Source of the DNA: Achromobacter pestifer
GTDB taxonomy: Bacteria > Pseudomonadota > Gammaproteobacteria > Burkholderiales > Burkholderiaceae_B
DNA length: 64,000 bases
Direction of reading: 5' to 3'
NCBI RefSeq assembly: GCF_013267355.1
Contig: NZ_CP053985.1
Location: 1,116,001-1,180,000, forward strand
The translations under genes and the position numbers were made by a program. Every line of letters begins with the position of its first letter. Position 1 is the first letter of the stretch. Shown here piece by piece: positions 1-64,000 of the stretch. The notes under the pieces were generated by a model. That model did not search any database, was not told the DNA's origin, and saw only the letters and a program-made list of their open reading frames with translations.

Positions 1-697
1 ACAGGGCCGTGGTCTTGTCCTGCGCGATGGTGTTGAGCCGGGCCGCAAGAAAGGTGACGGTCAGTGCGCCGAACACGCGGCGGTCTTCCTGGAACACAGG
101 CACCGCGATGCCCGCCCGTTCTGGCGAGATCTCGCCCACCCCCAGATAAAAACCCTGCACCCGGATCTGGTCCAGCTTGCCGGTGAACTCGGCCTGCGTC
201 GCGCCCAGGCCCAGGTCACGGATCTCGTCGGCATGGGCCTCGTACAGGCGGCGCTGGTCCTTGCGCGGCAGGAACGCCACGATGGTCTTGGCCGTGGCGC
301 CGCGGAACAGAGGATGGGCGCGGCCGCGGCCGTGCGGAATGCCCAGATCATCGGGTCCGCGCTCGTGATGGATGTTCAGGATGCGCAGGCCATGGATCAC
401 GCTGAGCAGCACGTCGCCGCCCACCTGGTCCACCACCTCGCGCATGATGGGCCGCGCCACGCCCAGCACCGGATCGCCATCGATGATGAGGTGGTCCAGT
501 TCGATGATGCGCGGCCCCAGCTTGTAGCCCTCGCCCGTCACCCGCAGCAGATAGCCCAGGTCCGTCAGATCGCGGATGTAGCGGTAGCCCGTGGGCGCCG
601 AATAGGACAGGCGCGAAATGATCTCCTCCGCCGACAGCACCGGGGTGTCGAGGCTGAAGAGGTCAAGTATCGCTAGGGCTCGCTTCAGGGTGGACAT
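1..697 (-). CDS. IclR-family transcriptional regulator (partial, C-terminus off window)
   Basis: DNA-binding regulator of a catabolic operon. Reading leftward from ATG at 697, the protein opens with a winged helix-turn-helix (MSTLKRALAILDLF, then LSAEEIISRLSYSAPTGYRYIRDL) and continues into the IclR effector domain (GYKLGPRIIELDHL, RGATAKTIVAFLP, GIAVPVFQEDRRVFGALTV). About 232 codons are visible of the family's usual 250-270, so only the last part of the effector domain is missing. It is divergent from the Bug-receptor operon starting at 957 and presumably controls it through the AT-rich gap between them. Family assignment is firm; the ligand is unknown. Confidence 0.9.
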   Translation of the reverse strand, partial: MSTLKRALAILDLFSLDTPVLSAEEIISRLSYSAPTGYRYIRDLTDLGYLLRVTGEGYKLGPRIIELDHLIIDGDPVLGVARPIMREVVDQVGGDVLLSVIHGLRILNIHHERGPDDLGIPHGRGRAHPLFRGATAKTIVAFLPRKDQRRLYEAHADEIRDLGLGATQAEFTGKLDQIRVQGFYLGVGEISPERAGIAVPVFQEDRRVFGALTVTFLAARLNTIAQDKTTAL

Positions 698-828
698 GGC
701 GGTCGTGGGCAGTGAACAACACGGGATCGGGCGCAGCGTAGCACAGGGGTGCGCGGCTCGCGCCTGCCTCATTGAGGATGACTATCGACATCTCCAGAGA
801 GACAAAGTCATGGCTATCATTTTTCCAT

Positions 829-851
829 TTTTTATCATTTATAGATAAAAA
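829..851. promoter_or_regulatory. Candidate IclR operator: 8-7-8 inverted repeat in AT-rich gap
   Basis: TTTTTATC and GATAAAAA form an 8-bp inverted repeat with a 7-bp spacer. A further TTTTTATC half-site lies at 870-877. The surrounding 800-900 stretch is strikingly AT-rich against the GC-rich genome, as expected of a divergent promoter region. Assignment to the neighbouring IclR protein is inference. Confidence 0.4.
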
Positions 852-956
852 CTAATTGGATTGAATTATTTTTTATCGAATAATGATATTCAAGCAAAGC
901 GTGGAAAGGCGATAAACACGCCCCCCGCGCCTGCGGAAAACACAAGGGGAACATCC

Positions 957-1970
957 ATGAAGCAGTCTTGCGGCACCAAGGGCGGCATCAGCCGCCGGCA
1001 TTTCCTGGGGGCTTCGGCCGCCACATTGGCCAGCGCGGCGCTGGCTCGGCCGGGCCGCGCCTGGGCGGCCGGCTATCCGGCCGAACGCGCCATCCAGTTC
1101 ATCGTGCCCTTCCCGGCCGGCGGCGGCACCGACCTGGTGGCGCGTCCGCTGGCTCAGGGCATCGGCGAGGCGCTCAAGCAAAGCGTGGTCGTGATCAACA
1201 AGGGCGGCGCCGCCGGCAATATCGGCACCCAGCAGGCCGCGCGTTCGGCGCCGGACGGCTACACCATCGCGCTGGGCTCCACCGGCACGCACACGGTGAA
1301 CCAGAGCCTGTACGAGAACATCGGCTACGACCCCGTCAAGGACTTCGAGCCGGTGTCCATGGTCTGCTACTACAACAACGTGCTGGTGGTGCATCCATCG
1401 TTCCCGGCGCGCACGCTGCAGGAGCTGGTCGCCATCATCAAGGCCAACCCGGGCAAGTATTTCTATGGCATCACGCAGAACGGCAGCTCCGCGCACCTGG
1501 CCATGGAACTGCTCAAGGCCACGGCCGGCCTGGACCTGCCCGGCGTGCCGTACAAGGGTGCGGCCGCGGCCGTCAACGACTTCCTGGGCGGGCAGTTCCC
1601 CATCCTGATGGACGTGGTGATCAACCAGCAGCAATTCATCCGCGGCGGCAAATCGCGCCCGCTGGCCGTGACCTCGGCGCAACGCGCGCACGCGCTGCCC
1701 GACGTGCCGACCGTGGCGGAATCGGGCTTTCCCGGCTATCAAGCCATAGGCTGGAACGGCATATTCGCGCCCGCCGGCACGCCCGCCGCCATCGTCCAGA
1801 CGCTCAACGGCGCCGTGCAAAGCGCGCTCAAGCAGCCCGCCATGGATCAACTGACGCAGAACGGACTGGAGCTGCACGGCAGCACCCCGCAGGAACTGAG
1901 CCGTTTCGTCGCCGCCGAAAGCGAGAAGTGGCGCACGCTGATCAAGAGCGCCAACATCAAGGCCACCTGA
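957..1970 (+). CDS. Bug/TctC-family periplasmic receptor with Tat signal
   Basis: Solute-binding protein of the tripartite tricarboxylate transporter (TTT) family, made in Bordetella-like genomes in large orphan sets. I start it at ATG 957, preceded by AAGGGG, not at the upstream in-frame ATG 861. The new N-terminus carries a twin-arginine signal (SRRHFLGASAAT) ending near AWA, so export is probably folded via Tat. Mature sequence shows the Bug hallmarks YPAERAIQFIVPFPAGGGTD, NKGGAAGNIGT, APDGYT, NQSLYENIGYDPVKDFEPV, VPYKGAA and the C-terminal WRTLIKSANIK. It is about 337 aa, normal for the family. No TctA/TctB membrane genes lie nearby. It overlaps the next start by one base. Ligand unknown. 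Confidence 0.9.
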   Translation: MKQSCGTKGGISRRHFLGASAATLASAALARPGRAWAAGYPAERAIQFIVPFPAGGGTDLVARPLAQGIGEALKQSVVVINKGGAAGNIGTQQAARSAPDGYTIALGSTGTHTVNQSLYENIGYDPVKDFEPVSMVCYYNNVLVVHPSFPARTLQELVAIIKANPGKYFYGITQNGSSAHLAMELLKATAGLDLPGVPYKGAAAAVNDFLGGQFPILMDVVINQQQFIRGGKSRPLAVTSAQRAHALPDVPTVAESGFPGYQAIGWNGIFAPAGTPAAIVQTLNGAVQSALKQPAMDQLTQNGLELHGSTPQELSRFVAAESEKWRTLIKSANIKAT

Positions 1971-2854
1971 TGCAACGCATACCCTACGGCGTCCCCTTGG
2001 ACGCCCGCTCCAATCCCTGGCTGCCGCTGGACCGCGAGCTGCGCGCCCAAGGCCTGCGCGCCACGGGCGCCGCGCCGGTGCGCGCGGTCGTCTGCGTGAC
2101 GGTCCATGTGGACGGCCCCGCCGTCGAGGTCGGCCGCAAGCAGTTCCCCGCCGGTCCCCATACCGCAGGCCGCTACGCCATCCGCCGCGGCGTGCCACGG
2201 CACCTGGAAATCCTGGCGCGCCACGGCATGGCGGCCACGTTCTTTGCCTGCGGCTATGACGTCGAACACTACCCGGCCACCTTCCACGACATTGTGGACG
2301 CAGGCCACGAGATCGCCGCCCACGGCTATTTGCACGAAGCCTGGGATCTGGGCGAGGACGAGCCCGCGCTCTTGGAGAAAACCCATCGCATCATCCAGCG
2401 CGAGCTGGGCGTGACGCCGGTGGGCTGGTGTTCGCCGTCGGGCCGCAAGAGCCATCGCACCCTGCCCGCGCTGCGGCGCCTCGGCTACTGCTACGACGCC
2501 AGCGAAAAAGACCAGGACCGGCCCTACCTGCCGGCGGACACGGCGGACTTCATCATGCTGCCGAACAACACGGTCTCGCTGGACGACTACCCCTTTTATT
2601 TCTCGGGCCACTGCCTCGCGGCGGAAGCCTATGACAACTGGGTGCAGGAATTCGAGGCGCTGCGCGTCGCCGAAGGCTATGTGCACCTGACCGTGCACCC
2701 CAAGGCCGCCGGCGGTTCCGGCACGCCGGCCCGCGCCGCGGCACTGGACCGTTTCCTGGCCTATCTGGCCGTCCAACCCGATGTGCACGTCATGACGCTG
2801 GAAGCGTTGGCGCGTCATTGCCTGGCCCGTCCCGACGCCTGGAGAAGCGCATGA
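1970..2854 (+). CDS. Polysaccharide deacetylase (NodB-fold) family hydrolase
   Basis: Predicted carbohydrate-esterase-4/NodB-fold hydrolase of 294 aa, close to the PuuE-like subgroup that acts on small amides as well as sugars. ATG 1970 overlaps the TGA of the Bug gene, indicating translational coupling. Metal-binding elements are present: an Asp at about residue 48 (VTVHVDGP) and the His-x3-His motif HGYLHE (H118, H122). A later LTVHPKAAGG segment supplies the usual late His. The gene ends in an ATGA overlap with a second, degenerate family member at 2851. Substrate unknown; the Bug partner suggests an imported organic acid or amide. Confidence 0.85.
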   Translation: MQRIPYGVPLDARSNPWLPLDRELRAQGLRATGAAPVRAVVCVTVHVDGPAVEVGRKQFPAGPHTAGRYAIRRGVPRHLEILARHGMAATFFACGYDVEHYPATFHDIVDAGHEIAAHGYLHEAWDLGEDEPALLEKTHRIIQRELGVTPVGWCSPSGRKSHRTLPALRRLGYCYDASEKDQDRPYLPADTADFIMLPNNTVSLDDYPFYFSGHCLAAEAYDNWVQEFEALRVAEGYVHLTVHPKAAGGSGTPARAAALDRFLAYLAVQPDVHVMTLEALARHCLARPDAWRSA

Positions 2855-3618
2855 ACACCGACAAGACCGTATTGGTCACCATCAATGTGCAGGGCATCGG
2901 CCCCGAAGCCGCGACCCAGCCCGAAGCCTCGCTGCATGGGCGCGATGCGCATGGCCGCTACACCTACGGCGGGGGCCTGGCCCGCGTGCTGGACATGCTG
3001 CGCCGCCAGGGCATCCGCGCCACCTTGTTCTGGCCAGTGTTCGAAGCCGAACGCTGTCGCGGCCTGCTGGAGCAAAGCCTGCGCGACGGCCACGAGGCGG
3101 CCTCGCAGGGCAACGCCTGCGAAGACCTGCCCGCATTGGGCGAGCGCGAGGGCGAAGTGCTGGAACGCGCCCGCGACCGGCTGGCCGAACTCACCGGCTC
3201 CGCCCCGCAGGGCTTCCGCTATGCCGGCGCGTTTACCGCCAACACCGTGCCGCTGCTGCACCAGCTCGGCTACCGCTACGACAGCAGCGCAATCGACGAC
3301 GACGCCCCCTACGCGCTGGACGCCGACGGCGGCGCCGGCATGGTGGAGCTGCCCTGGAGCGAAGGCCTGTGCGACGCCACCCACTTCAGCCGCCGCGTGA
3401 CGCAGGACCGCGCCTACGCGCACTGGGTCGAACAGGGCGACGCGCTGCTTGCGGCCGAAGGCTATGCCTGCCTGACCCTGCACCCGCGCGCGGACAACGG
3501 CGTCGGCCGCGCGGCCAGATTGCACAAGGTAGAGCAACTGTTGGAGCGCTTCCGCGCGGCAGGCGCGGCCTCCAAGACCTGCGCGGAACAGGCTGCCGCC
3601 TACCCGCAAGCGCGCTGA
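2851..3618 (+). CDS. Degenerate polysaccharide-deacetylase-like protein
   Basis: A 255-aa paralogue of the preceding gene, started at ATG 2851 inside its ATGA stop overlap. The fold is recognisable (VLVTINVQGIG, GGLARVLDML, GIRATLFWPVFEAE, LGYRYDSSAI, LTLHPRADNG), but the metal-ligand positions are changed. The Asp of the first motif is Gln14, and the His-x3-His motif has become SQGNACE (Gln86 and Cys90 replace the two histidines). It is probably not a metal-dependent deacetylase. It may act as a partner subunit of the coupled active paralogue or use a metal-independent mechanism as PuuE does. Function not assigned. Confidence 0.7.
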   Translation: MNTDKTVLVTINVQGIGPEAATQPEASLHGRDAHGRYTYGGGLARVLDMLRRQGIRATLFWPVFEAERCRGLLEQSLRDGHEAASQGNACEDLPALGEREGEVLERARDRLAELTGSAPQGFRYAGAFTANTVPLLHQLGYRYDSSAIDDDAPYALDADGGAGMVELPWSEGLCDATHFSRRVTQDRAYAHWVEQGDALLAAEGYACLTLHPRADNGVGRAARLHKVEQLLERFRAAGAASKTCAEQAAAYPQAR

Positions 3619-3623
3619 AGGCG

Positions 3624-3640
3624 GGACGCTTCCAGCGTCC
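3624..3640 (+). terminator. Short hairpin after the deacetylase pair
   Basis: GGACGCT-TCC-AGCGTCC forms a 7-bp stem six bases after the stop codon. There is no T-run, so it is only a weak candidate for terminating the Bug-deacetylase operon before the next promoter. Confidence 0.35.
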
Positions 3641-3665
3641 TTGCACTGGTAAACCCTGAGCAATA

Positions 3666-3675
3666 TTGGCGCCAA
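3666..3675. promoter_or_regulatory. TTGGCGCCAA palindrome (copy 1 of 3), candidate GntR operator
   Basis: The 10-bp palindrome lies 68 bp upstream of the C45 gene start. The flank reads TATTGGCGCCAAAATAAGCT, nearly identical to the copy at 11844. The third copy is at 17115. Each copy sits upstream of a gene that fits one transport/hydrolysis system, so this is a likely shared operator. Confidence 0.65.
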
Positions 3676-3743
3676 AATAAGCTAACATTTTTTCGCCATC
3701 CGATTCCCACCCAGATTGCGGCGCGGCGCGCCGCCCCAAGTCC

Positions 3744-4880
3744 ATGACCCAGATCACCCAATTTCCCTTCGTATCGGTTTCGGGCTCGCCCGAGGCCCGC
3801 GGCCGCTCCTATGGCCAGCAAGCCACCGACCGCGTGCGCAAGAGCGCCAAGATGTACGGCCAGACCCTGGTCGAGCTGGGCTATGACGCCATGGCGCGCA
3901 CCCAGCTGATCAACGGCTTCGCCCGCGAGATCGAGAACTTCGCGCCGCACTACCTGGAAGAAATGCGCGGCATCGCCGCAGGCGCCGACGTGCCATTCGA
4001 AGACATCGTGATGGTGAACGCCCGCACCGAAGTCATCGCCAAGGCCCGCGCCGAAAAGAAGAAGGCGGCCGAACTGGAGCCGGGCGACGGCTGCACCGGC
4101 GCGCTGATCCTGCCGACGCGCTCGGCCAATGGCCGGCTGATCCATGGCCAAAACTGGGACTGGCGCGCGGAATGCGCCGAGACCGCCATCGTGCTGCGCG
4201 TGCGCAACGACAACGGCCCCGACATGCTGACCTTCGTCGAAGCGGGCGGCCTGGCACGCAGCGGCCTGAACAGCGCCGGCGTCTCGATCACCGCCAACTA
4301 CCTGGAATCCGACCGCGACTTCCGCCAGCTGGGCGTGCCGCTGTCGCTGATCCGCCGCAAGGTGCTGGAACAGGAACACTTCGCGCTGGCGATCAAGGCC
4401 GTGGCGACCACGCCGAAGTCCTGCTCGAACAACATCATGATCGGCATGGCGGCGGGCTTCGGGGTCGATTACGAATGCACCACCGATGAAGCCTTCCCCA
4501 TCTACCCGGGCAGCGACGACCTCATCGTCCACGCCAACCACTGGGTCAGCGAAGTGGCCCTGACCAAGCTGCGCGACACGGGCCGCGCCAGCACGCCGGA
4601 AAGCGCCTACCGCGACTGGCGCGTGCGCCGGCTGCTGAACGAGCAGTCCAAGCTGACGCGCGAAGACCTCAAGCGCGCCTTGTTCGACGACTTCGGCTCG
4701 CCCTATTCCGTGTGCCGTCCGCCGCGTCCGGGCAGCCATGACAACCTGTCGGCCACGGTGGCGATGGTGATCATGGAGCCGGAAGCCGGGCTGATGGAAG
4801 TCGCGCCGCTGCCGGCATTGAACCGCAGTTTCACCCGCTACAGCCTGACCGCCGAACCCGAACTGCTGGCCGCCGCCTGA
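3744..4880 (+). CDS. C45-family peptidase / acyltransferase (penicillin acyltransferase-like, Ntn hydrolase)
   Basis: Ntn-hydrolase of the C45 family (acyl-CoA:6-aminopenicillanate acyltransferase type), 378 aa. These enzymes are made as precursors that cleave themselves before a Cys, which then acts as N-terminal nucleophile on amide bonds. The expected site is visible at GDGCTGALIL (Cys117), followed by GQNWDWR, which matches the conserved Asn-Trp-Asp element. There is no signal peptide, so action is cytoplasmic. It follows a TTGGCGCCAA site and precedes a peptide-type binding protein by 36 bp. Together with the regulon genes at 10-17 kb this suggests import and amide cleavage of an acylated amino compound. 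Exact substrate unknown. Confidence 0.85.
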   Translation: MTQITQFPFVSVSGSPEARGRSYGQQATDRVRKSAKMYGQTLVELGYDAMARTQLINGFAREIENFAPHYLEEMRGIAAGADVPFEDIVMVNARTEVIAKARAEKKKAAELEPGDGCTGALILPTRSANGRLIHGQNWDWRAECAETAIVLRVRNDNGPDMLTFVEAGGLARSGLNSAGVSITANYLESDRDFRQLGVPLSLIRRKVLEQEHFALAIKAVATTPKSCSNNIMIGMAAGFGVDYECTTDEAFPIYPGSDDLIVHANHWVSEVALTKLRDTGRASTPESAYRDWRVRRLLNEQSKLTREDLKRALFDDFGSPYSVCRPPRPGSHDNLSATVAMVIMEPEAGLMEVAPLPALNRSFTRYSLTAEPELLAAA

Positions 4881-4916
4881 AGCGGCGCGCCCGCGCAACC
4901 CCAGGAAGACGTATCG

Positions 4917-6479
4917 ATGAAAAACCATCTGTTGAGCGCCGCGGTTGCGCTGGCGCTGGGCGCCATGGCCGGCACGGCCTGGGCGCAATCCGCCCCGCCG
5001 CTGCGCATTTCGCTCACGGCCGATATCCGCTCCACCGAACCCGGCGTCAACCGCGACAGCAATAGCGACGCCGTGGTGCTGCACATCGTCGAGGGCCTGG
5101 TGGCCTACGGCGAGGACGCCGAGGTGCGGCCGCTGCTGGCCAAGTCGGTGGACATCAGCCCGGACGGCAAGACCTATACCTTCAAGCTGCGCGACGGCAT
5201 CAAGTTCCACAACGGCAAGCCCATGACCTCGGCCGACGTGCTGTGGACCTGGCAGCACTACACCGCGGCCAATTCGGGCTGGCGCTGCGCCAGCGAATTC
5301 GACGGGCGCGGCACGGTCAAGGTGACGGGCGTGGAAACGCCGGACGCGCAGACGGTGGTCTATCACATCGAAAAGCCCAGCAGCCTGTTCCTGGCGACGC
5401 TGGCGCGCGCCGACTGCGGCGGCACCGGCATCCTGTCCAAGGATTCGGTGCGCGCGGACGGTTCCTGGGACAAGCCCATAGGCACCGGGCCGTTCGAGCT
5501 GGCGGAATGGAAGCGCGGCGAGTACGTGCGCCTGACCAAGTTCGCGGGCTATTCGAACCTGGACGGCAAGCGCGACGGCTACACGGGATCGAAGCGGCCG
5601 CTGGTGGACGAGGTGCGCTTCCTGATCGTGCCGGACGATTCCACCGCCAAGGCGGCCTTGCAGCGCGGCAACATCGACATCATCGAGGACGTGTCCAATA
5701 GCGACGTGCCGGTGCTGCAAGGCACGCCGAACGTCAAGGTGGCGCATGCGCCGGTGATGAGCATGACGGCGCTGCTGATGCAGACCAAGGATCCAGTGCT
5801 GTCGAGCCCGAAGATGCGGCAGGCGCTGGCGCACGCGATCGATTACCAGCAACTGGCGGCGGCGGTGACGGAAGGCCTGGCGCAGCCCAACAATTCGATC
5901 GTGCCGCTGGTGTCGCCCTACTACGACGCGGCGCAGAAGCAGGGCTGGAACTATGATCCGGCGCTGGCGCGGAAGCTGCTGGGCGAAGCCGGCTACAAGG
6001 GGCAGGATCTGGTCATCCTGACGACCAAGCGCTATCCGCAGTCGTACAACTCGGCGGTCATCATCCAGGCGATGCTGCAGGCGGTGGGGATCAAGGCACA
6101 GTTGTCGGTGGTGGAATGGGCGACGCAGCTGGACCGCTATAACGCGGGCACTTACCAGATGATGACGTTCCCGTATTCGGCGCGGCTGGATGCGGCAATG
6201 AACTACGAGATGGTGACGGGCGACAAGGCGAAGCAACCGCGCAAGGTCTGGGACAACCCGCAGGCGCTGAAGCTGATCGAGGCGGCGTCGTCGGATACGG
6301 ATCACGCGAAGCGGCAGGCTTCGTTCGATCAGCTGCATCGATTGTTCCTGGCGGATGTGCCTAGTATTCCTTTGTATAACGGCTTGGATATTGGGGCTTA
6401 TCGGGCGGATATCAGGGGGTATCAGCCTTGGGCGGTTAAGAAGCCGCGGGCATGGGAGGTGGAGCGGGTGGCGCCTTGA
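4917..6479 (+). CDS. ABC transporter substrate-binding protein, family 5 (peptide/nickel type)
   Basis: Periplasmic DppA/OppA-type receptor of 520 aa with a Sec signal peptide (residues 1-23, ending AWAQ). Family landmarks include ADIRSTEPGVNRDS, LRDGIKFHNGKPMTSADVLWTWQHY, GTGPFELAEWKRGEYVRL and a DQLHRLFLADVPSIPLYNG C-terminus. It is a close paralogue of the protein encoded at 10243-11802 on the other strand. No permease follows it, so it probably feeds the DppBCDF-type transporter at 12.7-16.1 kb. The last ~140 bp drift to AT-richer third positions (CCT AGT ATT CCT TTG TAT), which continues into the odd intergenic region downstream. Confidence 0.9.
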   Translation: MKNHLLSAAVALALGAMAGTAWAQSAPPLRISLTADIRSTEPGVNRDSNSDAVVLHIVEGLVAYGEDAEVRPLLAKSVDISPDGKTYTFKLRDGIKFHNGKPMTSADVLWTWQHYTAANSGWRCASEFDGRGTVKVTGVETPDAQTVVYHIEKPSSLFLATLARADCGGTGILSKDSVRADGSWDKPIGTGPFELAEWKRGEYVRLTKFAGYSNLDGKRDGYTGSKRPLVDEVRFLIVPDDSTAKAALQRGNIDIIEDVSNSDVPVLQGTPNVKVAHAPVMSMTALLMQTKDPVLSSPKMRQALAHAIDYQQLAAAVTEGLAQPNNSIVPLVSPYYDAAQKQGWNYDPALARKLLGEAGYKGQDLVILTTKRYPQSYNSAVIIQAMLQAVGIKAQLSVVEWATQLDRYNAGTYQMMTFPYSARLDAAMNYEMVTGDKAKQPRKVWDNPQALKLIEAASSDTDHAKRQASFDQLHRLFLADVPSIPLYNGLDIGAYRADIRGYQPWAVKKPRAWEVERVAP

Positions 6480-6526
6480 TGTTGTCTTTGTTGTTTTTGT
6501 CGGTGCCGTTGTTGTCTTCGTAGGTC

Positions 6527-6690
6527 GCCCGGCGGCGCGGGTGCCTGGGCGGCGAGCGCCCACGATTGCGGTCCGGAGCCTTCGCTCCGGACTGCCCCGT
6601 CGTCATCGTCGTCACCGCCTGCGGCGGCTCCTTCCGATTCCCTCGGGCGCATCGAGGTTGCTCGCCGCCCAGGCACCCGCGCCGCCGGGC
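6527..6690. repeat. Perfect 31-bp inverted repeat with 102-bp spacer
   Basis: Positions 6527-6557 and 6660-6690 are exact reverse complements over 31 bases, containing CGGGTGCCTGGGCGGCGAGC and its complement. The spacer holds a second hairpin, GTCCGGAGC-CTTC-GCTCCGGAC at 6571-6592. Neither arm is in a plausible gene. It could be a long structured RNA, a pair of dispersed repeat units, or a remnant of a small mobile element. No transposase is present. Confidence 0.8.
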
Positions 6691-6752
6691 TGCTTTCATC
6701 TTGGCTAGTCGCGCCGTCAGACCCGTGGGTGGTGGAGAGGTTTGCGGGGCCC

Positions 6753-6786
6753 GCTGCTTGCGGCCGCGCAGGCGGCCGCAAGCAGC
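6753..6786. repeat. Strong 15-bp hairpin in gene-free region
   Basis: GCTGCTTGCGGCCGC and its perfect reverse complement flank the tetraloop GCAG. No T-run follows on either strand, so it is not a textbook terminator. It lies in the 6480-7065 stretch, which otherwise contains T-rich sequence (6481-6520), a C/T-rich stretch (about 6830-6915) and no credible ORF. Confidence 0.7.
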
Positions 6787-6960
6787 TTACGCGGTGGTGG
6801 GGCGTCGAGGCGGTGTGCGCTTGCGCGCTGGCGTGGTCCTCGCTTTTCCTCTCCCCGCCGTTTCCTCTCGCCGCAGTTTTCCCTTCGTTTTCCCATCTTC
6901 TCCTCTACACGCGCCTCTCTGATTGCCTGGCGGCACCAGGTCAGGCCTATTAGGGATACT

Positions 6961-6985
6961 ACTGGTATCTCTTTGGGATACCAGT
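6961..6985. promoter_or_regulatory. Candidate GntR operator: ACTGGTATC-N7-GATACCAGT
   Basis: A 9-7-9 inverted repeat lies 81 bp before the GntR start at 7066. Related GGGATAC and GGGGTACC strings sit immediately either side. FCD-type GntR proteins typically bind such short palindromes and autoregulate, so this is the best operator candidate for the ureide cluster. No binding data can be inferred from sequence alone. Confidence 0.5.
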
Positions 6986-7065
6986 GGGGTACCTTCTCAT
7001 CCATTGCACGAGACGGCAACTGGGAGTCTCTGTCGTCCGCGCCTTTTTCTTACGCCGCAATACAC

Positions 7066-7704
7066 ATGAACGCTACGCAACGCACCTATCAAACCCTGCT
7101 GGACCAGATCGTTACGCGCCGGATTCCGGCGGGGGAAGTGCTGGAGGAACGCCGCCTGGCGGATGAGCTGGAGGTGTCGCGCACGCCTTTGCGCGCGGCC
7201 ATGAACCGGCTGTTGGGCGAAGGGATGCTGGAGCGGCTGTCGAACGGGTCCATTGTGGTGCGTTCCTTCGGCGTGACGGATCTGCTGGAGTTGCTGCAGA
7301 TCCGCAGTCTGCTGGAGAGCGAGGCGGCGGCAATGGCGACCAGCCGGATTCCGGCTGAGCCGCTGGAGGGGCTGCGGACCCGGTTGCAGGCGCTGCTGGA
7401 TGCGAAGACGCCGGACGAGAAGTTGGACTGGGAAGTCGACAACGCACTGCATGACCTGGTGGCGGCGTATTGCGGCAACCGGAATCTGGCAACCATGATC
7501 ACGGCGGCGCGGCGGCAGGTGCGGATGTGCGACGTGGAGCGCTTGCCGCAGCGGCAGGTGCAGGCGCGGGAAGAGCATCTGGCGATCGTCGAAGCGCTGT
7601 TGTCGGGCGATTCGGCTCGCGCGCGGCAGGCGATGGCGGCGCATCTGGAGAACGTGCGGCGCAGTTATGTGAATTCGCTGGGATATCTGAGCCATGGCGC
7701 GTGA
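7066..7704 (+). CDS. GntR-family (FCD) transcriptional regulator of ureide cluster
   Basis: 212-aa regulator. I start it at ATG 7066 (MNATQRTYQTLLDQIV) because the upstream in-frame extension is low-complexity and lacks family similarity. N-terminal winged helix: IPAGEVLEERRLADELEVSRTPLRAAMNRLLGEG, residues ~20-55. C-terminal FCD effector domain: LLELLQIRSLLESEAAAMA through REEHLAIVEALLSGDSARARQAMAAHL. Its stop overlaps the next gene, so it appears to head an allA-puuE-bug operon. The palindrome at 6961-6985 is a plausible autoregulatory site. Confidence 0.88.
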   Translation: MNATQRTYQTLLDQIVTRRIPAGEVLEERRLADELEVSRTPLRAAMNRLLGEGMLERLSNGSIVVRSFGVTDLLELLQIRSLLESEAAAMATSRIPAEPLEGLRTRLQALLDAKTPDEKLDWEVDNALHDLVAAYCGNRNLATMITAARRQVRMCDVERLPQRQVQAREEHLAIVEALLSGDSARARQAMAAHLENVRRSYVNSLGYLSHGA

Positions 7705-8203
7705 CATGAACGGCTCCCTGCGCATGATCCGCCCGCAGCCGCTCACGCCCGAGGCCTTCGCGCCATATGGCGAGGTGATCGCGCACCAGGGCGCGGAGCG
7801 CCGCCACTATCTGACCGAGCCCATGCGGCATGGGCCCGAAGTGATCCGGCAGGCCGGCTGGGTTAGCCGGGTGCAGGCGGCGGCGCCGGGGCCAGTCGAG
7901 ATCCGGCTGATGGAACGCCATCGCTATGCGGCGCAGAGTTTCGTGCCGTTGACGGACTCGCCCTATCTGGTGGTGGTGGCGCCGACCGGGGCCGACGACC
8001 TGCCCGACATGGCGCGGCTGGAAGCGTTTCTCGCGACCGGCAGCCAGGGCGTGTGCTACCGCGTGGGCGCCTGGCATCACGGCCTGACCGTGTTGCGGGG
8101 GCCGGCGGAGTTCCTGGTCCTGATGGGCCAGACCGGCCGCGGCGATGACGACGAGTTCTGGCAGGCGCCGGCGCCGCACGCCCTGGTTTCGATTTCCGAT
8201 TGA
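7694..8203 (+). CDS. allA: Ureidoglycolate lyase (AllA-type)
   Basis: Predicted to convert ureidoglycolate to glyoxylate and urea in allantoin breakdown. About 169 aa, the usual AllA length. Recognisable features: a start resembling RPQPLTPEAFAPYGEVI, VEIRLMERHRYAAQSFVPL, and a cupin core VGAWHHGLTVLRGPAEFLV with the metal-binding His pair. The start may be 7694, overlapping the GntR stop, or 7706. The following PuuE-type allantoinase supports the pathway assignment. No allantoicase gene is visible in the window, so the route is incomplete here, and related AllA-fold enzymes on other ureido acids are possible. Confidence 0.8.
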   Translation: MARDMNGSLRMIRPQPLTPEAFAPYGEVIAHQGAERRHYLTEPMRHGPEVIRQAGWVSRVQAAAPGPVEIRLMERHRYAAQSFVPLTDSPYLVVVAPTGADDLPDMARLEAFLATGSQGVCYRVGAWHHGLTVLRGPAEFLVLMGQTGRGDDDEFWQAPAPHALVSISD

Positions 8204-8213
8204 CCCTACCCCG

Positions 8214-9155
8214 ATGGCCAGCCCCGCTATGACTACCGATCATCCGCACTTGCGCCGCGATTTCGTCGGCTACGGCGCCAACCCGCCCGATCCCAAATGG
8301 CCGGACGGCGCGCGCCTGGCGCTGAACCTCTGCATCAACTACGAGGAAGGCGGCGAGCCTTCCGTGCCGGACGGCGACGCTGAATCCGAGACCGGGCTGA
8401 CCGAGGGCGGCGCGGGCGGCTTCGCCGGGCGCGACCTGGCGGCCGAATCGATGTTCGAGTACGGCAGCCGGATCGGCTTCTGGCGCGTGCACCGGCTGCT
8501 GCAGGAACGCGGCATGGCAGCCACGATACTGGGCTGCGGCCTGGCGCTGGAACGCAATCCTGAAGTCTGTGAGGCCATCAAGGCGGCGGGCTATGACGTG
8601 TGCGCGCACGGCTGGCGCTGGGAACGGCACCAGAACCTGACGCTGGAAGAGGAGCGCGAGCGTATCCGCCGCACGGTGGAATCGATCACCCGCACGGTGG
8701 GCTCGCGTCCGCTGGGCTGGTATTGCCGCTACGGCCCCAGCCTGAACACCCGCGCGCTGCTGGCCGAGGAAGGCGGCTTCCTCTACGACTCCGACACCTA
8801 CAACGATGAGCTGCCCTACTGGACCGAGGTCGCTGGCAAGCCCCACCTGCTGGTGCCCTACGGCCTGGCCAACAACGACGCCAAGTTCATCCGCGGCGGC
8901 ATGGCCACGGGGCAGGACCTGTTCGAGTACCTGCGCGACGCTTTCGACATGCTGTACGAGGAAGGCGCCACGGCTCCCAAGATGATGTCCGTGGGACTGC
9001 ATCTGCGGCTGGTCGGCCAGCCCGGGCGCGCAGCGGGCCTGGCGCGCTTCCTGGACCATGTGGCGGCGCGCGGCGACGTCTGGGTCTGCCGCCGCGCCGA
9101 CATCGCGCGCCACTGGCATGCGCACCATCCGGCCGCCCAGGGCGCCGCGCGCTGA
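8214..9155 (+). CDS. puuE: Allantoinase, PuuE type (polysaccharide-deacetylase fold)
   Basis: Metal-independent allantoinase of the deacetylase superfamily, opening allantoin to allantoate. The N-terminal block is diagnostic for PuuE: DFVGYGANPPDPKWPDGAR followed by LCINYEEGGE. Other features are FGSR-like EYGSRIGFWRVHRLL, CAHGWRWERHQN and GWYCRYGPSLNTR. Length from ATG 8214 is 313 aa, normal for the family; ATG 8229 is an alternative. It follows allA by 10 bp and precedes an orphan Bug receptor that may bind the ureide or its product. Confidence 0.85.
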   Translation: MASPAMTTDHPHLRRDFVGYGANPPDPKWPDGARLALNLCINYEEGGEPSVPDGDAESETGLTEGGAGGFAGRDLAAESMFEYGSRIGFWRVHRLLQERGMAATILGCGLALERNPEVCEAIKAAGYDVCAHGWRWERHQNLTLEEERERIRRTVESITRTVGSRPLGWYCRYGPSLNTRALLAEEGGFLYDSDTYNDELPYWTEVAGKPHLLVPYGLANNDAKFIRGGMATGQDLFEYLRDAFDMLYEEGATAPKMMSVGLHLRLVGQPGRAAGLARFLDHVAARGDVWVCRRADIARHWHAHHPAAQGAAR

Positions 9156-9198
9156 TTCGTTTTCTGCATCGCCCACGTTTTCTCATCAGGAGAGCAGC

Positions 9199-10194
9199 AT
9201 GTCGAAGTACCAGAAAATCAATCGCCGCGGCCTGCTGGCCACGGCCCTGGCCGGGTTGCTGGCGCTGGGCCTGAGCCCGGCGGCGCAGGCCGAGGCCTAT
9301 CCCAGCAAGCCCATCCGCATCGTCGTGCCCTTCCCGCCCGGCGGCGCGGCCGACACGCTGGCGCGCGCGCTGTCGCAGCAGTTGAACGACACGCTGGGCA
9401 AGCAGGTCATCGTGGAAAACCGGGCCGGCGCGGGCGGCACCATCGGCACCAATGCGGTGGCGCGCGCGGAGCCGGACGGCTACACGCTGCTGCTGGGCAA
9501 CGTGTCCACGCTGGCCATCGCGCCCAGCCTGTATCCGAACCTGAACTACGACCCGGTCAAGGACTTCACGCCCATCACGCTGGTGGGCAAGAGCCCGCTG
9601 GTGTTCGCGGTCAATCCGGGCCTGCAGGCGAAGAACCTGCCTGAGCTGATCGCCCTGGCGAACAAGGATCCGGGCAAGCTGACCTTCGGCTCTTCCGGCG
9701 CGGGCAGCATCACCCACCTGACCGGCGAAGTGCTGAACCTGGCCACGGGCGGCAAGCTGGTGCACGTGCCCTACAAGGGCAGCGCGCCGGTGCTGCTGGC
9801 GGTGGCCTCGGGCGAGTTGAGCATGGGCGTGACCCAGGTCGTGGAAATGCTGCCGCAGTACAAGGGCGGCCGGGTCGGCGCCGCGGCGGTGACGGGCATC
9901 GAGAAGTCGCCTGCCCTGCCCGAGGTGACGACCGCGGCATCGCAGGGAGTGAAGGGACTGGAAGCCACCACCTGGTACAGCCTGATGGCGCCGGCCGGCG
10001 TGCCCGCGGAAGTGGTGCAGCGCCTGCATCCGGCGCTGGAGAAGGTGCTGAACAACGCCGAGCTGCGCAAGCGCTTTGCCGACGAAGGCTTGATCCTGGC
10101 GCCGTCCACGCAGGCAGAACTGAGCGCGTTCCTGGGCAATGAAGTGCGTGACTGGGCCGCGGTGATCAAACAGGCCGGCGTCAAGCTCGACTGA
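9199..10194 (+). CDS. Bug/TctC-family periplasmic receptor
   Basis: 331-aa solute-binding protein, started at ATG 9199 behind CAGGAGAG. It has a signal peptide (NRRGLLATALAGLLALG ... AQAEAYPSKP); the RRGLL could also pass for a weak Tat motif. Bug landmarks: IRIVVPFPPGGAADTLAR, VENRAGAGGTIGTNAVARA, NLNYDPVKDFTPI, HVPYKGSAPVL, and the terminal AAVIKQAGVKLD. It is last in the GntR-allA-puuE operon, so a ureide or a downstream acid is a reasonable ligand guess. No TctAB membrane proteins are encoded nearby. Confidence 0.9.
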   Translation: MSKYQKINRRGLLATALAGLLALGLSPAAQAEAYPSKPIRIVVPFPPGGAADTLARALSQQLNDTLGKQVIVENRAGAGGTIGTNAVARAEPDGYTLLLGNVSTLAIAPSLYPNLNYDPVKDFTPITLVGKSPLVFAVNPGLQAKNLPELIALANKDPGKLTFGSSGAGSITHLTGEVLNLATGGKLVHVPYKGSAPVLLAVASGELSMGVTQVVEMLPQYKGGRVGAAAVTGIEKSPALPEVTTAASQGVKGLEATTWYSLMAPAGVPAEVVQRLHPALEKVLNNAELRKRFADEGLILAPSTQAELSAFLGNEVRDWAAVIKQAGVKLD

Positions 10195-10203
10195 CAATAA
10201 GCA

Positions 10204-10231
10204 GATCCGGGCCGCGCTCGCGGCCCGGATC
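10204..10231. terminator. Bidirectional hairpin between convergent genes
   Basis: A near-perfect hairpin with arms GATCCGGGCCGCG and CGCGGCCCGGATC lies in the 48-bp gap between the Bug gene and the leftward binding-protein gene. There is no clear T-run, but its position between convergent stops fits a shared terminator. Confidence 0.55.
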
Positions 10232-10242
10232 CGGCAACGGTC

Positions 10243-11802
10243 TTACTTGCCGTCGCGGACCTTGGTTTCCCAGGCCCGCGGCTTGCCTTCCCAGACCGAG
10301 AATCCTTCCACGCGCTTGCTGGACGCCCAAGCGTCCGCGCCGTTGTACAGCATCAGCATCGGCGTCTGTTCCAGCATCAGTGCGTGCAGCTGGTCGAACA
10401 GCGCCTGGCGCTTGGCCGGATCGGATTCCAGGAAGCTTTCATCGATCAGCTTCTGCGCCGCCGGGTCGTCCCAGACCTTGCGCGGCTGCTTGGCCTTGTC
10501 GCCCGAAAACTGCTCGAAGCTCAGCGAAGGATCCAGGCGCGACGAAAACGAGAACGAGCTGATCTGATACTTGCCGGTGTTGTAGCGGTCCAGCTGCGTG
10601 GCCCATTCCAGCACCTCGATCTTGGCGTTGATGCCCACCGCCTGCATCATGGCCTGCGCGATCACCGCCACCTGATAGCTGGGCACGTGGGCGCGCTTGT
10701 TGGCGTAGATCACCACGGGCTCGCCCTTGTAGCCGGCTTCCTTCAGCAGTTGCTGGGCCCGGGCCGGATCGTACTTGTAGCCACGCTTCTCGGCGTCCTT
10801 GTAATAGGCTGAACCCGCGTAGACGGCGGAGTTGTTCAGCTGGCCCAGGCCTTCGGAGGCCGCGGCCACGACCTGCGGAATATCCAGCGACGCGGCGATG
10901 GCCTGGCGGATCTTCACATTCTTCAGGACCGGATCCTCGGTCTGGAACAGCAGCACGTGCTTGACGGCATCGTGCGGGCTGAACACCGTCAGGTTCTTGG
11001 CGCTCTTCAGCTCGCCCACGTCGGTGTTGGTGATCTGCGCGGCGTCGATCGCGCCCGACAGCAGGCCCGCCTTCGAGGTGGAAGGATCCGGCACCACCAG
11101 GAACTTGACCTCTTCGGCCAGCGGTCGCTTGGAGCCCACGTAGCCGTCCGGCTTGTCGCCGGCGGGCGAGACGTAGTCCTTGTAGGCCGTCAACAAGGTG
11201 TATTCGCCGCGCTTCCAGTCCTTGAACATGTAGGGGCCGGTGCCGACCGGCTTGATCCAGGAACCGTCGGCCGCGACCGAATCCTTGGAGATGATGGCCG
11301 TCATGCCGCAATCGGTGCGGGCTAGCGAATCCAGGAACACCGCGGACTTGCGGTCCACCTTCATCACCACGGTCTGCGCGTCGGGCGCGGACACGTCCGT
11401 CACCTTCAGGCCGTTGCGGCCGTCGAAGTCGCTGCGGCAGCGCCAATCCGTCTTGGGATCCATGTAGCGCTGCCAGTTCCAGATCACGTCGGCCGAGGTC
11501 AGCGTGGCGCCGTTGTGGAACTTGACGCCATCGCGCAGCTTGAAGGTATAACTCAGGCCGTCTTCCGACAGGTCCACGGACTTCGCCAGCAAGGGGCCCA
11601 CGGTGCCGTTCTCGCGGTAGCCCACCAGGCCCTCGACGATGTTGAGCACCACGCCGTCGGTGGTGTTGTCGCGGTTGACGCCGGGGTTGGTCGAGCGGAT
11701 GTCGGCCGGCTGGGCGATGGTGAGCAGCGCGGCCTGGGCCGAACCGGCGGCGGCCAGCGCCAGGCTGAGCGCAAGCGCTCTGGGTACGAAAACGTGGTGC
11801 AT
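10243..11802 (-). CDS. ABC transporter substrate-binding protein, family 5 (paralogue of 4917-6479)
   Basis: DppA/OppA-type periplasmic receptor of about 519 aa. I take ATG 11802 because GGGGA lies just upstream and a clean signal peptide follows (MHHVFVPRALALSLALAAAGSAQA). It shares long stretches with the 4917 protein: ADIRSTNPGVNRDNTTDG, LRDGVKFHNGATLTSADV, GTGPYMFKDWKRGEYTLL, KQPRKVWDDP. It is leftward like the transporter operon upstream, but a terminator at 11926-11957 separates them. A TTGGCGCCAA site 42 bp before the start suggests its own GntR-controlled promoter. Confidence 0.9.
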   Translation of the reverse strand: MHHVFVPRALALSLALAAAGSAQAALLTIAQPADIRSTNPGVNRDNTTDGVVLNIVEGLVGYRENGTVGPLLAKSVDLSEDGLSYTFKLRDGVKFHNGATLTSADVIWNWQRYMDPKTDWRCRSDFDGRNGLKVTDVSAPDAQTVVMKVDRKSAVFLDSLARTDCGMTAIISKDSVAADGSWIKPVGTGPYMFKDWKRGEYTLLTAYKDYVSPAGDKPDGYVGSKRPLAEEVKFLVVPDPSTSKAGLLSGAIDAAQITNTDVGELKSAKNLTVFSPHDAVKHVLLFQTEDPVLKNVKIRQAIAASLDIPQVVAAASEGLGQLNNSAVYAGSAYYKDAEKRGYKYDPARAQQLLKEAGYKGEPVVIYANKRAHVPSYQVAVIAQAMMQAVGINAKIEVLEWATQLDRYNTGKYQISSFSFSSRLDPSLSFEQFSGDKAKQPRKVWDDPAAQKLIDESFLESDPAKRQALFDQLHALMLEQTPMLMLYNGADAWASSKRVEGFSVWEGKPRAWETKVRDGK

Positions 11803-11843
11803 GCAAAGACTCCCCGGCGTGCGGCGCAAAATTCACGCATATA

Positions 11844-11853
11844 TTGGCGCCAA
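11844..11853. promoter_or_regulatory. TTGGCGCCAA palindrome (copy 2 of 3), candidate GntR operator
   Basis: Flank TATTGGCGCCAAAATTAGCT differs by only one base from the corresponding flank at 3665-3684. It sits 42 bp upstream of the leftward binding-protein start at 11802. Confidence 0.65.
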
Positions 11854-11925
11854 AATTAGCTGCCCATTATGGGCGGAATGCGCCGCTCCGCTATCGGGGG
11901 TATCCCTGAAGACGTTGCCGCAATG

Positions 11926-11957
11926 AAAAACGGCGGCCCTCTTTCCGAAGGCCGCCG
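11926..11957 (-). terminator. Intrinsic terminator of the GntR gene
   Basis: On the minus strand an 8-bp stem (CGGCGGCC / GGCCGCCG, 11-nt loop) is followed directly by five T residues. It begins about 30 bp after the GntR stop at 11989 and separates that gene from the binding-protein gene downstream. Confidence 0.75.
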
Positions 11958-11988
11958 CATGCGTGCAGCGCGGATCGCGCCAGGCGCG

Positions 11989-12609
11989 TCAGGAAATGTC
12001 CTGCCCCACGTGCTGGGCGATGATTTTCTGCAGGCGCTTGACGTCGCGCGCTTCCAGCGCGTCGACCATGTCGAAATGCTCGCGCGCGGAGATCTCGATG
12101 CGCGATCGCGTCACCCATTCCTTGGCCGGCGCCGCCGGGCCGCGGGCCCGGGTTTCCTGGATCAGCGCGGTCAGTTCGCGGTTGCGGCACATGTCGTACA
12201 TGCCCGCATGGAAAGCCAGGTTGACCTCGTACTGTTCCAGCAGCGTGCCATCCTGCAGCAGCTTGGCGAAGCGTTCGGCCAGGGTGCGCAGCGCACGGAC
12301 CTTGGCCACGGTGACGTTGGGCATCAGGTCCGCCGCCGCGCCCGTTTCCAGCAGGATGCGGATGTCGCGGATCTGCAGATGCTGGTCCGGGTCCATGGCG
12401 TAGACGTGATAGCCCCGGTTCGGAATGTGCGCGATCAGCCGCTTGGCGGCCAATTGGTCTAACGCCCGCCGAACGTCCAGACGCTTGGCGTCGTAGCGTT
12501 CCTGCAGGTCGATCTGTTTCAGCCAGGCGCCGGGACCGTACACGCCCGCCTGAATATCATGGGCGATGCGATCAACCAGGCCGGGCTGCGCCGTTGCCGC
12601 TTTCGGCAT
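11989..12609 (-). CDS. GntR-family (FCD) regulator, putative controller of the TTGGCGCCAA regulon
   Basis: 206-aa regulator. N-terminal winged helix: VDRIAHDIQAGVYGPGAWLK, then QERYDAKRLDVRRALDQLAAKRLI, residues ~10-65. C-terminal FCD domain: IRDIRILLETGAAADLM, AFHAGMYDMCRNREL, SAREHFDMVDALEARDVKRL. It is the last gene of a leftward operon (hydrolase, permeases, ATPase) and ends at an intrinsic terminator. Being the only regulator among the genes that carry TTGGCGCCAA sites, it is the natural candidate for their repressor. That link is inference. Confidence 0.88.
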   Translation of the reverse strand: MPKAATAQPGLVDRIAHDIQAGVYGPGAWLKQIDLQERYDAKRLDVRRALDQLAAKRLIAHIPNRGYHVYAMDPDQHLQIRDIRILLETGAAADLMPNVTVAKVRALRTLAERFAKLLQDGTLLEQYEVNLAFHAGMYDMCRNRELTALIQETRARGPAAPAKEWVTRSRIEISAREHFDMVDALEARDVKRLQKIIAQHVGQDIS

Positions 12610-12655
12610 GGACCACTCCCGTCTATCAAATCCGAAGCGCGTATTTTATGCGTAA

Positions 12656-12692
12656 GTATCCCGGGGGATGGTGCCGGCGCCCCCAGGGATAC
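12656..12692. other. Bulged hairpin between ATPase and GntR genes
   Basis: GTATCCCGGGGG pairs with CCCCCAGGGATAC across a 12-nt loop with one bulged A. No T-run follows on the minus strand. The gap is leftward intra-operon, so this may be an mRNA-stability or attenuation element. The GGGATACCC string also occurs (reverse complement) at 11898-11906, and GGGATACC at 6975. Confidence 0.4.
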
Positions 12693-12699
12693 CCGCCCC

Positions 12700-14355
12700 T
12701 CAGGCGCTGGCCCGCAACGGCTGCTGCCGGTCCAGCCGCCAGCGCAGGCGCACGCCGCCGGTATCGGTGGACTCCAGCGCCGGAATTGCCGACAGCAGGC
12801 TGCGGGTGTACTCCTCTTGCGGTTGATCGAAGACGGTGTCGCGCGAGCCCTGTTCGACGATGCCGCCGTCGCGCATCACCACCACGCGGTCGGCCACCTG
12901 CTCCACCACGCCCAGATCGTGGCTGATGAACAGGCAGGAAAAGCCATGGCGTTCCTGCAGGTCGGCGAACAGGTCCAACACCTGCGCGCGCACGGTCACG
13001 TCCAGCGCGGACACCGGCTCGTCGGCGATGACGAAGGCCGGACGGCGCACGATGGCGCGGGCGATCGCCACGCGCTGGCGCTGCCCGCCCGACATCTCGT
13101 GCGGATAGCGTTTGGCGTATTCGGAACCCAGCCCCACTTCGGCCAGCACTTCGTCCACCCGGCGGCGCTTTTCCGCCGCGGGCATGCCGTCCAGCATGCG
13201 CAGGCCCTCGCCCACCAGTTGGCCGATGGTCATGCGCGGGTCCAGCGAGGAATACGGATCCTGGAACACCATCTGGCAATTCAGCCGGTAGTCGCGCCAG
13301 GAGGCCGACCGGCGGCTCACGGGCTGGCCGCGGAACAGAATCTGGCCGGAGGTCGGCGCCAGCAGTCCGGCAATGGCCCGGCCCAGCGTGGTCTTGCCCG
13401 ACCCCGAGCCGCCCACCACCGCCACCACCTCGCGCGGCTTGACGTGCAGGTCTATGCCGTTGAGCGCGCGCTTGGCGCCGGTGCGCGAGAACAGCCGTTG
13501 ATGGCCGGCATAGTCGACCACCAGGTTCTTGACCTCGACGATGGGCGCCTCCTTGCCCAACTGGCGCGCCGGCAGCCGGCGCGGCATGGCGTCCAGCAGC
13601 TTGCGCGTGTAGGGATGCTGCGGCCGCTCCAGAATGCTGGCGGTGGCGCCGGTCTCCAGCACCTTGCCGTGCTGCATCACCACCATGCGTTCGGTGTAGC
13701 GCGCCACCATCGGCAGGTCGTGGCTGATCATCAGCACCGCCGTGTGGTGTTCGCGCGTGAGGTCCACCATCAGTTCCAGCACGTCGCGCTGCACCACCGC
13801 GTCCAGCGCCGTGGTGGGTTCGTCGGCGATCAGCAGCGCGGGTTCCAGCAGCATCACGGACGCCAGCATCATGCGCTGGCGCATGCCGCCGGAGAACTCG
13901 TGCGGCCAGGCCTCCATGGCCCCTTTGGGGTCGCGGATGCCGACCCGGCGCAGCATATCCAGGATGCGTTCGCGGCGCGCAGCGGTGGAAAGGTCCTTGC
14001 GGTGCAGCCGCAGGCCCTCCTCCAGCTGGCGGCCGATGGGCATGGAAGGATTCAGCGAGGTCATCGGCTCCTGGAACACCATGCCGATGCGCGCTCCGCG
14101 CAGCTTGCGCAGCGCGGCGGGCGACGCCTGCGTCACCTCCACGCCTTCGAACTTGATGGAGCCGCCGGCCACCACCAGCGGCGACGGCGTCAGGCCCATG
14201 ATGGCGCGCGCGGCCTGCGTCTTGCCGCTGCCGGATTCGCCGACGATGCCGACCATCTCGCCGGGCGCCACCTCGAAGGACACCCCGCTGACGATGCCGC
14301 GCCCGCCTGGGCCGACGCTCAGCGACAGATTCGATACCGATACCAATGCGCTCAT
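12700..14355 (-). CDS. Peptide-type ABC transporter ATPase, fused DppD-DppF
   Basis: 551-aa protein carrying two ABC ATPase modules, energising DppBC-type permeases at the inner membrane. Module 1: Walker A GESGSGKTQ, signature FSGGMRQRMMLA, Walker B LLIADEPTTALD. Module 2 from about residue 270: Walker A GGSGSGKTT, signature MSGGQRQRVAIA, Walker B FVIADEPVSALD. The PYTRKLL- and EYTRSLLSA-type tails are typical of oligopeptide/nickel ATPases. The start at 14355 overlaps the permease stop by one base. The sole operon-encoded ATPase, it would serve both binding proteins at 4917 and 10243. Confidence 0.93.
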   Translation of the reverse strand: MSALVSVSNLSLSVGPGGRGIVSGVSFEVAPGEMVGIVGESGSGKTQAARAIMGLTPSPLVVAGGSIKFEGVEVTQASPAALRKLRGARIGMVFQEPMTSLNPSMPIGRQLEEGLRLHRKDLSTAARRERILDMLRRVGIRDPKGAMEAWPHEFSGGMRQRMMLASVMLLEPALLIADEPTTALDAVVQRDVLELMVDLTREHHTAVLMISHDLPMVARYTERMVVMQHGKVLETGATASILERPQHPYTRKLLDAMPRRLPARQLGKEAPIVEVKNLVVDYAGHQRLFSRTGAKRALNGIDLHVKPREVVAVVGGSGSGKTTLGRAIAGLLAPTSGQILFRGQPVSRRSASWRDYRLNCQMVFQDPYSSLDPRMTIGQLVGEGLRMLDGMPAAEKRRRVDEVLAEVGLGSEYAKRYPHEMSGGQRQRVAIARAIVRRPAFVIADEPVSALDVTVRAQVLDLFADLQERHGFSCLFISHDLGVVEQVADRVVVMRDGGIVEQGSRDTVFDQPQEEYTRSLLSAIPALESTDTGGVRLRWRLDRQQPLRASA

Positions 14356-15173
14356 TACACGCCCCTCATGCGGGGATCGAAACGGTCACGCACCGCGTCG
14401 CCCAGCAGATTGATCCCCAGCAGCGCGAGCGCGATGGCCAGGCCGGGAAGTATGGATAGATAGGAAGCCTGCGCCATGAACGGCCGGGCGGCGGCCAGCA
14501 TGTTGCCCCAGGTGGGCGCGGGAGGCGGCACGCCCAGGCCCAGGAAGGACAGCGCGCTTTCCGCCAGGATCACCCAGCCGAACATGGAGGTCGCCAGGAC
14601 CGTCAGCGGCGCCACGCAATTGGGCAGCACGTGGCGGAACATGGTGTAGAGCTCGGAGTTGCCCAGCACGCGCGAGGATTCGATGAACTCCTTCTCGCGC
14701 AGCGACAGCACCGTGCCGCGCACGATGCGCGTCACCGACGGCGTGTAGGCCAGGCCCAGCGCCAGGATGATGCCGTACTTGTTGGCGCCCACTACTGCCA
14801 GCAGGCCCAGCGCCAGCAGCAGGCCGGGAAAGGCCAGCAGGGCGTTGTTGAAGGCCATGATGATGCGGTCGGTCCAGCCTCGCACGAAACCCGTGAGCGT
14901 GCCGACGATCGTGCCCGCGACGATGGCGAAGCTCACCGTCAGCAGGCTGATCCAGACGCTGCTGGAGGCGCCGGCCAGCAGGCGCGACAGCTCGTCGCGG
15001 CCGAATTCGTCCGTGCCCAGCAGGAACTCGCCGCCGGGCGGCTTCAGGCGCGCCACGAAGTTGATCTTGAGCGGGTCATGCGGCGTCCAGAAGGCGCCCA
15101 TGACGGCCGCCACCAGCATCAGCGCCACGATGGCGCCGCCCAGTAGCGCGTTGGCTGCAATTCGCTTTTTCAT
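14355..15173 (-). CDS. Peptide-type ABC permease, DppC-like
   Basis: 272-aa inner-membrane subunit started at ATG 15173 (MKKRIAANALLGG), which overlaps the stop of the DppB-like gene as ATGA; the upstream extension is discarded. Features: N-terminal membrane segment, LLGTDEFGRDELSRLLAGASSS (the DppC LGTDxxGRD motif), several TM helices and the EAA-type loop around EFIESSRVLGNSELYTMFRHVLPN. It ends FDPRMRGV as many DppC proteins do. It pairs with the upstream DppB-like and downstream fused ATPase. Confidence 0.93.
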   Translation of the reverse strand: MKKRIAANALLGGAIVALMLVAAVMGAFWTPHDPLKINFVARLKPPGGEFLLGTDEFGRDELSRLLAGASSSVWISLLTVSFAIVAGTIVGTLTGFVRGWTDRIIMAFNNALLAFPGLLLALGLLAVVGANKYGIILALGLAYTPSVTRIVRGTVLSLREKEFIESSRVLGNSELYTMFRHVLPNCVAPLTVLATSMFGWVILAESALSFLGLGVPPPAPTWGNMLAAARPFMAQASYLSILPGLAIALALLGINLLGDAVRDRFDPRMRGV

Positions 15174-16114
15174 TCGGCGGTCACTCTCGGGTCGAAGAGG
15201 GGATAGCAAAGGTCGATGAACAGGTTCACGATCACGTAGACCACGCCCACGAACAGCAGGCAGCCCTGGATCACCGGGTAATCGCGGGCGAAGATGGAGT
15301 CCACCAGCAGGCGTCCCAGCCCGGGAATGGTGAACACGGTCTCCACCACCGCGATGCCGCCCAGCAGGTTGCCCAGCACCAGGCCGATCAGCGTCCAGGT
15401 GGGGCCGAAGGCGTTGCGGAACGCATGGCGCATCAGCACCGCGGATTCCGACAGGCCCTTGGCGCGCGCATGGGTGATGTAGTCCAGCCGCAGCACTTCC
15501 AGCGTGCTGGCCCGCGCCATGCGCATCAGCACGCCGATCTCATGCAGGAACAGCGTCAGGATGGGCATGGCCAGGTACAGCAGGCCGGCCTTCCAGTCTT
15601 CGCCGATGGAGACATAGCCCACCACCGGCAGCCATTGCAGCTTGAGGCCGAAGAAGATCAGCAGCAGCAGGCCCAGCCAGAAGGTGGGGATCGACACCAG
15701 CAGCGTGGCCGTGCCGACCAGCAGCAGGTCGGGCGCCTTGTTCTGCTTCCAGGCGGCGATCATCCCGGCCGGCACCGCCACCAACGCGGCGAACAGCACC
15801 GCCACCAGCACCACGCGGCCGCTGATCAGAAAGCGGTCCCACACCAGCGGCAGCACCGGCTGGCCGGTATTGATGGACGAACCCAGATCCCCGTGCAGCA
15901 TGTTGCCGAACCAGATGCCGAACTGGGTGAGCCAGGTCTGGTCCAGCCCCAGCCGCGCCCGCAGGTCGGCCAGCGCGGCCGGCGTCGCCAAGTCGCCCAG
16001 CAGCAGTTGGGCGGGGTCGCCCGGGATGAGCCGGATCATCACGAACACCGCCACCGCCACGATCAGCAGCGTCGGTATGGCCATGACGATACGGGATAGC
16101 GCAAAACGCAGCAT
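15170..16114 (-). CDS. Peptide-type ABC permease, DppB-like
   Basis: 314-aa inner-membrane subunit with the typical DppB start (first TM, then FVMIRLIPGDPAQLLLGD), a periplasmic domain with LNQTWLTQF-type sequence, and the cytoplasmic EAA loop DYITHARAKGLSE. Its C-terminus IDLCYPLFDPRV is characteristic. It lies 61 bp after the alpha/beta hydrolase and overlaps the DppC-like gene by 4 bp, so the four genes read as one operon. Confidence 0.93.
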   Translation of the reverse strand: MLRFALSRIVMAIPTLLIVAVAVFVMIRLIPGDPAQLLLGDLATPAALADLRARLGLDQTWLTQFGIWFGNMLHGDLGSSINTGQPVLPLVWDRFLISGRVVLVAVLFAALVAVPAGMIAAWKQNKAPDLLLVGTATLLVSIPTFWLGLLLLIFFGLKLQWLPVVGYVSIGEDWKAGLLYLAMPILTLFLHEIGVLMRMARASTLEVLRLDYITHARAKGLSESAVLMRHAFRNAFGPTWTLIGLVLGNLLGGIAVVETVFTIPGLGRLLVDSIFARDYPVIQGCLLFVGVVYVIVNLFIDLCYPLFDPRVTAE

Positions 16115-16175
16115 GCCCCTCTCCTATTCCTAGTCGCGGCCCCGCGGATGCCCGCAAGCGCCGCGTCCGCTGGTC

Positions 16176-17045
16176 TCAGTTGTCTTCATGCCGCAGCTTG
16201 CGCAGGGCGGCGGCCAGGAAGTCCTGCACCTGGCCCACGCACTTCAAACCGTCATGCGGCACGTTTTCCACCACATCCAGCACCGCGTTCACGCCCTGGG
16301 CTTCGAACGAGCGGCGCAACGACTCCAGGCGCTCGGGGCGCGTGTTGCCGGCGGAGTTGGCGCCGGGCATGAAGAACTTGCCGCCTTCGCGGTGGGTGAT
16401 TTCCCAGGTCTCCAGGTCGGCCTTGCCCACGATCATGTGCACCGCCACCTGCTTGAGCGCTTCAATGTCGATGGGTTTGCCGAAACGGGCCTGCGCGTCG
16501 CGCACGCCCACCCACCAATCCTGGCTGGGATCCAGCAGCGTGACCGAGCCCGGCGCGCCGATCGACACGGCCCACAGGCTTTCCGGATGCAGGTAGGCGA
16601 ATCGATTCACGAACTGGCCGCCGCCGGAGTAGCCGAACAATCCGAAGCGCGAAAAATCGCAGCCGAACTTCTCGCCCACCTCCGCCACCATGTCCAGCAG
16701 GATCTCGTCATAGCGGATGTCGCCTTCGCGCAATTGCTTGAAGCCGTCGCGGTTGCCGTCGCCCAGCGGGCTGACGGGGAACAGCGGGCACAGCACGATG
16801 CAATCGTTCCAGCGGGCGAACTCCGCGAAGGCGTCGCGGTATTCCACAAAGGCGCGGCCGGTGCCGTGCATGATCACCACCAACTGCATCGGATGCCTGG
16901 CGCTGTCGATGTGCGGCGGCACAAAGGTGCAATAGGAAAAGCGCGGGTCGGAACGGGCGGCGAAGACGGTACTGTGGCCCAGGTCGTACATGGCCCGCGC
17001 GCGGGCGGCGTCGGGCTGGATGGCGGGTGCTGCGTTGGACTGCAT
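16176..17045 (-). CDS. Alpha/beta hydrolase (esterase/dienelactone-hydrolase-like)
   Basis: 289-aa cytoplasmic alpha/beta hydrolase. Oxyanion-hole loop HGTGR at about residue 60, nucleophile elbow GYSGGG (Ser140) and a late His in NVPHDGLK form a plausible catalytic triad. No signal peptide. It is first in the leftward transporter operon, with a TTGGCGCCAA site 70 bp upstream. Likely cleaves an ester or amide in the imported compound. The substrate is not deducible; it could be shared with the C45 enzyme at 3744. Confidence 0.8.
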   Translation of the reverse strand: MQSNAAPAIQPDAARARAMYDLGHSTVFAARSDPRFSYCTFVPPHIDSARHPMQLVVIMHGTGRAFVEYRDAFAEFARWNDCIVLCPLFPVSPLGDGNRDGFKQLREGDIRYDEILLDMVAEVGEKFGCDFSRFGLFGYSGGGQFVNRFAYLHPESLWAVSIGAPGSVTLLDPSQDWWVGVRDAQARFGKPIDIEALKQVAVHMIVGKADLETWEITHREGGKFFMPGANSAGNTRPERLESLRRSFEAQGVNAVLDVVENVPHDGLKCVGQVQDFLAAALRKLRHEDN

Positions 17046-17114
17046 GATTTCCTCGTTTCCATGGCCACGGGGGCCGATGGTCTGTGCCGGTGGTCGAAAT
17101 AATGATCACATAAA

Positions 17115-17124
17115 TTGGCGCCAA
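17115..17124. promoter_or_regulatory. TTGGCGCCAA palindrome (copy 3 of 3), candidate GntR operator
   Basis: Here the symmetry extends to 14 bp, AATTGGCGCCAATT, 70 bp upstream of the hydrolase start at 17045. It would control the whole hydrolase-permease-ATPase-GntR operon and give the regulator autoregulation. Confidence 0.65.
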
Positions 17125-17176
17125 TTTTAGGCGCACGTATTCCGGCGCAACAAGGCAGGGGATTCCCTAGGGACGT

Positions 17177-17200
17177 AAAAAAGGAGCGCCGCGGCGCTCC
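17177..17200 (-). terminator. Intrinsic terminator of the DUF808 gene
   Basis: On the minus strand an 18-bp perfect palindrome (GGAGCGCCG/CGGCGCTCC, 17183-17200) is followed directly by six T residues (17182-17177). It lies about 55 bp downstream of the DUF808 stop. This is the clearest rho-independent terminator in the window. Confidence 0.87.
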
Positions 17201-17254
17201 CCCCAGAATGGCGCGGGCGCGCCCCGCGCAGCGAGGGCGGCGCGCGTGCCGGCT

Positions 17255-18172
17255 TCAGCTTTTCTTGAACAGTCGCTTGATGAGGCTGACCGCCCCCAGC
17301 ACCACGGCCCCGGCAACAATACCGAACAGGGCGTTGAGCAGCGTGGCCGTCAGCGCCTGCACCACCCCGCCCCCGCCCACCGCGGCCGCGGCCTGCTCGA
17401 CCGCGGCCTGCACGCGCGGGATACCGTGAGTCAGGATGGCGCCGCCCACCATGAACATGGCGGCGGTGCCGACCACCGATAGCGTCTTCATCAGATAGGG
17501 CGCGGCGCCCACGATGCGCCGGCCCAGCCAGGACATCGCCTGAGACGACTTCTGGCTCAGGTAAAGGCCCAAGTCATCCAGTTTGACGATGCCGGCCACC
17601 AGGCCGTAGACGCCCACCGTCATCGCGATGGCGATGGCCGACAGCACCAGCACCTGACGGGTGAAATCCGCGCCCGCCACCGCCTCCAGGCTGATGACGA
17701 TGATTTCCGCCGACAGGATGAAGTCCGTGCGCACCGCGCCTTTGATCTTGTCGCGCTCGAAGGCCACCATGTCCACCGAGCCGTCCTGCAGGGCCTGGGC
17801 GCGCGCGGCGTGGTTGCCTTCGTCCGAATCGCCATGCGGCAGGAATTTGTGCGCCAGTTTCTCGACCCCTTCGTAGCAGAGAAAGGCCCCGCCCACCATC
17901 AGCAGGGGCGTCACGGCCCAGGGCGCGAACACGCTGATCAGCAGCGCCGCCGGCACCAGGAGCAGCTTGTTGATGAAGGAGCCCTTGGCCACCGCCCAGA
18001 CGACCGGCAGTTCCCGGTTTACCGGTACGCCTGAGACCTGCTGGGCGTTCAACGCCAGGTCGTCGCCCAGCACCCCGGCCGTTTTCTTGGCCGCGACCTT
18101 GGTCATCACGGACACGTCGTCCAATATGGTCGCGATATCGTCGAACAGTGCGAAGAAGCTGCTGCCAGCCAT
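17255..18172 (-). CDS. DUF808 (YedI-type) inner-membrane protein
   Basis: 305-aa integral membrane protein of the DUF808 family, function unknown. Start set at ATG 18172 (MAGSSFFALFDDIATILDDV), the standard DUF808 N-terminus; the longer frame upstream is not conserved-looking. Diagnostic stretches: VMTKVAAKKTAGVLGDDLALN, AKGSFINKLLLVPAALLIS, GGAFLCYEGVEKLAHK, AFERDKIKGAVRTDFILSAEI, KLDDLGLYLS. Several hydrophobic helices follow. It appears monocistronic with a strong terminator. No functional link to neighbours is evident. Confidence 0.9.
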   Translation of the reverse strand: MAGSSFFALFDDIATILDDVSVMTKVAAKKTAGVLGDDLALNAQQVSGVPVNRELPVVWAVAKGSFINKLLLVPAALLISVFAPWAVTPLLMVGGAFLCYEGVEKLAHKFLPHGDSDEGNHAARAQALQDGSVDMVAFERDKIKGAVRTDFILSAEIIVISLEAVAGADFTRQVLVLSAIAIAMTVGVYGLVAGIVKLDDLGLYLSQKSSQAMSWLGRRIVGAAPYLMKTLSVVGTAAMFMVGGAILTHGIPRVQAAVEQAAAAVGGGGVVQALTATLLNALFGIVAGAVVLGAVSLIKRLFKKS

Positions 18173-18343
18173 CAAGAATCCCCTGTGCCTCGAAAGGATT
18201 TTCGAGTGTACAGGCGGCCACCGCCGGCCAAGCACTGTGCGCCTGGCCGTTTTCACTTCTTTTCTGTCCGTAACCCCGATGGCGCGGCCGGGCATCCCGG
18301 CCTACCCTGGCGCCTGGACCCGTCTTCAGACCCAGGAGGCCAC

Positions 18344-18652
18344 ATGCTTGCCTTGCGACCCAGCTGCGAACACTGCGATGCGGCGCTGCCGCCAGACTCC
18401 ACCGCCGCCCGGATATGCAGCTTTGAATGCACCTTCTGCGCCGCTTGCGCCGAGGGGCTGCTGGGCAATGTCTGCCCCAATTGCGGCGGCGGCTTCGCGC
18501 CCCGCCCCGTGCGCCCGGCCAGCGACCGCAAGGGCGGGAATTTCCTGGGCAAGTACCCGGCCAGCACCGAGCGCAAGCACCGTCCGGCCGACCTGGCCGC
18601 GCATGAGGCCCTGCGGCGCAGCCTGGACGGCATTCCGCCGGAACGCCGCTAG
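18344..18652 (+). CDS. DUF1272 small zinc-ribbon-like protein
   Basis: 102-aa protein started at ATG 18344, behind CAGGAGG. It contains eight Cys in DUF1272 spacing: SCEHCD, ICSFECTFCAACA and NVCPNCGGGF, consistent with binding of one or two zinc ions. The C-terminal third is charged (RKHRPADLAAHEALRRSLDG). The family is widespread and uncharacterised. It is convergent with ytfE, 25 bp apart. Confidence 0.88.
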   Translation: MLALRPSCEHCDAALPPDSTAARICSFECTFCAACAEGLLGNVCPNCGGGFAPRPVRPASDRKGGNFLGKYPASTERKHRPADLAAHEALRRSLDGIPPERR

Positions 18653-18677
18653 CTGCCGCGGCGCCCGAACGCGGGCA

Positions 18678-19358
18678 CTAGCTGCGCGCGTGCGCGGCGG
18701 GGCTGGCCGCGTTCTCGAACAGGATGTTGTTTTCCAGGTGGATGTGCGCCATCAGGTCTTCCTTGAAGGTGCGCAGCCCCAGGTACAGCGCCCGCCACGT
18801 GTTGCAGGCGGCGCGCGGTAGCGTGATGTCGTGGGTCAGCGCCAGCAGTCGTTCCAGCGCCACGCCGTGGTCGTCGTGCTCGGCGCGCATGACCATGATG
18901 GGCATGCCGGCCATGGCGCCATGGCCGCGGGCCAACATCGGGAACAGCACCTGTTCCTCCTTCTGCATATGACTTTCCAGTTCCTGCTGCATCACGCGCA
19001 GGTGATCGGCCAGGCCGGTCGGGCAGTCCGGGCTGTCGGCGTGCACCTGTTCCACCTTCAGCGCCAGGCGGATCAGCTCGGGCAATTGCTGGCGATGCAC
19101 CTCGTGGTAGCGCGCCAGGATGTGGTCGACCAGTTCGGCCGGCGAGGCCAGCCCCCAATCCGTTTCCTGGGACGGGCTGCGCGCCAGTTCGATCAGGCGC
19201 GCCTCGATCTGCGCCGCGTCCAGCGAGCGCTGGGCCGCCGCCTCGGCCAGGCTCTTCTTGCCGCCACAGCAAAAATCCAATTGGTACTCATGAAACACCT
19301 GCGTGGCGCCAGGGATGCTGCGGGCCAATTGCCCCAGGGATTGCTCAACCATGCTCAT
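18678..19358 (-). CDS. ytfE: YtfE/NorA-type di-iron protein (RIC family)
   Basis: 226-aa cytoplasmic protein that handles nitrosative damage; the family repairs or protects iron-sulfur clusters and binds NO. The N-terminal ScdA domain has the FCCGG motif (Cys30, Cys31). A hemerythrin-like four-helix domain follows with His/Glu ligands in VDHILARYHEVHR, MQKEEQVLFPML, MRAEHDDHG and MAHIHLENNILFE. It is divergent from norR with a sigma-54 promoter and NorR sites between, the layout of norA-norR in Ralstonia. No NO reductase gene accompanies it here. Confidence 0.93.
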   Translation of the reverse strand: MSMVEQSLGQLARSIPGATQVFHEYQLDFCCGGKKSLAEAAAQRSLDAAQIEARLIELARSPSQETDWGLASPAELVDHILARYHEVHRQQLPELIRLALKVEQVHADSPDCPTGLADHLRVMQQELESHMQKEEQVLFPMLARGHGAMAGMPIMVMRAEHDDHGVALERLLALTHDITLPRAACNTWRALYLGLRTFKEDLMAHIHLENNILFENAASPAAHARS

Positions 19359-19395
19359 CGCGTCTCTCCATAGTTCGTGACGGGTACAGAAAGCA

Positions 19396-19412
19396 ATGCG
19401 AAATCCGTGCCA
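19396..19412 (-). promoter_or_regulatory. Sigma-54 promoter of ytfE
   Basis: Minus strand reads TGGCACGGATTTCGCAT: GG and GC spaced exactly 10 bp apart as in -24/-12 promoters (consensus TGGCAC-N5-TTGC). It lies 38 bp upstream of the ytfE ATG and downstream of the NorR sites, as required for enhancer-dependent activation. Confidence 0.8.
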
Positions 19413-19451
19413 GGAAAAACTTGCTATTTATCAATGAATTGCAAATTAAAG

Positions 19452-19464
19452 GGTGAATATCACC
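19452..19464. promoter_or_regulatory. NorR site 1: GGT-N7-ACC
   Basis: GGTGAATATCACC, embedded in the longer palindrome AGGGTGA-ATA-TCACCCT (19450-19466). It matches the GGT-N7-ACC core described for Ralstonia NorR. Confidence 0.85.
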
Positions 19465-19476
19465 CTAGCCGATCGC

Positions 19477-19489
19477 GGTTCTATCCACC
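19477..19489. promoter_or_regulatory. NorR site 2: GGT-N7-ACC
   Basis: GGTTCTATCCACC, 25 bp from site 1, measured start to start. Same GGT-N7-ACC core. Confidence 0.8.
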
Positions 19490-19495
19490 CTGGAC

Positions 19496-19508
19496 GGTAA
19501 AATTCACC
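19496..19508. promoter_or_regulatory. NorR site 3: GGT-N7-ACC, abutting norR start
   Basis: GGTAAAATTCACC, 19 bp from site 2, ending 2 bp before the norR ATG. Its position would let bound NorR interfere with its own expression. Confidence 0.8.
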
Positions 19509-19510
19509 CC

Positions 19511-21040
19511 ATGCAAAACCTCCTGCTCGCCGATCTGGTCGCCGATCTGCCCCCCGCCGTCCGCCTGCAGCGGCTGGTGTCCAGCCTGCGCACGCACTTC
19601 CGCTGCGGCGCGGTGGCGCTGCTGCAACTGGAGGAAGACCATCTGCGCCCCATCGCGGTGGACGGCCTGACCCAGGACGCCCTCGGCCGCCGCTTCGCCG
19701 TGCAGCAGCATCCGCGGCTGGCGGCCATCCTGGCGCGGCGCGGCGTCACCTGTTTTCACCACGACAGCACCCTGCCCGATCCCTATGACGGCCTGATCAA
19801 CGGCATGGCCGGGGAACCGCTGCCAGTGCACGACTGCATGGGCACCAGCCTGCACATCGAGGGCCGCCCCTGGGGCGTGCTGACGCTGGACGCGCTGGAA
19901 GTCGGCACTTTCGACGCCGAGGCCCAGTCCGACCTGCGCGACTACATCGTGCTGCTGGAAGCCGCCTTGCGCACCACGCGCCTGGAAGCGGAAATCCGCG
20001 CGCTGCGCGTGGCGCGCGGCGCCGAACCGGCCGACAGCGCCGTCGCCGACAACAACGAAATCCTGGGACAAAGCGAAGCCATCGGCCGCCTGCTGCACGA
20101 GATCCAGGTGGTGGCGGACTCGGAGCTGCCCATCCTGCTGCTGGGCGAAACCGGCGTGGGCAAGGAACTGTTCGCGCATCGGGTGCACCGGCTCTCGCGC
20201 CGCCGCGACAAGCCGCTGGTGCACGTAAACTGCGCCGCCCTGCCCGAATCGCTGGCCGAAAGCGAATTGTTCGGCCACGCCAAGGGCGCCTTCTCGGGCG
20301 CCGTGGCCGACCGCCCCGGCCGCTTCGAGGCCGCCAACGGCGGCACGCTGTTCCTGGACGAGGTGGGCGAACTGCCGCTGCTGGTGCAGGCCAAGCTGCT
20401 GCGCACCCTGCAGAACGGCGAAATCCAGCGCCTGGGCGACGACCGCCCGCGCCGCGTCGACGTGCGCATCCTGGCCGCCACCAACCGCAGCCTGCGCGAT
20501 CTGGTGCGCGCGGGCGATTTCCGCGCCGACCTCTATCACCGCCTGTCGGTCTACCCCATCCCCATTCCGCCGCTGCGCGACCGCGGCAACGACGTGCTGC
20601 TACTGGCCGGCCGCTACCTGGAACTGAACCGCGCGCGGCTGGGCCTGCGCAGCCTCCGGCTGTCGCCCGAGGCCGAGGACATGCTGCGCCGCTACCGCTG
20701 GCCCGGCAATGTGCGCGAACTGGAGCACGTCATCAGCCGCGCCGCGATCAAGGCCGTCAGCCACGGCGCCACGCGCAACGAAATCGTGACGCTCGGCGCC
20801 AAGCTGCTGGACCTGTCCGACGGCGACATGCCCGTGGCCTCCCCGCAGGACGACACCGACGAGCCCGCGGCCGCCGGCCCGGACCAGACGCTGCGCGTAG
20901 CGGTGGACGCCTGCCAGCGCCAGGCCATCCGCCGGGCGCTGCAAACGCATCAAGGCAACTGGGCCCATGCCGCGCGCGCGCTGGGCGTGGACGCCAGCAA
21001 TCTGCACAAGCTGGCGCGACGCATCGGGCTCAAGAGCTGA
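19511..21040 (+). CDS. norR: NorR, nitric-oxide-responsive sigma-54 activator
   Basis: 509-aa bacterial enhancer-binding protein. N-terminal GAF domain (~1-170) that senses NO through non-haem iron in the family; AAA+ domain from IGRLLHEIQVV with Walker A GETGVGKE, Walker B GGTLFLDEVGELPL; C-terminal Fis-type HTH (AIRRALQTHQGNWAHAARALGVDASNLHKLARRIG). The sigma-54 contact loop reads GAFSGA instead of the usual GAFTGA, a conservative change. Divergent ytfE with three NorR boxes confirms the role. It should activate ytfE in response to NO. Confidence 0.95.
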   Translation: MQNLLLADLVADLPPAVRLQRLVSSLRTHFRCGAVALLQLEEDHLRPIAVDGLTQDALGRRFAVQQHPRLAAILARRGVTCFHHDSTLPDPYDGLINGMAGEPLPVHDCMGTSLHIEGRPWGVLTLDALEVGTFDAEAQSDLRDYIVLLEAALRTTRLEAEIRALRVARGAEPADSAVADNNEILGQSEAIGRLLHEIQVVADSELPILLLGETGVGKELFAHRVHRLSRRRDKPLVHVNCAALPESLAESELFGHAKGAFSGAVADRPGRFEAANGGTLFLDEVGELPLLVQAKLLRTLQNGEIQRLGDDRPRRVDVRILAATNRSLRDLVRAGDFRADLYHRLSVYPIPIPPLRDRGNDVLLLAGRYLELNRARLGLRSLRLSPEAEDMLRRYRWPGNVRELEHVISRAAIKAVSHGATRNEIVTLGAKLLDLSDGDMPVASPQDDTDEPAAAGPDQTLRVAVDACQRQAIRRALQTHQGNWAHAARALGVDASNLHKLARRIGLKS

Positions 21041-21091
21041 GGCGCCGCGCGGGCGGTCGGCAGCCCCCGCGGTCCCGCCCATGCCAGGCCG

Positions 21092-22060
21092 CTATTCGAT
21101 CTTGATGCCGGTGTCCTGTATCAGCTTGCCCCAACGCTGCGATTCGGCCTGCACGCGCTGTTGAAACTCCTCCGGCGTGCTGGACACGATGTTGAAGCCG
21201 CCCTGCTCCATGCTGTCTTTGACCTGCGGGGTCGCCAGCGTATCGCGCAGCGCCTGCTGCACACGCTTGCGCACCTCCGGCGGCAAGCCCGCCGGCGCCA
21301 GCATGCCGACCCAGGAATAGGCCTCGAAACCGGGCACCTGCGTGGCGATGGGCGGCACATCCGGCAGCGCGGGCGCGGGCTGCGCCGAGCCGATGGCCAG
21401 CGCGTTCAGGCGCCCGCCCTGCACGAAACCGACGATGGTCGGCAGGCTGGCGATCACCACGTCCACTTCGCCGCCCAGGACTGCGTTGAACATCGGCCCG
21501 CCCCCGCGGTAAGGCACGTGCGTCACCTTGATGTCCGTGCGCGCCGCCAGGGCGGCCAGGTTCAGGTGATTGGAGCCGCCCACGCCAGATGAGCCGTAGT
21601 TCACCTGTCCCGGATGCGCGCGCGCATAGTCCAGGAACTGCTGCAAGGTGGTGATGCCGGTCTTCTTGGCCGTCAACAGCACGGCGGGCATGGTGCCGAT
21701 CAGGCTGATGTAGTCGAAGGACTTGATCGTGTCGTACGACAGGTTCTTGTACAGCGAGCCGTTGACCGCGTGCGAGTCGAAAGCCAGCATCAGCGTGTAG
21801 CCATCGGCTGGCGCGCGCGCCAGTTCGGCGGTGCCGATGGTGCCGGACGCGCCGCCCTTGTTGTCCACCACCACGGTCTGGCCCAGCTTCTGCGACAACA
21901 CTGGCGCGATATTGCGCGCCACGTAGTCCACCGAACCGCCAGGCGGGAACGGCACGATCAGCCGCACCGGCCTGTCCGGATATCCCTGCCCCCATGCCGC
22001 GCCGGCGGCGGCGCAAAGCGCCGCCGCAGCGATGACGGAACGCCATCGTTGCTTCATCAT
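21092..22060 (-). CDS. Bug/TctC-family periplasmic receptor
   Basis: 322-aa solute-binding protein with a Sec signal peptide (VIAAAALCAAAGAAWGQG). Bug motifs: PVRLIVPFPPGGSVDYVAR, VDNKGGASGTIGTAELARA, LYKNLSYDTIKSFDYI, YGSSGVGGSNHLN, HVPYRGGGPMF, WGKLIQDTGIKIE. It is 44 bp downstream of the fused acyl-CoA dehydrogenase/reductase on the same strand, so it is probably the third gene of the CoA-transferase operon. A carboxylic acid activated by that transferase is the likely ligand. Confidence 0.9.
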   Translation of the reverse strand: MMKQRWRSVIAAAALCAAAGAAWGQGYPDRPVRLIVPFPPGGSVDYVARNIAPVLSQKLGQTVVVDNKGGASGTIGTAELARAPADGYTLMLAFDSHAVNGSLYKNLSYDTIKSFDYISLIGTMPAVLLTAKKTGITTLQQFLDYARAHPGQVNYGSSGVGGSNHLNLAALAARTDIKVTHVPYRGGGPMFNAVLGGEVDVVIASLPTIVGFVQGGRLNALAIGSAQPAPALPDVPPIATQVPGFEAYSWVGMLAPAGLPPEVRKRVQQALRDTLATPQVKDSMEQGGFNIVSSTPEEFQQRVQAESQRWGKLIQDTGIKIE

Positions 22061-22104
22061 GCCCAGTCTCCTTTGGTGGTGTGCGGGCCGCTATGCTGCG
22101 GCCC

Positions 22105-24315
22105 TTATCGATTCACATCGACGACGATGCGGCCGCGTATCCTGCCCTCCAGCAACGGCGCGGCGGCGGCCGCGATTTCGGACAGGCCCAGCTCCTGCGT
22201 GTTGGCCTCCAGCATGCCGCGCGGCAATTCATCGGCCAACCTGCGCCAAGCCTCCGCGCGCAGCGCCATGGGCGCATACACGCTGTCCACGCCGATCAGC
22301 GTCACGCCGCGCAGGATGAACGGGGCCACCGTGGCCGGCAGATCCATGCCCTGGGCGAGTCCGCAAGCCGCCACGGGCGCGCCGTACCGCATGCCGGCCA
22401 GCACGTTGGCCAGCGTGTGGCTGCCGACGCAATCGACCGCCGCGGCCCAAGCCTCTTTCTGCAGCGGCTTGCCCGGCGCCGACAACGCGGCGCGGTCCAG
22501 GATGCCGCTGGCGCCCAAGCCCCGCAGGTAGTCCGCTTCCTGCGGACGTCCGGTGCTCGCCGTGACGGTGTATCCCTTGCCCGCCAACAGCGCGATGGCG
22601 ACCGTGCCGACGCCGCCATTGGCGCCAGTCACCAGCACCGGCCCGCCCTCGGGCGTGGCGTGGTGGCGTTCCAGCGCCATCACGCACAACATGGCCGTGT
22701 AGCCGGCCGTGCCGATGGCCATGGCCTGACGGGCGTCCAGGCCCGCCGGCAAGGGCAGCAGCCAGTCGGCAGGCACGCGCGCGGCTTGCGCCAATCCGCC
22801 CCAACGCGTCTCGCCCAGGCCCCAACCATTGAGCAGCACCGCGTCACCCGGCTTGAAGCGCGGATCGGCGCTGCGGCGCACGGTGCCGGCAAAATCGATG
22901 CCCGGCACCATGGGAAAACTGCGCACCACCGGCGACTTGCCGGTGATCGCCAGGGCGTCCTTGTAGTTCAGCGACGAATACGCCACCTCCACCAGCACCT
23001 CGCCCTCGGGCAGCTCGTCTTTCGCGACCTGCGCCAGGCGCGCCTGCGTGCCGCCGTCCTCGCCTCGCGTCAGCTTCAAGGCCTGATACGGCATTGCTTC
23101 CTCCCTGTGCATCGTTGTGCCGGCGGCCGTGGCTGGCGCCGCCCCCGCGAACCGCAAGGCCAGGCCGGCCGCGATACGCTCATTCATCATTTCGGTGGTG
23201 CCATCCGCAAAGCACAAGGCCTTGGCCGCCAGCAGCCGCCGCCCCATGCCTTGCGCCGGCAGCAATCCTCCCGCGCCCAGGGCCTGGATGCAGGCAGAGA
23301 CGGCGTCCAGGCATTCCTCTCCGGCGTACTTCTTGGCCATGGCCGCGGCCGGCACCGCCTCGTCCGAGCCGGCATCGATCAGGCCCGCGGCGCGGTCCGT
23401 CAACATGCGCAGGATCTGCAGCCGCATCGACACGTCCGCCAGCGACCAGCGCAAACCCTGCTGTTCCATGATGGGACGGCCGAAAGCCTGGCGCGTCGAC
23501 GCGTGGCGCACCGCCAGCCTCAGCGCGCTGTCCAGCAGGCCCGCCGCCATCGCCGCGATGTGCGTGCGCGCCTTGTTCACGCCGGCCAGCGCCATTTGGA
23601 AGCCCTGGCCCGGCGCATACAGCATGTCGCTGTCCTCGGCCCGATAGCCCTCCAGGCGGATGCCGGCGATACCGGCCGCGCCCAGCCCTTCCAGCGCCGC
23701 GCCCGTCAGACGCAGGCATTGCGGCGCGCGCAGGTCGACGATGAAACAGGCGATGCCGGCCGGCCCGCGCGCCGGATCGGTCTGCGCGAACACCAGCGCC
23801 AGTTCGCCGCCCGCGGCATTGGCCACCCAGGCCTTTTCACCGTCCAGGATCCACGCCCCGCCATCCTGCCGCCGCGCCCGCGTGACGATGGCGGCGAAAT
23901 CGCTGCCCGCGCGCGGCTCCGACATGGCGGTGCCGCCGATCAGATCGCCCGCCAGCAGTCCTGGCAGGTAGCGCTGGCGGGCCGTGGCGCTGCCATGTTC
24001 GGCAATGCGCAAGGCCACGTTGTGCTGATTGATGAACGCGAAGGCGTAGGCGAAATCCGTCGCCGCCAGCGTCTCCGCCGCCCGGGCCCGCATGCGGAAG
24101 GACAGCCCCAGCCCGCCGTCGCGCGCCGGGATCTCGATGCCGCCATATCCCCGCCGGCATGCATCGCGGATCTGGGCGCCGGCCCAATCCTGCGCGCCGC
24201 TGCCGGCCGCGGCCAGCGGCGCCACCGCCTCCTGCGCGAACGACGCCAGGCCGCGCAACAGCGCGCGCTCGTTGTCGCTCAGGTCCGCGTCGCGATCGTC
24301 CGGTGCGGCGCTCAT
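22105..24315 (-). CDS. Fused acyl-CoA dehydrogenase family protein – AcuI-type acryloyl-CoA reductase
   Basis: One uninterrupted 736-codon frame joins two families. Residues 1-390 are an acyl-CoA dehydrogenase ([43 protein letters not shown]). Residues 408-736 are a complete AcuI/YhdH medium-chain reductase ([53 protein letters not shown]), which reduces acryloyl-CoA to propionyl-CoA with NADPH. Usual dehydrogenase bases are missing: the YEGT Glu is Asp371, and the alternative helix position is Ala249. The linker itself encodes a strong ribosome site (23099-23106) before codon 408, so free AcuI may also be made. The start overlaps the CoA-transferase stop as ATGA. Confidence 0.85.
23099..23106 (-). 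promoter_or_regulatory. Internal Shine-Dalgarno before the AcuI half
   Basis: Minus strand AGGGAGGA sits 4 bp before ATG 23094, codon 408 of the fused frame. It looks like the original ribosome site of a free-standing acuI gene now read through as the linker residues REEA. Confidence 0.75.
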
Positions 24316-25523
24316 TGCAATACTCCCGCCGTCGCGGCGCCAGTACGGATCACGCCCGCCGCCTGCAAGGCGGCCAGGCTGGCGTCGTCATAGCCCGCCA
24401 TGGCGCGCAACAGCGCCTCCGTGTCCTGCCCCAATGCCGGCGGATAATCCAGCCGCGGCTGGCCCGCGAACTTGAAGGGGTTGCCCAGCATGCGCACAGG
24501 CTCGCCGCCTTGCGGTCTGGCCACCTCTTCCACCATGCCGCGCGATGCCGCCAGCGGATGCGCCAGCGCCTCGTCCACGCCCAGGACCAGCGCGGCGGGC
24601 ACGCGCCGCGCCTCGAAGATCTCCAGCCATTCCTGCGCGCTGCGCGCGCCGATGGCGCCAGACAAGGCCGCGGTCAGCGCATCGACATTCGCCACGCGCG
24701 CCGCGGGCGTGGCGTAGCGGGCATCCGTGGCCAGCTCCGGCTGCCCGATCGCGGCGCACAAGGCCTGCCAGAACGCATCGCCAGTGGGCGCCAACGCGAC
24801 CCAGCGCCCATCCGACGTGCGGTAGATGTCACTGGGCGCGATCATCCCGTGGCGCGCCCCGCTGGCGCGCGGCACGGGGCCGCCCTGCAGATAACCCTGG
24901 GCCTGCCAGGTCAGCATGGCCATCTGCGCATCGAACAGCGACACCTGCACTTGTTCCCCCACGCCGCTGGCCTGCGCCTGCACCAGCGCGGCGGCGACCC
25001 CCAGCGCAAGGTACAGCCCGCCCGCCAGATCCGCCACCTGGTAGCCCACGCGCACCGGCTTGCCGCCGGCCTCCCCCGTGATGCTCATCAAGCCGGACAT
25101 GGCCTGCAGCATCAGGTCGAACGCCGGCGCGCCCGCATAGGGGCCGCGGTCGTCCAGCCCGATCAGTTGGCCGACCACGATGCGCGGATTGATGGCGGCC
25201 AGCGTGTCGTGATCCAGCCCCAGCCGCGCCGGCACGTCCGAGGCAAAGCCATAGATCACCGCGTCCGCCTCGCGCACCAGATCCTGGAACGCCTGGCGGC
25301 CCAATGGATGCTTCAGGTCCAGCGCCACGCTGCGCTTGCCCCGGTTCACCGACAGGAAGAACGGCGAATCCTGCACCTCGGACACGGGAGGCACCGAACG
25401 CGCGTAGTCGCCGCCCACTGGCTCCACCTTGATGACCTCGGCGCCCAACTGCGCCAGCAGTTGGCCGGCGAACGGCCCGCCCAGCACCCACGTGAGATCC
25501 AGAATGACCTTGCCCTGCAGCAT
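24312..25523 (-). CDS. CaiB/BaiF family III CoA-transferase
   Basis: 403-aa enzyme that moves CoA between acids. Landmarks: [21 protein letters not shown] start, [36 protein letters not shown], and [16 protein letters not shown] with Asp (of FDLMLQ) as the expected catalytic carboxylate. It overlaps the fused dehydrogenase/reductase by 4 bp and is divergent from a LysR regulator. The set activates an acid, processes the acyl-CoA, and likely feeds propionyl-CoA. A succinyl-CoA:sulfinopropionate-type transferase is one possibility, since Act and an Acd desulfinase work together in Advenella; this is inference. Confidence 0.9.
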
Positions 25524-25539
25524 GCCTGCTCCCTTTCCG

Positions 25540-25554
25540 GTGAGTTAAATTCAC
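25540..25554. promoter_or_regulatory. LysR-type site 1: GTGAGTTAAATTCAC
   Basis: GTGA-N7-TCAC palindrome 17 bp upstream of the CoA-transferase start. It matches site 2 at 25664-25678 in 13 of 15 positions. Confidence 0.6.
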
Positions 25555-25661
25555 AGCGTGTTCCGGCACGGCATCCGCCGCCCCGATTTCCCGGTATGCA
25601 ACCCTGCGACGTATTCCAGCACGGGGCGGACGCCGGGACCAGGCATCATTTCTAGCGACTG

Positions 25662-25680
25662 TTGTGAGGTAATTTCACAA
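25662..25680. promoter_or_regulatory. LysR-type site 2: TTGTGA-N7-TCACAA, touching lysR start
   Basis: A 19-bp interrupted palindrome whose last base is the A of the LysR ATG. Its position predicts autorepression by occlusion of the start region. Confidence 0.65.
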
Positions 25681-26591
25681 TGAAACCCAGACTACCGCCG
25701 CTGACGTCCATTCGCGCCTTCGAAGCGGCGGGCCGTCAGCTGAGCTTCACCCAGGCCGCGGACGAGCTGTCCGTCACGCATGGCGCCGTCAGCCATCAGA
25801 TCAAGGCGCTGGAAGACTGGTTGGGCGTGAAGCTGTTCCGCCGCCTGGGCAAGAAAATCGAATTGACGGACCAGGGCCGGCTCTATCTGGACACCATCAG
25901 CCCGGCGCTGGACGCCATCGCCTCGGCCTCGCGCAGCCTGCGCTCGCGCGAGGTGCTGCGGGTCAATGCCCTGCCCACCTTCACCATGCGCTGGCTGTTT
26001 CCCCGGCTGGCGCGGTTCCGCGAGCAGTACCCCGAGGTGGAAGTGGAGATCTCCACCGGACTGGAGCCCTTCAGCCGCCTGCCCGCGAATCTGGACGTGG
26101 TGATCCGGCGCGAGGCCGAGCCCACGCCTGGCCTCTACAAGCGCCGCGTGCTGAACGAGAGCTTCTTTCCCGTATGTGCGCCCGGCCTGCTGCAGCGGCT
26201 GCCACTGGAACGCATCACCGACCTGTCACGCCACACCTTCCTGCACTGCCGCGCGCGGCGCAGCGCCTGGAACGACTGGCTGGCCAGCGTGCAGCACAGC
26301 CGGGTCGTGCCGGCCGAATCGCTGGAGCTCGAACACCTGTACTTCGCCTTGCAGGCCGCGCTCGACGGCCTGGGCATGACCATAGGCTATTCATCGCTGG
26401 TGGCCAGCGACATCGAGGACGGCCGGCTGCTGGCGCCGTTCGGACCGCTGACGGTGCAGTCGCCGGGCTATTTCCTCATCATCCGCGAAGAGCGCCGCCA
26501 CGACCGCTTGCTGAAGACCTTCTGCGACTGGCTGATGGGGGAAGGCGAGCGCTTCAACAAGCATATGGAGACGCTGGTGCCGGGCGGCTGA
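25680..26591 (+). CDS. LysR-family regulator (GcvA-like)
   Basis: 303-aa regulator. N-terminal HTH of the GcvA subgroup: PPLTSIRAFEAAGRQLSFTQ, AADELSVTHGAVSHQIKALEDWLG, KLFRRLGKKIELTDQG. The remaining sequence is a periplasmic-binding-fold effector domain (FTMRWLFPRLARFREQYPEV, FLHCRARRSAWNDWL). It is divergent from the CoA-transferase operon with two matching palindromes between them, so it is the likely regulator of that operon. Its 3' end overlaps the convergent E2 gene by 38 bp. Confidence 0.92.
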   Translation: MKPRLPPLTSIRAFEAAGRQLSFTQAADELSVTHGAVSHQIKALEDWLGVKLFRRLGKKIELTDQGRLYLDTISPALDAIASASRSLRSREVLRVNALPTFTMRWLFPRLARFREQYPEVEVEISTGLEPFSRLPANLDVVIRREAEPTPGLYKRRVLNESFFPVCAPGLLQRLPLERITDLSRHTFLHCRARRSAWNDWLASVQHSRVVPAESLELEHLYFALQAALDGLGMTIGYSSLVASDIEDGRLLAPFGPLTVQSPGYFLIIREERRHDRLLKTFCDWLMGEGERFNKHMETLVPGG

Positions 26592-27918
26592 AAGCCTCCA
26601 GCACGATATCCGCCACCAGCTTGCCGGCCTCCCATTGCGGCATGTGGCCGGCATCCGGCAACAGGTGCAGCGCGGTCCTGGCCGGCGCGTTCAATGCGTG
26701 GCGCCATGGGATGACGGCGTCGCGCCGGCCATGGATCAGCGTGCAGCGGCATTGCAGGCTGGCCAGGTCCGCCGCGATGCTCAGTTGCTGCACGCCGTTC
26801 CAGCCCACCTCCCGGCAGAGTTCGATCAGGGGCTCGCGCCGCGCCTGCGTGGCCTGGCGCAGGGCGTCGATGAAGTTTCCCGACGGCGTCATGCCGGAGA
26901 CCGTGAGTTTCTGCAGCTCGCGCTGCGCCGCTTCATTGGTGCCGGCATGCGTCATGCCCGTCAGAAAGCCCTGGTCGATTTCGGTGCCCAGCCCGACCGG
27001 CGCGATCAGGATCAGGCTGTCCACGGCCATGCCGGGGCGGGACGCCACCCGGGCCGCCACCGCCGCGCCAAAAGAATGGCCGATCAGGTTCACGGGGCCG
27101 AGGCACTGGGACGCCACCGTGTCGGCCACGGCATCGACGATATGCTCGAAGCGCGTGGCCTGCGAACGCGTGGCGCCATGGCAAGGCAGATCCATCGCCA
27201 GCACACGCAGTCCGGCGCGGCTGAGCGCATGCGCCAGGCTGGCCCAGGCGTCGCGGTCGCCGAACATGCCGTGGATGAGCACCGCCGTCTGGCTGTCCGG
27301 ACGGCTCCCTTCCCACACCGTGAACCGAACCTCGCCGTGGCGGGTAATCGCCCAGGCCTCGCGCTTTTCTCCTGGCGCGCCGCGGGCCTGCATGTTGTCC
27401 CGTCCGCTGGCGCTTCCCTGGCCGACATCCGCCACGGTCACGCGGCCGTTGGGCCCGGTCCCCGCAACGACATCCAGCGCGATGCCGCGCTCGGCCGCGA
27501 CGCGGCGGGCGGCGGGGGTGGCGAACTTGCGCTCTGCTGAAGGCTGCACCAGAGGATGCGCCAACGACGGCGACGCCGCCGGCGTCCGCGCGGCAGCCGG
27601 CGCGGCGGCGGCAGGCGTTGCTGCAGCGGGCTGCGCCGCCCCGCCGGCCGCACTCGCCGCCGGTGCGACCTCGCCTTCCATCCGCACTCGTGCGATCACC
27701 GTATCCGCGTTCACGATGCCGTCCACGGCGACCAGATGTTCCACCATGATCCCGTCGTCGTGCGCGGGCACCTCGATGATGGACTTGTCCGTTTCAATCT
27801 CGACCAGCACGTCGCCCGTCTTGAAGGCCTGGCCAGGCGCCACGATCCAGGCGACCAGGCGGGCAGCGTCCAGGGCCTCGCCTGTCGGCGGGACGACCAT
27901 ATCCAGCGTTCTCGTCAT
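26554..27918 (-). CDS. AcoC-like E2: lipoyl domain + E3-binding domain + alpha/beta hydrolase
   Basis: 454-aa acyltransferase-type subunit of a 2-oxoacid/acetoin dehydrogenase complex. Residues 1-80: lipoyl domain with lipoylated Lys45 in IETDKS. Residues ~85-118: Ala/Pro-rich flexible linker. Residues ~130-165: peripheral-subunit-binding domain (ATPAARRVAAERGI, GTGPNGRVTVADV). Residues ~190-450: alpha/beta hydrolase fold (LIHGMFGDRDAW, nucleophile elbow GHSFGAA, late DAGHMPQW) in place of the classical CAT domain, as in AcoC. It is the last gene of the 11-gene leftward operon. No E3 gene is present, so a housekeeping dihydrolipoamide dehydrogenase would be recruited. Confidence 0.88.
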   Translation of the reverse strand: MTRTLDMVVPPTGEALDAARLVAWIVAPGQAFKTGDVLVEIETDKSIIEVPAHDDGIMVEHLVAVDGIVNADTVIARVRMEGEVAPAASAAGGAAQPAAATPAAAAPAAARTPAASPSLAHPLVQPSAERKFATPAARRVAAERGIALDVVAGTGPNGRVTVADVGQGSASGRDNMQARGAPGEKREAWAITRHGEVRFTVWEGSRPDSQTAVLIHGMFGDRDAWASLAHALSRAGLRVLAMDLPCHGATRSQATRFEHIVDAVADTVASQCLGPVNLIGHSFGAAVAARVASRPGMAVDSLILIAPVGLGTEIDQGFLTGMTHAGTNEAAQRELQKLTVSGMTPSGNFIDALRQATQARREPLIELCREVGWNGVQQLSIAADLASLQCRCTLIHGRRDAVIPWRHALNAPARTALHLLPDAGHMPQWEAGKLVADIVLEAFSRPAPASPYAC

Positions 27919-27976
27919 GCTTGTTCCTTCGAAGATCGATGCGCGCCCCGGCCAGCGGAGTTGCGCCAGCGCGGCG

Positions 27977-28429
27977 TCAGGCCGCCGGATTCATGAACTG
28001 GATGAACTCCGTGATGGCGCCTTCAGGCTCCATCAGATAGAACACCTTGGTGCGCCCTTGCCGCATGACCCGCGGCGAGGACACGCTTTCGTAGCCGGCG
28101 CGCGAGGCCTGCTCGTACACGGCATCGACGTCCTCCACCTCGAAGGCCATGTGGCTGTATCCGAAATCGCATTGGCGGCGCGGCTGCCTGTCGCCGTCCG
28201 GCGTGTAGTACTTGAACAATTCCACCCGGTGCCCGCCATGGCGCAACATGGCCCAGCGTATGGTCGCGCCCGGCAGGCCGACCACTTCGCCCAGCGCAGG
28301 CTCGCTGCGATGATCCATCTCGCCTTCCAGCTCGAAGCCGAGAAAGCCGGTGTAGAAGTTCCGCGCGCGTTCGAAATCGTTGACGCAGACGGCCGTGTGA
28401 TGCGTGGCCAGAAGTTTGTCTTTGAGCAT
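27977..28429 (-). CDS. VOC/glyoxalase-family protein
   Basis: 150-aa vicinal-oxygen-chelate protein, started at ATG 28429 (MLKDKLLATHHTAVCVND). Two beta-alpha-beta-beta-beta units are visible. Likely metal ligands are the His of HHTAVCV, the Glu of RVELFKY, the His of YSHMAFEVED and the Glu of GAITEFIQF, the glyoxalase I/epimerase pattern. It lies between the E1 and E2 genes of a 2-oxoacid-dehydrogenase-like system, an unusual place; it might epimerise or isomerise the substrate. Specific reaction unknown. Confidence 0.85.
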   Translation of the reverse strand: MLKDKLLATHHTAVCVNDFERARNFYTGFLGFELEGEMDHRSEPALGEVVGLPGATIRWAMLRHGGHRVELFKYYTPDGDRQPRRQCDFGYSHMAFEVEDVDAVYEQASRAGYESVSSPRVMRQGRTKVFYLMEPEGAITEFIQFMNPAA

Positions 28430-28452
28430 TTTTCTCTCCAATGGCGTCCGGT

Positions 28453-30681
28453 TCAGCGCGCGCCGCCGCGGCGGCTGTCCATGGATTTCAGGGCCGTCTC
28501 CACGGCCTGCGCGTCCGCCAGCGCGGCGCGCTCCAGCACCTTGGAGACCACGGGCGAGGAATTGGCGCCCGTGACGTGCACGATCTCGTGGTCCAGCCAG
28601 TCGAACAGCCGCGACTGCGCCTCGCTTGCCACCCGCGCGCCGATCGAGGTGCCGCGCGTGGTCTGCTCCACGATCATCAGCGCCTGCGTGCGCTTGACGC
28701 CGGCCGCGATGGTGTCCCAATCGATGCCCAGCGGATCCAGCGTGCGCAGGTCTATCACCTGGGCATCGATGCCCGTGCGCTCCGCCGCCTGGCAGCAGAC
28801 CTCGACCATGACGCCGTAGGTCAGGATGGTGCAGCGCGCACCCTCGCGCGCCACCCGGGCCCGGCCGATGGGCACGATGTAATCCCAGTCCTCGGCCGGC
28901 ACCTTGTCCACCTTCTTGAACAGGTCGTTGTATTCCACCATCAGGACCGGATCGTCGCAGCGCAGCGCGGCGTTGAGCAGGCCGATGTAGTCGTAGGGAC
29001 GCGATGGCGCCAGGATGCGCCACCCGGGATACTGGGCAAACAGGCCGCTGGCGTCCATGGAATGCTGCGAGCCATAGCCGGTTCCCGCCGTGACCCGGCT
29101 GCGCACCAGCACCGGCACCGCGAATTTGCCGCCGAACATGTGGCGTACCTTGGCGATCTGGTTGAACAGCTGATCCGCCGCCACCAGCGCGAAGTCGGGG
29201 TACATGATTTCCACCACGGGCCGCATGCCGTTCAACGCCGCGCCCAGCGCCAGGCCGGTGAAGCCGTTCTCGCAGATGGGCGTGCCGATGAGGCGTTCCG
29301 GAAAATGGTCGCCTATGTCCTTGGTGGCGCCGGCCGTGCCGCCCTTCAGGCGATGCACGTCCTCGCCCAGGATGAAGATGCCGTCGTCGCGCTGCATGTT
29401 CAGCAGCATGGCGCGCGAGATCACGTCCTGGAACTTGGCGTCCGCCAGGCTCGCTGGTTTCTGCTCCTCGAGCTCGATGGCACGCTGGCCGGCCAGTTCG
29501 CCCAGGTTGCCGCGTATCCCGCTGTCCACGCTGGCCGGGTCCGGCCACAGATCGGGCCGGATGCGCTGCGCCGCCTCGTCGCCGTAGTGCTCCAGCAGCC
29601 GGTCCAGCGCGCCGTCTATCAGTTCATCGGCGCGGCGCTCCAGGAGGGCAATGCCGGCATCGTCGATCAGGCCCAGCGATTTCAGCTGCGCGGGAAACGT
29701 CGACATGGGATCGCGCGCGCCCCAGGCTTCTTCCTCGTCCTTGTCACGGTAGCGGAAGGCGCTGCCCTTCAGGGCGCCCGATTGATGCAGGTAGCGGTAC
29801 GTCTGCGCTTCCAGCAGCACCGGTCCGCCTTCACGGCGGATGATGGCGCGGGCCTCCTGCATGGCCAGGCGCGCCGCCACCACGTCCATGCCGTCGAACT
29901 CGATGGCCGGCACGCCCAGGGACAGGCCGCGTGCCGACAAGCGGGTTTCGCGGGTCTGCTCCGACACATGGGTGGACACCGCGTACAGGTTGTTTTCCAC
30001 GAAGAATATGGTGGGCGTGTTGTAGAGCGCCGCCAGGTTCATGGCCTCGTAGGCCGCCCCGCTCTGCATGGCGCCGTCGCCGAAGAAAGCCACCGACACG
30101 TGGTCGCGCCCGCGCAGCTTGTCGGCGAAGGCGTAACCCACCGCATGCGACGGGTTGCCGCCCACGATGGCGTTGGAGCCGTAGATGCCGGCCTCGGGAT
30201 AGCGCAGATGCATGGAACCGCCGCGGCCACCGCAATAGCCCGGCGTCAGGCCCAGGATCTCGGCATAAGTCCGGTAGACCACGTCGCGGTGCGAGTCCAG
30301 CGTTTCCGAGTCCAACGGCGAATAGTCCGCCGGCGTGGCGTGGTTCAGCGCCTTGGCAAGAAACTGGTGGTGCATGCGGTGGGTGCCGTTGATCTTGTCG
30401 GCCGACTCCAGCGCCGACATGGCGCCCACGGCGGCGCCGTCCTGGCCGATGCTGGAATGCGCCGGACCATGCAGGATGCCCGCCACGCTCAGCTTCAGCA
30501 GCTTCTCCTCGAAGCGCCGGATCAGTATCAACTGCTCCAGCATGCGGACCATCTCGCGCGGCGCGATGGCGCCCGCATCCGCGGCGGTGGCGGTAAGCCG
30601 CCACCAAGGCGTGTCGGTATGCAGGGCGGCGAGCCGCGAGGGTTTCGCGGCAGGCGCCGCGCCTTCATTGATGTGCTTCAT
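28453..30681 (-). CDS. Fused E1 alpha-beta of a thiamine-diphosphate 2-oxoacid/acetoin dehydrogenase
   Basis: 742-aa protein joining both E1 chains. Alpha part, residues ~45-345: RRFEEKLLKL, GPAHSSIGQDGAAVG, GYCGGRGGSMHLR, and ThDP/Mg motif GDGAMQSGAAYEAMNLAALY ending VENN. Beta part, ~410-742: DAKFQDVISRAMLLNM, GEDVHRLKGG, CENGFTGLALGAALNGMRPV, and a C-terminal transketolase domain. It decarboxylates a 2-oxo acid (or splits a ketol) and passes the acyl group to lipoyl-E2 encoded two genes downstream. Its setting among sulfonate-type dehydrogenases and transporters makes an unusual substrate likely. Confidence 0.9.
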   Translation of the reverse strand: MKHINEGAAPAAKPSRLAALHTDTPWWRLTATAADAGAIAPREMVRMLEQLILIRRFEEKLLKLSVAGILHGPAHSSIGQDGAAVGAMSALESADKINGTHRMHHQFLAKALNHATPADYSPLDSETLDSHRDVVYRTYAEILGLTPGYCGGRGGSMHLRYPEAGIYGSNAIVGGNPSHAVGYAFADKLRGRDHVSVAFFGDGAMQSGAAYEAMNLAALYNTPTIFFVENNLYAVSTHVSEQTRETRLSARGLSLGVPAIEFDGMDVVAARLAMQEARAIIRREGGPVLLEAQTYRYLHQSGALKGSAFRYRDKDEEEAWGARDPMSTFPAQLKSLGLIDDAGIALLERRADELIDGALDRLLEHYGDEAAQRIRPDLWPDPASVDSGIRGNLGELAGQRAIELEEQKPASLADAKFQDVISRAMLLNMQRDDGIFILGEDVHRLKGGTAGATKDIGDHFPERLIGTPICENGFTGLALGAALNGMRPVVEIMYPDFALVAADQLFNQIAKVRHMFGGKFAVPVLVRSRVTAGTGYGSQHSMDASGLFAQYPGWRILAPSRPYDYIGLLNAALRCDDPVLMVEYNDLFKKVDKVPAEDWDYIVPIGRARVAREGARCTILTYGVMVEVCCQAAERTGIDAQVIDLRTLDPLGIDWDTIAAGVKRTQALMIVEQTTRGTSIGARVASEAQSRLFDWLDHEIVHVTGANSSPVVSKVLERAALADAQAVETALKSMDSRRGGAR

Positions 30682-30693
30682 CTACGCTTTCCT

Positions 30694-31512
30694 TCAGTGA
30701 GCCGCGGCCAGGGCGGCGTCCAGCGGTTCTGTTTCCTGCGCGCGCAGCAGCTTCCAGATGTGCGTGCGCAGGTGCACGAATGCCTCCATGTCCATCACGT
30801 CCTCGATCCGCTCCATGCTGTCCCACTCTTCGCGCTTGCGCACGTCGGCCACGTTGATGATTTCCTTGATCTGCCCCGGGCGGCCGGTCAGCACCACCAC
30901 GCGGTCCGACAGGTACACCGCTTCTTCCACGCTGTGGGTGATGAACAGCACGGTGCGCGGATTGAGGCGGGACAGCTTGACCAGTTCTTCCTGCATGACC
31001 ACGCGGGTCTGGGCGTCCAGCGCGCCGAAGGGCTCGTCCATCAGCAGCACATCGGGATCCAGCGCGTAGCTGCGGGCGATGGCCACCCGCTGCTGCATGC
31101 CGCCGGACAGCTGGTGCGGATAGGCCTGCTCATAGCCCGACAGGCCCATCAGCTCGATGTAGCGCGCCACCGTCCGCGCTCGCGCCTCGCGCGAGACGCC
31201 CTTGCACTTCAGGCCGAAGCCGATGTTCTCGGTCACGGTCTTCCAGGGGAACAGCGCAAACTGCTGAAACACGACGGCGCGGTCCGGTCCCGGTTCCTCG
31301 ACTTCCTTGCCGCCCACCCGCACACTGCCGGCCGAGGGGAATTCCAGGCCGGCCGCCATGCGCATCAGCGTGGTCTTGCCGCAGCCGGACGGCCCGACGA
31401 TGGAAACGAATTCCCTCTCGCCCACCTCGAAACTCACGTCGTCCAGGGCCAGGAAGCTTTCCCCGCCCCGGCTGAACGTGCGTTGCACCCGCTCGAAAGT
31501 AATCTGACTCAT
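30694..31512 (-). CDS. ABC transporter ATPase, nitrate/sulfonate/taurine type (SsuB/TauB-like)
   Basis: 272-aa single ATPase module. Walker A GPSGCGKTT, Q-loop VFQQFALFPWKTV, signature LSGGMQQRVAIARSYAL, Walker B VLLMDEPFGALD, H-loop LFITHSVEEAVYLSD. These are typical of the SsuB/TauB/NrtD group. It lies between the E1 gene (12 bp) and a binding protein (36 bp). It is the only ATPase of this type in the locus, although two permease pairs and two binding proteins are encoded. Confidence 0.93.
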   Translation of the reverse strand: MSQITFERVQRTFSRGGESFLALDDVSFEVGEREFVSIVGPSGCGKTTLMRMAAGLEFPSAGSVRVGGKEVEEPGPDRAVVFQQFALFPWKTVTENIGFGLKCKGVSREARARTVARYIELMGLSGYEQAYPHQLSGGMQQRVAIARSYALDPDVLLMDEPFGALDAQTRVVMQEELVKLSRLNPRTVLFITHSVEEAVYLSDRVVVLTGRPGQIKEIINVADVRKREEWDSMERIEDVMDMEAFVHLRTHIWKLLRAQETEPLDAALAAAH

Positions 31513-31548
31513 GCTTGCGTTCCTTTGTTGAGAGCCGCGGCCGCCGGC

Positions 31549-32631
31549 TTACTTGGCGACATCGGCGACGAAGGCCCTGAGCTTGGGATCGTCCTGGATC
31601 ATCTGCAGATACTTGCCCGTGACCATGGTCTTGGGATCGGGAATCTTCTTGACCACGCCCACGGACACCATGAATTCCCCCACGCTGTTCCACCAGCCCA
31701 CGATCTCCGAGGTGCCGCCCGGGCCCGGCGCGAACAGCTTGGTCTGTTCCGCCAGGTCAAAGGCCGGGCGGTCGCGCAGCTCCTGCGCCAGGTACTTGTC
31801 GGGGAACTTCACGCCCACGCTGCCGAAGAAGGCTTTCAGATACGCCTTGGCCTCTTCGGGATGCGCGCGCTGCCAGGCCACCGCGCGCAGATAGACCGCC
31901 AGGAAGCGGGCAACCTTGTCGGGATGCTTCTTGGCGAAGGCCGGCGTCGTGAACAGGTAGCTGTGGATAGGCATCTTCAGCTCGGCGCCGGTGCAGATCA
32001 CCTTTGCGCCCATGGCCTCTTCCAGGATGTAGGTGTTGGGCGCCCACACGGAGGAAATGTCGTACTTGCCGCTCATCACCGCGGCATTGATGTCGGGCGG
32101 AGACAGGTTCACGAAGCGGTAGTCCTCGGGCTTGAGGCCGAACTTCTTCGACAGGCATTCCGCGGCGCCCCACTGGCCCGTGGAGTTGCTGGTGACGGGA
32201 ATGGTCTTGCCCTTGAGCAACGCCGGGTTCTTGAGATACTCGTCCGCCCGGTCCTTGGTGGCCATCAGCGTGATGATGGCGGCCTCGCCGTCGGCGATGC
32301 CTATGGTTTGCAGGCCGTACTTCGACGCGCCCAGCAGCGAGGGAATGTTGCCCGCCCCGCCCACGTCCCATGACCCGGACGCGCCCGCCGCGATTTCGAC
32401 CGCCCCGGAAGCGAAGGTCGAGATCTCCGGCTTCAGGCCCACCTCCTTCCACCAGCCCTTCTCGCTGGCGATGTACCACTCCAGCGCCCACCGCTGCGGC
32501 TGCTGCCCGATGCGGATGGTGAACAGTTCCTCGCCCGCCGGCGCGGCCTGGGCCGCCGCCTGTCCGGGTCCCCCCAGCCAGCACCCGATCACGAGCGCTG
32601 CCAAAGCCTTGAGGCCTTTGTAATGTTTCAT
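31549..32631 (-). CDS. ABC substrate-binding protein, NMT1/SsuA type
   Basis: 360-aa periplasmic receptor, started at ATG 32631, with a Sec signal peptide (MKHYKGLKALAALVIGCWL ... AAAQ). SsuA-family features: PQRWALEWYIASEKGWWKEV, GAVEIAAGASGSWDVGGAG, SNSTGQWGAAECL, FLAVYLRAVAWQRAHPEEA. It resembles the second receptor at 37537, with the same sequence of motifs, so the two may take related substrates or stereoisomers. Family members bind sulfonates, taurine, nitrate or aromatic acids. Confidence 0.9.
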   Translation of the reverse strand: MKHYKGLKALAALVIGCWLGGPGQAAAQAAPAGEELFTIRIGQQPQRWALEWYIASEKGWWKEVGLKPEISTFASGAVEIAAGASGSWDVGGAGNIPSLLGASKYGLQTIGIADGEAAIITLMATKDRADEYLKNPALLKGKTIPVTSNSTGQWGAAECLSKKFGLKPEDYRFVNLSPPDINAAVMSGKYDISSVWAPNTYILEEAMGAKVICTGAELKMPIHSYLFTTPAFAKKHPDKVARFLAVYLRAVAWQRAHPEEAKAYLKAFFGSVGVKFPDKYLAQELRDRPAFDLAEQTKLFAPGPGGTSEIVGWWNSVGEFMVSVGVVKKIPDPKTMVTGKYLQMIQDDPKLRAFVADVAK

Positions 32632-32699
32632 CTGTCTCTCTCCAATATGGAATGCCGCTGCCTGCACTGCCTGCCTGTACTCCCTCCTTTTTTCCTGGA

Positions 32700-33518
32700 T
32701 CAGCGCGACCAGTCGCGCTGCACCCGTCGCTGCAAGGCGCGCATGCCGTAATCGATGCCCGCGCCTATCAATCCGATGGTGATCATTCCGCTGATCACGA
32801 TGGCGGGTTCCAGATTGCTGCCGCCCTGCACGATCATGTAGCCCAGCCCGGTCGAGCCCACGATCAGCTCCGCGCCGATCAGCGACTGCCAGCCGAACCC
32901 CGCGCCGACCCGGATACCGGCGACGATGTGCGCCAATGCGGCCGGCAGCAAGATTTCCGTCAGCGTCGCCCAGCGCCCCGCCCCCAGCATCTGGCCCGCC
33001 TCGATCAGGGCGCGGTCGATCTGCCTGGCGCCGCGGTAGGCGTTCAGCACGCAGGGCGCGAAGGCGCCCGCGAATATCACCAGCGTGGGCGACAGGAAGC
33101 CGGTGCCGAACCAGAAGATCGCGAACGGCACCCAGGCGATGGGCGGAATGAAGCGGAAGGCCTCGAACACCGGCGACACCGCCCAATCCAGCGCCTTGAA
33201 GCGCCCCATGAACAAGCCCAGCGGCACGCCCAGCAGGACCGCGATGGAGAAGCTGATCAGGAATTTCTCCAGGCTGGCCAGCAGATGCATCTGCAGCACC
33301 GAGCCCGCATAGGGTTCGCGCGTGTGCTCGGCCATGCTGCGCAGCACCGTCAGCGGTCCCGGCAGAAAGGCCGGCGACACCAGGCCCAGCCCGGACAGCA
33401 GCGCCCAACCGCCGAACAGGGTGGCGATGCCCAGCGCCGGCATCAGCCAGCGTTCCAGCACGCGGCGCGACACAAGGGAGCGCGCGCGGACCGGGCCTGT
33501 GCGATTCAGGCTTTCCAT
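32700..33518 (-). CDS. ABC permease, SsuC/TauC type
   Basis: 272-aa inner-membrane protein started at ATG 33518 (MESLNRTGPVRARSL), overlapping the preceding permease by 13 bp. About six TM helices; the EAA loop is near IEAGQMLGAGRWATLTEILLPAAL. The segment RFIPPIAWVPFAIFWFGTG is typical of the family. Its closest relative within the window is the permease at 41597, with which it shares REPYAGS/SEPYSGA and FGWQSLIGAELIV/IGWQSLVGAELIV. Confidence 0.92.
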   Translation of the reverse strand: MESLNRTGPVRARSLVSRRVLERWLMPALGIATLFGGWALLSGLGLVSPAFLPGPLTVLRSMAEHTREPYAGSVLQMHLLASLEKFLISFSIAVLLGVPLGLFMGRFKALDWAVSPVFEAFRFIPPIAWVPFAIFWFGTGFLSPTLVIFAGAFAPCVLNAYRGARQIDRALIEAGQMLGAGRWATLTEILLPAALAHIVAGIRVGAGFGWQSLIGAELIVGSTGLGYMIVQGGSNLEPAIVISGMITIGLIGAGIDYGMRALQRRVQRDWSR

Positions 33519-34396
33519 GGCATCACCTTGCGTTCGACCTGCGCCAGCAGGGCCGACATCAGCATGCCCATGCCGGCCACGGCGGCCATGGCCACCACGA
33601 TCATTCCCGAGTTCAGGTCGCGGGTGGCGATGATCAGCACATGGCCCAGGCCGACGAAGGAGCCGACCAGCTCGGCCGCCACCAGCACCATCCAGCAGGC
33701 CTGCAACGAGGTCCGCAGGCCCGTGAAGATGGCAGGCAGCGCGCCTGGAACGATGACGTCCAGCAGCATTTTTCGGCCCGCCGCGCCGTTGACGCGCGCC
33801 GCCTGGAGCAGCGTGTCGTCGATGTTGCGCACGCCGGTATAGGTATTGATCACGGTGGGTGCGAAGGCCGCCAGCCAGATGACGAAGACCTTGGCGCTGG
33901 TGCCCAGCCCGAACCACAGGATGGTCAGCGGAATCCAGGCGATGGGCGCGATGGGACGGACGATCTGGAACACCGGATTGACGTAGGCCTCGACCAGCCG
34001 GTTCTGCCCCATCAGGATGCCCAGCGGCACGCCCGTCAGCGCCGCCGCCGCGAACCCGTACAACACCAGTCCGGTGCTGGCCGCGATGTGCTGCAACAGC
34101 GTGCCGTCGGCATAGCCTTCGCCAGCGATCTCCAGCAGGGCGTCCCAGGCATCGGCGGGCGACGGCAGCTGCACCGGGCTCAGCAACTCCAATGGGCCCG
34201 TGGCCAAGTACCAGGCCAGGAGCAGCGCCGCGACCGACGCGCCGCTGACCAGCCAGCGCAGGGACAGGCGCCGGCGCACCGGCGCGGGCGGAGGGGCGGG
34301 TGGCCTGGCGACGGTCATGGCGGCGCTCCGGTCGAGCAGGGCCAGTGCGGCCGGGGCGCCGCCAACGGCGGGCGGGGAAAGAGGATGACGGGCCAT
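33506..34396 (-). CDS. ABC permease, SsuC/TauC type
   Basis: 296-aa inner-membrane protein with a Pro/Ala-rich cytoplasmic N-terminus; the start at 34396 is uncertain, and ATG 34318 is also possible. Motifs: RPIAPIAWIPLTILWFGLG, FAPTVINTYTGVRNIDDTLLQAARVNGA, SLQACWMVLVAAELVGSFVGLG. Its counterpart in the rightward operon is the permease at 40800. It forms a heterodimer candidate with the overlapping downstream permease. It follows the alcohol dehydrogenase gene by one base. Confidence 0.92.
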   Translation of the reverse strand: MARHPLSPPAVGGAPAALALLDRSAAMTVARPPAPPPAPVRRRLSLRWLVSGASVAALLLAWYLATGPLELLSPVQLPSPADAWDALLEIAGEGYADGTLLQHIAASTGLVLYGFAAAALTGVPLGILMGQNRLVEAYVNPVFQIVRPIAPIAWIPLTILWFGLGTSAKVFVIWLAAFAPTVINTYTGVRNIDDTLLQAARVNGAAGRKMLLDVIVPGALPAIFTGLRTSLQACWMVLVAAELVGSFVGLGHVLIIATRDLNSGMIVVAMAAVAGMGMLMSALLAQVERKVMPWKA

Positions 34397-34397
34397 G

Positions 34398-35387
34398 TCA
34401 ATGTGTCCTCAGCACGATCTTTGCCGACGCCGCGCGTCCGCCATCGAGGTCGGAGAATGCCTGCGCGCCGGCACCCAGCTCACGCTCCTCGATCCAGGAC
34501 AGGTCGCCGAAGACGCCGCGATGCAGCGCGTCCACCGTCGCGCGCAGGTCGGCGCTGGTGTAGGTATAAGCCCCGATCAGGGTGATCTCGTCCAGTGTCA
34601 GCCGCCGCATGTCGATCTCGCTGGCCCAGTCCTGCAGGCCGATGTGCAGCATGACGCCGCCCGGCTGCACGGCGGCCAGCGCCGCGGCGCGCGTGAGCTT
34701 GCCGCCCACCGCGTCCACCACCAGTTCGTACGCGCCCGCTGCGGGCGCCGCCTCGCGCGGATCGAAGGCCATGCAGCCCGCATGCCGCTGCGCCGAGGCG
34801 CGCCGCAGCGGATTGGTCTCGGCCAGGCTGACCCGGCAACCCTGGCTGCGCAGCAGCAGCGCCGTCAAGAGGCCGATGGCGCCGCCGCCCACGACCAGCG
34901 CGCGGGCTTCGGCCAGCGGCCGGAACAGTGCCCGCTGCGCCAGCGCCACGCCGTGCAAGGCCGTGGCCGCGGGCTCGGTCAGCGCGGCCGCGGCGGCGGG
35001 CATGTCTTGCGGCACGGGAATCAGGCAGCGCTCGGGTATGGCCATGAACTCGGCGAACGCGCCAGGACGCGTCATGCCCACCATGCCGCGGTTGCGGCAA
35101 AGGTTGTTGCGGCCCTGCACGCAGAAATCGCACTGGCCGCAGTGGATCAGCGGATTACCGGTGACCCGCTGGCCCGCGCGGCTGCCGCCCACCAGCGTGC
35201 CGACGAACTCATGGCCCAGGATCAGCGGCGGATGGCGGCGCGGATCATGCCCATGATAGGCGTGCATGTCCGAGCCGCAGATGCCCACGGCCTCGATGCG
35301 CAGCAGCGCATCGCCGTCCGCCGGCGCGGGATCGGGTTCATCGCGGTACGTCAGCTGGCTAGGCGCGGTGTAGACAAGGGCTTTCAT
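34398..35387 (-). CDS. Zinc-dependent alcohol dehydrogenase (HpsP-like candidate)
   Basis: 329-aa medium-chain dehydrogenase. Catalytic zinc ligands: Cys of GICGSDMH, HE of ILGHEFVG. Structural zinc cysteines: CGQCDFCVQGRNNLC. Rossmann motif VVGGGAIG binds NAD(P). Reaction: oxidation of a secondary alcohol to ketone. Beside an SDR and a HisD-like dehydrogenase it recalls the HpsP/HpsO/HpsN trio for 2,3-dihydroxypropane-1-sulfonate, in which two 2-dehydrogenases interconvert enantiomers. That specific role is inferred from the neighbourhood. Confidence 0.85.
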   Translation of the reverse strand: MKALVYTAPSQLTYRDEPDPAPADGDALLRIEAVGICGSDMHAYHGHDPRRHPPLILGHEFVGTLVGGSRAGQRVTGNPLIHCGQCDFCVQGRNNLCRNRGMVGMTRPGAFAEFMAIPERCLIPVPQDMPAAAAALTEPAATALHGVALAQRALFRPLAEARALVVGGGAIGLLTALLLRSQGCRVSLAETNPLRRASAQRHAGCMAFDPREAAPAAGAYELVVDAVGGKLTRAAALAAVQPGGVMLHIGLQDWASEIDMRRLTLDEITLIGAYTYTSADLRATVDALHRGVFGDLSWIEERELGAGAQAFSDLDGGRAASAKIVLRTH

Positions 35388-35411
35388 GGCGGGACTCCAC
35401 GGAGATGCCGG

Positions 35412-36185
35412 TCAGCGGGCCGAAAAGCCGCCGTCTATGAACAGGGTCTGCCCAGTGATGTAGGCCGATGCCTCGCTCGCCAGGAACACGGCCGCGCCAT
35501 GCAGGTCCTCCAGCCGGCCGTTGCGGCCGATCATGGTGCTGGCCGCCAAGGCCTGCACGCGGACCGGATCGCTCATCACGGGCGCGGTCAGCGGCGTCTC
35601 GAAGAAGCCCGGCGCGATCGCGTTGCAGGTAATCCCGTGACGCGACCAGTACTCGGCGATGGCGCGGGTCAGCTGCATCAGGCCGCCCTTGGACGCGCCA
35701 TAGGGTGCGCTGTCAGGAAAGGCGCGCACGCACTGCAACGAGGTGATGTTGATGATGCGGCCCCAGCCGCGTTCGCGCATGGCCGGCGCCAGCGCGCGGG
35801 TCAGCAGGAACGGCGCGGTCAGGTTGATCGCCAGCGAGCGGTCCCAGTCCTCGTCCGCCGTGTCCTCGAAGGGCTTGCGCACGTTGATGCCCGAGGCGTT
35901 GACCAGAATGTCGGGTGCGCCGAAAGGTTGGGCCGCGCGGGCGGCAAAGCCGCGCAACGCATCGCGGTCAGCCAGATCGCACGGTAAGGCGCGCGCGCGC
36001 AGGCCTTGCGCTTCGAATTCGCCTGCGGCGCAAGCCAGCTCTTGCTCGCGCCGCGCCACCAGCACCACGCTGGCGCCGGCCCGCGCCAGCGCCAGGCCGA
36101 TGGCTTTGCCGATGCCGGAACTGCCGCCGCTTACCAGCGCGACGCGGCCGTCGAGGTCGAACAGGCGGGACATGTCGTTCTGCAT
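35412..36185 (-). CDS. Short-chain dehydrogenase/reductase (HpsO-like candidate)
   Basis: 257-aa classical SDR, started at ATG 36185, just 7 bp after the HisD-like stop. Cofactor motif SGGSSGIGKAIG, NASG in place of NNAG, catalytic Ser in INITSLQ, YxxxK in YGASKGG, and a C-terminal IDGGFSAR. The NAD(P)-dependent oxidation or reduction of a hydroxyl or ketone is expected. Together with the Zn dehydrogenase it could epimerise a secondary alcohol through the ketone. Confidence 0.88.
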   Translation of the reverse strand: MQNDMSRLFDLDGRVALVSGGSSGIGKAIGLALARAGASVVLVARREQELACAAGEFEAQGLRARALPCDLADRDALRGFAARAAQPFGAPDILVNASGINVRKPFEDTADEDWDRSLAINLTAPFLLTRALAPAMRERGWGRIINITSLQCVRAFPDSAPYGASKGGLMQLTRAIAEYWSRHGITCNAIAPGFFETPLTAPVMSDPVRVQALAASTMIGRNGRLEDLHGAAVFLASEASAYITGQTLFIDGGFSAR

Positions 36186-36192
36186 GATGGCT

Positions 36193-37536
<1,344 letters not shown>

Positions 37537-38589
37537 TCAGTTGGCCTTGTTGGCGAAGGTCTTGAGCGCCGGGGTCTGGTCGACGCGCTTCATGTAGTCG
37601 TCCGTGATGTAGGCCTTGGGGTCCGGCACCTCGGTAAGCGTGCCCACGCTCTTCAGGTAGCCGGACAGGGCCTCGTAGGCGTTGTCCAGCGTGGACTTGC
37701 CGCCGGTGCGCGACATCAGTTTGAGCTGTTCGTCGAGCGTGAAGATCGGCCGTTCCAGCTCCTGTCCCAGGTAGCCGTCGTTGAGCTTGATGCCGTTGGC
37801 CTGGAACAGCTTGCGCAGGTAGCCCATGGCTTCCGCCTTGTTGTTCTTCTCGAAGCTGATGGCCCGCAGGTACACCGCCAGGAACTTGGCGACCGCATCC
37901 GGATTCTGCTGGGCGAATTCGCCGCGCGCCACCAGCGCGCCGGGAATCATCACGCCCGCGTCCTTGCCGCTGCACACGACTTCCGCGCCGATCTGCTCGT
38001 TGAGCGTGTAGAAATTGGGCGCCCAGGTGCCAGCCAGCATGCCGTTGCCGCCGGTGAAGGCGGACACCAGCTGCGCGGGGGCCAGCGTCACCACGCTGAC
38101 ATCGCTGCGCTGCATGCCCCATTTCTTCAGGCAGGCCATGGTGGCGTATTCGCCCGTCGAGTTCGGACTGAGAAGGATCTGCTTGCCCTTCACTTCCTTG
38201 GCCGCATTGCTGCGCACGGCCGCTGCGTTTTCCTTGCGCGCCATCACGCCGTTGGCGGTCGATTCGTCATTGGTGACGCCGAGCGTCAGGATGCCGTAGC
38301 GCTGCGCGCCCAGGACCGCAGGCGGCGAACCCGTGCCGCCCACGTCCCAGGACTTGGACGCGGCGCCGGCGATCTGCTGCGCGCCCGCCGGATACACCAC
38401 GAACTCCGGTTTCAGGCCGGCTTCCGCCCACCAGTTCTTTTCCGTGGCGATGTAGATCGGCAGCGCCCAATAGGCGATCTGGTAGCTGACCTTGATGGGA
38501 GTCGGCGCCTGGGCCGACACGGACGGGCTCAACAGCAAGGCGCCCAGCGGCGCCAGGCACAGACCCAGGATGCGGGGGATTCTCGACAT
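37537..38589 (-). CDS. ABC substrate-binding protein, NMT1/SsuA type
   Basis: 350-aa periplasmic receptor, started at ATG 38589 (MSRIPRILGLCLAPLGALLL ... VSAQ signal peptide). Motifs parallel the 31549 receptor: YQIAYWALPIYIATEKNWW, GAQQIAGAASKSWDVGGTGS, SPNSTGEYATMACLKKWG, FLAVYLRAISFEKNNKAEA. It is first in the 11-gene leftward operon, with a LacI operator 96 bp upstream. The duplicate receptor suggests two related ligands. Confidence 0.9.
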   Translation of the reverse strand: MSRIPRILGLCLAPLGALLLSPSVSAQAPTPIKVSYQIAYWALPIYIATEKNWWAEAGLKPEFVVYPAGAQQIAGAASKSWDVGGTGSPPAVLGAQRYGILTLGVTNDESTANGVMARKENAAAVRSNAAKEVKGKQILLSPNSTGEYATMACLKKWGMQRSDVSVVTLAPAQLVSAFTGGNGMLAGTWAPNFYTLNEQIGAEVVCSGKDAGVMIPGALVARGEFAQQNPDAVAKFLAVYLRAISFEKNNKAEAMGYLRKLFQANGIKLNDGYLGQELERPIFTLDEQLKLMSRTGGKSTLDNAYEALSGYLKSVGTLTEVPDPKAYITDDYMKRVDQTPALKTFANKAN

Positions 38590-38684
38590 GCTTAGTCTCC
38601 GATAGTGGATTCCGGTCTGCATGCGCGAGCTGCCGCGACATTCCCCGGATAGCAGGCCCGGATCTGCGTCTGGGCTCGGTTTTT

Positions 38685-38698
38685 TGAAAGCGCATACA
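38685..38698. promoter_or_regulatory. LacI-type operator O2: TGAAAGCGCATACA
   Basis: Matches the perfect palindrome at 38794 in 12 of 14 positions, including the central CG step typical of LacI/PurR operators. It lies 96 bp upstream of the leftward operon start, and its centre is 109 bp from the other operator. Confidence 0.65.
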
Positions 38699-38793
38699 AA
38701 GAATAAGCGCGCAAGAATCCCATTCAACCCCGAGAAAACCCTAGAGATAGACCACGGCGTTTCAATAACTGTATATTCACATCATCGAATTTC

Positions 38794-38807
38794 TGAAAGC
38801 GCTTTCA
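38794..38807. promoter_or_regulatory. LacI-type operator O1: perfect TGAAAGCGCTTTCA
   Basis: A 14-bp perfect palindrome with central CG, 4 bp before the lacI-family start codon. Typical of LacI/GalR-family binding sites, and placed for autoregulation. Confidence 0.85.
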
Positions 38808-38811
38808 AAAA

Positions 38812-39864
38812 ATGAAGCGACAGTCCACAGCCCTGTCCGGGGACACTCTGAAGTCCATCGCCGCCGCCGGCGGCATCTCGTCGGCAACCTTGTCCCGGGT
38901 GTTGAACCACCCTGAAAAAGTACGGCCCGACCTGCGCGCGCGCGCCATGGCCCTGCTGGCCGAGGCAGGCTACGTGCCGCACGGCGCAGCCCGTTCGCTC
39001 GCTTCCCGCAAGACCCGGACCATGGGCGCCATCATCCCCACGGTGGACAGCGCGTTGTTCGCCAAGCTGGTCGACGGCATGCAGCAGGCGATCCACGAAC
39101 ACGGTTATCAGCTGCTGCTGGCCAGCACCAACTACAGCCCTGCGCGCGAAGCGGGCGAAGTGCGCGCGCTGATCGAACGCGGCGTGGACGCCATGATGCT
39201 GGTCGGCCGCAGCCGCGACCCGGAGCTCTACGAACTGCTGCACTCCAAGGGCATCCCTTTCGTCACCACCTGCCATTACGACGCCGCCGATCCCTGGCCC
39301 ATGGTGGGCTGGGACAACGCCGCGGCCGCGCAGCGCATCGCCGACTACCTGCTGGACATCGGCCACCGCCGCCTGGGCGTGATCGCTGGCATCTCCAAGG
39401 ACAACGACCGCGCCGCCGACCGCGTGGCCGGCTTCACGCGCGCCCTGACGCGCCGCGGCATCGAACTGCCGCCGCAGTACGTCATCGAAAAACCCTACAC
39501 CGTGCCCGAAGCCCGCCGCGCCATGGCCACCCTGCTGCGTCTGCCCGAACCGCCTACCGCGGTCATGTGCGGCAACGACATCCTGGCCTATGGCGCGCTG
39601 CAGGAATGCCTATGGCAGAACCTGCGCGTGCCCGAGCAGATTTCGATCACAGGCTTCGACAACATCGAAATGGCCGCCCATTGCCGGCCCGGCATCACCA
39701 CCCTGAACGTGCCGGCCTTCGAGCTGGGCCAGCGCGCGGCCCACATTCTGCTGGCCGCCGACGCCGACACGCCGCCCGAGAACGTCTGCATCGAACTGGA
39801 ATTGATCGTCCGCGACACCACCGCGCCGCCGCGCAGCAGCACCAGTGCGCGGCTAGCCAGCTGA
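38812..39864 (+). CDS. LacI-family repressor of the putative sulfonate locus
   Basis: 350-aa regulator. N-terminal HTH: TLKSIAAAGGISSATLSRVLNHPEKV and hinge RSLASRKTRTMGAIIP. The effector domain is a periplasmic-binding fold (FVTTCHYDAADPWPMVGWDN, PTAVMCGNDILAYGALQECL, ISITGFDNIEMA), close to GntR/KdgR-like members. It is divergent from the leftward operon and leads the rightward one (20 bp before the next gene). Two operators flank the divergent promoters, so it probably represses both arms through a DNA loop. Confidence 0.93.
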   Translation: MKRQSTALSGDTLKSIAAAGGISSATLSRVLNHPEKVRPDLRARAMALLAEAGYVPHGAARSLASRKTRTMGAIIPTVDSALFAKLVDGMQQAIHEHGYQLLLASTNYSPAREAGEVRALIERGVDAMMLVGRSRDPELYELLHSKGIPFVTTCHYDAADPWPMVGWDNAAAAQRIADYLLDIGHRRLGVIAGISKDNDRAADRVAGFTRALTRRGIELPPQYVIEKPYTVPEARRAMATLLRLPEPPTAVMCGNDILAYGALQECLWQNLRVPEQISITGFDNIEMAAHCRPGITTLNVPAFELGQRAAHILLAADADTPPENVCIELELIVRDTTAPPRSSTSARLAS

Positions 39865-39883
39865 CCACACCGGAGCAAGCTCC

Positions 39884-40807
39884 ATGGAACACATCGAATC
39901 ACCTCGCATCGCATTCCTGGGCCTGGGCGTCATGGGGAGCGCGATGCTGCGCAACCTGGCCGCGCAGGGGTACGCAGTATCAGGTTACGACGTCGTTCCC
40001 GCGGCCATGGAGCGCTTGGCCGACACCGGCTTCCGGCGGGCCGCCACGCCGCTGGAAGCTGCCCGCGGCTGCGACGTGGCGATCACCATGCTGCCCACCT
40101 CCGCCCACGTCCGCGACGCCCTGTTCGGCGCCGATGGCGCGGCGGCAGGCTTGAATCCGGGCGCCCTGGTCATCGAAATGAGCACGGGCGACGCGGTCGA
40201 GACGGACCGCATCGCCGCCGATCTCGCGGCCCTGGGCCTGCGTTGCATGGACGCCCCCGTGGGGCGCACGCCGCGCGAGGCGGCGCAGGGCAAGGCCTTG
40301 ATCATGGCCGGCGGCGCGCAGGCCGACTTCGACCAGGCCGCCCCCATCTTCGCCGCCATGGCCAACGAGATCGTGCATGTGGGCCCTTTCGGTTCGGGCA
40401 TCCGGCTCAAGTTGGTCAACAACTACATGTCCATGGTCGGCATGGTGCTGACGGGCGAAGCGCTGATGTTCGCCGCCAAGCTCGGGTTGGACCGCGCCAC
40501 CGTCGTCAAGGTACTGTCCAACACCACCGCGGGGCGCGGGCAGCTCCTGACCAATTTCCCCGGCAAGGTGCTGGCGGGCGACATCAGCCCCGACTTCCCC
40601 ATGCGCATGGGCTACAAGGACATCAACCTGGCCATGAACCTGGCCGCCTCGGTGGGCGCGCCGCTGGGCCTGGGCGGCTACGCCCGCGAGATGTTCGCGC
40701 TGGCCAAGTCCTGGGGACGGCAGGAGCAGGACTGCACGGCCATGCTGCTGCTGCTCGAGGACGTGGCCCACCTGGATCGCCAGGCCGCGGGGTCCGGCCA
40801 TGAGTGA
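39884..40807 (+). CDS. YihU-like 3-sulfolactaldehyde reductase / beta-hydroxyacid dehydrogenase
   Basis: 307-aa member of the 3-hydroxyisobutyrate-dehydrogenase family. Rossmann motif GLGVMGSA (~13-20) and catalytic Lys176 in GIRLKLVNN. The resemblance to E. coli YihU is specific: PVGRT (Arg128), then KLVNNYMS (Asn179, Asn180, Ser183) and a GKVLSGDLSP-like GKVLAGDISPDF. These fall at a constant +5 offset from the YihU residues I recall as binding the sulfonate (R123, K171, N174, N175, S178). Likely reaction: dihydroxypropanesulfonate/sulfolactaldehyde interconversion. Its stop overlaps the next permease start. Confidence 0.85.
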   Translation: MEHIESPRIAFLGLGVMGSAMLRNLAAQGYAVSGYDVVPAAMERLADTGFRRAATPLEAARGCDVAITMLPTSAHVRDALFGADGAAAGLNPGALVIEMSTGDAVETDRIAADLAALGLRCMDAPVGRTPREAAQGKALIMAGGAQADFDQAAPIFAAMANEIVHVGPFGSGIRLKLVNNYMSMVGMVLTGEALMFAAKLGLDRATVVKVLSNTTAGRGQLLTNFPGKVLAGDISPDFPMRMGYKDINLAMNLAASVGAPLGLGGYAREMFALAKSWGRQEQDCTAMLLLLEDVAHLDRQAAGSGHE

Positions 40808-41609
40808 GCACATCGCAACCCTGCCCGCGCGGCGGCCGCGCGCATCGCGCCGCCGCATCACCGTGGGCGTGGCCGCCGTCGCCATCGCTTTCGCCGCCTG
40901 GTGGATCGTGTCGGCGCTGGGCCTGGTCAATGGCGCGCGCTTTCCCACCCCGCTCACCACCTGGCAGGCCGCGGTGCAGCTCTCGCGCGATTCCGGCTAT
41001 GCCGGCGGCACGCTGTTCCAACACATCGGCCACAGCCTGCGCCTGGTATTCCTGGGATTTCTGGTCGCCATCGGCACCGGCGTGCCGCTGGGCCTGCTGA
41101 TGGGATTCAGCAAGCGCATCGACGCCCTGGTCGGGCCCGTATTCTCGCTGTTGCGCCCGATCCCGCCGCTGGCCTGGATTCCGCTGGCCATCCTGTGGCT
41201 GGGCCTGGGGGACCCGGCGAAGATCTTCCTGATCTGGGTATCGTCGTTCACGCCCGCCGTCATCAACACCTACGCAGGCGTGCGCAACATCGACCCCACG
41301 CTGATCGAGGCCGCGCGCGTGCACGGCGCGGGCCATCCGGTCCGCATGCTGCGCGAGGTCCTGATACCCGGCTCCATGCCCATGATCTTCACCGGCCTGC
41401 GGCTGTCGCTGCAGACCGCGTGGATGACGCTGGTGGCGGCGGAACTCATCGGCGCCTTCATCGGCCTGGGCAAGGTGCTGGACACCGCGGCGCTGGACAT
41501 CCGGCCCGGCATGATCCTGTACGCCATGGTCTGGGTGGGCCTGCTGGGCGCGGTGATGACGCGCGGACTGGAATGGATCGAAAAGAGGGCCTTGCCATGG
41601 CTACGCTGA
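40800..41609 (+). CDS. ABC permease, SsuC/TauC type
   Basis: 269-aa inner-membrane protein whose ATG lies within the end of the YihU-like gene (8-bp overlap). Motifs: LLRPIPPLAWIPLAILWLGLGD, FTPAVINTYAGVRNIDPTLIEAARVHGAG, SLQTAWMTLVAAELIGAFIGLG. Clearly paralogous to the permease at 33506. It forms a pair with the next gene. No ATPase or binding protein is encoded in this rightward operon. Confidence 0.92.
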   Translation: MSEHIATLPARRPRASRRRITVGVAAVAIAFAAWWIVSALGLVNGARFPTPLTTWQAAVQLSRDSGYAGGTLFQHIGHSLRLVFLGFLVAIGTGVPLGLLMGFSKRIDALVGPVFSLLRPIPPLAWIPLAILWLGLGDPAKIFLIWVSSFTPAVINTYAGVRNIDPTLIEAARVHGAGHPVRMLREVLIPGSMPMIFTGLRLSLQTAWMTLVAAELIGAFIGLGKVLDTAALDIRPGMILYAMVWVGLLGAVMTRGLEWIEKRALPWLR

Positions 41610-42391
41610 CACGCGCCTCGGGCGACCCGCCCGCCTTCACCTTCGGCTTGTCCTGCCTGGGGCTGGCCGGCTTCTTCCTGGCCTGGCATCTGCTGAGCGT
41701 GGCAGGAGTCTTCCCGCCCAACTACCTGCCCGGCCCGCTGACCGTGCTGCAAACCATCGCGCAGTACAGCAGCGAACCCTATTCCGGCGCCACGCTCTGG
41801 ACGCACCTGGGCGCCAGCCTCTACCGCTTCGCCTGCGGCTTCCTGCTGGCCGCGGCGGTAGGCATACCGCTGGGCCTGCTGATGGGCTGGTACCGCTGGC
41901 TGGACGACGTGGTCAGTCCGTTCTTCGATGCGCTGCGCTTCGTGGCGCCCATCGCCTGGGTGCCGTTCGCCGGCCTGTGGTTCGGCACCGGCATCGGCGG
42001 GCCCACCCTGATCATTTTCGCCGGCGCCTTTCCGCCCTGCCTGATCAGCGCCTACCGCGGCGCCAAGTTCGTCGACACGCGGCTCTTGGAAGCCTCGCGC
42101 ACGCTGGGCGCCAGCGGGCCGCGCATCGTGGCCGAAGTGCTGCTGCCGGCCTCGCTGCCGTCCATCCTGGCCGGCCTGCGCGTCAGCGCCGGCATCGGCT
42201 GGCAATCGCTGGTGGGCGCGGAGCTGATCGTGGTGGGCAACGGCATCGGCTACATGATGGTGCAGGGGCAGCTCAACGTCGCCACCAATATCGTCATGGC
42301 CGGCATGATCGCCATCGGCATCGTCGGCATCTGCATCGACGTTGCGCTGCGCGTGTTTGAACAGCGCCTGAAGGCGCGCTGGGGACGCTGA
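41597..42391 (+). CDS. ABC permease, SsuC/TauC type
   Basis: 264-aa inner-membrane protein, started at ATG 41597, overlapping the preceding gene by 13 bp exactly as the pair at 32700/33506 does. Motifs: LRFVAPIAWVPFAGLWFGTG, FPPCLISAYRGAKFVDTRLLEASRTLGASG, IGWQSLVGAELIVVGNG. The identical 13-bp overlap suggests the two permease pairs arose by block duplication. It would need the ATPase encoded at 30694. Confidence 0.92.
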   Translation: MATLTRASGDPPAFTFGLSCLGLAGFFLAWHLLSVAGVFPPNYLPGPLTVLQTIAQYSSEPYSGATLWTHLGASLYRFACGFLLAAAVGIPLGLLMGWYRWLDDVVSPFFDALRFVAPIAWVPFAGLWFGTGIGGPTLIIFAGAFPPCLISAYRGAKFVDTRLLEASRTLGASGPRIVAEVLLPASLPSILAGLRVSAGIGWQSLVGAELIVVGNGIGYMMVQGQLNVATNIVMAGMIAIGIVGICIDVALRVFEQRLKARWGR

Positions 42392-43185
42392 TGAACCACG
42401 CAACACCGGACTCAACCCTGTCGGTCATCGTCACGGGCGGCGCCAGCGGCATCGGCGCGGCGGTATGCCGGCGGGTGATCGAGGCAGGCGGCTACGCCGC
42501 GATCCTGGACCTCAACCAGGAAGCCGCGCACACGCTGGCGCGGGAACTGGGTCCGCGCGCCGTGGCCGCCCCGGGCGATGTGCTGGACGAGGCCGGACTG
42601 CGGGCCACGCAGGAACGGCTTGCCGCCCTCTTGCCCGCGGCCACCGGACTGGTGAACTGCGCCGGCATCGCCCAGGTTCCCACCGCCATCGAAGACTATC
42701 CGGTGGAGGCCTGGGCTCGGGTGGTGGATTCCCATCTGAAAGGCACCTACACCGCCTGCCGCGTGTTCGGCAGCGCGATGGCCGAACGCGGACGCGGGGC
42801 GGTCGTCAATGTAGCGTCCGTGCTGTCGTTCCGTCCCGGCCCGGTGCTGGCCTACGGTCCGGCCAAGGCCGCCGTGGTGAACCTGACCGAAGCCCTCGCG
42901 GTGCACTGGGCGCGCCGCGGCTTGCGCGTCAACGCCATCGCGCCCGGCTGGACCGACACGCCCTTTCTCAGGCCCAAGGAGCGGCAGGGGGAGCGGGACA
43001 TGACGCCGATCCTGAACGCCACGCCGCTGGGCCGCCTGATGCAGCCGCGCGAGATCGCGGAAGTCGTGTTCTTCCTGCTCTCGCCCGCGGCTGCGGTTAT
43101 CACCGGCGCCACCATCCCTTGCGACGGCGGCGTCATCGCCGGATCAGGATGGGCGCCTTACGGGGGCTTTCCGCAAACTGCCTGA
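42391..43185 (+). CDS. Short-chain dehydrogenase/reductase
   Basis: 264-aa classical SDR coupled to the permease by a TGATG overlap. Cofactor motif TGGASGIGAAVC, NCAG, catalytic Ser (NVASVLSF), YxxxK in YGPAKAA and PGWTDTPF. It is the last gene of the rightward arm of the LacI divergon. A second alcohol/ketone oxidoreductase for the same pathway is likely; the substrate is unassigned. Confidence 0.88.
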   Translation: MNHATPDSTLSVIVTGGASGIGAAVCRRVIEAGGYAAILDLNQEAAHTLARELGPRAVAAPGDVLDEAGLRATQERLAALLPAATGLVNCAGIAQVPTAIEDYPVEAWARVVDSHLKGTYTACRVFGSAMAERGRGAVVNVASVLSFRPGPVLAYGPAKAAVVNLTEALAVHWARRGLRVNAIAPGWTDTPFLRPKERQGERDMTPILNATPLGRLMQPREIAEVVFFLLSPAAAVITGATIPCDGGVIAGSGWAPYGGFPQTA

Positions 43186-43273
43186 GCATTGGGCGCGGCC
43201 CAGGCTTGCCCGCCGTTTTCCGTTAGCATGGCGCGCGGCGCGGCTGACGGCGGCCGAGCTGGCGGGCTACATC

Positions 43274-43717
43274 GTGTCGATCTCGCTCTGGGGACGTTTT
43301 CTTGAGCAGGCCGCGAAATCCCTGCCCTGGCTGCCGGCCGGCGTGCGCATCGCCAGCAGCGTCTACATCGCCTGCCTGGCCGTGCGCATGTGGCGCGCCG
43401 CCCGCGCCGTGCCTGCGGTGGCGCGGGCGGCCATTGGCATGCGCACACTGTTCACGGCCACGCTGCTCAATCCCAAGGGCATACTCTTTGCCAGCGCGAT
43501 TTTCCCGCCCGCGGCGTTCTGGAGCGTGCCCGCCTACCTTGCGGCGATGACGCTGTTCGCCGCCCTGCTGGTGCCCATAGGCCTGGCCTGGGTGACGTTC
43601 GGCGCCTCGCTGGGCGGTCCGAAGACGCGCTGGATCGATCCGGCGCAGGCACAGCGCGGCGCTGCCGTCATATTGGGTCTATTCTCGCTGACCCTGGCCT
43701 GGACGGCGTTCCGCTAG
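43274..43717 (+). pseudogene. LysE/RhtB-family exporter, N-terminally truncated remnant
   Basis: The frame encodes the C-terminal two-thirds of a LysE-type amino-acid exporter: RFLEQAAKSLPWLPAGVRIASS, YIACLAVRMWRAAR, a central TLLNPKGILFASAIFPP, then two TM helices and a short C-terminus. Upstream, the same frame reads LTAAELAGYIVSISL, like a family N-terminus, then jumps straight to the mid-protein SLWGRFLEQ. The PGP-containing first loop and second helix are gone. No in-frame ATG exists; only GTG 43274. About 148 aa remain of the usual 200. Probably an internal deletion. Confidence 0.55.
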
Positions 43718-43736
43718 ATCCGCGCCCCTCCCCTTC

Positions 43737-44432
43737 CTAGCGCGTTTCCGCCTGCCGCAGCTTGTAGTCCAGGATGGGCTGGCCGCCCGACAGAATGTCG
43801 GTCTGCATGGCGATGCGGGCGGCCTGCGGGTCCTTGTTGCGGATCGCCGCCATCAACGGGTAGTGGCCGTCGATCATGTCGCGCCCGCCTTCCGCGTAGA
43901 TCTGCGCGATCAGCGGCCCCATCTTCAGCCACAGGCGCTGCAGGATCTCCAGCATGGTCGGCATGCGGGCGATCTTGCAGTACTCGAAATGGAAGCGCTG
44001 GTTCAGGCCTACCGCCGTGCGGATGTCCTGGGCCTTGAGCGCGTCCTCGTTGGCCTGCACCATGGCTTCCAGCCGCGCGATGTCCTCGGGCGTGGCGTTC
44101 TGCGCGGCCCTGGCCGCCGCCATGCCTTCCAGCTCCAGCCGGATGTCGCGGATCTCCAGGTACTCGGCCGTGCTGACCTCGTAGACCCGGATGTCGCGCG
44201 CGCTGCGCATGACCAGCGCGCCGTCCTGCACCAGGCGCAGGATCGCGTCGCGCACCGGCGTGACGCTAACGCCCATGCTTTCCGCCAATTCCCGGATACG
44301 CAGCCGGTCGCCCGGCCGCAGCCTCCCCTCCATCAACGCCTGCGCCAGCCGCTCGTAGACGAGCGCCCCCAGGTTTCCGTGTTCCAGCTGGGAGAAGGCG
44401 GCGGCGGTCTGCGTGTCGGGGGTCTGCGTCAT
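43737..44432 (-). CDS. GntR-family (FCD) regulator of amino-alcohol cluster
   Basis: 231-aa regulator. Winged helix: LGALVYERLAQALMEGRLRPG, LRIRELAESMGVSVTPVRDAILRLVQDGAL. FCD domain: EYLEIRDIRLELEGMAAARAA, NQRFHFEYCKIARMPTML, GHYPLMAAIRNKDPQAARIAM. It is divergent from the kinase/aminotransferase/transporter operon with two identical 12-bp palindromes in between, so it is the probable repressor of that operon. Confidence 0.9.
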   Translation of the reverse strand: MTQTPDTQTAAAFSQLEHGNLGALVYERLAQALMEGRLRPGDRLRIRELAESMGVSVTPVRDAILRLVQDGALVMRSARDIRVYEVSTAEYLEIRDIRLELEGMAAARAAQNATPEDIARLEAMVQANEDALKAQDIRTAVGLNQRFHFEYCKIARMPTMLEILQRLWLKMGPLIAQIYAEGGRDMIDGHYPLMAAIRNKDPQAARIAMQTDILSGGQPILDYKLRQAETR

Positions 44433-44747
44433 TGTTGTTGGAGGAAGGGCGCGTGGCAGGGATGAAGACGATACGACAAAGGCCCGCAGGCCGCTTGAGG
44501 ACGCACCTGCGGTTTCAGGGTAATTTCAATATGATGCATCATAACCAAGGAAAAACCCTTCTTGGAGCCTAGTTAAACCATCAAGATGTCTTGTTCCAGT
44601 AGCCTTTTCTTCTTTTTTTGGCACGAATCAACCACAGAAAATAGAATCAACCTATTGATTATTAATGATTACATAAAAACCAGGGGCAATGACGGGCGAC
44701 AAGCTTACTCGGGTAATCACTGATTCGGCGCTTTCCGCGCTTGATGC
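44433..44747. other. AT-rich divergent control region
   Basis: This 315-bp gap has no gene. It is much more AT-rich than its surroundings from about 44560 to 44690. It contains the palindromes listed separately and a 9-bp direct repeat, GAATCAACC, at 44625-44633 and 44644-44652. It most likely carries both divergent promoters. Confidence 0.6.
44531..44542. promoter_or_regulatory. GntR operator candidate 1: ATGATGCATCAT
   Basis: A 12-bp perfect palindrome 99 bp upstream of the leftward GntR gene. An identical copy is at 44748-44759. Confidence 0.75.
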
Positions 44748-44759
44748 ATGATGCATCAT
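44748..44759. promoter_or_regulatory. GntR operator candidate 2: ATGATGCATCAT, overlapping kinase start
   Basis: Identical to copy 1. It coincides with codons 1-4 of the longest kinase frame, which argues that the annotated ATG may not be the true start or that repressor binding blocks initiation directly. Confidence 0.75.
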
Positions 44760-45863
44760 CTTGAACTACAGATTCCGCCCAACAACGTGTCGGCCCACCC
44801 TCTGCGTACCGTCGAATCCGCCGCGCTCACCGAAGCCCTGCTGACCACCTCCCCGCCCGCCGTGACCCTGGAAGACGCGGCCGCCGTGGCCCGGGCCTGG
44901 TATGGCGCCGCCGATTGCCAGCCGCTGGCCGGCGAGCGCGACCGCAATTTCCGCGTGCGCCGCGACGATGGTTCGCCGCTGACGCTGAAGTTCATCAATG
45001 CCGCCGAGAGCGTTGCGGAGACGGAGATGCAGATCGCCGTGCTGCGCCATCTGGCCGGCCGCTGCGCCGTGCCGGTGCCGGCCCACCACGCGCCGCAGGG
45101 CCAGGACGGGGCCGACTGGCTCTCGCACCAACCGCCCAGCGCAAACGCGGCGGCAGTCCGGGTGCGCGCCTATAGCTTCCTGGAAGGCGAGCCCGGTTCG
45201 GCGCTGCGCGCGGAACCCGCGGCCTGGACCGCCCTGGGTCGCGCGGCCGGCGAACTCGACGCGGCGCTGGCGGATTTCTCGCATCCGGCCGCGGGGCGCC
45301 GGTTTCTCTGGAACGTCTGTGAAGCGCCTTCGATGCGCCCGCTGCTCAAAGCGGTCGAGGACGCCGAGCACCGCCGCCTGCTCGCAGGCTTCCTGGATCT
45401 GTACGCCAGCCATACCGCGCCGCAACTGCAAGGGCTGCCGCGGCAGATCATCCACAACGACCTGTCGGCCAGCAACCTGCTGACCGACGCCAGCGGCCTG
45501 GCGGTAGCCGGCGTGCTCGATTTCGGCGACATGGTGCAGGCGCCCCGCATCGCCGAAATCGCCATCGCGGCCTCCTACCAGATGACCCAGACCGACGCGC
45601 CGATGCGCGTGCTGGACTGCATGCTCGACGGCTACGCCTCGGTGCTGGCGCTGAGCCCCCAGGAGCGCGCGCTGACGCTGGATCTGGTACTGGCGCGGCT
45701 GGCGCAGCGCATGGTCATCACCGCCTGGCGCGCGCGTCAGTTCCCCGGCAACCGCGACTACATCCTGCGTAGCCACGCCGCCGCCACCCGCCTGTTCCAC
45801 GCCCTGATCGGCCCCTGGAAGGACGGCTGCGATCCGCGCGCCGCCGCTTCCGCATCCCATTGA
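44748..45863 (+). CDS. APH-fold kinase, hydroxylysine/ethanolamine kinase-like
   Basis: Up to 371-aa phosphotransferase of the aminoglycoside/choline kinase fold. Features: GERDRNFRVRRDDG (nucleotide loop), LKFINAAES with the ATP Lys, catalytic HNDLSASNLL and metal-binding VLDFGDMVQAP. The first codons overlap an operator and no Shine-Dalgarno is evident, so GTG 44787 is an alternative start. Followed 16 bp later by a class III phospho-lyase-type aminotransferase: this pairing phosphorylates an amino alcohol and then eliminates phosphate and ammonia, as in hydroxylysine and phosphoethanolamine catabolism. Confidence 0.85.
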   Translation: MMHHLELQIPPNNVSAHPLRTVESAALTEALLTTSPPAVTLEDAAAVARAWYGAADCQPLAGERDRNFRVRRDDGSPLTLKFINAAESVAETEMQIAVLRHLAGRCAVPVPAHHAPQGQDGADWLSHQPPSANAAAVRVRAYSFLEGEPGSALRAEPAAWTALGRAAGELDAALADFSHPAAGRRFLWNVCEAPSMRPLLKAVEDAEHRRLLAGFLDLYASHTAPQLQGLPRQIIHNDLSASNLLTDASGLAVAGVLDFGDMVQAPRIAEIAIAASYQMTQTDAPMRVLDCMLDGYASVLALSPQERALTLDLVLARLAQRMVITAWRARQFPGNRDYILRSHAAATRLFHALIGPWKDGCDPRAAASASH

Positions 45864-45879
45864 CCTCACGGATACCGCC

Positions 45880-47172
45880 ATGTCCCAGGATCTTCCCGCT
45901 TCCCCCCCTGCATCCGGCGACCTGCTGGCGCGCCGCCGCCGCGCGCTGGGCGCGGCCTACCGGCTGTTCTACGACGAGCCCGTGCATCCCGTGCGCGGCG
46001 AGGACGTCTGGCTGGAAGACGCGCAGGGCAAGCGCTATCTGGACGCCTACAACAACGTGCCCGTGGTCGGCCATGCCCATCCCGCAGTGGTGGAGGCGCT
46101 GGCCCGCCAGGCGGCGGTGTTGAACACCCACACCCGCTATCTGCACGAAGGCGTGGTCGAATACGCGGAGCGGCTGCTGGCGCTGTTCCCGGCCGGCCTG
46201 GACAACGCCATGTTCACCTGCACCGGCAGCGAGGCCAACGACCTGGCGCTGCGCGTGGCGATCGAGGCTACCGGCCGCACGGGCTTCATCGTCACCCGCA
46301 ATGCCTATCACGGCGTGACGCGGTCGCTGGCGGACATGTCGCCTTCGCTGCGCCCCGTGGCCAGCCATGTGCGCACGGTGCCGCCGCCCGACAGCTACCG
46401 GGGCGATCCGGCCCTGGCCGCCTCGCGTTTCGCCGAGGCGGTGCAAGCCGCCGCCGACGAACTGGCCCAGGCCGGCACCCCCGCGGCCGCGCTGATGGTC
46501 GACACCGTCTTCGCCAGCGACGGCATCCACACCGAGTCGAACCAGGCGCTGGCGCTGGCCGCGGCCGCCATCCGGCAACGCGGCGGGCTGTTCATCGCCG
46601 ATGAAGTCCAGGGCGGCCTGGCCCGCACCGGCCGGACTTGGTGGGCCTTCCAGCGCGACGGCGTGCTGCCTGACATGGTGTCGCTGGGCAAGCCCATGGG
46701 CAACGGCCATCCAATCGGCGCACTGGTGCTGCGCTCGGACCTGGTCGAGGAATTCGGCCGCAAGTGCCGTTACTTCAATACCTTCGGCGGCAACACGGTG
46801 TCGGCCGCGGTCGGGCTGGCGGTGCTGGACGCGCTGCAAGCCATGGACGCGCCCAACCGAGTGGCCGAGGTCGGCGCCTACCTGGAGGCCGGCCTGCGCC
46901 GCCTGGCCGCGGCCCATCCCATCATCGGCGACGTGCGCGGCCGCGGCCTGTACTGGGGCGTGGAACTGGTGAACGCGCGCCGCCCCGCCGAGCCCGCGCC
47001 CGCCGTCGCGGCGGCCCTGGTCAACGGGCTGCGCCATGCCGGCGTGCTGATAGGCGCCAGCGGTCCGCAGGCCAACGTACTGAAGATCCGCCCGCCCCTC
47101 ACTTTCCAGAAGGCCCACGCGGACCTGCTGTTGCAGGCCCTGGAACAGCAATGCGCCGCCGCGCGGCCCTGA
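45880..47172 (+). CDS. Class III PLP enzyme, phospho-lyase-like (5-phosphohydroxylysine/phosphoethanolamine type)
   Basis: 430-aa aminotransferase-fold enzyme. PLP Lys271 in SLGKPMGNGHP, Asp241 in ADEVQGGLARTG, TGSEAND for the phosphate. The N-terminal block LDAYNNVPVVGHAHP and the KPMGNGHPIGALV loop are those of phospho-lyases (ETNPPL/PHYKPL), not of GABA-type transaminases. With the upstream kinase the expected product is a semialdehyde plus ammonia and phosphate. It precedes a full peptide-type ABC transporter. A plain omega-transaminase remains possible. Confidence 0.85.
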   Translation: MSQDLPASPPASGDLLARRRRALGAAYRLFYDEPVHPVRGEDVWLEDAQGKRYLDAYNNVPVVGHAHPAVVEALARQAAVLNTHTRYLHEGVVEYAERLLALFPAGLDNAMFTCTGSEANDLALRVAIEATGRTGFIVTRNAYHGVTRSLADMSPSLRPVASHVRTVPPPDSYRGDPALAASRFAEAVQAAADELAQAGTPAAALMVDTVFASDGIHTESNQALALAAAAIRQRGGLFIADEVQGGLARTGRTWWAFQRDGVLPDMVSLGKPMGNGHPIGALVLRSDLVEEFGRKCRYFNTFGGNTVSAAVGLAVLDALQAMDAPNRVAEVGAYLEAGLRRLAAAHPIIGDVRGRGLYWGVELVNARRPAEPAPAVAAALVNGLRHAGVLIGASGPQANVLKIRPPLTFQKAHADLLLQALEQQCAAARP

Positions 47173-47225
47173 CACATCGGGCCGTCCACTCGCAGTCTCC
47201 ACGCTACAGAAAGGAAAAAAAGAAA

Positions 47226-48821
47226 ATGAAGCAGCTTCCACCCAAGATGAAATCGATGCTCGGCCAACTCGCCCTGGGCGCCGCGCTCCTGGCCTCGGCA
47301 GCGTCCGGCGCCCATGCGCAGACGCGCGGCGGCACCTTGAACGTGATTCTGAATCCCGAACCGCCCACGCTGATCTACGGCCTGAACCAGCAGACGCCCA
47401 CGCAGATCGCGGCGGGCAAGATCTACGAAGGCCTGCTGACCTATGACTTCGACCTGACCGCCAAGCCGTCGCTGGCAAAATCGTGGGAAATCTCGCCCGA
47501 TGGCCTGGTCTACACCTTCCATCTGCAGCAGGGCGTGACCTGGCATGACGGCAAACCCTTCACCGCCGAAGACGTGCGCTTCTCGCTGCAGGACTACCTG
47601 CCGCAGACCCACCCGCGCGCACGCGGCAACCTGTCGCACGTGGCCAGCATCGAGACGCCCGACGCCAATACGGTAAAGATCACGCTCAAGCAGCCTTACG
47701 CGCCCTTCCTCAACGCCTTCGAAGTGTCGAGCGCGCCCATCATGCCCGCCCATCTGTACAAGGGTACGGACTTCCGCAACAACCCCGCCAACCAGACGCC
47801 GATCGGCACGGGCCCCTTCAAGTTCAAGGAATGGAAGCGCGGCCAGTACGTGCAGCTGGTGCGCAACGAGGCCTACTGGCAGGCCGGCCTGCCCTATCTG
47901 GACAACGTCTACTTCCAGGTCATCCCCGACTCCGCATCGCGCCTGCTGGCGCTGGAGAACGGCTCGGTGCAGGTCGCCAGCTTCGGCGACATCGACTTCG
48001 CCTTCCTGCCGCAGATCAAGGCCAACCCCGCGCTGGAAGTCACCACCAAGGGCTATGAGTTCGCCGGCCCGCTGTCGTGGATCGAATTGAACCACCGCGT
48101 CAAGCCGCTGGACGACAAGCGCTTCCGCCAGGCGATCCAATACGCCATCGACCGCGACTTCATCGCCAAGCGCATCTTCTTCGGCGCCGCGCGGCCCGCC
48201 ACCGGCCCGATCTCGTCGGTGACGAGCTTCTACGACCCCAACATTCCGCAATACAAGTACGACCCGAAGAAGGCCATCGCCCTACTCGACGAAATGGGCC
48301 TCAAGCCCGACGCCAACGGCAAGCGCGTATCGCTGCGCCTGCTCGGCCTGCCCTACGGCGACACCTGGAACAAGGTGTCCGAGTCCGTGAAGAACTCGCT
48401 GGGCAAAGTCGGCATCGACGTGGTGTTGGAAAGCACGGACGCCGGCAACTGGGCGCGCCGCTATGCCAACTGGGACTTCGACATGACGGTCACCTACCTG
48501 TACCAATACTCGGACCCCGCGCTGGGCGTGGACCGCAGCTACCGCTCGGACAATATCCGCCAGGGCGTCTACGGCACCAACATCTCCGGCTACAACAACC
48601 CCGCGTTGGACCAGGTATTCACCAGCGCCTCGCTGGAAACCGACAAGCAGAAGCGCCAGCAGCTGTACACGCAGGCGGCCACCACGCTGGCCGAAGACGC
48701 GCCCTCGGCCTGGCTGGTGGAGCTGTCGTTCCCGACCATCACCAGCAAGTCCGTCAAGAACGTGACGACTTCGGCCATCGGCGTGGCGGAGACCTTCGCC
48801 ACGACCTATATCCAGAAGTAA
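47226..48821 (+). CDS. ABC substrate-binding protein, family 5
   Basis: 531-aa periplasmic receptor, started at ATG 47226 with a Sec signal peptide (MLGQLALGAALLASAASGAHAQ). Family features: LNVILNPEPPTLIYGLNQQ, LQQGVTWHDGKPFTAEDV, GTGPFKFKEWKRGQYVQLV, DDKRFRQAIQYAIDR. It belongs to the peptide/nickel/opine group and heads a complete B-C-DF transporter. In context it should bind an amino alcohol or modified lysine rather than a generic peptide. Confidence 0.92.
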   Translation: MKQLPPKMKSMLGQLALGAALLASAASGAHAQTRGGTLNVILNPEPPTLIYGLNQQTPTQIAAGKIYEGLLTYDFDLTAKPSLAKSWEISPDGLVYTFHLQQGVTWHDGKPFTAEDVRFSLQDYLPQTHPRARGNLSHVASIETPDANTVKITLKQPYAPFLNAFEVSSAPIMPAHLYKGTDFRNNPANQTPIGTGPFKFKEWKRGQYVQLVRNEAYWQAGLPYLDNVYFQVIPDSASRLLALENGSVQVASFGDIDFAFLPQIKANPALEVTTKGYEFAGPLSWIELNHRVKPLDDKRFRQAIQYAIDRDFIAKRIFFGAARPATGPISSVTSFYDPNIPQYKYDPKKAIALLDEMGLKPDANGKRVSLRLLGLPYGDTWNKVSESVKNSLGKVGIDVVLESTDAGNWARRYANWDFDMTVTYLYQYSDPALGVDRSYRSDNIRQGVYGTNISGYNNPALDQVFTSASLETDKQKRQQLYTQAATTLAEDAPSAWLVELSFPTITSKSVKNVTTSAIGVAETFATTYIQK

Positions 48822-48834
48822 GGAGAGGCAGGCC

Positions 48835-49812
48835 ATGAAGCCCCTGCTGGCGGTCGCGTCCGTCCTGATCAAGTCCATCACGGTGCTGCTGGCCGTGGCG
48901 GTCATCAACTTCATGCTGGTGCGGATGGCGCCGGGCGATCCCGTCAGCGTCCTCGCCGGCGAGGCGGGCGCCTCCGACCAGCAGTACATCGACCAGCTGC
49001 GCAAGGAGTTCAACCTGGACAAGCCGCTGCCCGTGCAACTGGCCGGCTACCTGGGCTCCATGGCGACCCTGAACCTGGGCTTCAGCTACCGCCAGCAACA
49101 ACCGGTGTGGGACCTGATCGCGGACCGTCTACCCGCCACGCTGGTGCTGGCCATACCCGCTTTCCTGCTGTCGCTTCTAGGCGGGGTCCTGCTGGGCGTG
49201 CTGGCCAGCAAGTACCGCGGCACCTGGAAGGATTCCGCCATCACCGCCGGGTCCCTGGCCTTCTACGCCACGCCCATTTTCTGGGTGGGGCTGATGCTGG
49301 TGCTGCTGTTCTCGGTGCAACTGGGCTGGTTTCCGCCCTTCGGGCTGGAGGCCATGGGCTCCGGCAAGAGCGGCCTGGCGCGCGCGCTGGACATCGCCCA
49401 CCACGCCGTGCTGCCGGTGCTGACGCTGGCGGCGTTCAACCTGGCGCTGTATGCCCGCATGACGCGGGCCTCGATGAACGAGGTGCAGACCGCCGACTTC
49501 GTCAAGACCGCCTGGGCCAAGGGCCTGTCGCCCGCCCGCGTGGTCTGGGTGCACCAGCTGCGCAACGCGGTGCTCCCGGTCATCACCCTGGCGGGCATCC
49601 AGGCGGGGCAGCTGATCGGCGGCTCGGTGCTGGTGGAGACAGTGTTCGCCTGGCCCGGCATCGGCCGCCTGGCTTTTGATGCGCTGATGCAGCGCGACTA
49701 CCAGGTGCTGCTGGGCGTGTTCTTCTGCACCTCGCTGATGGTGGTGGCGTTCAACCTCATCACCGACCTGATGTACCTGCTGATCGATCCCCGTATGCGG
49801 AGTGCTGCATGA
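48835..49812 (+). CDS. Peptide-type ABC permease, DppB-like
   Basis: 325-aa inner-membrane subunit. Start VINFMLVRMAPGDPVSVLAG is diagnostic, followed by five more TM helices, EAA loop FVKTAWAKGLSPARVVWVHQL and a C-terminus LIDPRMRSAA. It is 13 bp after the receptor gene and overlaps the DppC-like gene by 4 bp. Confidence 0.93.
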   Translation: MKPLLAVASVLIKSITVLLAVAVINFMLVRMAPGDPVSVLAGEAGASDQQYIDQLRKEFNLDKPLPVQLAGYLGSMATLNLGFSYRQQQPVWDLIADRLPATLVLAIPAFLLSLLGGVLLGVLASKYRGTWKDSAITAGSLAFYATPIFWVGLMLVLLFSVQLGWFPPFGLEAMGSGKSGLARALDIAHHAVLPVLTLAAFNLALYARMTRASMNEVQTADFVKTAWAKGLSPARVVWVHQLRNAVLPVITLAGIQAGQLIGGSVLVETVFAWPGIGRLAFDALMQRDYQVLLGVFFCTSLMVVAFNLITDLMYLLIDPRMRSAA

Positions 49813-50648
49813 AAGGCCTGTCCAAACGCTATGCCAAGAACATCGGCGCCGTCGCGGGCCTGCTGGTGCTGTGCCTGATCGTGCTGATGGCGCTGGGCGC
49901 CAACGGCCTCTATCCGGAAAATCCCTGGGACCCGTCGGTCGCGCCCTTTCTCAAGCCGCTGCAGGAGGCCGGCGTGTGGCTGGGCTCGGACTCGCTGGGA
50001 CGCGACATCGCCTCCGGCATCGTGCACGGCGCGCGCGCCTCGCTGCTGGTGGGCTGCGTGGCCACCGCCGTGGCGCTGGTGATCGGACTGGCGGTGGGCA
50101 TCCCCGCCGGTTTCCTGGGCGGGCGCAGCGACGAGATCCTGATGCGCCTGACCGAGATCTTCCAGACCATCCCCAGCTTCTTCTTCGCCATCGTGCTGGT
50201 GGCCATCTTCCAGCCCTCCTTCGCCTCGGTGATTGCCGCGGTGGGGCTGGTGAGCTGGCCGCCGGTGGCGCGGCTGGTGCGGGCGGAATTCATGCGCGTG
50301 AAGTCCAGCGAATTCGTCGAGGCCGCGCGGGTGCAGGGCCTGTCCAATCTGCGCATCGTCATCGCCGAAATCCTGCCCAACTGCCTGTCGCCGCTGATCG
50401 TGATGGCCTCGCTGATGGTGGCCAACGCCATCCTGCTGGAAAGCGCCATCAGCTTCCTGGGCCTGGGCGATCCCAACCTGATGAGCTGGGGCTACATGGT
50501 GGGCGCGTCGCGCTCGCTGCTGCGCCTGGCATGGTGGATGTGCCTGTTCCCCGGGCTTGCCATCTTCCTGACCGTGCTGGCGATCAACCTGGTGGGCGAA
50601 GGCCTGAACGACGCGCTTAACCCGCGTCTGCACCGCAAGGGACAATAA
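49809..50648 (+). CDS. Peptide-type ABC permease, DppC-like
   Basis: 279-aa inner-membrane subunit with LGSDSLGRDIASGIVHGARAS, the EAA loop FVEAARVQGLSNLRIVIAEILPN and C-terminal LVGEGLNDALNPRL. The start is in an ATGA overlap with the DppB-like gene, and the ATPase begins 2 bp after its stop. Confidence 0.93.
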   Translation: MKGLSKRYAKNIGAVAGLLVLCLIVLMALGANGLYPENPWDPSVAPFLKPLQEAGVWLGSDSLGRDIASGIVHGARASLLVGCVATAVALVIGLAVGIPAGFLGGRSDEILMRLTEIFQTIPSFFFAIVLVAIFQPSFASVIAAVGLVSWPPVARLVRAEFMRVKSSEFVEAARVQGLSNLRIVIAEILPNCLSPLIVMASLMVANAILLESAISFLGLGDPNLMSWGYMVGASRSLLRLAWWMCLFPGLAIFLTVLAINLVGEGLNDALNPRLHRKGQ

Positions 50649-50650
50649 CC

Positions 50651-52249
50651 GTGAACGGCTTGCTCCAGATCGAAGACCTGTCCATCAAGCTGCCCGCCGG
50701 CGCCGACCGGCCCTACGCGGTCGAAGGCGTCAGCCTGGACATCGCGCCAGGCGAAATCGTCTGCGTGGTGGGCGAATCCGGCTCCGGCAAATCCACGCTG
50801 GCCCATGCCGTGCTGAGCCTGCTGCCGCGCGGCGTGAACGTCAGCGGCGGCGCGATACGGCTGGATGGCCAGGCGCTGACCGGCCTGAGCCTGAGCGCGC
50901 TGCGCAAGATCCGCGGCAAGCGCATCGCCATGGTGTTCCAGGAGCCGCTCAGCGCACTCAACCCGCTGATCCGCTGCGGCGACCAGATCGTCGAAATGCT
51001 GCGCGAGCACGGCGCAACCGACACCACGCAAAACGCCGAACGCCTGGCCGCGCTGCTGGTGTCGGTGGGGCTGGACGACCATCGCCGCATCGCGGATTCC
51101 TATCCCTTCCAGCTGTCCGGCGGCCAGCGCCAGCGCGTCATGATCGCCATGGCGCTGGCGCTGGAACCCGAGATCCTCATCGCCGACGAGCCGACCACGG
51201 CGCTGGACGTGACCACCCAGGCCCAGATCCTGGAAGTGCTGCTGGACATCCAGAAGCGCAAGCACCTGGGCGTGCTGTTCATCACCCATGACTTCGGCGT
51301 CGTCTCGGAAATCGCCGACCGTATCGTGGTCATGAAGGACGGCCGCGTGGTCGAGACCGGCGCGGCCGCGCAGGTACTCAACCATCCCCAGGCCGACTAC
51401 ACCCGCCGCCTGCTGGCCGCGGTGCCGTCGTCCGTGCCTCCGCCCCCGACCCCGGTCGCGGCCCAGGCGCTGCTGTCGGTGAGCGGGCTGCGCAAGACGT
51501 ACGTGCGCAAGAGCGGCCTGTTCAAGCCGGCACGCCAGTTTCCCGCGGTGCGCGACGTCAGCTTCGAGATCGCGCGCGGCGAAACCGTGGGCCTGGTCGG
51601 CGAATCGGGCTCGGGCAAGTCGACCATCGGCCGCATCATCGCCGGCCTCATCGCCGCCGACGGCGGCGCGGTGCGCCTGAAGGACGCCGACCTGACCGCG
51701 CGAGGCGCCTTCCGCGACACGGCGGTGCGCCGTTCGGTGCAGATGGTGTTCCAAGATCCCTACGGCTCGCTCAATCCCCGGCACCGCGTAGCGACCATCC
51801 TGACCAGCGGACTGGTCGCGCAGGGCGTGCCGAGGGAGCAGGCCTTGCGCCGCGCGCGCGAACTGATGGAACTGGTGCGGCTGGACGCCTCGGCGCTGGA
51901 GCGCTATCCGCACGAATTCTCGGGCGGACAGCGCCAGCGCCTGGGCCTGGCCCGCGCCATTGCGGCCCAGCCCGAGCTCATCATCGCCGATGAACCCGTA
52001 TCGGCGCTGGACGTGTCGGTGCAGGACCAAGTGCTGACGCTGCTGAAGGAGTTGAAGGACAAGCTGCATCTGTCGATGCTGTTCATCACCCACGACCTGC
52101 GCGTGGCGGCCCAGCTGTGCGACCGCATCGTCGTGCTGCAGCAAGGCGCCATCGTCGAGCAAGGCCCCGCCGCCCAGGTGCTGCAGGCGCCGACGCACCC
52201 CTACACCCGGCAGCTCATCGACGCGGTACCGGGCCGCCAATGGAAATAG
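50651..52249 (+). CDS. Peptide-type ABC transporter ATPase, fused DppD-DppF
   Basis: 532-aa double ATPase with GTG start at 50651 (MNGLLQIEDLSIKLPAG). Module 1: Walker A GESGSGKST, signature LSGGQRQRVMIA, Walker B ILIADEPTTALD. Module 2 from about residue 275: Walker A GESGSGKST, signature FSGGQRQRLGLA, Walker B LIIADEPVSALD. It has the same architecture as the protein at 12700, but the two differ enough to look like independent systems. Confidence 0.93.
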   Translation: MNGLLQIEDLSIKLPAGADRPYAVEGVSLDIAPGEIVCVVGESGSGKSTLAHAVLSLLPRGVNVSGGAIRLDGQALTGLSLSALRKIRGKRIAMVFQEPLSALNPLIRCGDQIVEMLREHGATDTTQNAERLAALLVSVGLDDHRRIADSYPFQLSGGQRQRVMIAMALALEPEILIADEPTTALDVTTQAQILEVLLDIQKRKHLGVLFITHDFGVVSEIADRIVVMKDGRVVETGAAAQVLNHPQADYTRRLLAAVPSSVPPPPTPVAAQALLSVSGLRKTYVRKSGLFKPARQFPAVRDVSFEIARGETVGLVGESGSGKSTIGRIIAGLIAADGGAVRLKDADLTARGAFRDTAVRRSVQMVFQDPYGSLNPRHRVATILTSGLVAQGVPREQALRRARELMELVRLDASALERYPHEFSGGQRQRLGLARAIAAQPELIIADEPVSALDVSVQDQVLTLLKELKDKLHLSMLFITHDLRVAAQLCDRIVVLQQGAIVEQGPAAQVLQAPTHPYTRQLIDAVPGRQWK

Positions 52250-52310
52250 GCCCGATACCCATGGCTGCTCTCTACTCATTCGCGCCCCCAGCTATCCAGG
52301 AATCCCAACG

Positions 52311-53351
52311 ATGAAGGCCCTGCTTTCCCCCCTGCACGACGCCGACTGGACCGGCAACGCCCTGGTCCGCGGCATCCTCAAACCGCACCACGACGCGCGC
52401 GGCCGCGGCCGCGAGATCGAGGCGGCGCTGCGCGACGCCGGGCTGGACTGCCAGACCGTCGGGCCGCTGGCCCAAGGCGTGCCCGAGCTGACCCAGATCC
52501 ATACGCCCGGCTACCTGGCCTACCTGCAAAGCGCCTGGACCGAATGGCGCAAGGCGCCCGATGCCTCGTTCGAGGTGCGCCCCAACATCTGGCCCAACCG
52601 CCATTACCCCGATATGCGCGCATCCACTCCCGTGGCCATGGCGGGCCGCTACCTGGCCGACGGCGCCACCCCCATCGTCGAGGACACCTGGCGCAACGTC
52701 TACGCCAGCGCTGAAACCGCGGTCGCCGCGGCGCAAGCGGTACTGGACGGCTCGTCCAGCGTGTACGCGCTGGTGCGGCCCAGCGGCCACCACGCCATGA
52801 GCGACATGGGCATGGGAGGCTGCCTGCTGGCCAACACCGCGCTGGCCGCGCAACGGCTGGCCGGGCAATGGGGCCGGGTCGCGATCCTGGACATCGACGT
52901 GCATCATGGCAACGGCACGCAGCAGATCTTCTATGGCCGCGACGACGTGCTGACCATCTCGATCCACGGCGACCCCGCCAGCATCTATCCCTTCTCCAGC
53001 GGCTATGGCGAGGAAACCGGCAAGGACGCGGGCGAGGGCTACAACCTGAACCTGCCGCTGGCCGCGGGCACCGAAATCGCCGGCTACCTCAAGGCCTTCG
53101 AGCCGGCGCTGGAACGCATCGAACAGTTCAAGCCGCGCGCGCTGGTAGTGGCCACCGGCTACGACACTTTCCGCGGGGATGCCTTCGGCAATCTCAGCCT
53201 GGATACGCCCGACTATGCCCTGCTGGGCAGGCGCATCGCGCAGTTGGGCCTGCCTACCCTGTTCGTGCAGGAAGGCGGCTACGCCATCGACGCCCTGCGC
53301 GCCAACACCCGCTCGATGCTGGAAGGCTACCTCGGCCATGCCCGCCGTTAA
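52311..53351 (+). CDS. HDAC-family acetylpolyamine amidohydrolase-like deacetylase
   Basis: 346-aa zinc deacetylase of the arginase/HDAC fold. Active-site elements: RPSGHHA (His160, His161 proton relay), zinc ligands in DIDVHHGNGTQ (Asp196, His198), a later Asp in ATGYDTFRGD, and EGGYAIDAL. Bacterial members remove acetyl groups from acetylated polyamines and related amines. Placed after a transporter, kinase and phospho-lyase, it may deacetylate an imported N-acetyl amino compound such as N-acetyl-hydroxylysine; this substrate is inference. Confidence 0.88.
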   Translation: MKALLSPLHDADWTGNALVRGILKPHHDARGRGREIEAALRDAGLDCQTVGPLAQGVPELTQIHTPGYLAYLQSAWTEWRKAPDASFEVRPNIWPNRHYPDMRASTPVAMAGRYLADGATPIVEDTWRNVYASAETAVAAAQAVLDGSSSVYALVRPSGHHAMSDMGMGGCLLANTALAAQRLAGQWGRVAILDIDVHHGNGTQQIFYGRDDVLTISIHGDPASIYPFSSGYGEETGKDAGEGYNLNLPLAAGTEIAGYLKAFEPALERIEQFKPRALVVATGYDTFRGDAFGNLSLDTPDYALLGRRIAQLGLPTLFVQEGGYAIDALRANTRSMLEGYLGHARR

Positions 53352-53381
53352 GCCCAACGATCCCCACAGACCAGGAACGCG

Positions 53382-54092
53382 ATGCAACCGTCAACCCTTC
53401 CCCGCGTCGCGCTGATCAGCGGCGCCAGCCGCGGCATAGGCCTGGCCATCGCCCGCGAACTGCTGGCCAACGGCTGGAGCATCAGCGCCGGCACCCGCAG
53501 CGCCACTGACGCCTTCGACGGCTTTCCGCCCGCGCAGGTGCACCGCGCCCGCTTCGACGCCGAGGACGCGGCCAGCGAGGACGCCTGGATCGAATCCGCC
53601 ATGACGCGCTACGGCCGCATCGACGCGCTGATCCACAACGCCGGCATTCTCAGCAAGAGTTCGGTCGTCGAGGCCACGGACGACGAGTTCGACCGGCTGT
53701 TCGCCGTCAACGTCAAATCGCCCATGCGCCTGACGCGCAAGGCCTGGCCGCACCTGATCGCGTCAGGCGCCGGCAAGGTGCTGGTCATGGCCTCGCTGGC
53801 CGGCAAGCGCGTGCGGGCGCCGGAAGGCACGCTTTACGCCATGAGCAAGTTCGCCGCGCTGGCGCTGGCCCACGGCATCCGCCACTGCGGCGATCCCCAC
53901 CAGATACGCTGCACCGCCATCTGCCCAGGCTTCGTGGCCACCGACATGGCCGACGGCGTGCCCGCGGAAATCAAGACCCGCCTGACCCAGCCCGAGGACA
54001 TCGCCCGCATGGCCCGGCTGGTGCTGGAACTGCCGCCCAGCGCCAGCGTGGCCGAGATTCCCATCAGTTGGCAGGTGGAATCGGAGTACTAG
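53382..54092 (+). CDS. Short-chain dehydrogenase/reductase
   Basis: 236-aa SDR. Cofactor motif SGASRGIGLAIA, NAG in LIHNAGILS, catalytic Ser (VMASLAGK), YxxxK in YAMSKFA, and PGFVATDMA. It follows the HDAC-like gene by 30 bp and overlaps the convergent LysR gene by 4 bp. Probably the last gene of the amino-alcohol operon, acting on an alcohol or aldehyde intermediate. Confidence 0.88.
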   Translation: MQPSTLPRVALISGASRGIGLAIARELLANGWSISAGTRSATDAFDGFPPAQVHRARFDAEDAASEDAWIESAMTRYGRIDALIHNAGILSKSSVVEATDDEFDRLFAVNVKSPMRLTRKAWPHLIASGAGKVLVMASLAGKRVRAPEGTLYAMSKFAALALAHGIRHCGDPHQIRCTAICPGFVATDMADGVPAEIKTRLTQPEDIARMARLVLELPPSASVAEIPISWQVESEY

Positions 54093-54976
54093 CCCACGGC
54101 CTCCAGCACCGCTGCGCGGAACTCCTGCATCAGCGGCGACCAGGTGGCGCCGTGGCGCGTGACCAGCGCCATGCTGCGCCGCAGAGGCCGGCCCAGCGTC
54201 ACCGGCAGCTCCACGATGTTCCCGTCCAGCGCGCTCTGCGGCATGAGCGCCAGCAGGTCCGAACCCGCCAGCAATGCCAGCGCGCCCCCTGAAAAATGCT
54301 GCACCTCCAGCGCCGCCGACGGCAGCGCCAGGCCCGCCTCGGCATAGCGGGCCTCCAGCGCCTGGCGCGCCACCGACCCCTGCATGGGCAGGATCCAGCG
54401 CTGGCCGGCCAGATCGCGCAACGCCAGCTTGCGCCGCGAGGCCAGCGGATGCTTGCGGCTGGCGGCCACGCACAGGCCGTCCTCGCGGATCGATTCCTGG
54501 TGCAGCGAACCCGGTACGTCGGCATAGATCGGCGTCACTGCCAAGTCCAGCTTGCCGCCCGCGACCTGCTCGTTGAGATCGTCCGACTGGCCTTGCGTCA
54601 GTTGCACCCGCAGCGCGGGCCGGCGCGGCAGCAAGCGGCGCAGCGCCGGCATCACCACGCTGTCGACCGTGGCGCCAGTGGCGCCGATGCGCAGCAGCCC
54701 GGCCTCGCCCAGGCGCAGCTCCATCGCGTTGCGCACGGCGTCGCGGTATTCCGCCCACAGCCGCTGCGCATGCTCACGGAACGCCAGGCCCGCCGAAGTC
54801 AGGCGCAACCCGCGCCCGCCACGATCAAGCAAGGCCAGCCCGGTGTCGGCTTCCAGCCGTTGCAATGACTTCGACAGCGCCGGCTGGCTGACACCGCAGG
54901 CGGCGGCCGCGCGGTCCAGGTTGCCGTGCTCCACCACGGCCAGGAAGTACTCGATGTCACGCAGCGACAGATTCAT
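54089..54976 (-). CDS. LysR-family regulator
   Basis: About 296-aa regulator. HTH: LSLRDIEYFLAVVEHGNLDR, AAAACGVSQPALSKSLQRLE. The effector domain follows (VTPIYADVPGSLHQESI, HPLASRRKLALRDLAGQ, GSDLLALMPQSAL). Start at ATG 54976 or 54982. It is divergent from the sulfatase/Bug operon, which it probably controls, and is convergent with the SDR. Confidence 0.92.
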   Translation of the reverse strand: MNLSLRDIEYFLAVVEHGNLDRAAAACGVSQPALSKSLQRLEADTGLALLDRGGRGLRLTSAGLAFREHAQRLWAEYRDAVRNAMELRLGEAGLLRIGATGATVDSVVMPALRRLLPRRPALRVQLTQGQSDDLNEQVAGGKLDLAVTPIYADVPGSLHQESIREDGLCVAASRKHPLASRRKLALRDLAGQRWILPMQGSVARQALEARYAEAGLALPSAALEVQHFSGGALALLAGSDLLALMPQSALDGNIVELPVTLGRPLRRSMALVTRHGATWSPLMQEFRAAVLEAVG

Positions 54977-54990
54977 AATCATTGGTTATG
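54974..54990. promoter_or_regulatory. LysR-type site CATAA-N7-TTATG over the lysR start
   Basis: A 5-7-5 interrupted palindrome containing the T-N11-A LysR motif, overlapping the possible LysR start codons. Candidate autoregulatory and activation site for the divergent sulfatase gene. Confidence 0.45.
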
Positions 54991-55076
54991 CATAGACTCA
55001 GCTTCAGGAATATTAAGCCGAGCCCACGCTCCTAGAATCCCTGGATAAACCCGAGGATCGACAGGAGACGCAGCGC

Positions 55077-56408
55077 GTGGACAAGAAGCCCAACATCGTA
55101 TTGATCGTGGCCGACAACCTGGGATGGGGGGAGCTGGGCTGCTACGGCGGCGGCGCCCTGCGCGGCGCGCCCACCCCCCACATCGACCGGCTGGCCTCCG
55201 AAGGGCTGCTGCTGCAGAACTTCAACGTGGAAAGCGACTGCGTGCCCACGCGCTCGGCGCTGATGAGCGGCCGCCACCCTATCCGCACCGGCTGCCTGCA
55301 ATCCGTCCCTCCCGGCCTGCCGCAAGGGCTGGCGCGGGACGAGATCACCCTGGCCCAGCAGTTGTCGGGCCAGGGCTACGCCACGGCGCATTACGGTAAA
55401 TGGCACTTGGGCGACATCCCCGGCCGCTATCCGTCCGACCGCGGCTTCGACGAGTGGTACGGCATTCCCCGCACCACCGACGAAAGCCAGTTCACCTCGT
55501 CCATCGGCTTCGACCCCTCGGTCGCCGATATTCCGCACATCATGCAGGGCCAGGCCGGCGCACCGTCGGAAAACGTCAAGGTCTACGACCTGGAGACTCG
55601 CCGCGGCATCGACGCCGAACTGGTCGACCGGTCCATCGGCTTCATGCGCAAGCAGGCCGAGGCCAGCCGCCCCTTCTTCCTGTACCTGCCGCTGGTGCAC
55701 CTGCACTTTCCCACCCTGCCGCATCCGGACTTCGCCGGGCGTACCGGCGCCGGCGACTTCGCCGATTCCATGGTGGAAATGGACCATCGCGTCGGCCAGA
55801 TCGTGCAGGCGGTGGACGAGCTGAATCTGCGCGACGACACCGTGTTCATCTTCTGCAGCGACAACGGCCCGGAATTCCGCAAGCCCTACCGCGGCACCGC
55901 CGGCCCCTGGACCGGCACCTACCACACCGCCATGGAAGGCAGCCTGCGCGTACCCTTCATGATCCGCTGGCCCGGCAAGGTGCAGCCCGGCCAGGTCTCC
56001 AACGAGATCGTGCACGTCACCGACCTGTACACCACGCTGTCACGCATCGGCGGCGCGGACATTCCGCAGGACCGCCCCATCGACGGCATCGACCAGACCG
56101 ACTTCTTCACCGGCGCCAGCCCGGCGTCGCTGCGGGAAGGCTTTCTGTTCTACATCAAGAACGACCTGCGCGCGGTCAAATGGCGGGACTGGAAGCTGCA
56201 CTTCTACTGGGAGCCCGAGGTCAACGAAGGCAAGGGCAAACTGGAGTCGCCGTACCTGTTCAACCTGAAGCAGGACCCCAAGGAAGAAAGCGACATCCTC
56301 ATCTTCAACACCTGGGTGCTGGGGCCCATCCTGAAAATGGTGCAGTCCTTCAACCAGTCCTGCGCCGCGCATCCGAATACGCCGCCAGGCAAGCCGGACC
56401 CGAGCTGA
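55077..56408 (+). CDS. Type I sulfatase (arylsulfatase family)
   Basis: 443-aa sulfatase with GTG start 55077 behind CAGGAG; no signal peptide, so probably cytoplasmic. Formylglycine-precursor motif DCVPTRSALMSGRHP (Cys55, C-x-P-x-R), metal-site N-terminus PNIVLIVADNLGWGELGCYG, KWHLGD, and FCSDNGPEF. The usual Asp-Asp of ADDLG is Asp-Asn here, a conservative change at a metal-binding position. It hydrolyses a sulfate ester. The Bug receptor 38 bp downstream may import the substrate or use the product. Confidence 0.9.
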   Translation: MDKKPNIVLIVADNLGWGELGCYGGGALRGAPTPHIDRLASEGLLLQNFNVESDCVPTRSALMSGRHPIRTGCLQSVPPGLPQGLARDEITLAQQLSGQGYATAHYGKWHLGDIPGRYPSDRGFDEWYGIPRTTDESQFTSSIGFDPSVADIPHIMQGQAGAPSENVKVYDLETRRGIDAELVDRSIGFMRKQAEASRPFFLYLPLVHLHFPTLPHPDFAGRTGAGDFADSMVEMDHRVGQIVQAVDELNLRDDTVFIFCSDNGPEFRKPYRGTAGPWTGTYHTAMEGSLRVPFMIRWPGKVQPGQVSNEIVHVTDLYTTLSRIGGADIPQDRPIDGIDQTDFFTGASPASLREGFLFYIKNDLRAVKWRDWKLHFYWEPEVNEGKGKLESPYLFNLKQDPKEESDILIFNTWVLGPILKMVQSFNQSCAAHPNTPPGKPDPS

Positions 56409-56446
56409 GGCTCGCGCCAGCCTGACCAAAAAAACAAGGGGAAAAC

Positions 56447-57412
56447 ATGAAATTCGCTATCCGTTGCTGCGCGCTGCTGCTGGGCGCCGCGCTGACCGCC
56501 GCCGCCAGCGCGGCGGACAACAAGCTGGACTGGCCCGGCAAGCAGATCACCTGGGTGATCGGTTTCGTGCCGGGCGGCACCGCCGACGTGCTGACCCGCA
56601 TCGCCGCGCAGGAACTGGCCCGGCGCAGCGGCCTGAACGTCATCGTCGAAAACCGCCCCGGCGCGGCCGGCGCCATCGCCCTGCAACTGGTGGCGCGCAG
56701 CAAGGCCAGCGACGGCTATCTGCTGACCGTGCCCGGTCCGCTGATCTACCCCACGCCCCAGCCTGAAATCGGCCGCGAACTGGCGCCCGTGATCCTGATG
56801 GCCCAGGGCCCCATGGTCATCGTCGGCCCCGCCAAGGACGCCAAGGCATCCTTGCAGGACGTGCTGGCGGACGCCCGACAGCGGCCCGAAGCCTGGAGCT
56901 ACGGCAGCTCGGGCAACGGCACCTCGCAGAACCTGGCGGGCGAACTGCTCAACCAATACGCCGGCACCCGCATCGTGCACGTGCCCTACAAGGGCGGCGG
57001 CCAGGCGGTGGCCGACGTGGCTGGCGGCCAGATCCCCCTGGCCATCCTGGGCTCGGCTCCGGTCATGCCGCAGATCAAGGCCGGCACGCTGAAAGCCTAC
57101 GCCGTCACCACGCCCTACCGCCTGGATAGCCTGCCCAATGTGCCCACGGTGGAAGAGTCCGGCTTCAAGGGCTACGCCGCCACCCAATGGTTCTCGGTCG
57201 CGGCCAGCAAGGACATCCCGGCGGCACAGCTCGATCAAGTCAACGCGGCGCTGCGCGCCGCCGTCGCCACGCCGGAATTCAAGGCCGCCCTGGACAACGC
57301 CGGCATGATCGCCGGCGGCGGCTCGCGGGAGGAATTGCAGTCATTCATCCAGGCGGACAGCGCCAAGTGGCAGAAACTGATCGATAGCGGGGCGGTGAAG
57401 CTGGCGAATTGA
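56447..57412 (+). CDS. Bug/TctC-family periplasmic receptor
   Basis: 321-aa solute-binding protein with signal peptide (AIRCCALLLGAALTAAASAAD). Motifs: KQITWVIGFVPGGTADVLTR, VENRPGAAGAIALQLVARS, YGSSGNGTSQNLAGELLN, HVPYKGGGQAVADV, KLIDSGAVKLAN. The middle segment YPTPQPEIGRELAPV departs from the common YDPVKDF consensus. Same operon as the sulfatase, so a sulfate ester or its desulfated product is a likely ligand. Confidence 0.9.
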   Translation: MKFAIRCCALLLGAALTAAASAADNKLDWPGKQITWVIGFVPGGTADVLTRIAAQELARRSGLNVIVENRPGAAGAIALQLVARSKASDGYLLTVPGPLIYPTPQPEIGRELAPVILMAQGPMVIVGPAKDAKASLQDVLADARQRPEAWSYGSSGNGTSQNLAGELLNQYAGTRIVHVPYKGGGQAVADVAGGQIPLAILGSAPVMPQIKAGTLKAYAVTTPYRLDSLPNVPTVEESGFKGYAATQWFSVAASKDIPAAQLDQVNAALRAAVATPEFKAALDNAGMIAGGGSREELQSFIQADSAKWQKLIDSGAVKLAN

Positions 57413-57704
57413 GCACCAAGACAAATCGGGCGTTCGTCCTGGAATGGCGGCAGAAGGCTTGTCCGGCCCTCCTGAAACACCTTAGAAGATGGAGGGTTCC
57501 TACTCGTGCTTTCTTGAGAAGCAATGAGAAGACTTAAAAGCGATTCGGAGTATCTAGCCTTGACCGGAGCACCGGCAGCCATTGCCCGGCGGCCGCCGCG
57601 CATTCCCGCAGACGGTACGATCCCACATGAAGTCGTCACGCTGATGACCAGCAACGGCTGGAGCAGATCGACGTGTAAGCGCAAGGCGCCCTGCGGCGCT
57701 GCCC
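57413..57704. other. Gene-poor gap with an orphan 68-codon frame
   Basis: A 292-bp stretch between convergent genes. Its composition is AT-richer than the neighbours around 57420-57560. A forward frame (57524-57730) reads MRRLKSDSEYLALTGAP and later HEVVTLMTSNGWSRST but lacks a clear ribosome site, and its end overlaps the PhaB gene. It could be a remnant of a lost gene. No terminator or repeat is evident. Confidence 0.3.
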
Positions 57705-58445
57705 TCAACTCATATACACGCCGCCATTGATCGCGTAGTTCGCTCCCGTCACGAACGCCGCCTCGTCCGACGCCAGCCAGGCGCACAGCCCCGCCAGATC
57801 CTTGGCCGTGCCCAACCGGCCCACCGGCACGCTTTCGATGATGCGGTCCAACAGCGCCGGCGGGAAAGCCTTCACGGTGTCGTCGGCGATGAAGCCCGGC
57901 GACGCCAGGTTGACGGTCACGCCGCGCGCCGCGACTTCCTGCGCCAGCGAGCGGGTGAAGCCGATCACGGCGCCCTTGGCGGTGGCGTAGTTGATCTGCC
58001 CGATCTGGCCTTTCTCCGCGGCCACCGAGCCGATATTGATGATGCGGCCCCAGCCGCGGTCGGCCATGCTGTCGACCACCTGCTTGGTGGTGTTGAACAG
58101 CGTGTCCAGATTGCTGCGCAGCACCGCAGACCAATCCGCCTGGCTCATCTGGCGAAAGCGCATGTCCAGCATGGCGCCGGCATTGTTCACCAGCACGTCG
58201 ATCTCGCCGACTTCGCGCCGCACCTTGGCGAAGGCCGCCTCGGTCGAAGCCCAATCCGTGGCGTCGCCCTCGGAAGCGACGAAGTCGTAGCCCAGGGACT
58301 TCTGTTCCTTCAGCCAGTGGTCCTTGCGCGAGGAGCGCGGCCCGCAGCCCGCCACCACGCGGTGTCCCGCGTTGTGCAGCGCCTGGCAGATCGCGGTGCC
58401 CGTGTGGCCCATACCGCTGGTGACGTAAGCAATGCGCAAAGCCAT
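57705..58445 (-). CDS. phaB: Acetoacetyl-CoA reductase (PhaB/PhbB)
   Basis: 246-aa NADPH-dependent SDR, exactly the PhaB length, started at ATG 58445 (MALRIAYVTSGMGHTGTAIC). The PhaB-specific stretch VVAGCGPRSSRKDHWLKEQKSLGYDF is largely conserved, followed by NNAGAMLDMRFRQMSQADW, catalytic Ser (INIGSVAAEKGQ), YxxxK in NYATAKG and a GGVYMS end. It forms 3-hydroxybutyryl-CoA for polyhydroxybutyrate. phaA and phaC are not adjacent, so it may be a secondary copy. Confidence 0.88.
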   Translation of the reverse strand: MALRIAYVTSGMGHTGTAICQALHNAGHRVVAGCGPRSSRKDHWLKEQKSLGYDFVASEGDATDWASTEAAFAKVRREVGEIDVLVNNAGAMLDMRFRQMSQADWSAVLRSNLDTLFNTTKQVVDSMADRGWGRIINIGSVAAEKGQIGQINYATAKGAVIGFTRSLAQEVAARGVTVNLASPGFIADDTVKAFPPALLDRIIESVPVGRLGTAKDLAGLCAWLASDEAAFVTGANYAINGGVYMS

Positions 58446-58483
58446 GTACTTCCCCTTTTGAAAAGACGGTATCGCGCCGCGGA

Positions 58484-59824
58484 TCAGGCCATCTGGCCGA
58501 CCAGCGGAAACAGGCCGAACGCCAGCGCCGCGGCCAGCATCACCAGGCAGACCATCGTGGCCCACTTCAGCGCGTAGCGCTGGTGGTCGCCGAAGTCCAC
58601 GCCGGCCAGGCCGACCAGCAGATAGGTGGACGGCACCAGCGGGCTCAGCAGATGCACGGGCTGGCCGATCAGCGATGCGCGCGCCATTTCGACCGGCGAA
58701 ATGCCGTAGCCCTGGGCCGCCTCGCTCAGGATAGGCAGCACGCCGAAGTAGAAGGCGTCATTGGACATGAAGAAAGTGAAGGGCAGGCTCACCAGCGCGG
58801 TAATGCCGGCCAGATACGGGCCCATGGCGTCAGGAATCACCGCCAGCAGGCTGCGCGACATGGCCTCGACCATGCCGGTGCCCGACAGGATGCCGGTGAA
58901 GATCCCGGCCGCGAAAATCAGCGACACCACCGACAGCACATTGCCGGCGTGCTGCGTGACGCGGCGGCGCTGTTCGGCCAGGTCCGGATAGTTGATGACC
59001 AGCGCAATGGCGAAGGCGATCATGAACAGCACGGGCAGCGGCAGCACACCCAGCACCAGGCTCACCATCAACGCCAGCGTCAGCCCGGCGTTCACCCACA
59101 GCAGCTTGGGGCGGCGCAGATCCTGGTCGACTTCGACATCGGGCAGGTTCTTGGGGCCGTCCTCGTCGTAGCCCGCGTGCAGAGAGGCGCCGTCCGGCAG
59201 CGACAGCACGCCCAGGCGGCGGCGTTCGCGCAGGCCCAGGCAGAACGCGAGGACCAGGATGGCGACAATGGCCACGCCCATCACCGGCACCAGCGGCACG
59301 AAGATATCGCCCGCGTCCACGTGCAAGGCGCTTGCGGCGCGCGCCGTCGGGCCGCCCCAGGGCGTCAGGTTCATGACGCCGCTGGCCAGCATCGCCAGAC
59401 AGGTCATGGACAGTGCGTTCATCTTCAGGCGGCGGTACAGCGGCAGCATCGACGCCACCACGATCATGTAGGTGGTCGAGCCGTCGCCGTCCAGCGAGAT
59501 CACCAGCGCCAGCACGGTCGTGCCCACCACAATCTTCAGCGGATCGCCCTTTACCGCGCGCAGGATGCGGCCCACGATGGGGTCGAACAGGCCGGCGTCG
59601 ATCATGACCCCGAAATACAGGATGGCGAACATCAGCATCACGCCGGTGGGCGCAATCTTGCGGATGCCGTCCAGCATCATCTTGTCGATGCCCGAACCGA
59701 ATCCGCCCAGCAGGGCGAAAATAATGGGGACAAGGATCAGCGCCACCAGCGGCGACAGGCGCTTGGTCATGATCAGCGTCATGAACGTGATCACCATGCC
59801 GAAGCCAAGCAGGGTCAGAAGCAT
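58484..59824 (-). CDS. CitMHS-family citrate-metal:H+ symporter
   Basis: 446-aa polytopic inner-membrane transporter, about 12 TM helices. Diagnostic features: LLTLLGFGMVITFMTLIMTK, LDGDGSTTYMIVVASMLPLY, MNLTPWGGPTARAASAL and FFMSNDAFYFGVLPIL. The family takes up citrate complexed to Mg or Ca. It is divergent from a TctD/TctE-like two-component system, which probably induces it. The PhaB gene lies 38 bp downstream on the same strand. Confidence 0.92.
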   Translation of the reverse strand: MLLTLLGFGMVITFMTLIMTKRLSPLVALILVPIIFALLGGFGSGIDKMMLDGIRKIAPTGVMLMFAILYFGVMIDAGLFDPIVGRILRAVKGDPLKIVVGTTVLALVISLDGDGSTTYMIVVASMLPLYRRLKMNALSMTCLAMLASGVMNLTPWGGPTARAASALHVDAGDIFVPLVPVMGVAIVAILVLAFCLGLRERRRLGVLSLPDGASLHAGYDEDGPKNLPDVEVDQDLRRPKLLWVNAGLTLALMVSLVLGVLPLPVLFMIAFAIALVINYPDLAEQRRRVTQHAGNVLSVVSLIFAAGIFTGILSGTGMVEAMSRSLLAVIPDAMGPYLAGITALVSLPFTFFMSNDAFYFGVLPILSEAAQGYGISPVEMARASLIGQPVHLLSPLVPSTYLLVGLAGVDFGDHQRYALKWATMVCLVMLAAALAFGLFPLVGQMA

Positions 59825-59953
59825 GAGGGTTATCTCCGACTAGTCGTTGTTATGCGTGGTTCGCGCCTCCGGCGGGGGGAAGCGCGACCGCAAGACTAGA
59901 AATAAAAGCTGTCTACAACCTGTCGTTTTTGAACGCGTGCGACGGCGAGCTCA

Positions 59954-60035
59954 CCTTCCGCCGCCGGGCCGCCCCAAGGCGGAAGGCGCCCCCTCGGGGG
60001 CAGCAAGCGAGCGCAGCGAGTGCGGCGTGGGGGCC
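59954..60035. repeat. GC-rich nested hairpins, possible dispersed intergenic repeat
   Basis: CCTTCCGCC (59954-59962) pairs with GGCGGAAGG (59978-59986), followed by GCCCCC-TC-GGGGGC (59988-60001) and GCAAGCGAGCGCAGCGAG. Sequences of this look recur between genes in Bordetella/Achromobacter-like genomes as I recall, so this may be a copy of a dispersed element placed just before the response-regulator gene. Confidence 0.45.
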
Positions 60036-60059
60036 GTTCTCTCATGCGACAATCGCCCC

Positions 60060-60767
60060 ATGCGCATACTGGTGATCGAAGACGACGCAGACTTGGCCGA
60101 CGCACTCGTGCGCCGGCTGCGCCGTCTCGGCCATGCGGTCGACTGCCAGAACGACGGCCTGAGCGCCGATGGCGTCCTGCAGTACGAAACCTTCGACCTC
60201 GTCATCCTGGACATCGGCCTGCCCCGCATGTCGGGCTTCGACATCCTGCACCGCCTGCGCGACCGCGGCAGCAAGACTCCCGTGCTGGCGCTGACCGCCC
60301 GCATCGACATCGAAGACCGCGTCCACGCCCTGGATACCGGCGCCGACGACTACCTGGCCAAGCCCTTCGATTTCCGCGAGCTGGAAGCCCGCTGCCGCGC
60401 CCTGCTGCGCCGCCCCAGCGCGCAGGCCGCCGGCGTGCTGCGCTTTGGCGAACTGGTCATCGACAGCGCCGCGCGCCAGGTCACTCTGGCCGGCCAGCGC
60501 ATCGAACTGCCCAAGCGCGAATACAGCCTGCTGGAAATCCTGCTGGCCGGCATGAACCGCGCCGTCAGCAAGACCGAAATCGCCAACAAGCTGTTCGCCT
60601 TCGACGACGACGCCGCGCCCAACGCCATCGAGGTCTACATCGCCCGGCTGCGCCGCAAGCTCGAAGGCTCGCCACTGCGCATCGAAACGCAGCGCGGCAC
60701 CGGCTACCTCCTGACCGCCACCGATGACCACGACAGCCCCGCCGCGTCCGGCCCCGGCCGTGGGTGA
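60060..60767 (+). CDS. OmpR-family response regulator (TctD-like)
   Basis: 235-aa regulator started at ATG 60060 (MRILVIEDDADLADALV). Receiver domain with phospho-acceptor Asp51 (LVILDIGLP), Thr in ALTAR and Lys in YLAKPFD. A C-terminal winged helix follows (KREYSLLEILLAGMNRAVSK, AIEVYIARLRRKLEG, TQRGTGYLL). It shares 44 bp with the following kinase gene. By analogy to TctD/BctD it should activate the divergent citrate transporter. Confidence 0.92.
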   Translation: MRILVIEDDADLADALVRRLRRLGHAVDCQNDGLSADGVLQYETFDLVILDIGLPRMSGFDILHRLRDRGSKTPVLALTARIDIEDRVHALDTGADDYLAKPFDFRELEARCRALLRRPSAQAAGVLRFGELVIDSAARQVTLAGQRIELPKREYSLLEILLAGMNRAVSKTEIANKLFAFDDDAAPNAIEVYIARLRRKLEGSPLRIETQRGTGYLLTATDDHDSPAASGPGRG

Positions 60768-62193
60768 ACCGGCCAGGCCCGCCGCCGCGCAGGGCCGCAT
60801 CTCGATCAAGCGCCGCCTGCTGGCCATGCTGCTGGCGCTGTTCGTCGCGGCGCTGGCCACGCTGTATCTGCTGGTGCGCGGCTACGCCAATCACACCGCC
60901 GATACCACCTACGACCAGTTGCTGCGTTCCTCGGTGCTGTCCATCGCCGACAGCCTGCAACTGGTGCAGGGCGAATGGCGCATGGACATGCCCTATGCCT
61001 CGCTGGCGCTGTTGGAGCAGGCGCCGCGCGACCGCGTGTTCTATCGCGTCGGCGACACAGGCGGCGCGCTGATCTCCGGCTACGCCAGCCTGCCCGCCCC
61101 TCCCGCCCGCGGCGAAGACAGCCCCGCGTACTCGCCCCGCCTGTACGACGCCAACTATCAGGGCGAGCCGGTGCGCATCGCCTGGATGGAACGCAGGATC
61201 GCCGGCCCCCGCAACGCCGAGACCGCACTCATCCAGGTCGCCCAGACCCGCGAAGCCCGCAATGCCCTGGCCGATAGCATTCTCTGGCAGGGCACGCTGG
61301 CGCTGATCGGCTTCACCGCCGCGGCCTTGGCGCTGGCCTACTGGGGCCTGCTGCGGTCGCTGTCGCCCATCCGGCGCATCGAACGCGAGCTGGCAGCCCG
61401 CAGCGCGTCGGACCTGCACCCGATCACCGCCCCCGTGCCCGAGGAGCTCGACACCTTGGTGCATTCGCTGGACGGCTTCATGGCGCGGCTGTCGGAAAAC
61501 CTGGACACCCTGCGCCTGTTCATCGCCGAAGCCGCACACCAGCTGCGCACGCCGCTGGCCGCGCTGCATGCGCAGATGGAAGTGGCGCTGGACGAAGAAG
61601 ACCCCGCCGAACAGCGCCGCAGCCTGCTGGCCGTGCTGCGCAACGCCGAGAAACTCTCGCGCCTGGTCAACCAGCTGCTGAGCGATGCCAGCGTCATCCA
61701 CCGCAGCAACGTGCGCCAGTTCCAGCCGGTGGACCTGGCCGAGCTGTTGCGCCAGGCGGTGTACGACACGGTCCCGCAAGCCGATCCCCAGCCCGACGTG
61801 CGCCTGCACCTGCCCGCCCATACACCGGGCAACCCTCCCATGGTGCTGGGCGACAGCCTGATGCTGCGCGAAGCCTTCAAGAACCTCATCGACAACGCGC
61901 TGCGCCACGGCGCCACGGAAGACGGCCACATCGACGTGCGGCTGGAGCCGCAGGACGAAGGCTGGCGCATCTCCGTCTCCGACCAGGGCCCGGGCATCCC
62001 CCCGGCGCTGGCCAACGCCGCCTTCGAGCGCTTCGTGCGCGGTCCGAACCCGCGCGCGCCCGGCGCCGGCCTCGGCCTGTCCATCATCAAGCGCGTGGTC
62101 GACATCCATCAGGGCCGCCTGGTCCTGAGCAACCGCGTGGGCGGCGGCCTGGACGCCGTGGTCACGCTGCCGGCCCGCCCCCATGAAGCTTGA
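60724..62193 (+). CDS. Sensor histidine kinase (TctE-like)
   Basis: 489-aa membrane kinase. TM1 ~31-52, periplasmic sensor ~55-185 (the TctE-N-type region DTTYDQLLRSSVLSIADSLQ), TM2 ~189-210, HAMP-like linker, phospho-acceptor His272 in AEAAHQLRTPLAALH, then N-box (KNLIDNALRHG), DQGPGIP and GAGLGLSIIKR. Its gene overlaps the regulator before it and the periplasmic protein after it by a few bases. Ligand probably a tricarboxylate. Confidence 0.92.
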   Translation: MTTTAPPRPAPAVGEPARPAAAQGRISIKRRLLAMLLALFVAALATLYLLVRGYANHTADTTYDQLLRSSVLSIADSLQLVQGEWRMDMPYASLALLEQAPRDRVFYRVGDTGGALISGYASLPAPPARGEDSPAYSPRLYDANYQGEPVRIAWMERRIAGPRNAETALIQVAQTREARNALADSILWQGTLALIGFTAAALALAYWGLLRSLSPIRRIERELAARSASDLHPITAPVPEELDTLVHSLDGFMARLSENLDTLRLFIAEAAHQLRTPLAALHAQMEVALDEEDPAEQRRSLLAVLRNAEKLSRLVNQLLSDASVIHRSNVRQFQPVDLAELLRQAVYDTVPQADPQPDVRLHLPAHTPGNPPMVLGDSLMLREAFKNLIDNALRHGATEDGHIDVRLEPQDEGWRISVSDQGPGIPPALANAAFERFVRGPNPRAPGAGLGLSIIKRVVDIHQGRLVLSNRVGGGLDAVVTLPARPHEA

Positions 62194-63268
62194 TTTCCTG
62201 AACCCCCTGCGCCTGCTGGCGGCGCTGGCCGTCCTGCTGCCACTGGCTGCTGGCCATGCCGCGGAAACCAGCGCCGCAGGCCTGGCGCTGGGTCCGGCCG
62301 ACAGCAGGAACGTGCTGGTCGTGCACGCCTCCAACAGCGTGCAGGTGTTCCGCGGCGTGCTGGAAGACTTCAGCAGCCTGAATCCCGGCCTGCGCCTGGA
62401 GTACACCGAACTCTCCACGCAGGAGCTGTATGCCGAAACCGTCTCCCGCGCCGCGCAGGCGCCGGCCTCCAGATCGGGCCCCGACATCGTCATCAGCAGC
62501 GCCATGGACCTGCAGACCAAGCTGGTCAACGACGGCTACGCGCAGCCTCACGTTTCACCCGAGACCCGCGCCCTGCCAGCCTGGGCCAACTGGCGCGACG
62601 AGGTCTTCAGCATCGGCACCGATCCCATCGTCATGGTCTACAACACCAGCAAGCTCGCCCCCGCGCGGGCGCCGCGCACCCGGCGCGAGCTGCTGTCCTT
62701 GCTGCAGGCGCCGGACCAACCCCTGGCTGGCGCCATCTCCACCTACGACGTCGAGGGCAGCGGTATCGGCTACCTGGCAGCCACGCAGGACACGCGCCTG
62801 GACAGCATGGCCGGCGCACTGCTGGCCGAGCTGGGCCGCAACCGCGTCGCCGTCCACGCGTCCACGGAAGACGCGTTGGACAAGCTCGAACGTGGCGAGA
62901 TCACGCTGGCCTACAACCTGCTGGAGTCCTATACCCGCCACCGCATCGACCAGGGCGCGCCGCTGGCCATCGTGTATCCGCAGGACTACACGCTGATGCT
63001 GTCGCGCTCCGCCATCATCCCCAGGCTGGCGCCGCGCGGGGATCTGGGCGCGATGTTCCTGGACTACTTGCTGTCTGCGCGGGGTCAGGAAATGGTCGCG
63101 CGGCAGTCCGGCATGCGGCCGATAAGCGCCTCGGTCAACCCGGAAGCCGGTGTCCGGCCGGTGGGACTGGGCGTGGGGTTGCTGGTTTATCTGGATCCGC
63201 TCAAGAAGCGGCATTTCCTGGATCTGTGGCGCGCGGCCGTTCATCCGCCGGGCGCCGCCGCTCCCTGA
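62183..63268 (+). CDS. Periplasmic Fe3+/PgtC-type binding protein, probable accessory sensor
   Basis: 361-aa exported protein (LRLLAALAVLLPLAAGHAAE signal) of the AfuA/iron-type extracellular binding fold: VLVVHASNSVQVFRGVLEDF, YTELSTQELYAETV, GPDIVISSAMDLQTKLVNDG, NWRDEVFSIGTDPIVMVYN. It is made from the same mRNA as the kinase (11-bp overlap) and no permease is present. It more likely relays ligand binding to the kinase than transports, as PgtC does for phosphoglycerate sensing. Confidence 0.82.
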   Translation: MKLDFLNPLRLLAALAVLLPLAAGHAAETSAAGLALGPADSRNVLVVHASNSVQVFRGVLEDFSSLNPGLRLEYTELSTQELYAETVSRAAQAPASRSGPDIVISSAMDLQTKLVNDGYAQPHVSPETRALPAWANWRDEVFSIGTDPIVMVYNTSKLAPARAPRTRRELLSLLQAPDQPLAGAISTYDVEGSGIGYLAATQDTRLDSMAGALLAELGRNRVAVHASTEDALDKLERGEITLAYNLLESYTRHRIDQGAPLAIVYPQDYTLMLSRSAIIPRLAPRGDLGAMFLDYLLSARGQEMVARQSGMRPISASVNPEAGVRPVGLGVGLLVYLDPLKKRHFLDLWRAAVHPPGAAAP

Positions 63269-63564
63269 CCCCACGCTTGCGCGCGTGCTGGTGGAAATAC
63301 ACCGGTGCCTATGCACCAGATCAAGATCACGACTCGGCCCGCTACCGATCCGCCCTCAGGATTTTCATCTTTCCGGCAGATTTGCGAGGATAATTTCCGA
63401 TTGAGTCCCCGGCAGCCGACAGGCTTGCGCGCGGGCCACGCCGCCCCGGCCGCGCCGACACTCCGCAGCCGCGCGCCGCTCCCCCGCCAAGAAGGGAGCC
63501 ACCTACAACAATCTGTGACACGTAGCAGCGCTTGCGTTTGAACCAGAGTTGGAGGCACAAGAAA

Positions 63565-64000
63565 ATGGCCCAACACCAGATTGCCGTCCGGCGCGCGGTC
63601 GAAGCCCTGAACCACCTGACGGACCCCGATCCTCCCTGGCATGACATCCTGCGGACCGCGCGCGACATGGTGGGCGCCGACAGCGGCGCGCTCATCGTCT
63701 TCGACGCCCGGCACAAGCTGCTGAACCTGTTTTCCATCGGCTTTTCCGAAGCCTGCGCCGCGGAGTACCAGGACCATTACTACAGCTGCGACATCCTGGA
63801 ACGCGACTCGCGCCAGGCGCCTGCCGGCACCTGGCTGGACACCGCCCGCATGTATGACAGTTCACAGTTGCAGCGCAACGAGTTCTATGCGGACTTCATG
63901 CTCAAGCACCGCATGGCGCAGATCCTGTCGCTGGTCATCGAATCGAGCGCGGCGCTGCACGCCGCCATCGGCTTTCAGCGTTCGACCGTGGACAGCAAGG
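63565..64000 (+). CDS. LuxR-family regulator (partial, C-terminus off window)
   Basis: The visible 145 codons start at ATG 63565 behind TTGGAGG. They form a GAF-like sensor region: LNHLTDPDPPWHDILRTARDM, GADSGALIVFDARHKLLNLF, YYSCDILERDSRQAPAGTWL, FYADFMLKHRMAQILSLVIE. This N-terminus is typical of stand-alone LuxR-type HTH regulators of Alcaligenaceae, but the HTH lies beyond the window, so the family call is provisional. The 296-bp gap before it holds only a small GGTGC-CTAT-GCACC hairpin (63304-63317). Confidence 0.65.
   Translation, partial: MAQHQIAVRRAVEALNHLTDPDPPWHDILRTARDMVGADSGALIVFDARHKLLNLFSIGFSEACAAEYQDHYYSCDILERDSRQAPAGTWLDTARMYDSSQLQRNEFYADFMLKHRMAQILSLVIESSAALHAAIGFQRSTVDSK

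Follow-up and report, generated by a model that had tools for sequence, protein, structure and literature searches.

An hps-type locus predicted for DHPS catabolism in Achromobacter pestifer is accompanied by a ThDP-dependent E1/VOC/E2 module

Described systems and layout of the locus

2,3-Dihydroxypropane-1-sulfonate (DHPS) is a common sulfur compound from plants and algae and one of the main organosulfur compounds exchanged between phototrophs and bacteria. The acetoin dehydrogenase complex (AcoA/AcoB/AcoC) combines a ThDP-dependent E1 with an E2 carrying lipoyl, E3-binding and alpha/beta-hydrolase domains. The closest known system to the locus described here is hpsRNOUPsuyAB of Cupriavidus pinatubonensis (available part of PMC11382572; strain HN-2, NZ_CP080769.1). 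The two have in common a LacI-type regulator and its operator, HpsN (72% identity), HpsO (55%), HpsP (59%, to the alcohol dehydrogenase of the hps operon) and SuyAB in the genome. According to the available part of that source, C. pinatubonensis relies on MFS uptake (HpsU) and carries suyAB inside the operon, whereas here uptake is predicted to be of ABC type and suyAB lies elsewhere. A YihU-like enzyme and the E1/VOC/E2 module further set apart the locus in the window (the whole 64,000-nucleotide stretch of A. pestifer DNA that was analysed).

Similar sets of LacI, two permeases, ATPase, SsuA-like receptor, HpsN, HpsO and HpsP are found in Curvibacter delicatus (L087) and Rhizobacter (L095), which differ in having suyAB, slcC and comC-like genes, and neither YihU nor the E1 module, in the stretch. 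Loci L026 and L027 share LacI, YihU, permeases, ATPase, receptor, HpsN, HpsO and HpsP, with the order receptor-HpsN-HpsO-HpsP, but have a split transketolase between LacI and YihU and no E1/VOC/E2 in the stretch. The module resembles acetoin dehydrogenase in its ThDP E1 and the three domains of its E2 and departs from it in the fusion of E1 alpha and beta, the lack of an E3 in the operon and the VOC gene between E1 and E2. Fused E1 (50-51% identical) and VOC genes recur in E1-VOC-E2-E3 modules of the same genome (L104) and of Caballeronia (L155), together with SDRs (one upstream of the module), an AroE-like protein and Liv-type ABC genes; these differ in an E2 with the usual 2-oxoacid acyltransferase domain, an E3 of their own and the absence of hps genes from the stretch.

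The locus (26554-43185) comprises 11 leftward genes, in the order SBP2, HisD-like dehydrogenase, SDR, Zn-ADH, two permeases, SBP1, ATPase, fused E1, VOC and lipoyl E2, and a rightward set led by LacI and followed by the YihU-like gene, two permeases and a second SDR:

26554..27918, minus: E2 with lipoyl, E3-binding and alpha/beta-hydrolase domains, AcoC-like (NF011457, 275.6 bits)
27977..28429, minus: VOC (glyoxalase-like) protein (PF00903)
28453..30681, minus: E1, fused alpha/beta ThDP-dependent dehydrogenase (profiles, solved relatives)
30694..31512, minus: ABC ATPase, SsuB/TauB type, sole ATPase of the locus (profile)
31549..32631, minus: ABC receptor SBP1, NMT1/SsuA-like (TIGR01728, 140.6 bits; cut-off 163.5)
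32700..33518, minus: ABC permease 1b (PF00528; 53% to permease 2b)
33506..34396, minus: ABC permease 1a (PF00528; 51% to permease 2a)
34398..35387, minus: HpsP-type Zn alcohol dehydrogenase (PDB 8wwd, 328 bits; next 128)
35412..36185, minus: HpsO-type SDR (PDB 8wwf, 291 bits; 55% to C. pinatubonensis HpsO)
36193..37506, minus: predicted HpsN, R-DHPS 3-dehydrogenase (PDB match, motif and site residues, tree)
37537..38589, minus: ABC receptor SBP2, NMT1/SsuA-like (profile; TIGR01728, 102.6 bits)
38685..38698: second LacI operator-like site TGAAAGCGCATACA (sequence pattern)
38794..38807: LacI operator-like palindrome TGAAAGCGCTTTCA (sole exact copy in the genome)
38812..39864, plus: LacI-family regulator, HpsR-like (profile; 42% to the C. 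pinatubonensis LacI next to hpsN)
39884..40807, plus: predicted YihU-like sulfolactaldehyde reductase / DHPS dehydrogenase (PDB 6sm7)
40800..41609, plus: ABC permease 2a (PF00528)
41597..42391, plus: ABC permease 2b (PF00528)
42391..43185, plus: second SDR (profile matches; locus comparison)

Every gene named in the preliminary description was confirmed at its position, and the VOC gene, which it had left unnamed, was added; the E1/E2 pair it listed is real, but E1 is one fused alpha/beta protein and E2 carries an alpha/beta-hydrolase domain. The profile scan of all 16 genes gave highly significant matches (HisD, E 1e-130; YihU model, E 6e-85; E1_dh, E 2e-54; SsuA-type, E 6e-41; permeases, E 3e-21 to 2e-27). 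Across 11 tested genes, dN/dS against L022 was 0.025-0.18, indicating purifying selection, with E2 the highest. Neighbouring leftward genes overlap by up to 13 bp or lie up to 68 bp apart, and such spacing suggests that each side may form a single transcript; a promoter and terminator scan of the locus gave a chance-level result.

Predicted uptake, oxidation and regulation of the DHPS core

The locus is very probably of hps type and would serve DHPS import and oxidation, a confidence that covers the DHPS core only. Its central enzyme, the HpsN candidate, scored 718 bits to PDB 8v35, a solved structure listed as sulfopropanediol 3-dehydrogenase and presumed to be that of C. pinatubonensis, versus 246 bits to the best HisD. 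In HpsN, the motif GRY(A/S)H, with His126 in CpHpsN, replaces the HisD motif (PMC11382572, available part). The candidate carries GRYAH, with histidine where the HisD motif has none, and all 14 of the 14 checked motif, Zn-site and substrate-site residues given in the available part of the same source. Ser226, Gln248, His251, Glu318, His319, Asp352, Lys353, His359 and His411 (CpHpsN numbers; the candidate's Zn-site, substrate-site and catalytic residues are numbered one higher) are thus all kept. The preliminary description had named grouping away from HpsN as a refuting outcome; in the tree, the candidate and 26 other GRYxH proteins stand apart from two other proteins of this genome, its HisD and a further HisD-like protein (support 78/98), in neither of which the GRY(A/S)H motif was matched. 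The NCBIfam hisD model (TIGR00069), which here spans the whole superfamily, cannot tell HpsN from HisD, because the candidate exceeds its cut-off (429.7 versus 243.8 bits). HisD was rejected as its identity on account of the motif histidine, the grouping with HpsN and the location of the genome's HisD, a separate protein, in the his gene run. The enzyme would use NAD to oxidise R-DHPS to R-sulfolactate.

The HpsO- and HpsP-type genes adjoin hpsN, as in hps DHPS operons. The proposed identities of the SDR and the Zn-ADH are supported by their best solved relatives, 8wwf and 8wwd, PDB entries adjoining the R-DHPS dehydrogenase 8wwe; 8wwd is probably HpsP, the database listing it only as a zinc-containing alcohol dehydrogenase. 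HpsO and HpsP would interconvert or oxidise both DHPS enantiomers. The SDR is only slightly closer to 8wwf (listed as HpsO, 291 bits) than to 9pvq (287 bits), which counts against a firm identity. The YihU-like protein matched PDB 6sm7 with 231 bits (next 148); NCBIfam NF012005 was its best family, at 285 bits below the curated score of 348. Aligned with 6sm7 it carries VGRT, presumably in place of VSGT/VSGS at the YihU substrate loop, and it would, with less support, be a second DHPS/sulfolactaldehyde oxidoreductase.

The SsuABC-type ABC proteins would import the sulfonate; SBP1 and SBP2 both fell short of the curated TIGR01728 score. Our survey covered 43 genomes of the genus and 80 named HpsN loci, whose counts are not independent of descent. 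ABC genes within the hpsN stretch are common, with ATPase relatives at least 60% identical and SBP2 relatives at least 45% identical each in 43/80 loci, so that the novelty earlier ascribed to ABC uptake was overstated; no description of ABC uptake of DHPS was found in the available parts of the literature.

The palindrome TGAAAGCGCTTTCA recurs ahead of hps operons, with an exact copy in C. pinatubonensis. At most two mismatches from it, sites were found ahead of the LacI gene in 42 of the 48 tested loci versus 3 of 2296 random stretches, and the reversed pattern, used as control, in none of the 48. No such site was detected within two mismatches at suyAB or xsc of the same genome. The HpsR-like regulator would control both divergent operons through the two intervening operator-like sites, in agreement with the single LacI regulator first proposed, as predicted from sequence only.

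Predicted sulfolactate cleavage elsewhere in the genome

The pathway end had been described as missing or new, which is wrong for this genome: the genome search proposed at that time returned both suyAB, in an operon 0.94 Mb from the locus beside SlcC/ComC-like genes, and xsc, elsewhere in the genome (937 bits; curated cut-off 676). The sulfolyase expected of an hps operon is therefore found when the whole genome is considered, as SuyAB and Xsc. In C. pinatubonensis (L066) a SuyA/SuyB pair follows hpsP, and SuyA and SuyB of the present genome match it at 78% and 84% identity; the present SuyA had no Pfam or NCBIfam match, and the ComC-like protein scored under the curated cut-off of the ComC model. 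SuyAB would cleave sulfolactate to pyruvate and sulfite. SuyB occurs in 31/43 genomes, including all 11 HpsN carriers (chance about 0.015, ignoring descent); it is not tied to the hps locus, because 20 of the 32 HpsN-less genomes have it.

That the substrate is instead a simple sugar acid or a different diol lacking sulfonate, degraded by HisD, SDR, ADH and YihU relatives whose specificity has changed, is very improbable: the SDR and ADH families are broad and the YihU model is under cut-off, but the HpsN sulfonate-site residues, the DHPS-type best solved relatives, the common operator and SuyB (at least 70% identical) in 15/80 HpsN loci argue against it and for the DHPS-type substrate originally suggested.

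The E1/VOC/E2 module and its possible substrates

What appears new is the ThDP-dependent complex accompanying the locus, the remainder being mostly a known kind of pathway. The module is the unusual part; the E1/E2 association is real, E1 and HpsN (both at least 91% identical) occurring in the same 11/43 genomes. E2, at 275.6 bits below the curated AcoC score (NF011457, 307 bits), has the alpha/beta-hydrolase domain of AcoC and lacks the usual 2-oxoacid acyltransferase domain. Lys45, apparently the lipoyl site, and Ser282/Asp400/His425, probably the hydrolase residues, are invariant across 7 sequences. H11, E70, H93 and E141 of the VOC protein, invariant across 8 sequences, are its likely metal ligands, and the protein is possibly a metal-dependent isomerase or epimerase.

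As the likeliest role of the module we favour a ThDP-dependent reaction at the carbonyl group of a C3-sulfonate. More specifically, we tentatively propose an acetoin-dehydrogenase-like complex that would receive an alpha-hydroxy-carbonyl C3-sulfonate from HpsO, HpsP or YihU and cleave it to an acyl-CoA, VOC isomerising or epimerising the substrate; candidates are 3-hydroxy-2-oxopropane-1-sulfonate and sulfolactaldehyde. An SDR gene lies directly ahead of E1 in L104 and five close relatives (L141-L144, L146). Among 6 plasmid records viewed, 3 show this too, two of them together with a succinate-semialdehyde-type dehydrogenase; such an arrangement is expected for diol-to-hydroxyketone cleavage and supports this chemistry. 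The other three records (L152, L156, L157) have E1 without a preceding SDR, which counts against it, as does the E1 tree: there the non-hps L152, L157 and L165 form a separate branch beside the hps-linked E1s, and that of the hps locus L074 joins the latter at only 79/86 support.

A module unrelated to sulfonates, acting on another substrate and merely co-located and co-inherited on one island, is unlikely. Fused E1 proteins with 48-54% identity occur widely, with no HpsN relative in the viewed stretches around them, and the paralogous module L104 lies in the same genome. Against this stand the shared distribution with HpsN and the joining of the module to hps genes in one run in L020-L025 and, in different gene order, again in L074, whose E2 has lipoyl, E3-binding and alpha/beta-hydrolase domains too. 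(The second SDR is present in L020 and L023 and absent from L021, L022, L024 and L025; SBP1 is absent from L024, L025 and L074.) E1 and VOC also have dN/dS near that of HpsN, though E2 is under weaker constraint. The nearest hps loci without the module carry another ThDP enzyme: YihU relatives occur in 10/80 HpsN loci, 7 with the E1 module (5 Achromobacter), 2 with split transketolase and 1 with neither, so that one or the other accompanies 9 of 10 YihU-bearing loci and adjoins hps in none of the other 70, 7 of these encoding a different ThDP enzyme (Xsc or a distant relative).

Somewhat less probable still is a larger or different natural substrate, such as a C4-C6 sulfosugar fragment cut by the ThDP enzyme to sulfolactaldehyde and passed to YihU and HpsN. 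The transketolase adjoining YihU in L026/L027 would fit, as would L074, where YihU, LacI, permease, ATPase and receptor genes 68-79% identical to the window's are joined to an HpsN of another lineage; the operator common to the C. pinatubonensis DHPS locus speaks against it, and no sugar isomerase, aldolase, kinase or glycosidase family was matched among the 16 genes.

We give little credence to the module itself being a new ThDP-dependent desulfonating system on a C3-sulfonate carbonyl derived from DHPS. Here, C-C cleavage of sulfopyruvate or 3-hydroxy-2-oxopropane-1-sulfonate would leave an enamine with a beta-sulfonate, sulfite would be lost by the same kind of elimination that Xsc performs, and the lipoyl arm would transfer the acetyl group to CoA, a single complex replacing the three steps of ComDE, Xsc and Pta; the split transketolase of L026/L027 would solve the same step differently. 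There is room for it, because the genome has no ComDE-level match (best genome score 65 versus cut-off 221.5 bits, beta-subunit model only), but it would be unneeded, because the genome has SuyAB. A dedicated pyruvate dehydrogenase for SuyAB-released pyruvate is equally doubtful: pyruvate dehydrogenase subunits are the top-scoring families and solved relatives of E1, yet all NCBIfam pyruvate dehydrogenase models among the matches listed were under cut-off (best 254 versus 454 bits), E2 is without the acyltransferase domain, and the VOC protein and the sister-locus transketolase would be left unexplained.

Predicted DHPS catabolism is extended to several Achromobacter species, and HpsN loci are broadly linked to ABC uptake and a defined operator. 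With its acetoin-dehydrogenase-like module, the locus may point to an undescribed ThDP-dependent branch.

Identity of the hps genes and of their neighbours

The locus at 26554-43185 is a DHPS locus of an already known kind, in variant form. The genome that holds the window measures 7.18 Mb in 2 contigs, the window being G000:C2:1116001-1180000 (G000, this genome). Locus coordinates and gene list of the preliminary description were correct on re-reading, except that the list lacked the VOC gene (27977-28429); our profile scan covered all 16 genes. The promoter and terminator scan of the locus gave results at chance. Outside the locus, one 736-aa open frame at 22105-24315 (minus strand) combines a zinc alcohol dehydrogenase with an acyl-CoA dehydrogenase. 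No description of the gene combination was found in the literature, subscription papers lying largely outside the scope of the search, and the same combination was absent from the accessible portions of PMC9594981, PMC11382572, PMC11131964, PMC13193623, PMC12421959, PMC13372026 and PMC12890257.

The HisD-like protein scored 718 bits against 8v35, which is listed as sulfopropanediol 3-dehydrogenase and which we take to be the Cupriavidus pinatubonensis enzyme, 505 bits against 8wwe, another R-DHPS dehydrogenase, and 246 bits against the best histidinol dehydrogenase. It also exceeded the cut-off of the general NCBIfam hisD model (430 of 244 bits), and this model therefore cannot separate HpsN from HisD. 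The accessible part of PMC11382572 describes an HpsN motif, GRY(A/S)H, together with Zn-site and substrate-site residues, and all 14 of the positions checked are conserved in the window's protein. Every one of the 80 fetched loci has the motif, as expected for a set picked as nearest relatives (the best 80 of 538); it is missing from the genome's own HisD and from its second HisD-like protein. The latter (G000:C2:6707492) was ruled out as another HpsN, being 44% identical and carrying GKFPL instead of GRYxH, which suggests that it may act on a different substrate. It is encoded in the stretch G000:C2:6698001-6718000 (L140) beside a LacI gene and a sulfatase-like gene that scores below the curated cut-offs (L140:7083-12007).

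Among the matches listed, from which the own genome was perhaps excluded, the best named match of the HisD-like gene was a 99% one in an Achromobacter xylosoxidans draft. HpsN proteins 75-79% identical to the window's were also encountered in three metagenome bins titled Bordetella parapertussis (L027, L046 and L047; label as given). The HpsN tree comprised 23 hand-picked loci out of the 80, the window, three plasmid records and the two paralogues of the own genome.

The zinc alcohol dehydrogenase scored 328 bits against 8wwd and 128 against the next entry; the 8wwd entry is titled no more specifically than zinc-containing alcohol dehydrogenase, and we infer that it is HpsP because its entry adjoins 8wwe and 8wwf. 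For the SDR the scores were 291 bits against 8wwf (listed as HpsO), 287 against 9pvq and 270 against gluconate 5-dehydrogenase, values so close that its assignment as HpsO leans on the neighbourhood. Compared with the proteins of C. pinatubonensis (locus L066), the window's HpsN, HpsO and HpsP are 72%, 55% and 59% identical. The closest solved relative of the YihU-like protein, which did not reach the curated score, is 3-sulfolactaldehyde reductase 6sm7 (231 bits, next 148), with VGRT common to both. In the accessible text of PMC11382572 HpsO and HpsP are named DHPS-2-oxidoreductases, and that of PMC11131964 reports sulfolactaldehyde as product of the R. pomeroyi HpsO/HpsP enzymes.

ABC genes are common beside hpsNOP, since relatives of the ATPase (at least 60%) and of the receptor (at least 45%) were each found in 43 of the best 80 of 538 HpsN loci. 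A LacI gene (at least 38%) was found in 49, SuyB (at least 70%) in 15 and Xsc (at least 60%) in 3 of these 80. Such counts describe the nearest relatives only and cover at most 10 kb per side, 6 kb on both sides being available in 48 of the 80 loci; genes in fetched loci were predicted by a home-made codon score, by which some were missed or cut, and names outside profile or BLAST coverage were assigned by eye. In the window, one ATPase stands for two permease pairs and two receptors. The second ABC set (31549-34396) is present in four Achromobacter loci (L020-L023) and absent from L024, L025 and L074. In L026, TRAP transporter genes lie immediately 3' of HpsP (L026:13201-16084), though that locus already has an ABC transporter.

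Regulation and the end of the pathway

The palindrome TGAAAGCGCTTTCA lies between the divergent operons, ending 4 bp upstream of the LacI start codon, with a second operator-like site 109 bp away; the exact palindrome is a single copy in the genome. With at most 2 mismatches, the operator precedes the LacI gene in 42 of 48 other HpsN loci, the Achromobacter loci L020-L024 included, compared with 3 of 2296 random stretches; one of the 49 loci (L075) was left out for runs of N. The C. pinatubonensis hps locus carries exactly the same operator as the window. This recurrence before the LacI genes of HpsN loci supports an HpsR-like role for the window's regulator, which would then respond to a DHPS-type inducer. 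Genome-wide the operator pattern occurs at 9 places, 2 of them in this locus; the remaining 7 do not exceed chance, because the reversed-pattern control also gives 9.

The preliminary description held that the end of the pathway was missing or new. This does not apply to the genome, in which the end of the pathway is ordinary: the genome search it proposed for suyAB and xsc found both, encoded elsewhere. The suyAB operon lies downstream of a divergent GntR-type gene.

Genes of the suyAB operon, G000:C2:2091866-2096542
SuyA, 93 aa
SuyB, 391 aa
TctC-type receptor
SlcC-like 2-hydroxyacid dehydrogenase
ComC-like dehydrogenase

The names SlcC and ComC are putative, given by similarity and neighbourhood; the ComC-like dehydrogenase is under the cut-off of the ComC model (208 of 500 bits). 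In C. pinatubonensis, the two genes after hpsP match SuyA and SuyB of the window's genome at 78% and 84% identity; the record labels them UxaA family, and the published operon, in the part of PMC11382572 available, names them suyAB. The same source states that sulfolyase genes are not always beside hpsNOP. An Achromobacter transcriptome, as accessible in PMC13193623, has a sulfolactate sulfo-lyase subunit among its up-regulated genes, with no DHPS involved.

Xsc (937 bits, cut-off 676) is encoded at 6.67 Mb with a phosphate acetyltransferase-type gene, next to oligopeptide-type ABC genes. At L101:1576-11656, xsc and a phosphate acetyltransferase-type gene have genes for an amidohydrolase and a family-5 solute receptor as neighbours, and the set perhaps serves a taurine conjugate, which is a guess. 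Control of suyAB or xsc by the LacI protein was rejected: neither has an operator site within 2 mismatches, and from this absence both would seem to be regulated in another way.

Distribution and possible role of the ThDP module

The genes for the fused E1, the VOC protein and E2 (lipoyl, E3-binding and alpha/beta-hydrolase domains) are intact and conserved. HpsN of at least 91% identity occurs in 11 of 43 genus genomes, the window's included, and E1 of at least 91% in the same 11, all of which are among the 31 of 43 with SuyB. In the best 80 of 538 loci, the module accompanies HpsNOP in five Achromobacter loci (L020-L024) and in L025 and L074, both found via the HpsN scan. Since L074 pairs an HpsN of another lineage with YihU, LacI, permease, ATPase and receptor genes 68-79% identical to the window's, the module would seem, as judged from sequence, to travel with the YihU side.

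Two close relatives without E1, L026 and L027, have a two-gene transketolase between LacI and YihU. This split pair lies at L026:5732-7506 and L027:5701-7535, both being metagenome-assembled genomes with the E1 module absent from the available stretch. A YihU relative of at least 50% was found in 10 of the best 80 of 538 loci, and nine of the ten have either the E1 module or the split transketolase, the exception being L069; neither system adjoins hps in any of the 70 loci without a YihU relative, many of which are short, and the counts partly reflect descent. Among these 70, a distant relative of transketolase lies close to the far edge of L096, three loci have a close Xsc and four a remote Xsc relative.

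Outside the genus, E1 relatives reached at best 51% identity in a sample of 399 order genomes including the window's; the best was 54% in a sample of 398 phylum genomes, likewise including it, and at E 1e-180 only the window's own genome matched in a sample of 369 class genomes (in each sample, scoring was confined to the two best candidates for nearly all genomes). The E1 family score and the nearest named plasmid relatives single out neither acetoin nor pyruvate dehydrogenase, and the 23 clade-specific E1 columns (8 vs 12 sequences), with changes near conserved motifs, indicate no substrate. The E1 tree excluded L153, whose annotated E1 was missed or cut by gene calling. The window's E2 is nearest to AcoC, and an E2 of this AcoC-like layout is also encoded in the plasmid record L152; E2 was typed by Pfam in L104, L152, L155 (Caballeronia) and L074.

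The genome encodes a second E1-VOC-E2-E3 module (L104, G000:C2:2005001-2025000), accompanied by SDRs, Liv-type ABC genes and an AroE-like protein; comparable clusters occur on plasmids and in relatives. The gene immediately upstream of E1 encodes an SDR in L104 and in its close relatives, and also in three of the six plasmid records viewed; two of them additionally encode a succinate-semialdehyde-type dehydrogenase. Such an arrangement would be expected where a diol is first oxidised and an alpha-hydroxyketone is then cleaved. Two of the three records without this SDR (L152 and L157) form, with L165, a branch beside the hps-linked E1s.

Xsc eliminates sulfite from a ThDP enamine, and pyruvate dehydrogenase loses halide from fluoropyruvate. 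As either product reported for HpsO/HpsP is an alpha-hydroxy-carbonyl sulfonate, it is conceivable that such a compound would be the substrate of the ThDP module, the part of the locus that deserves experiment.
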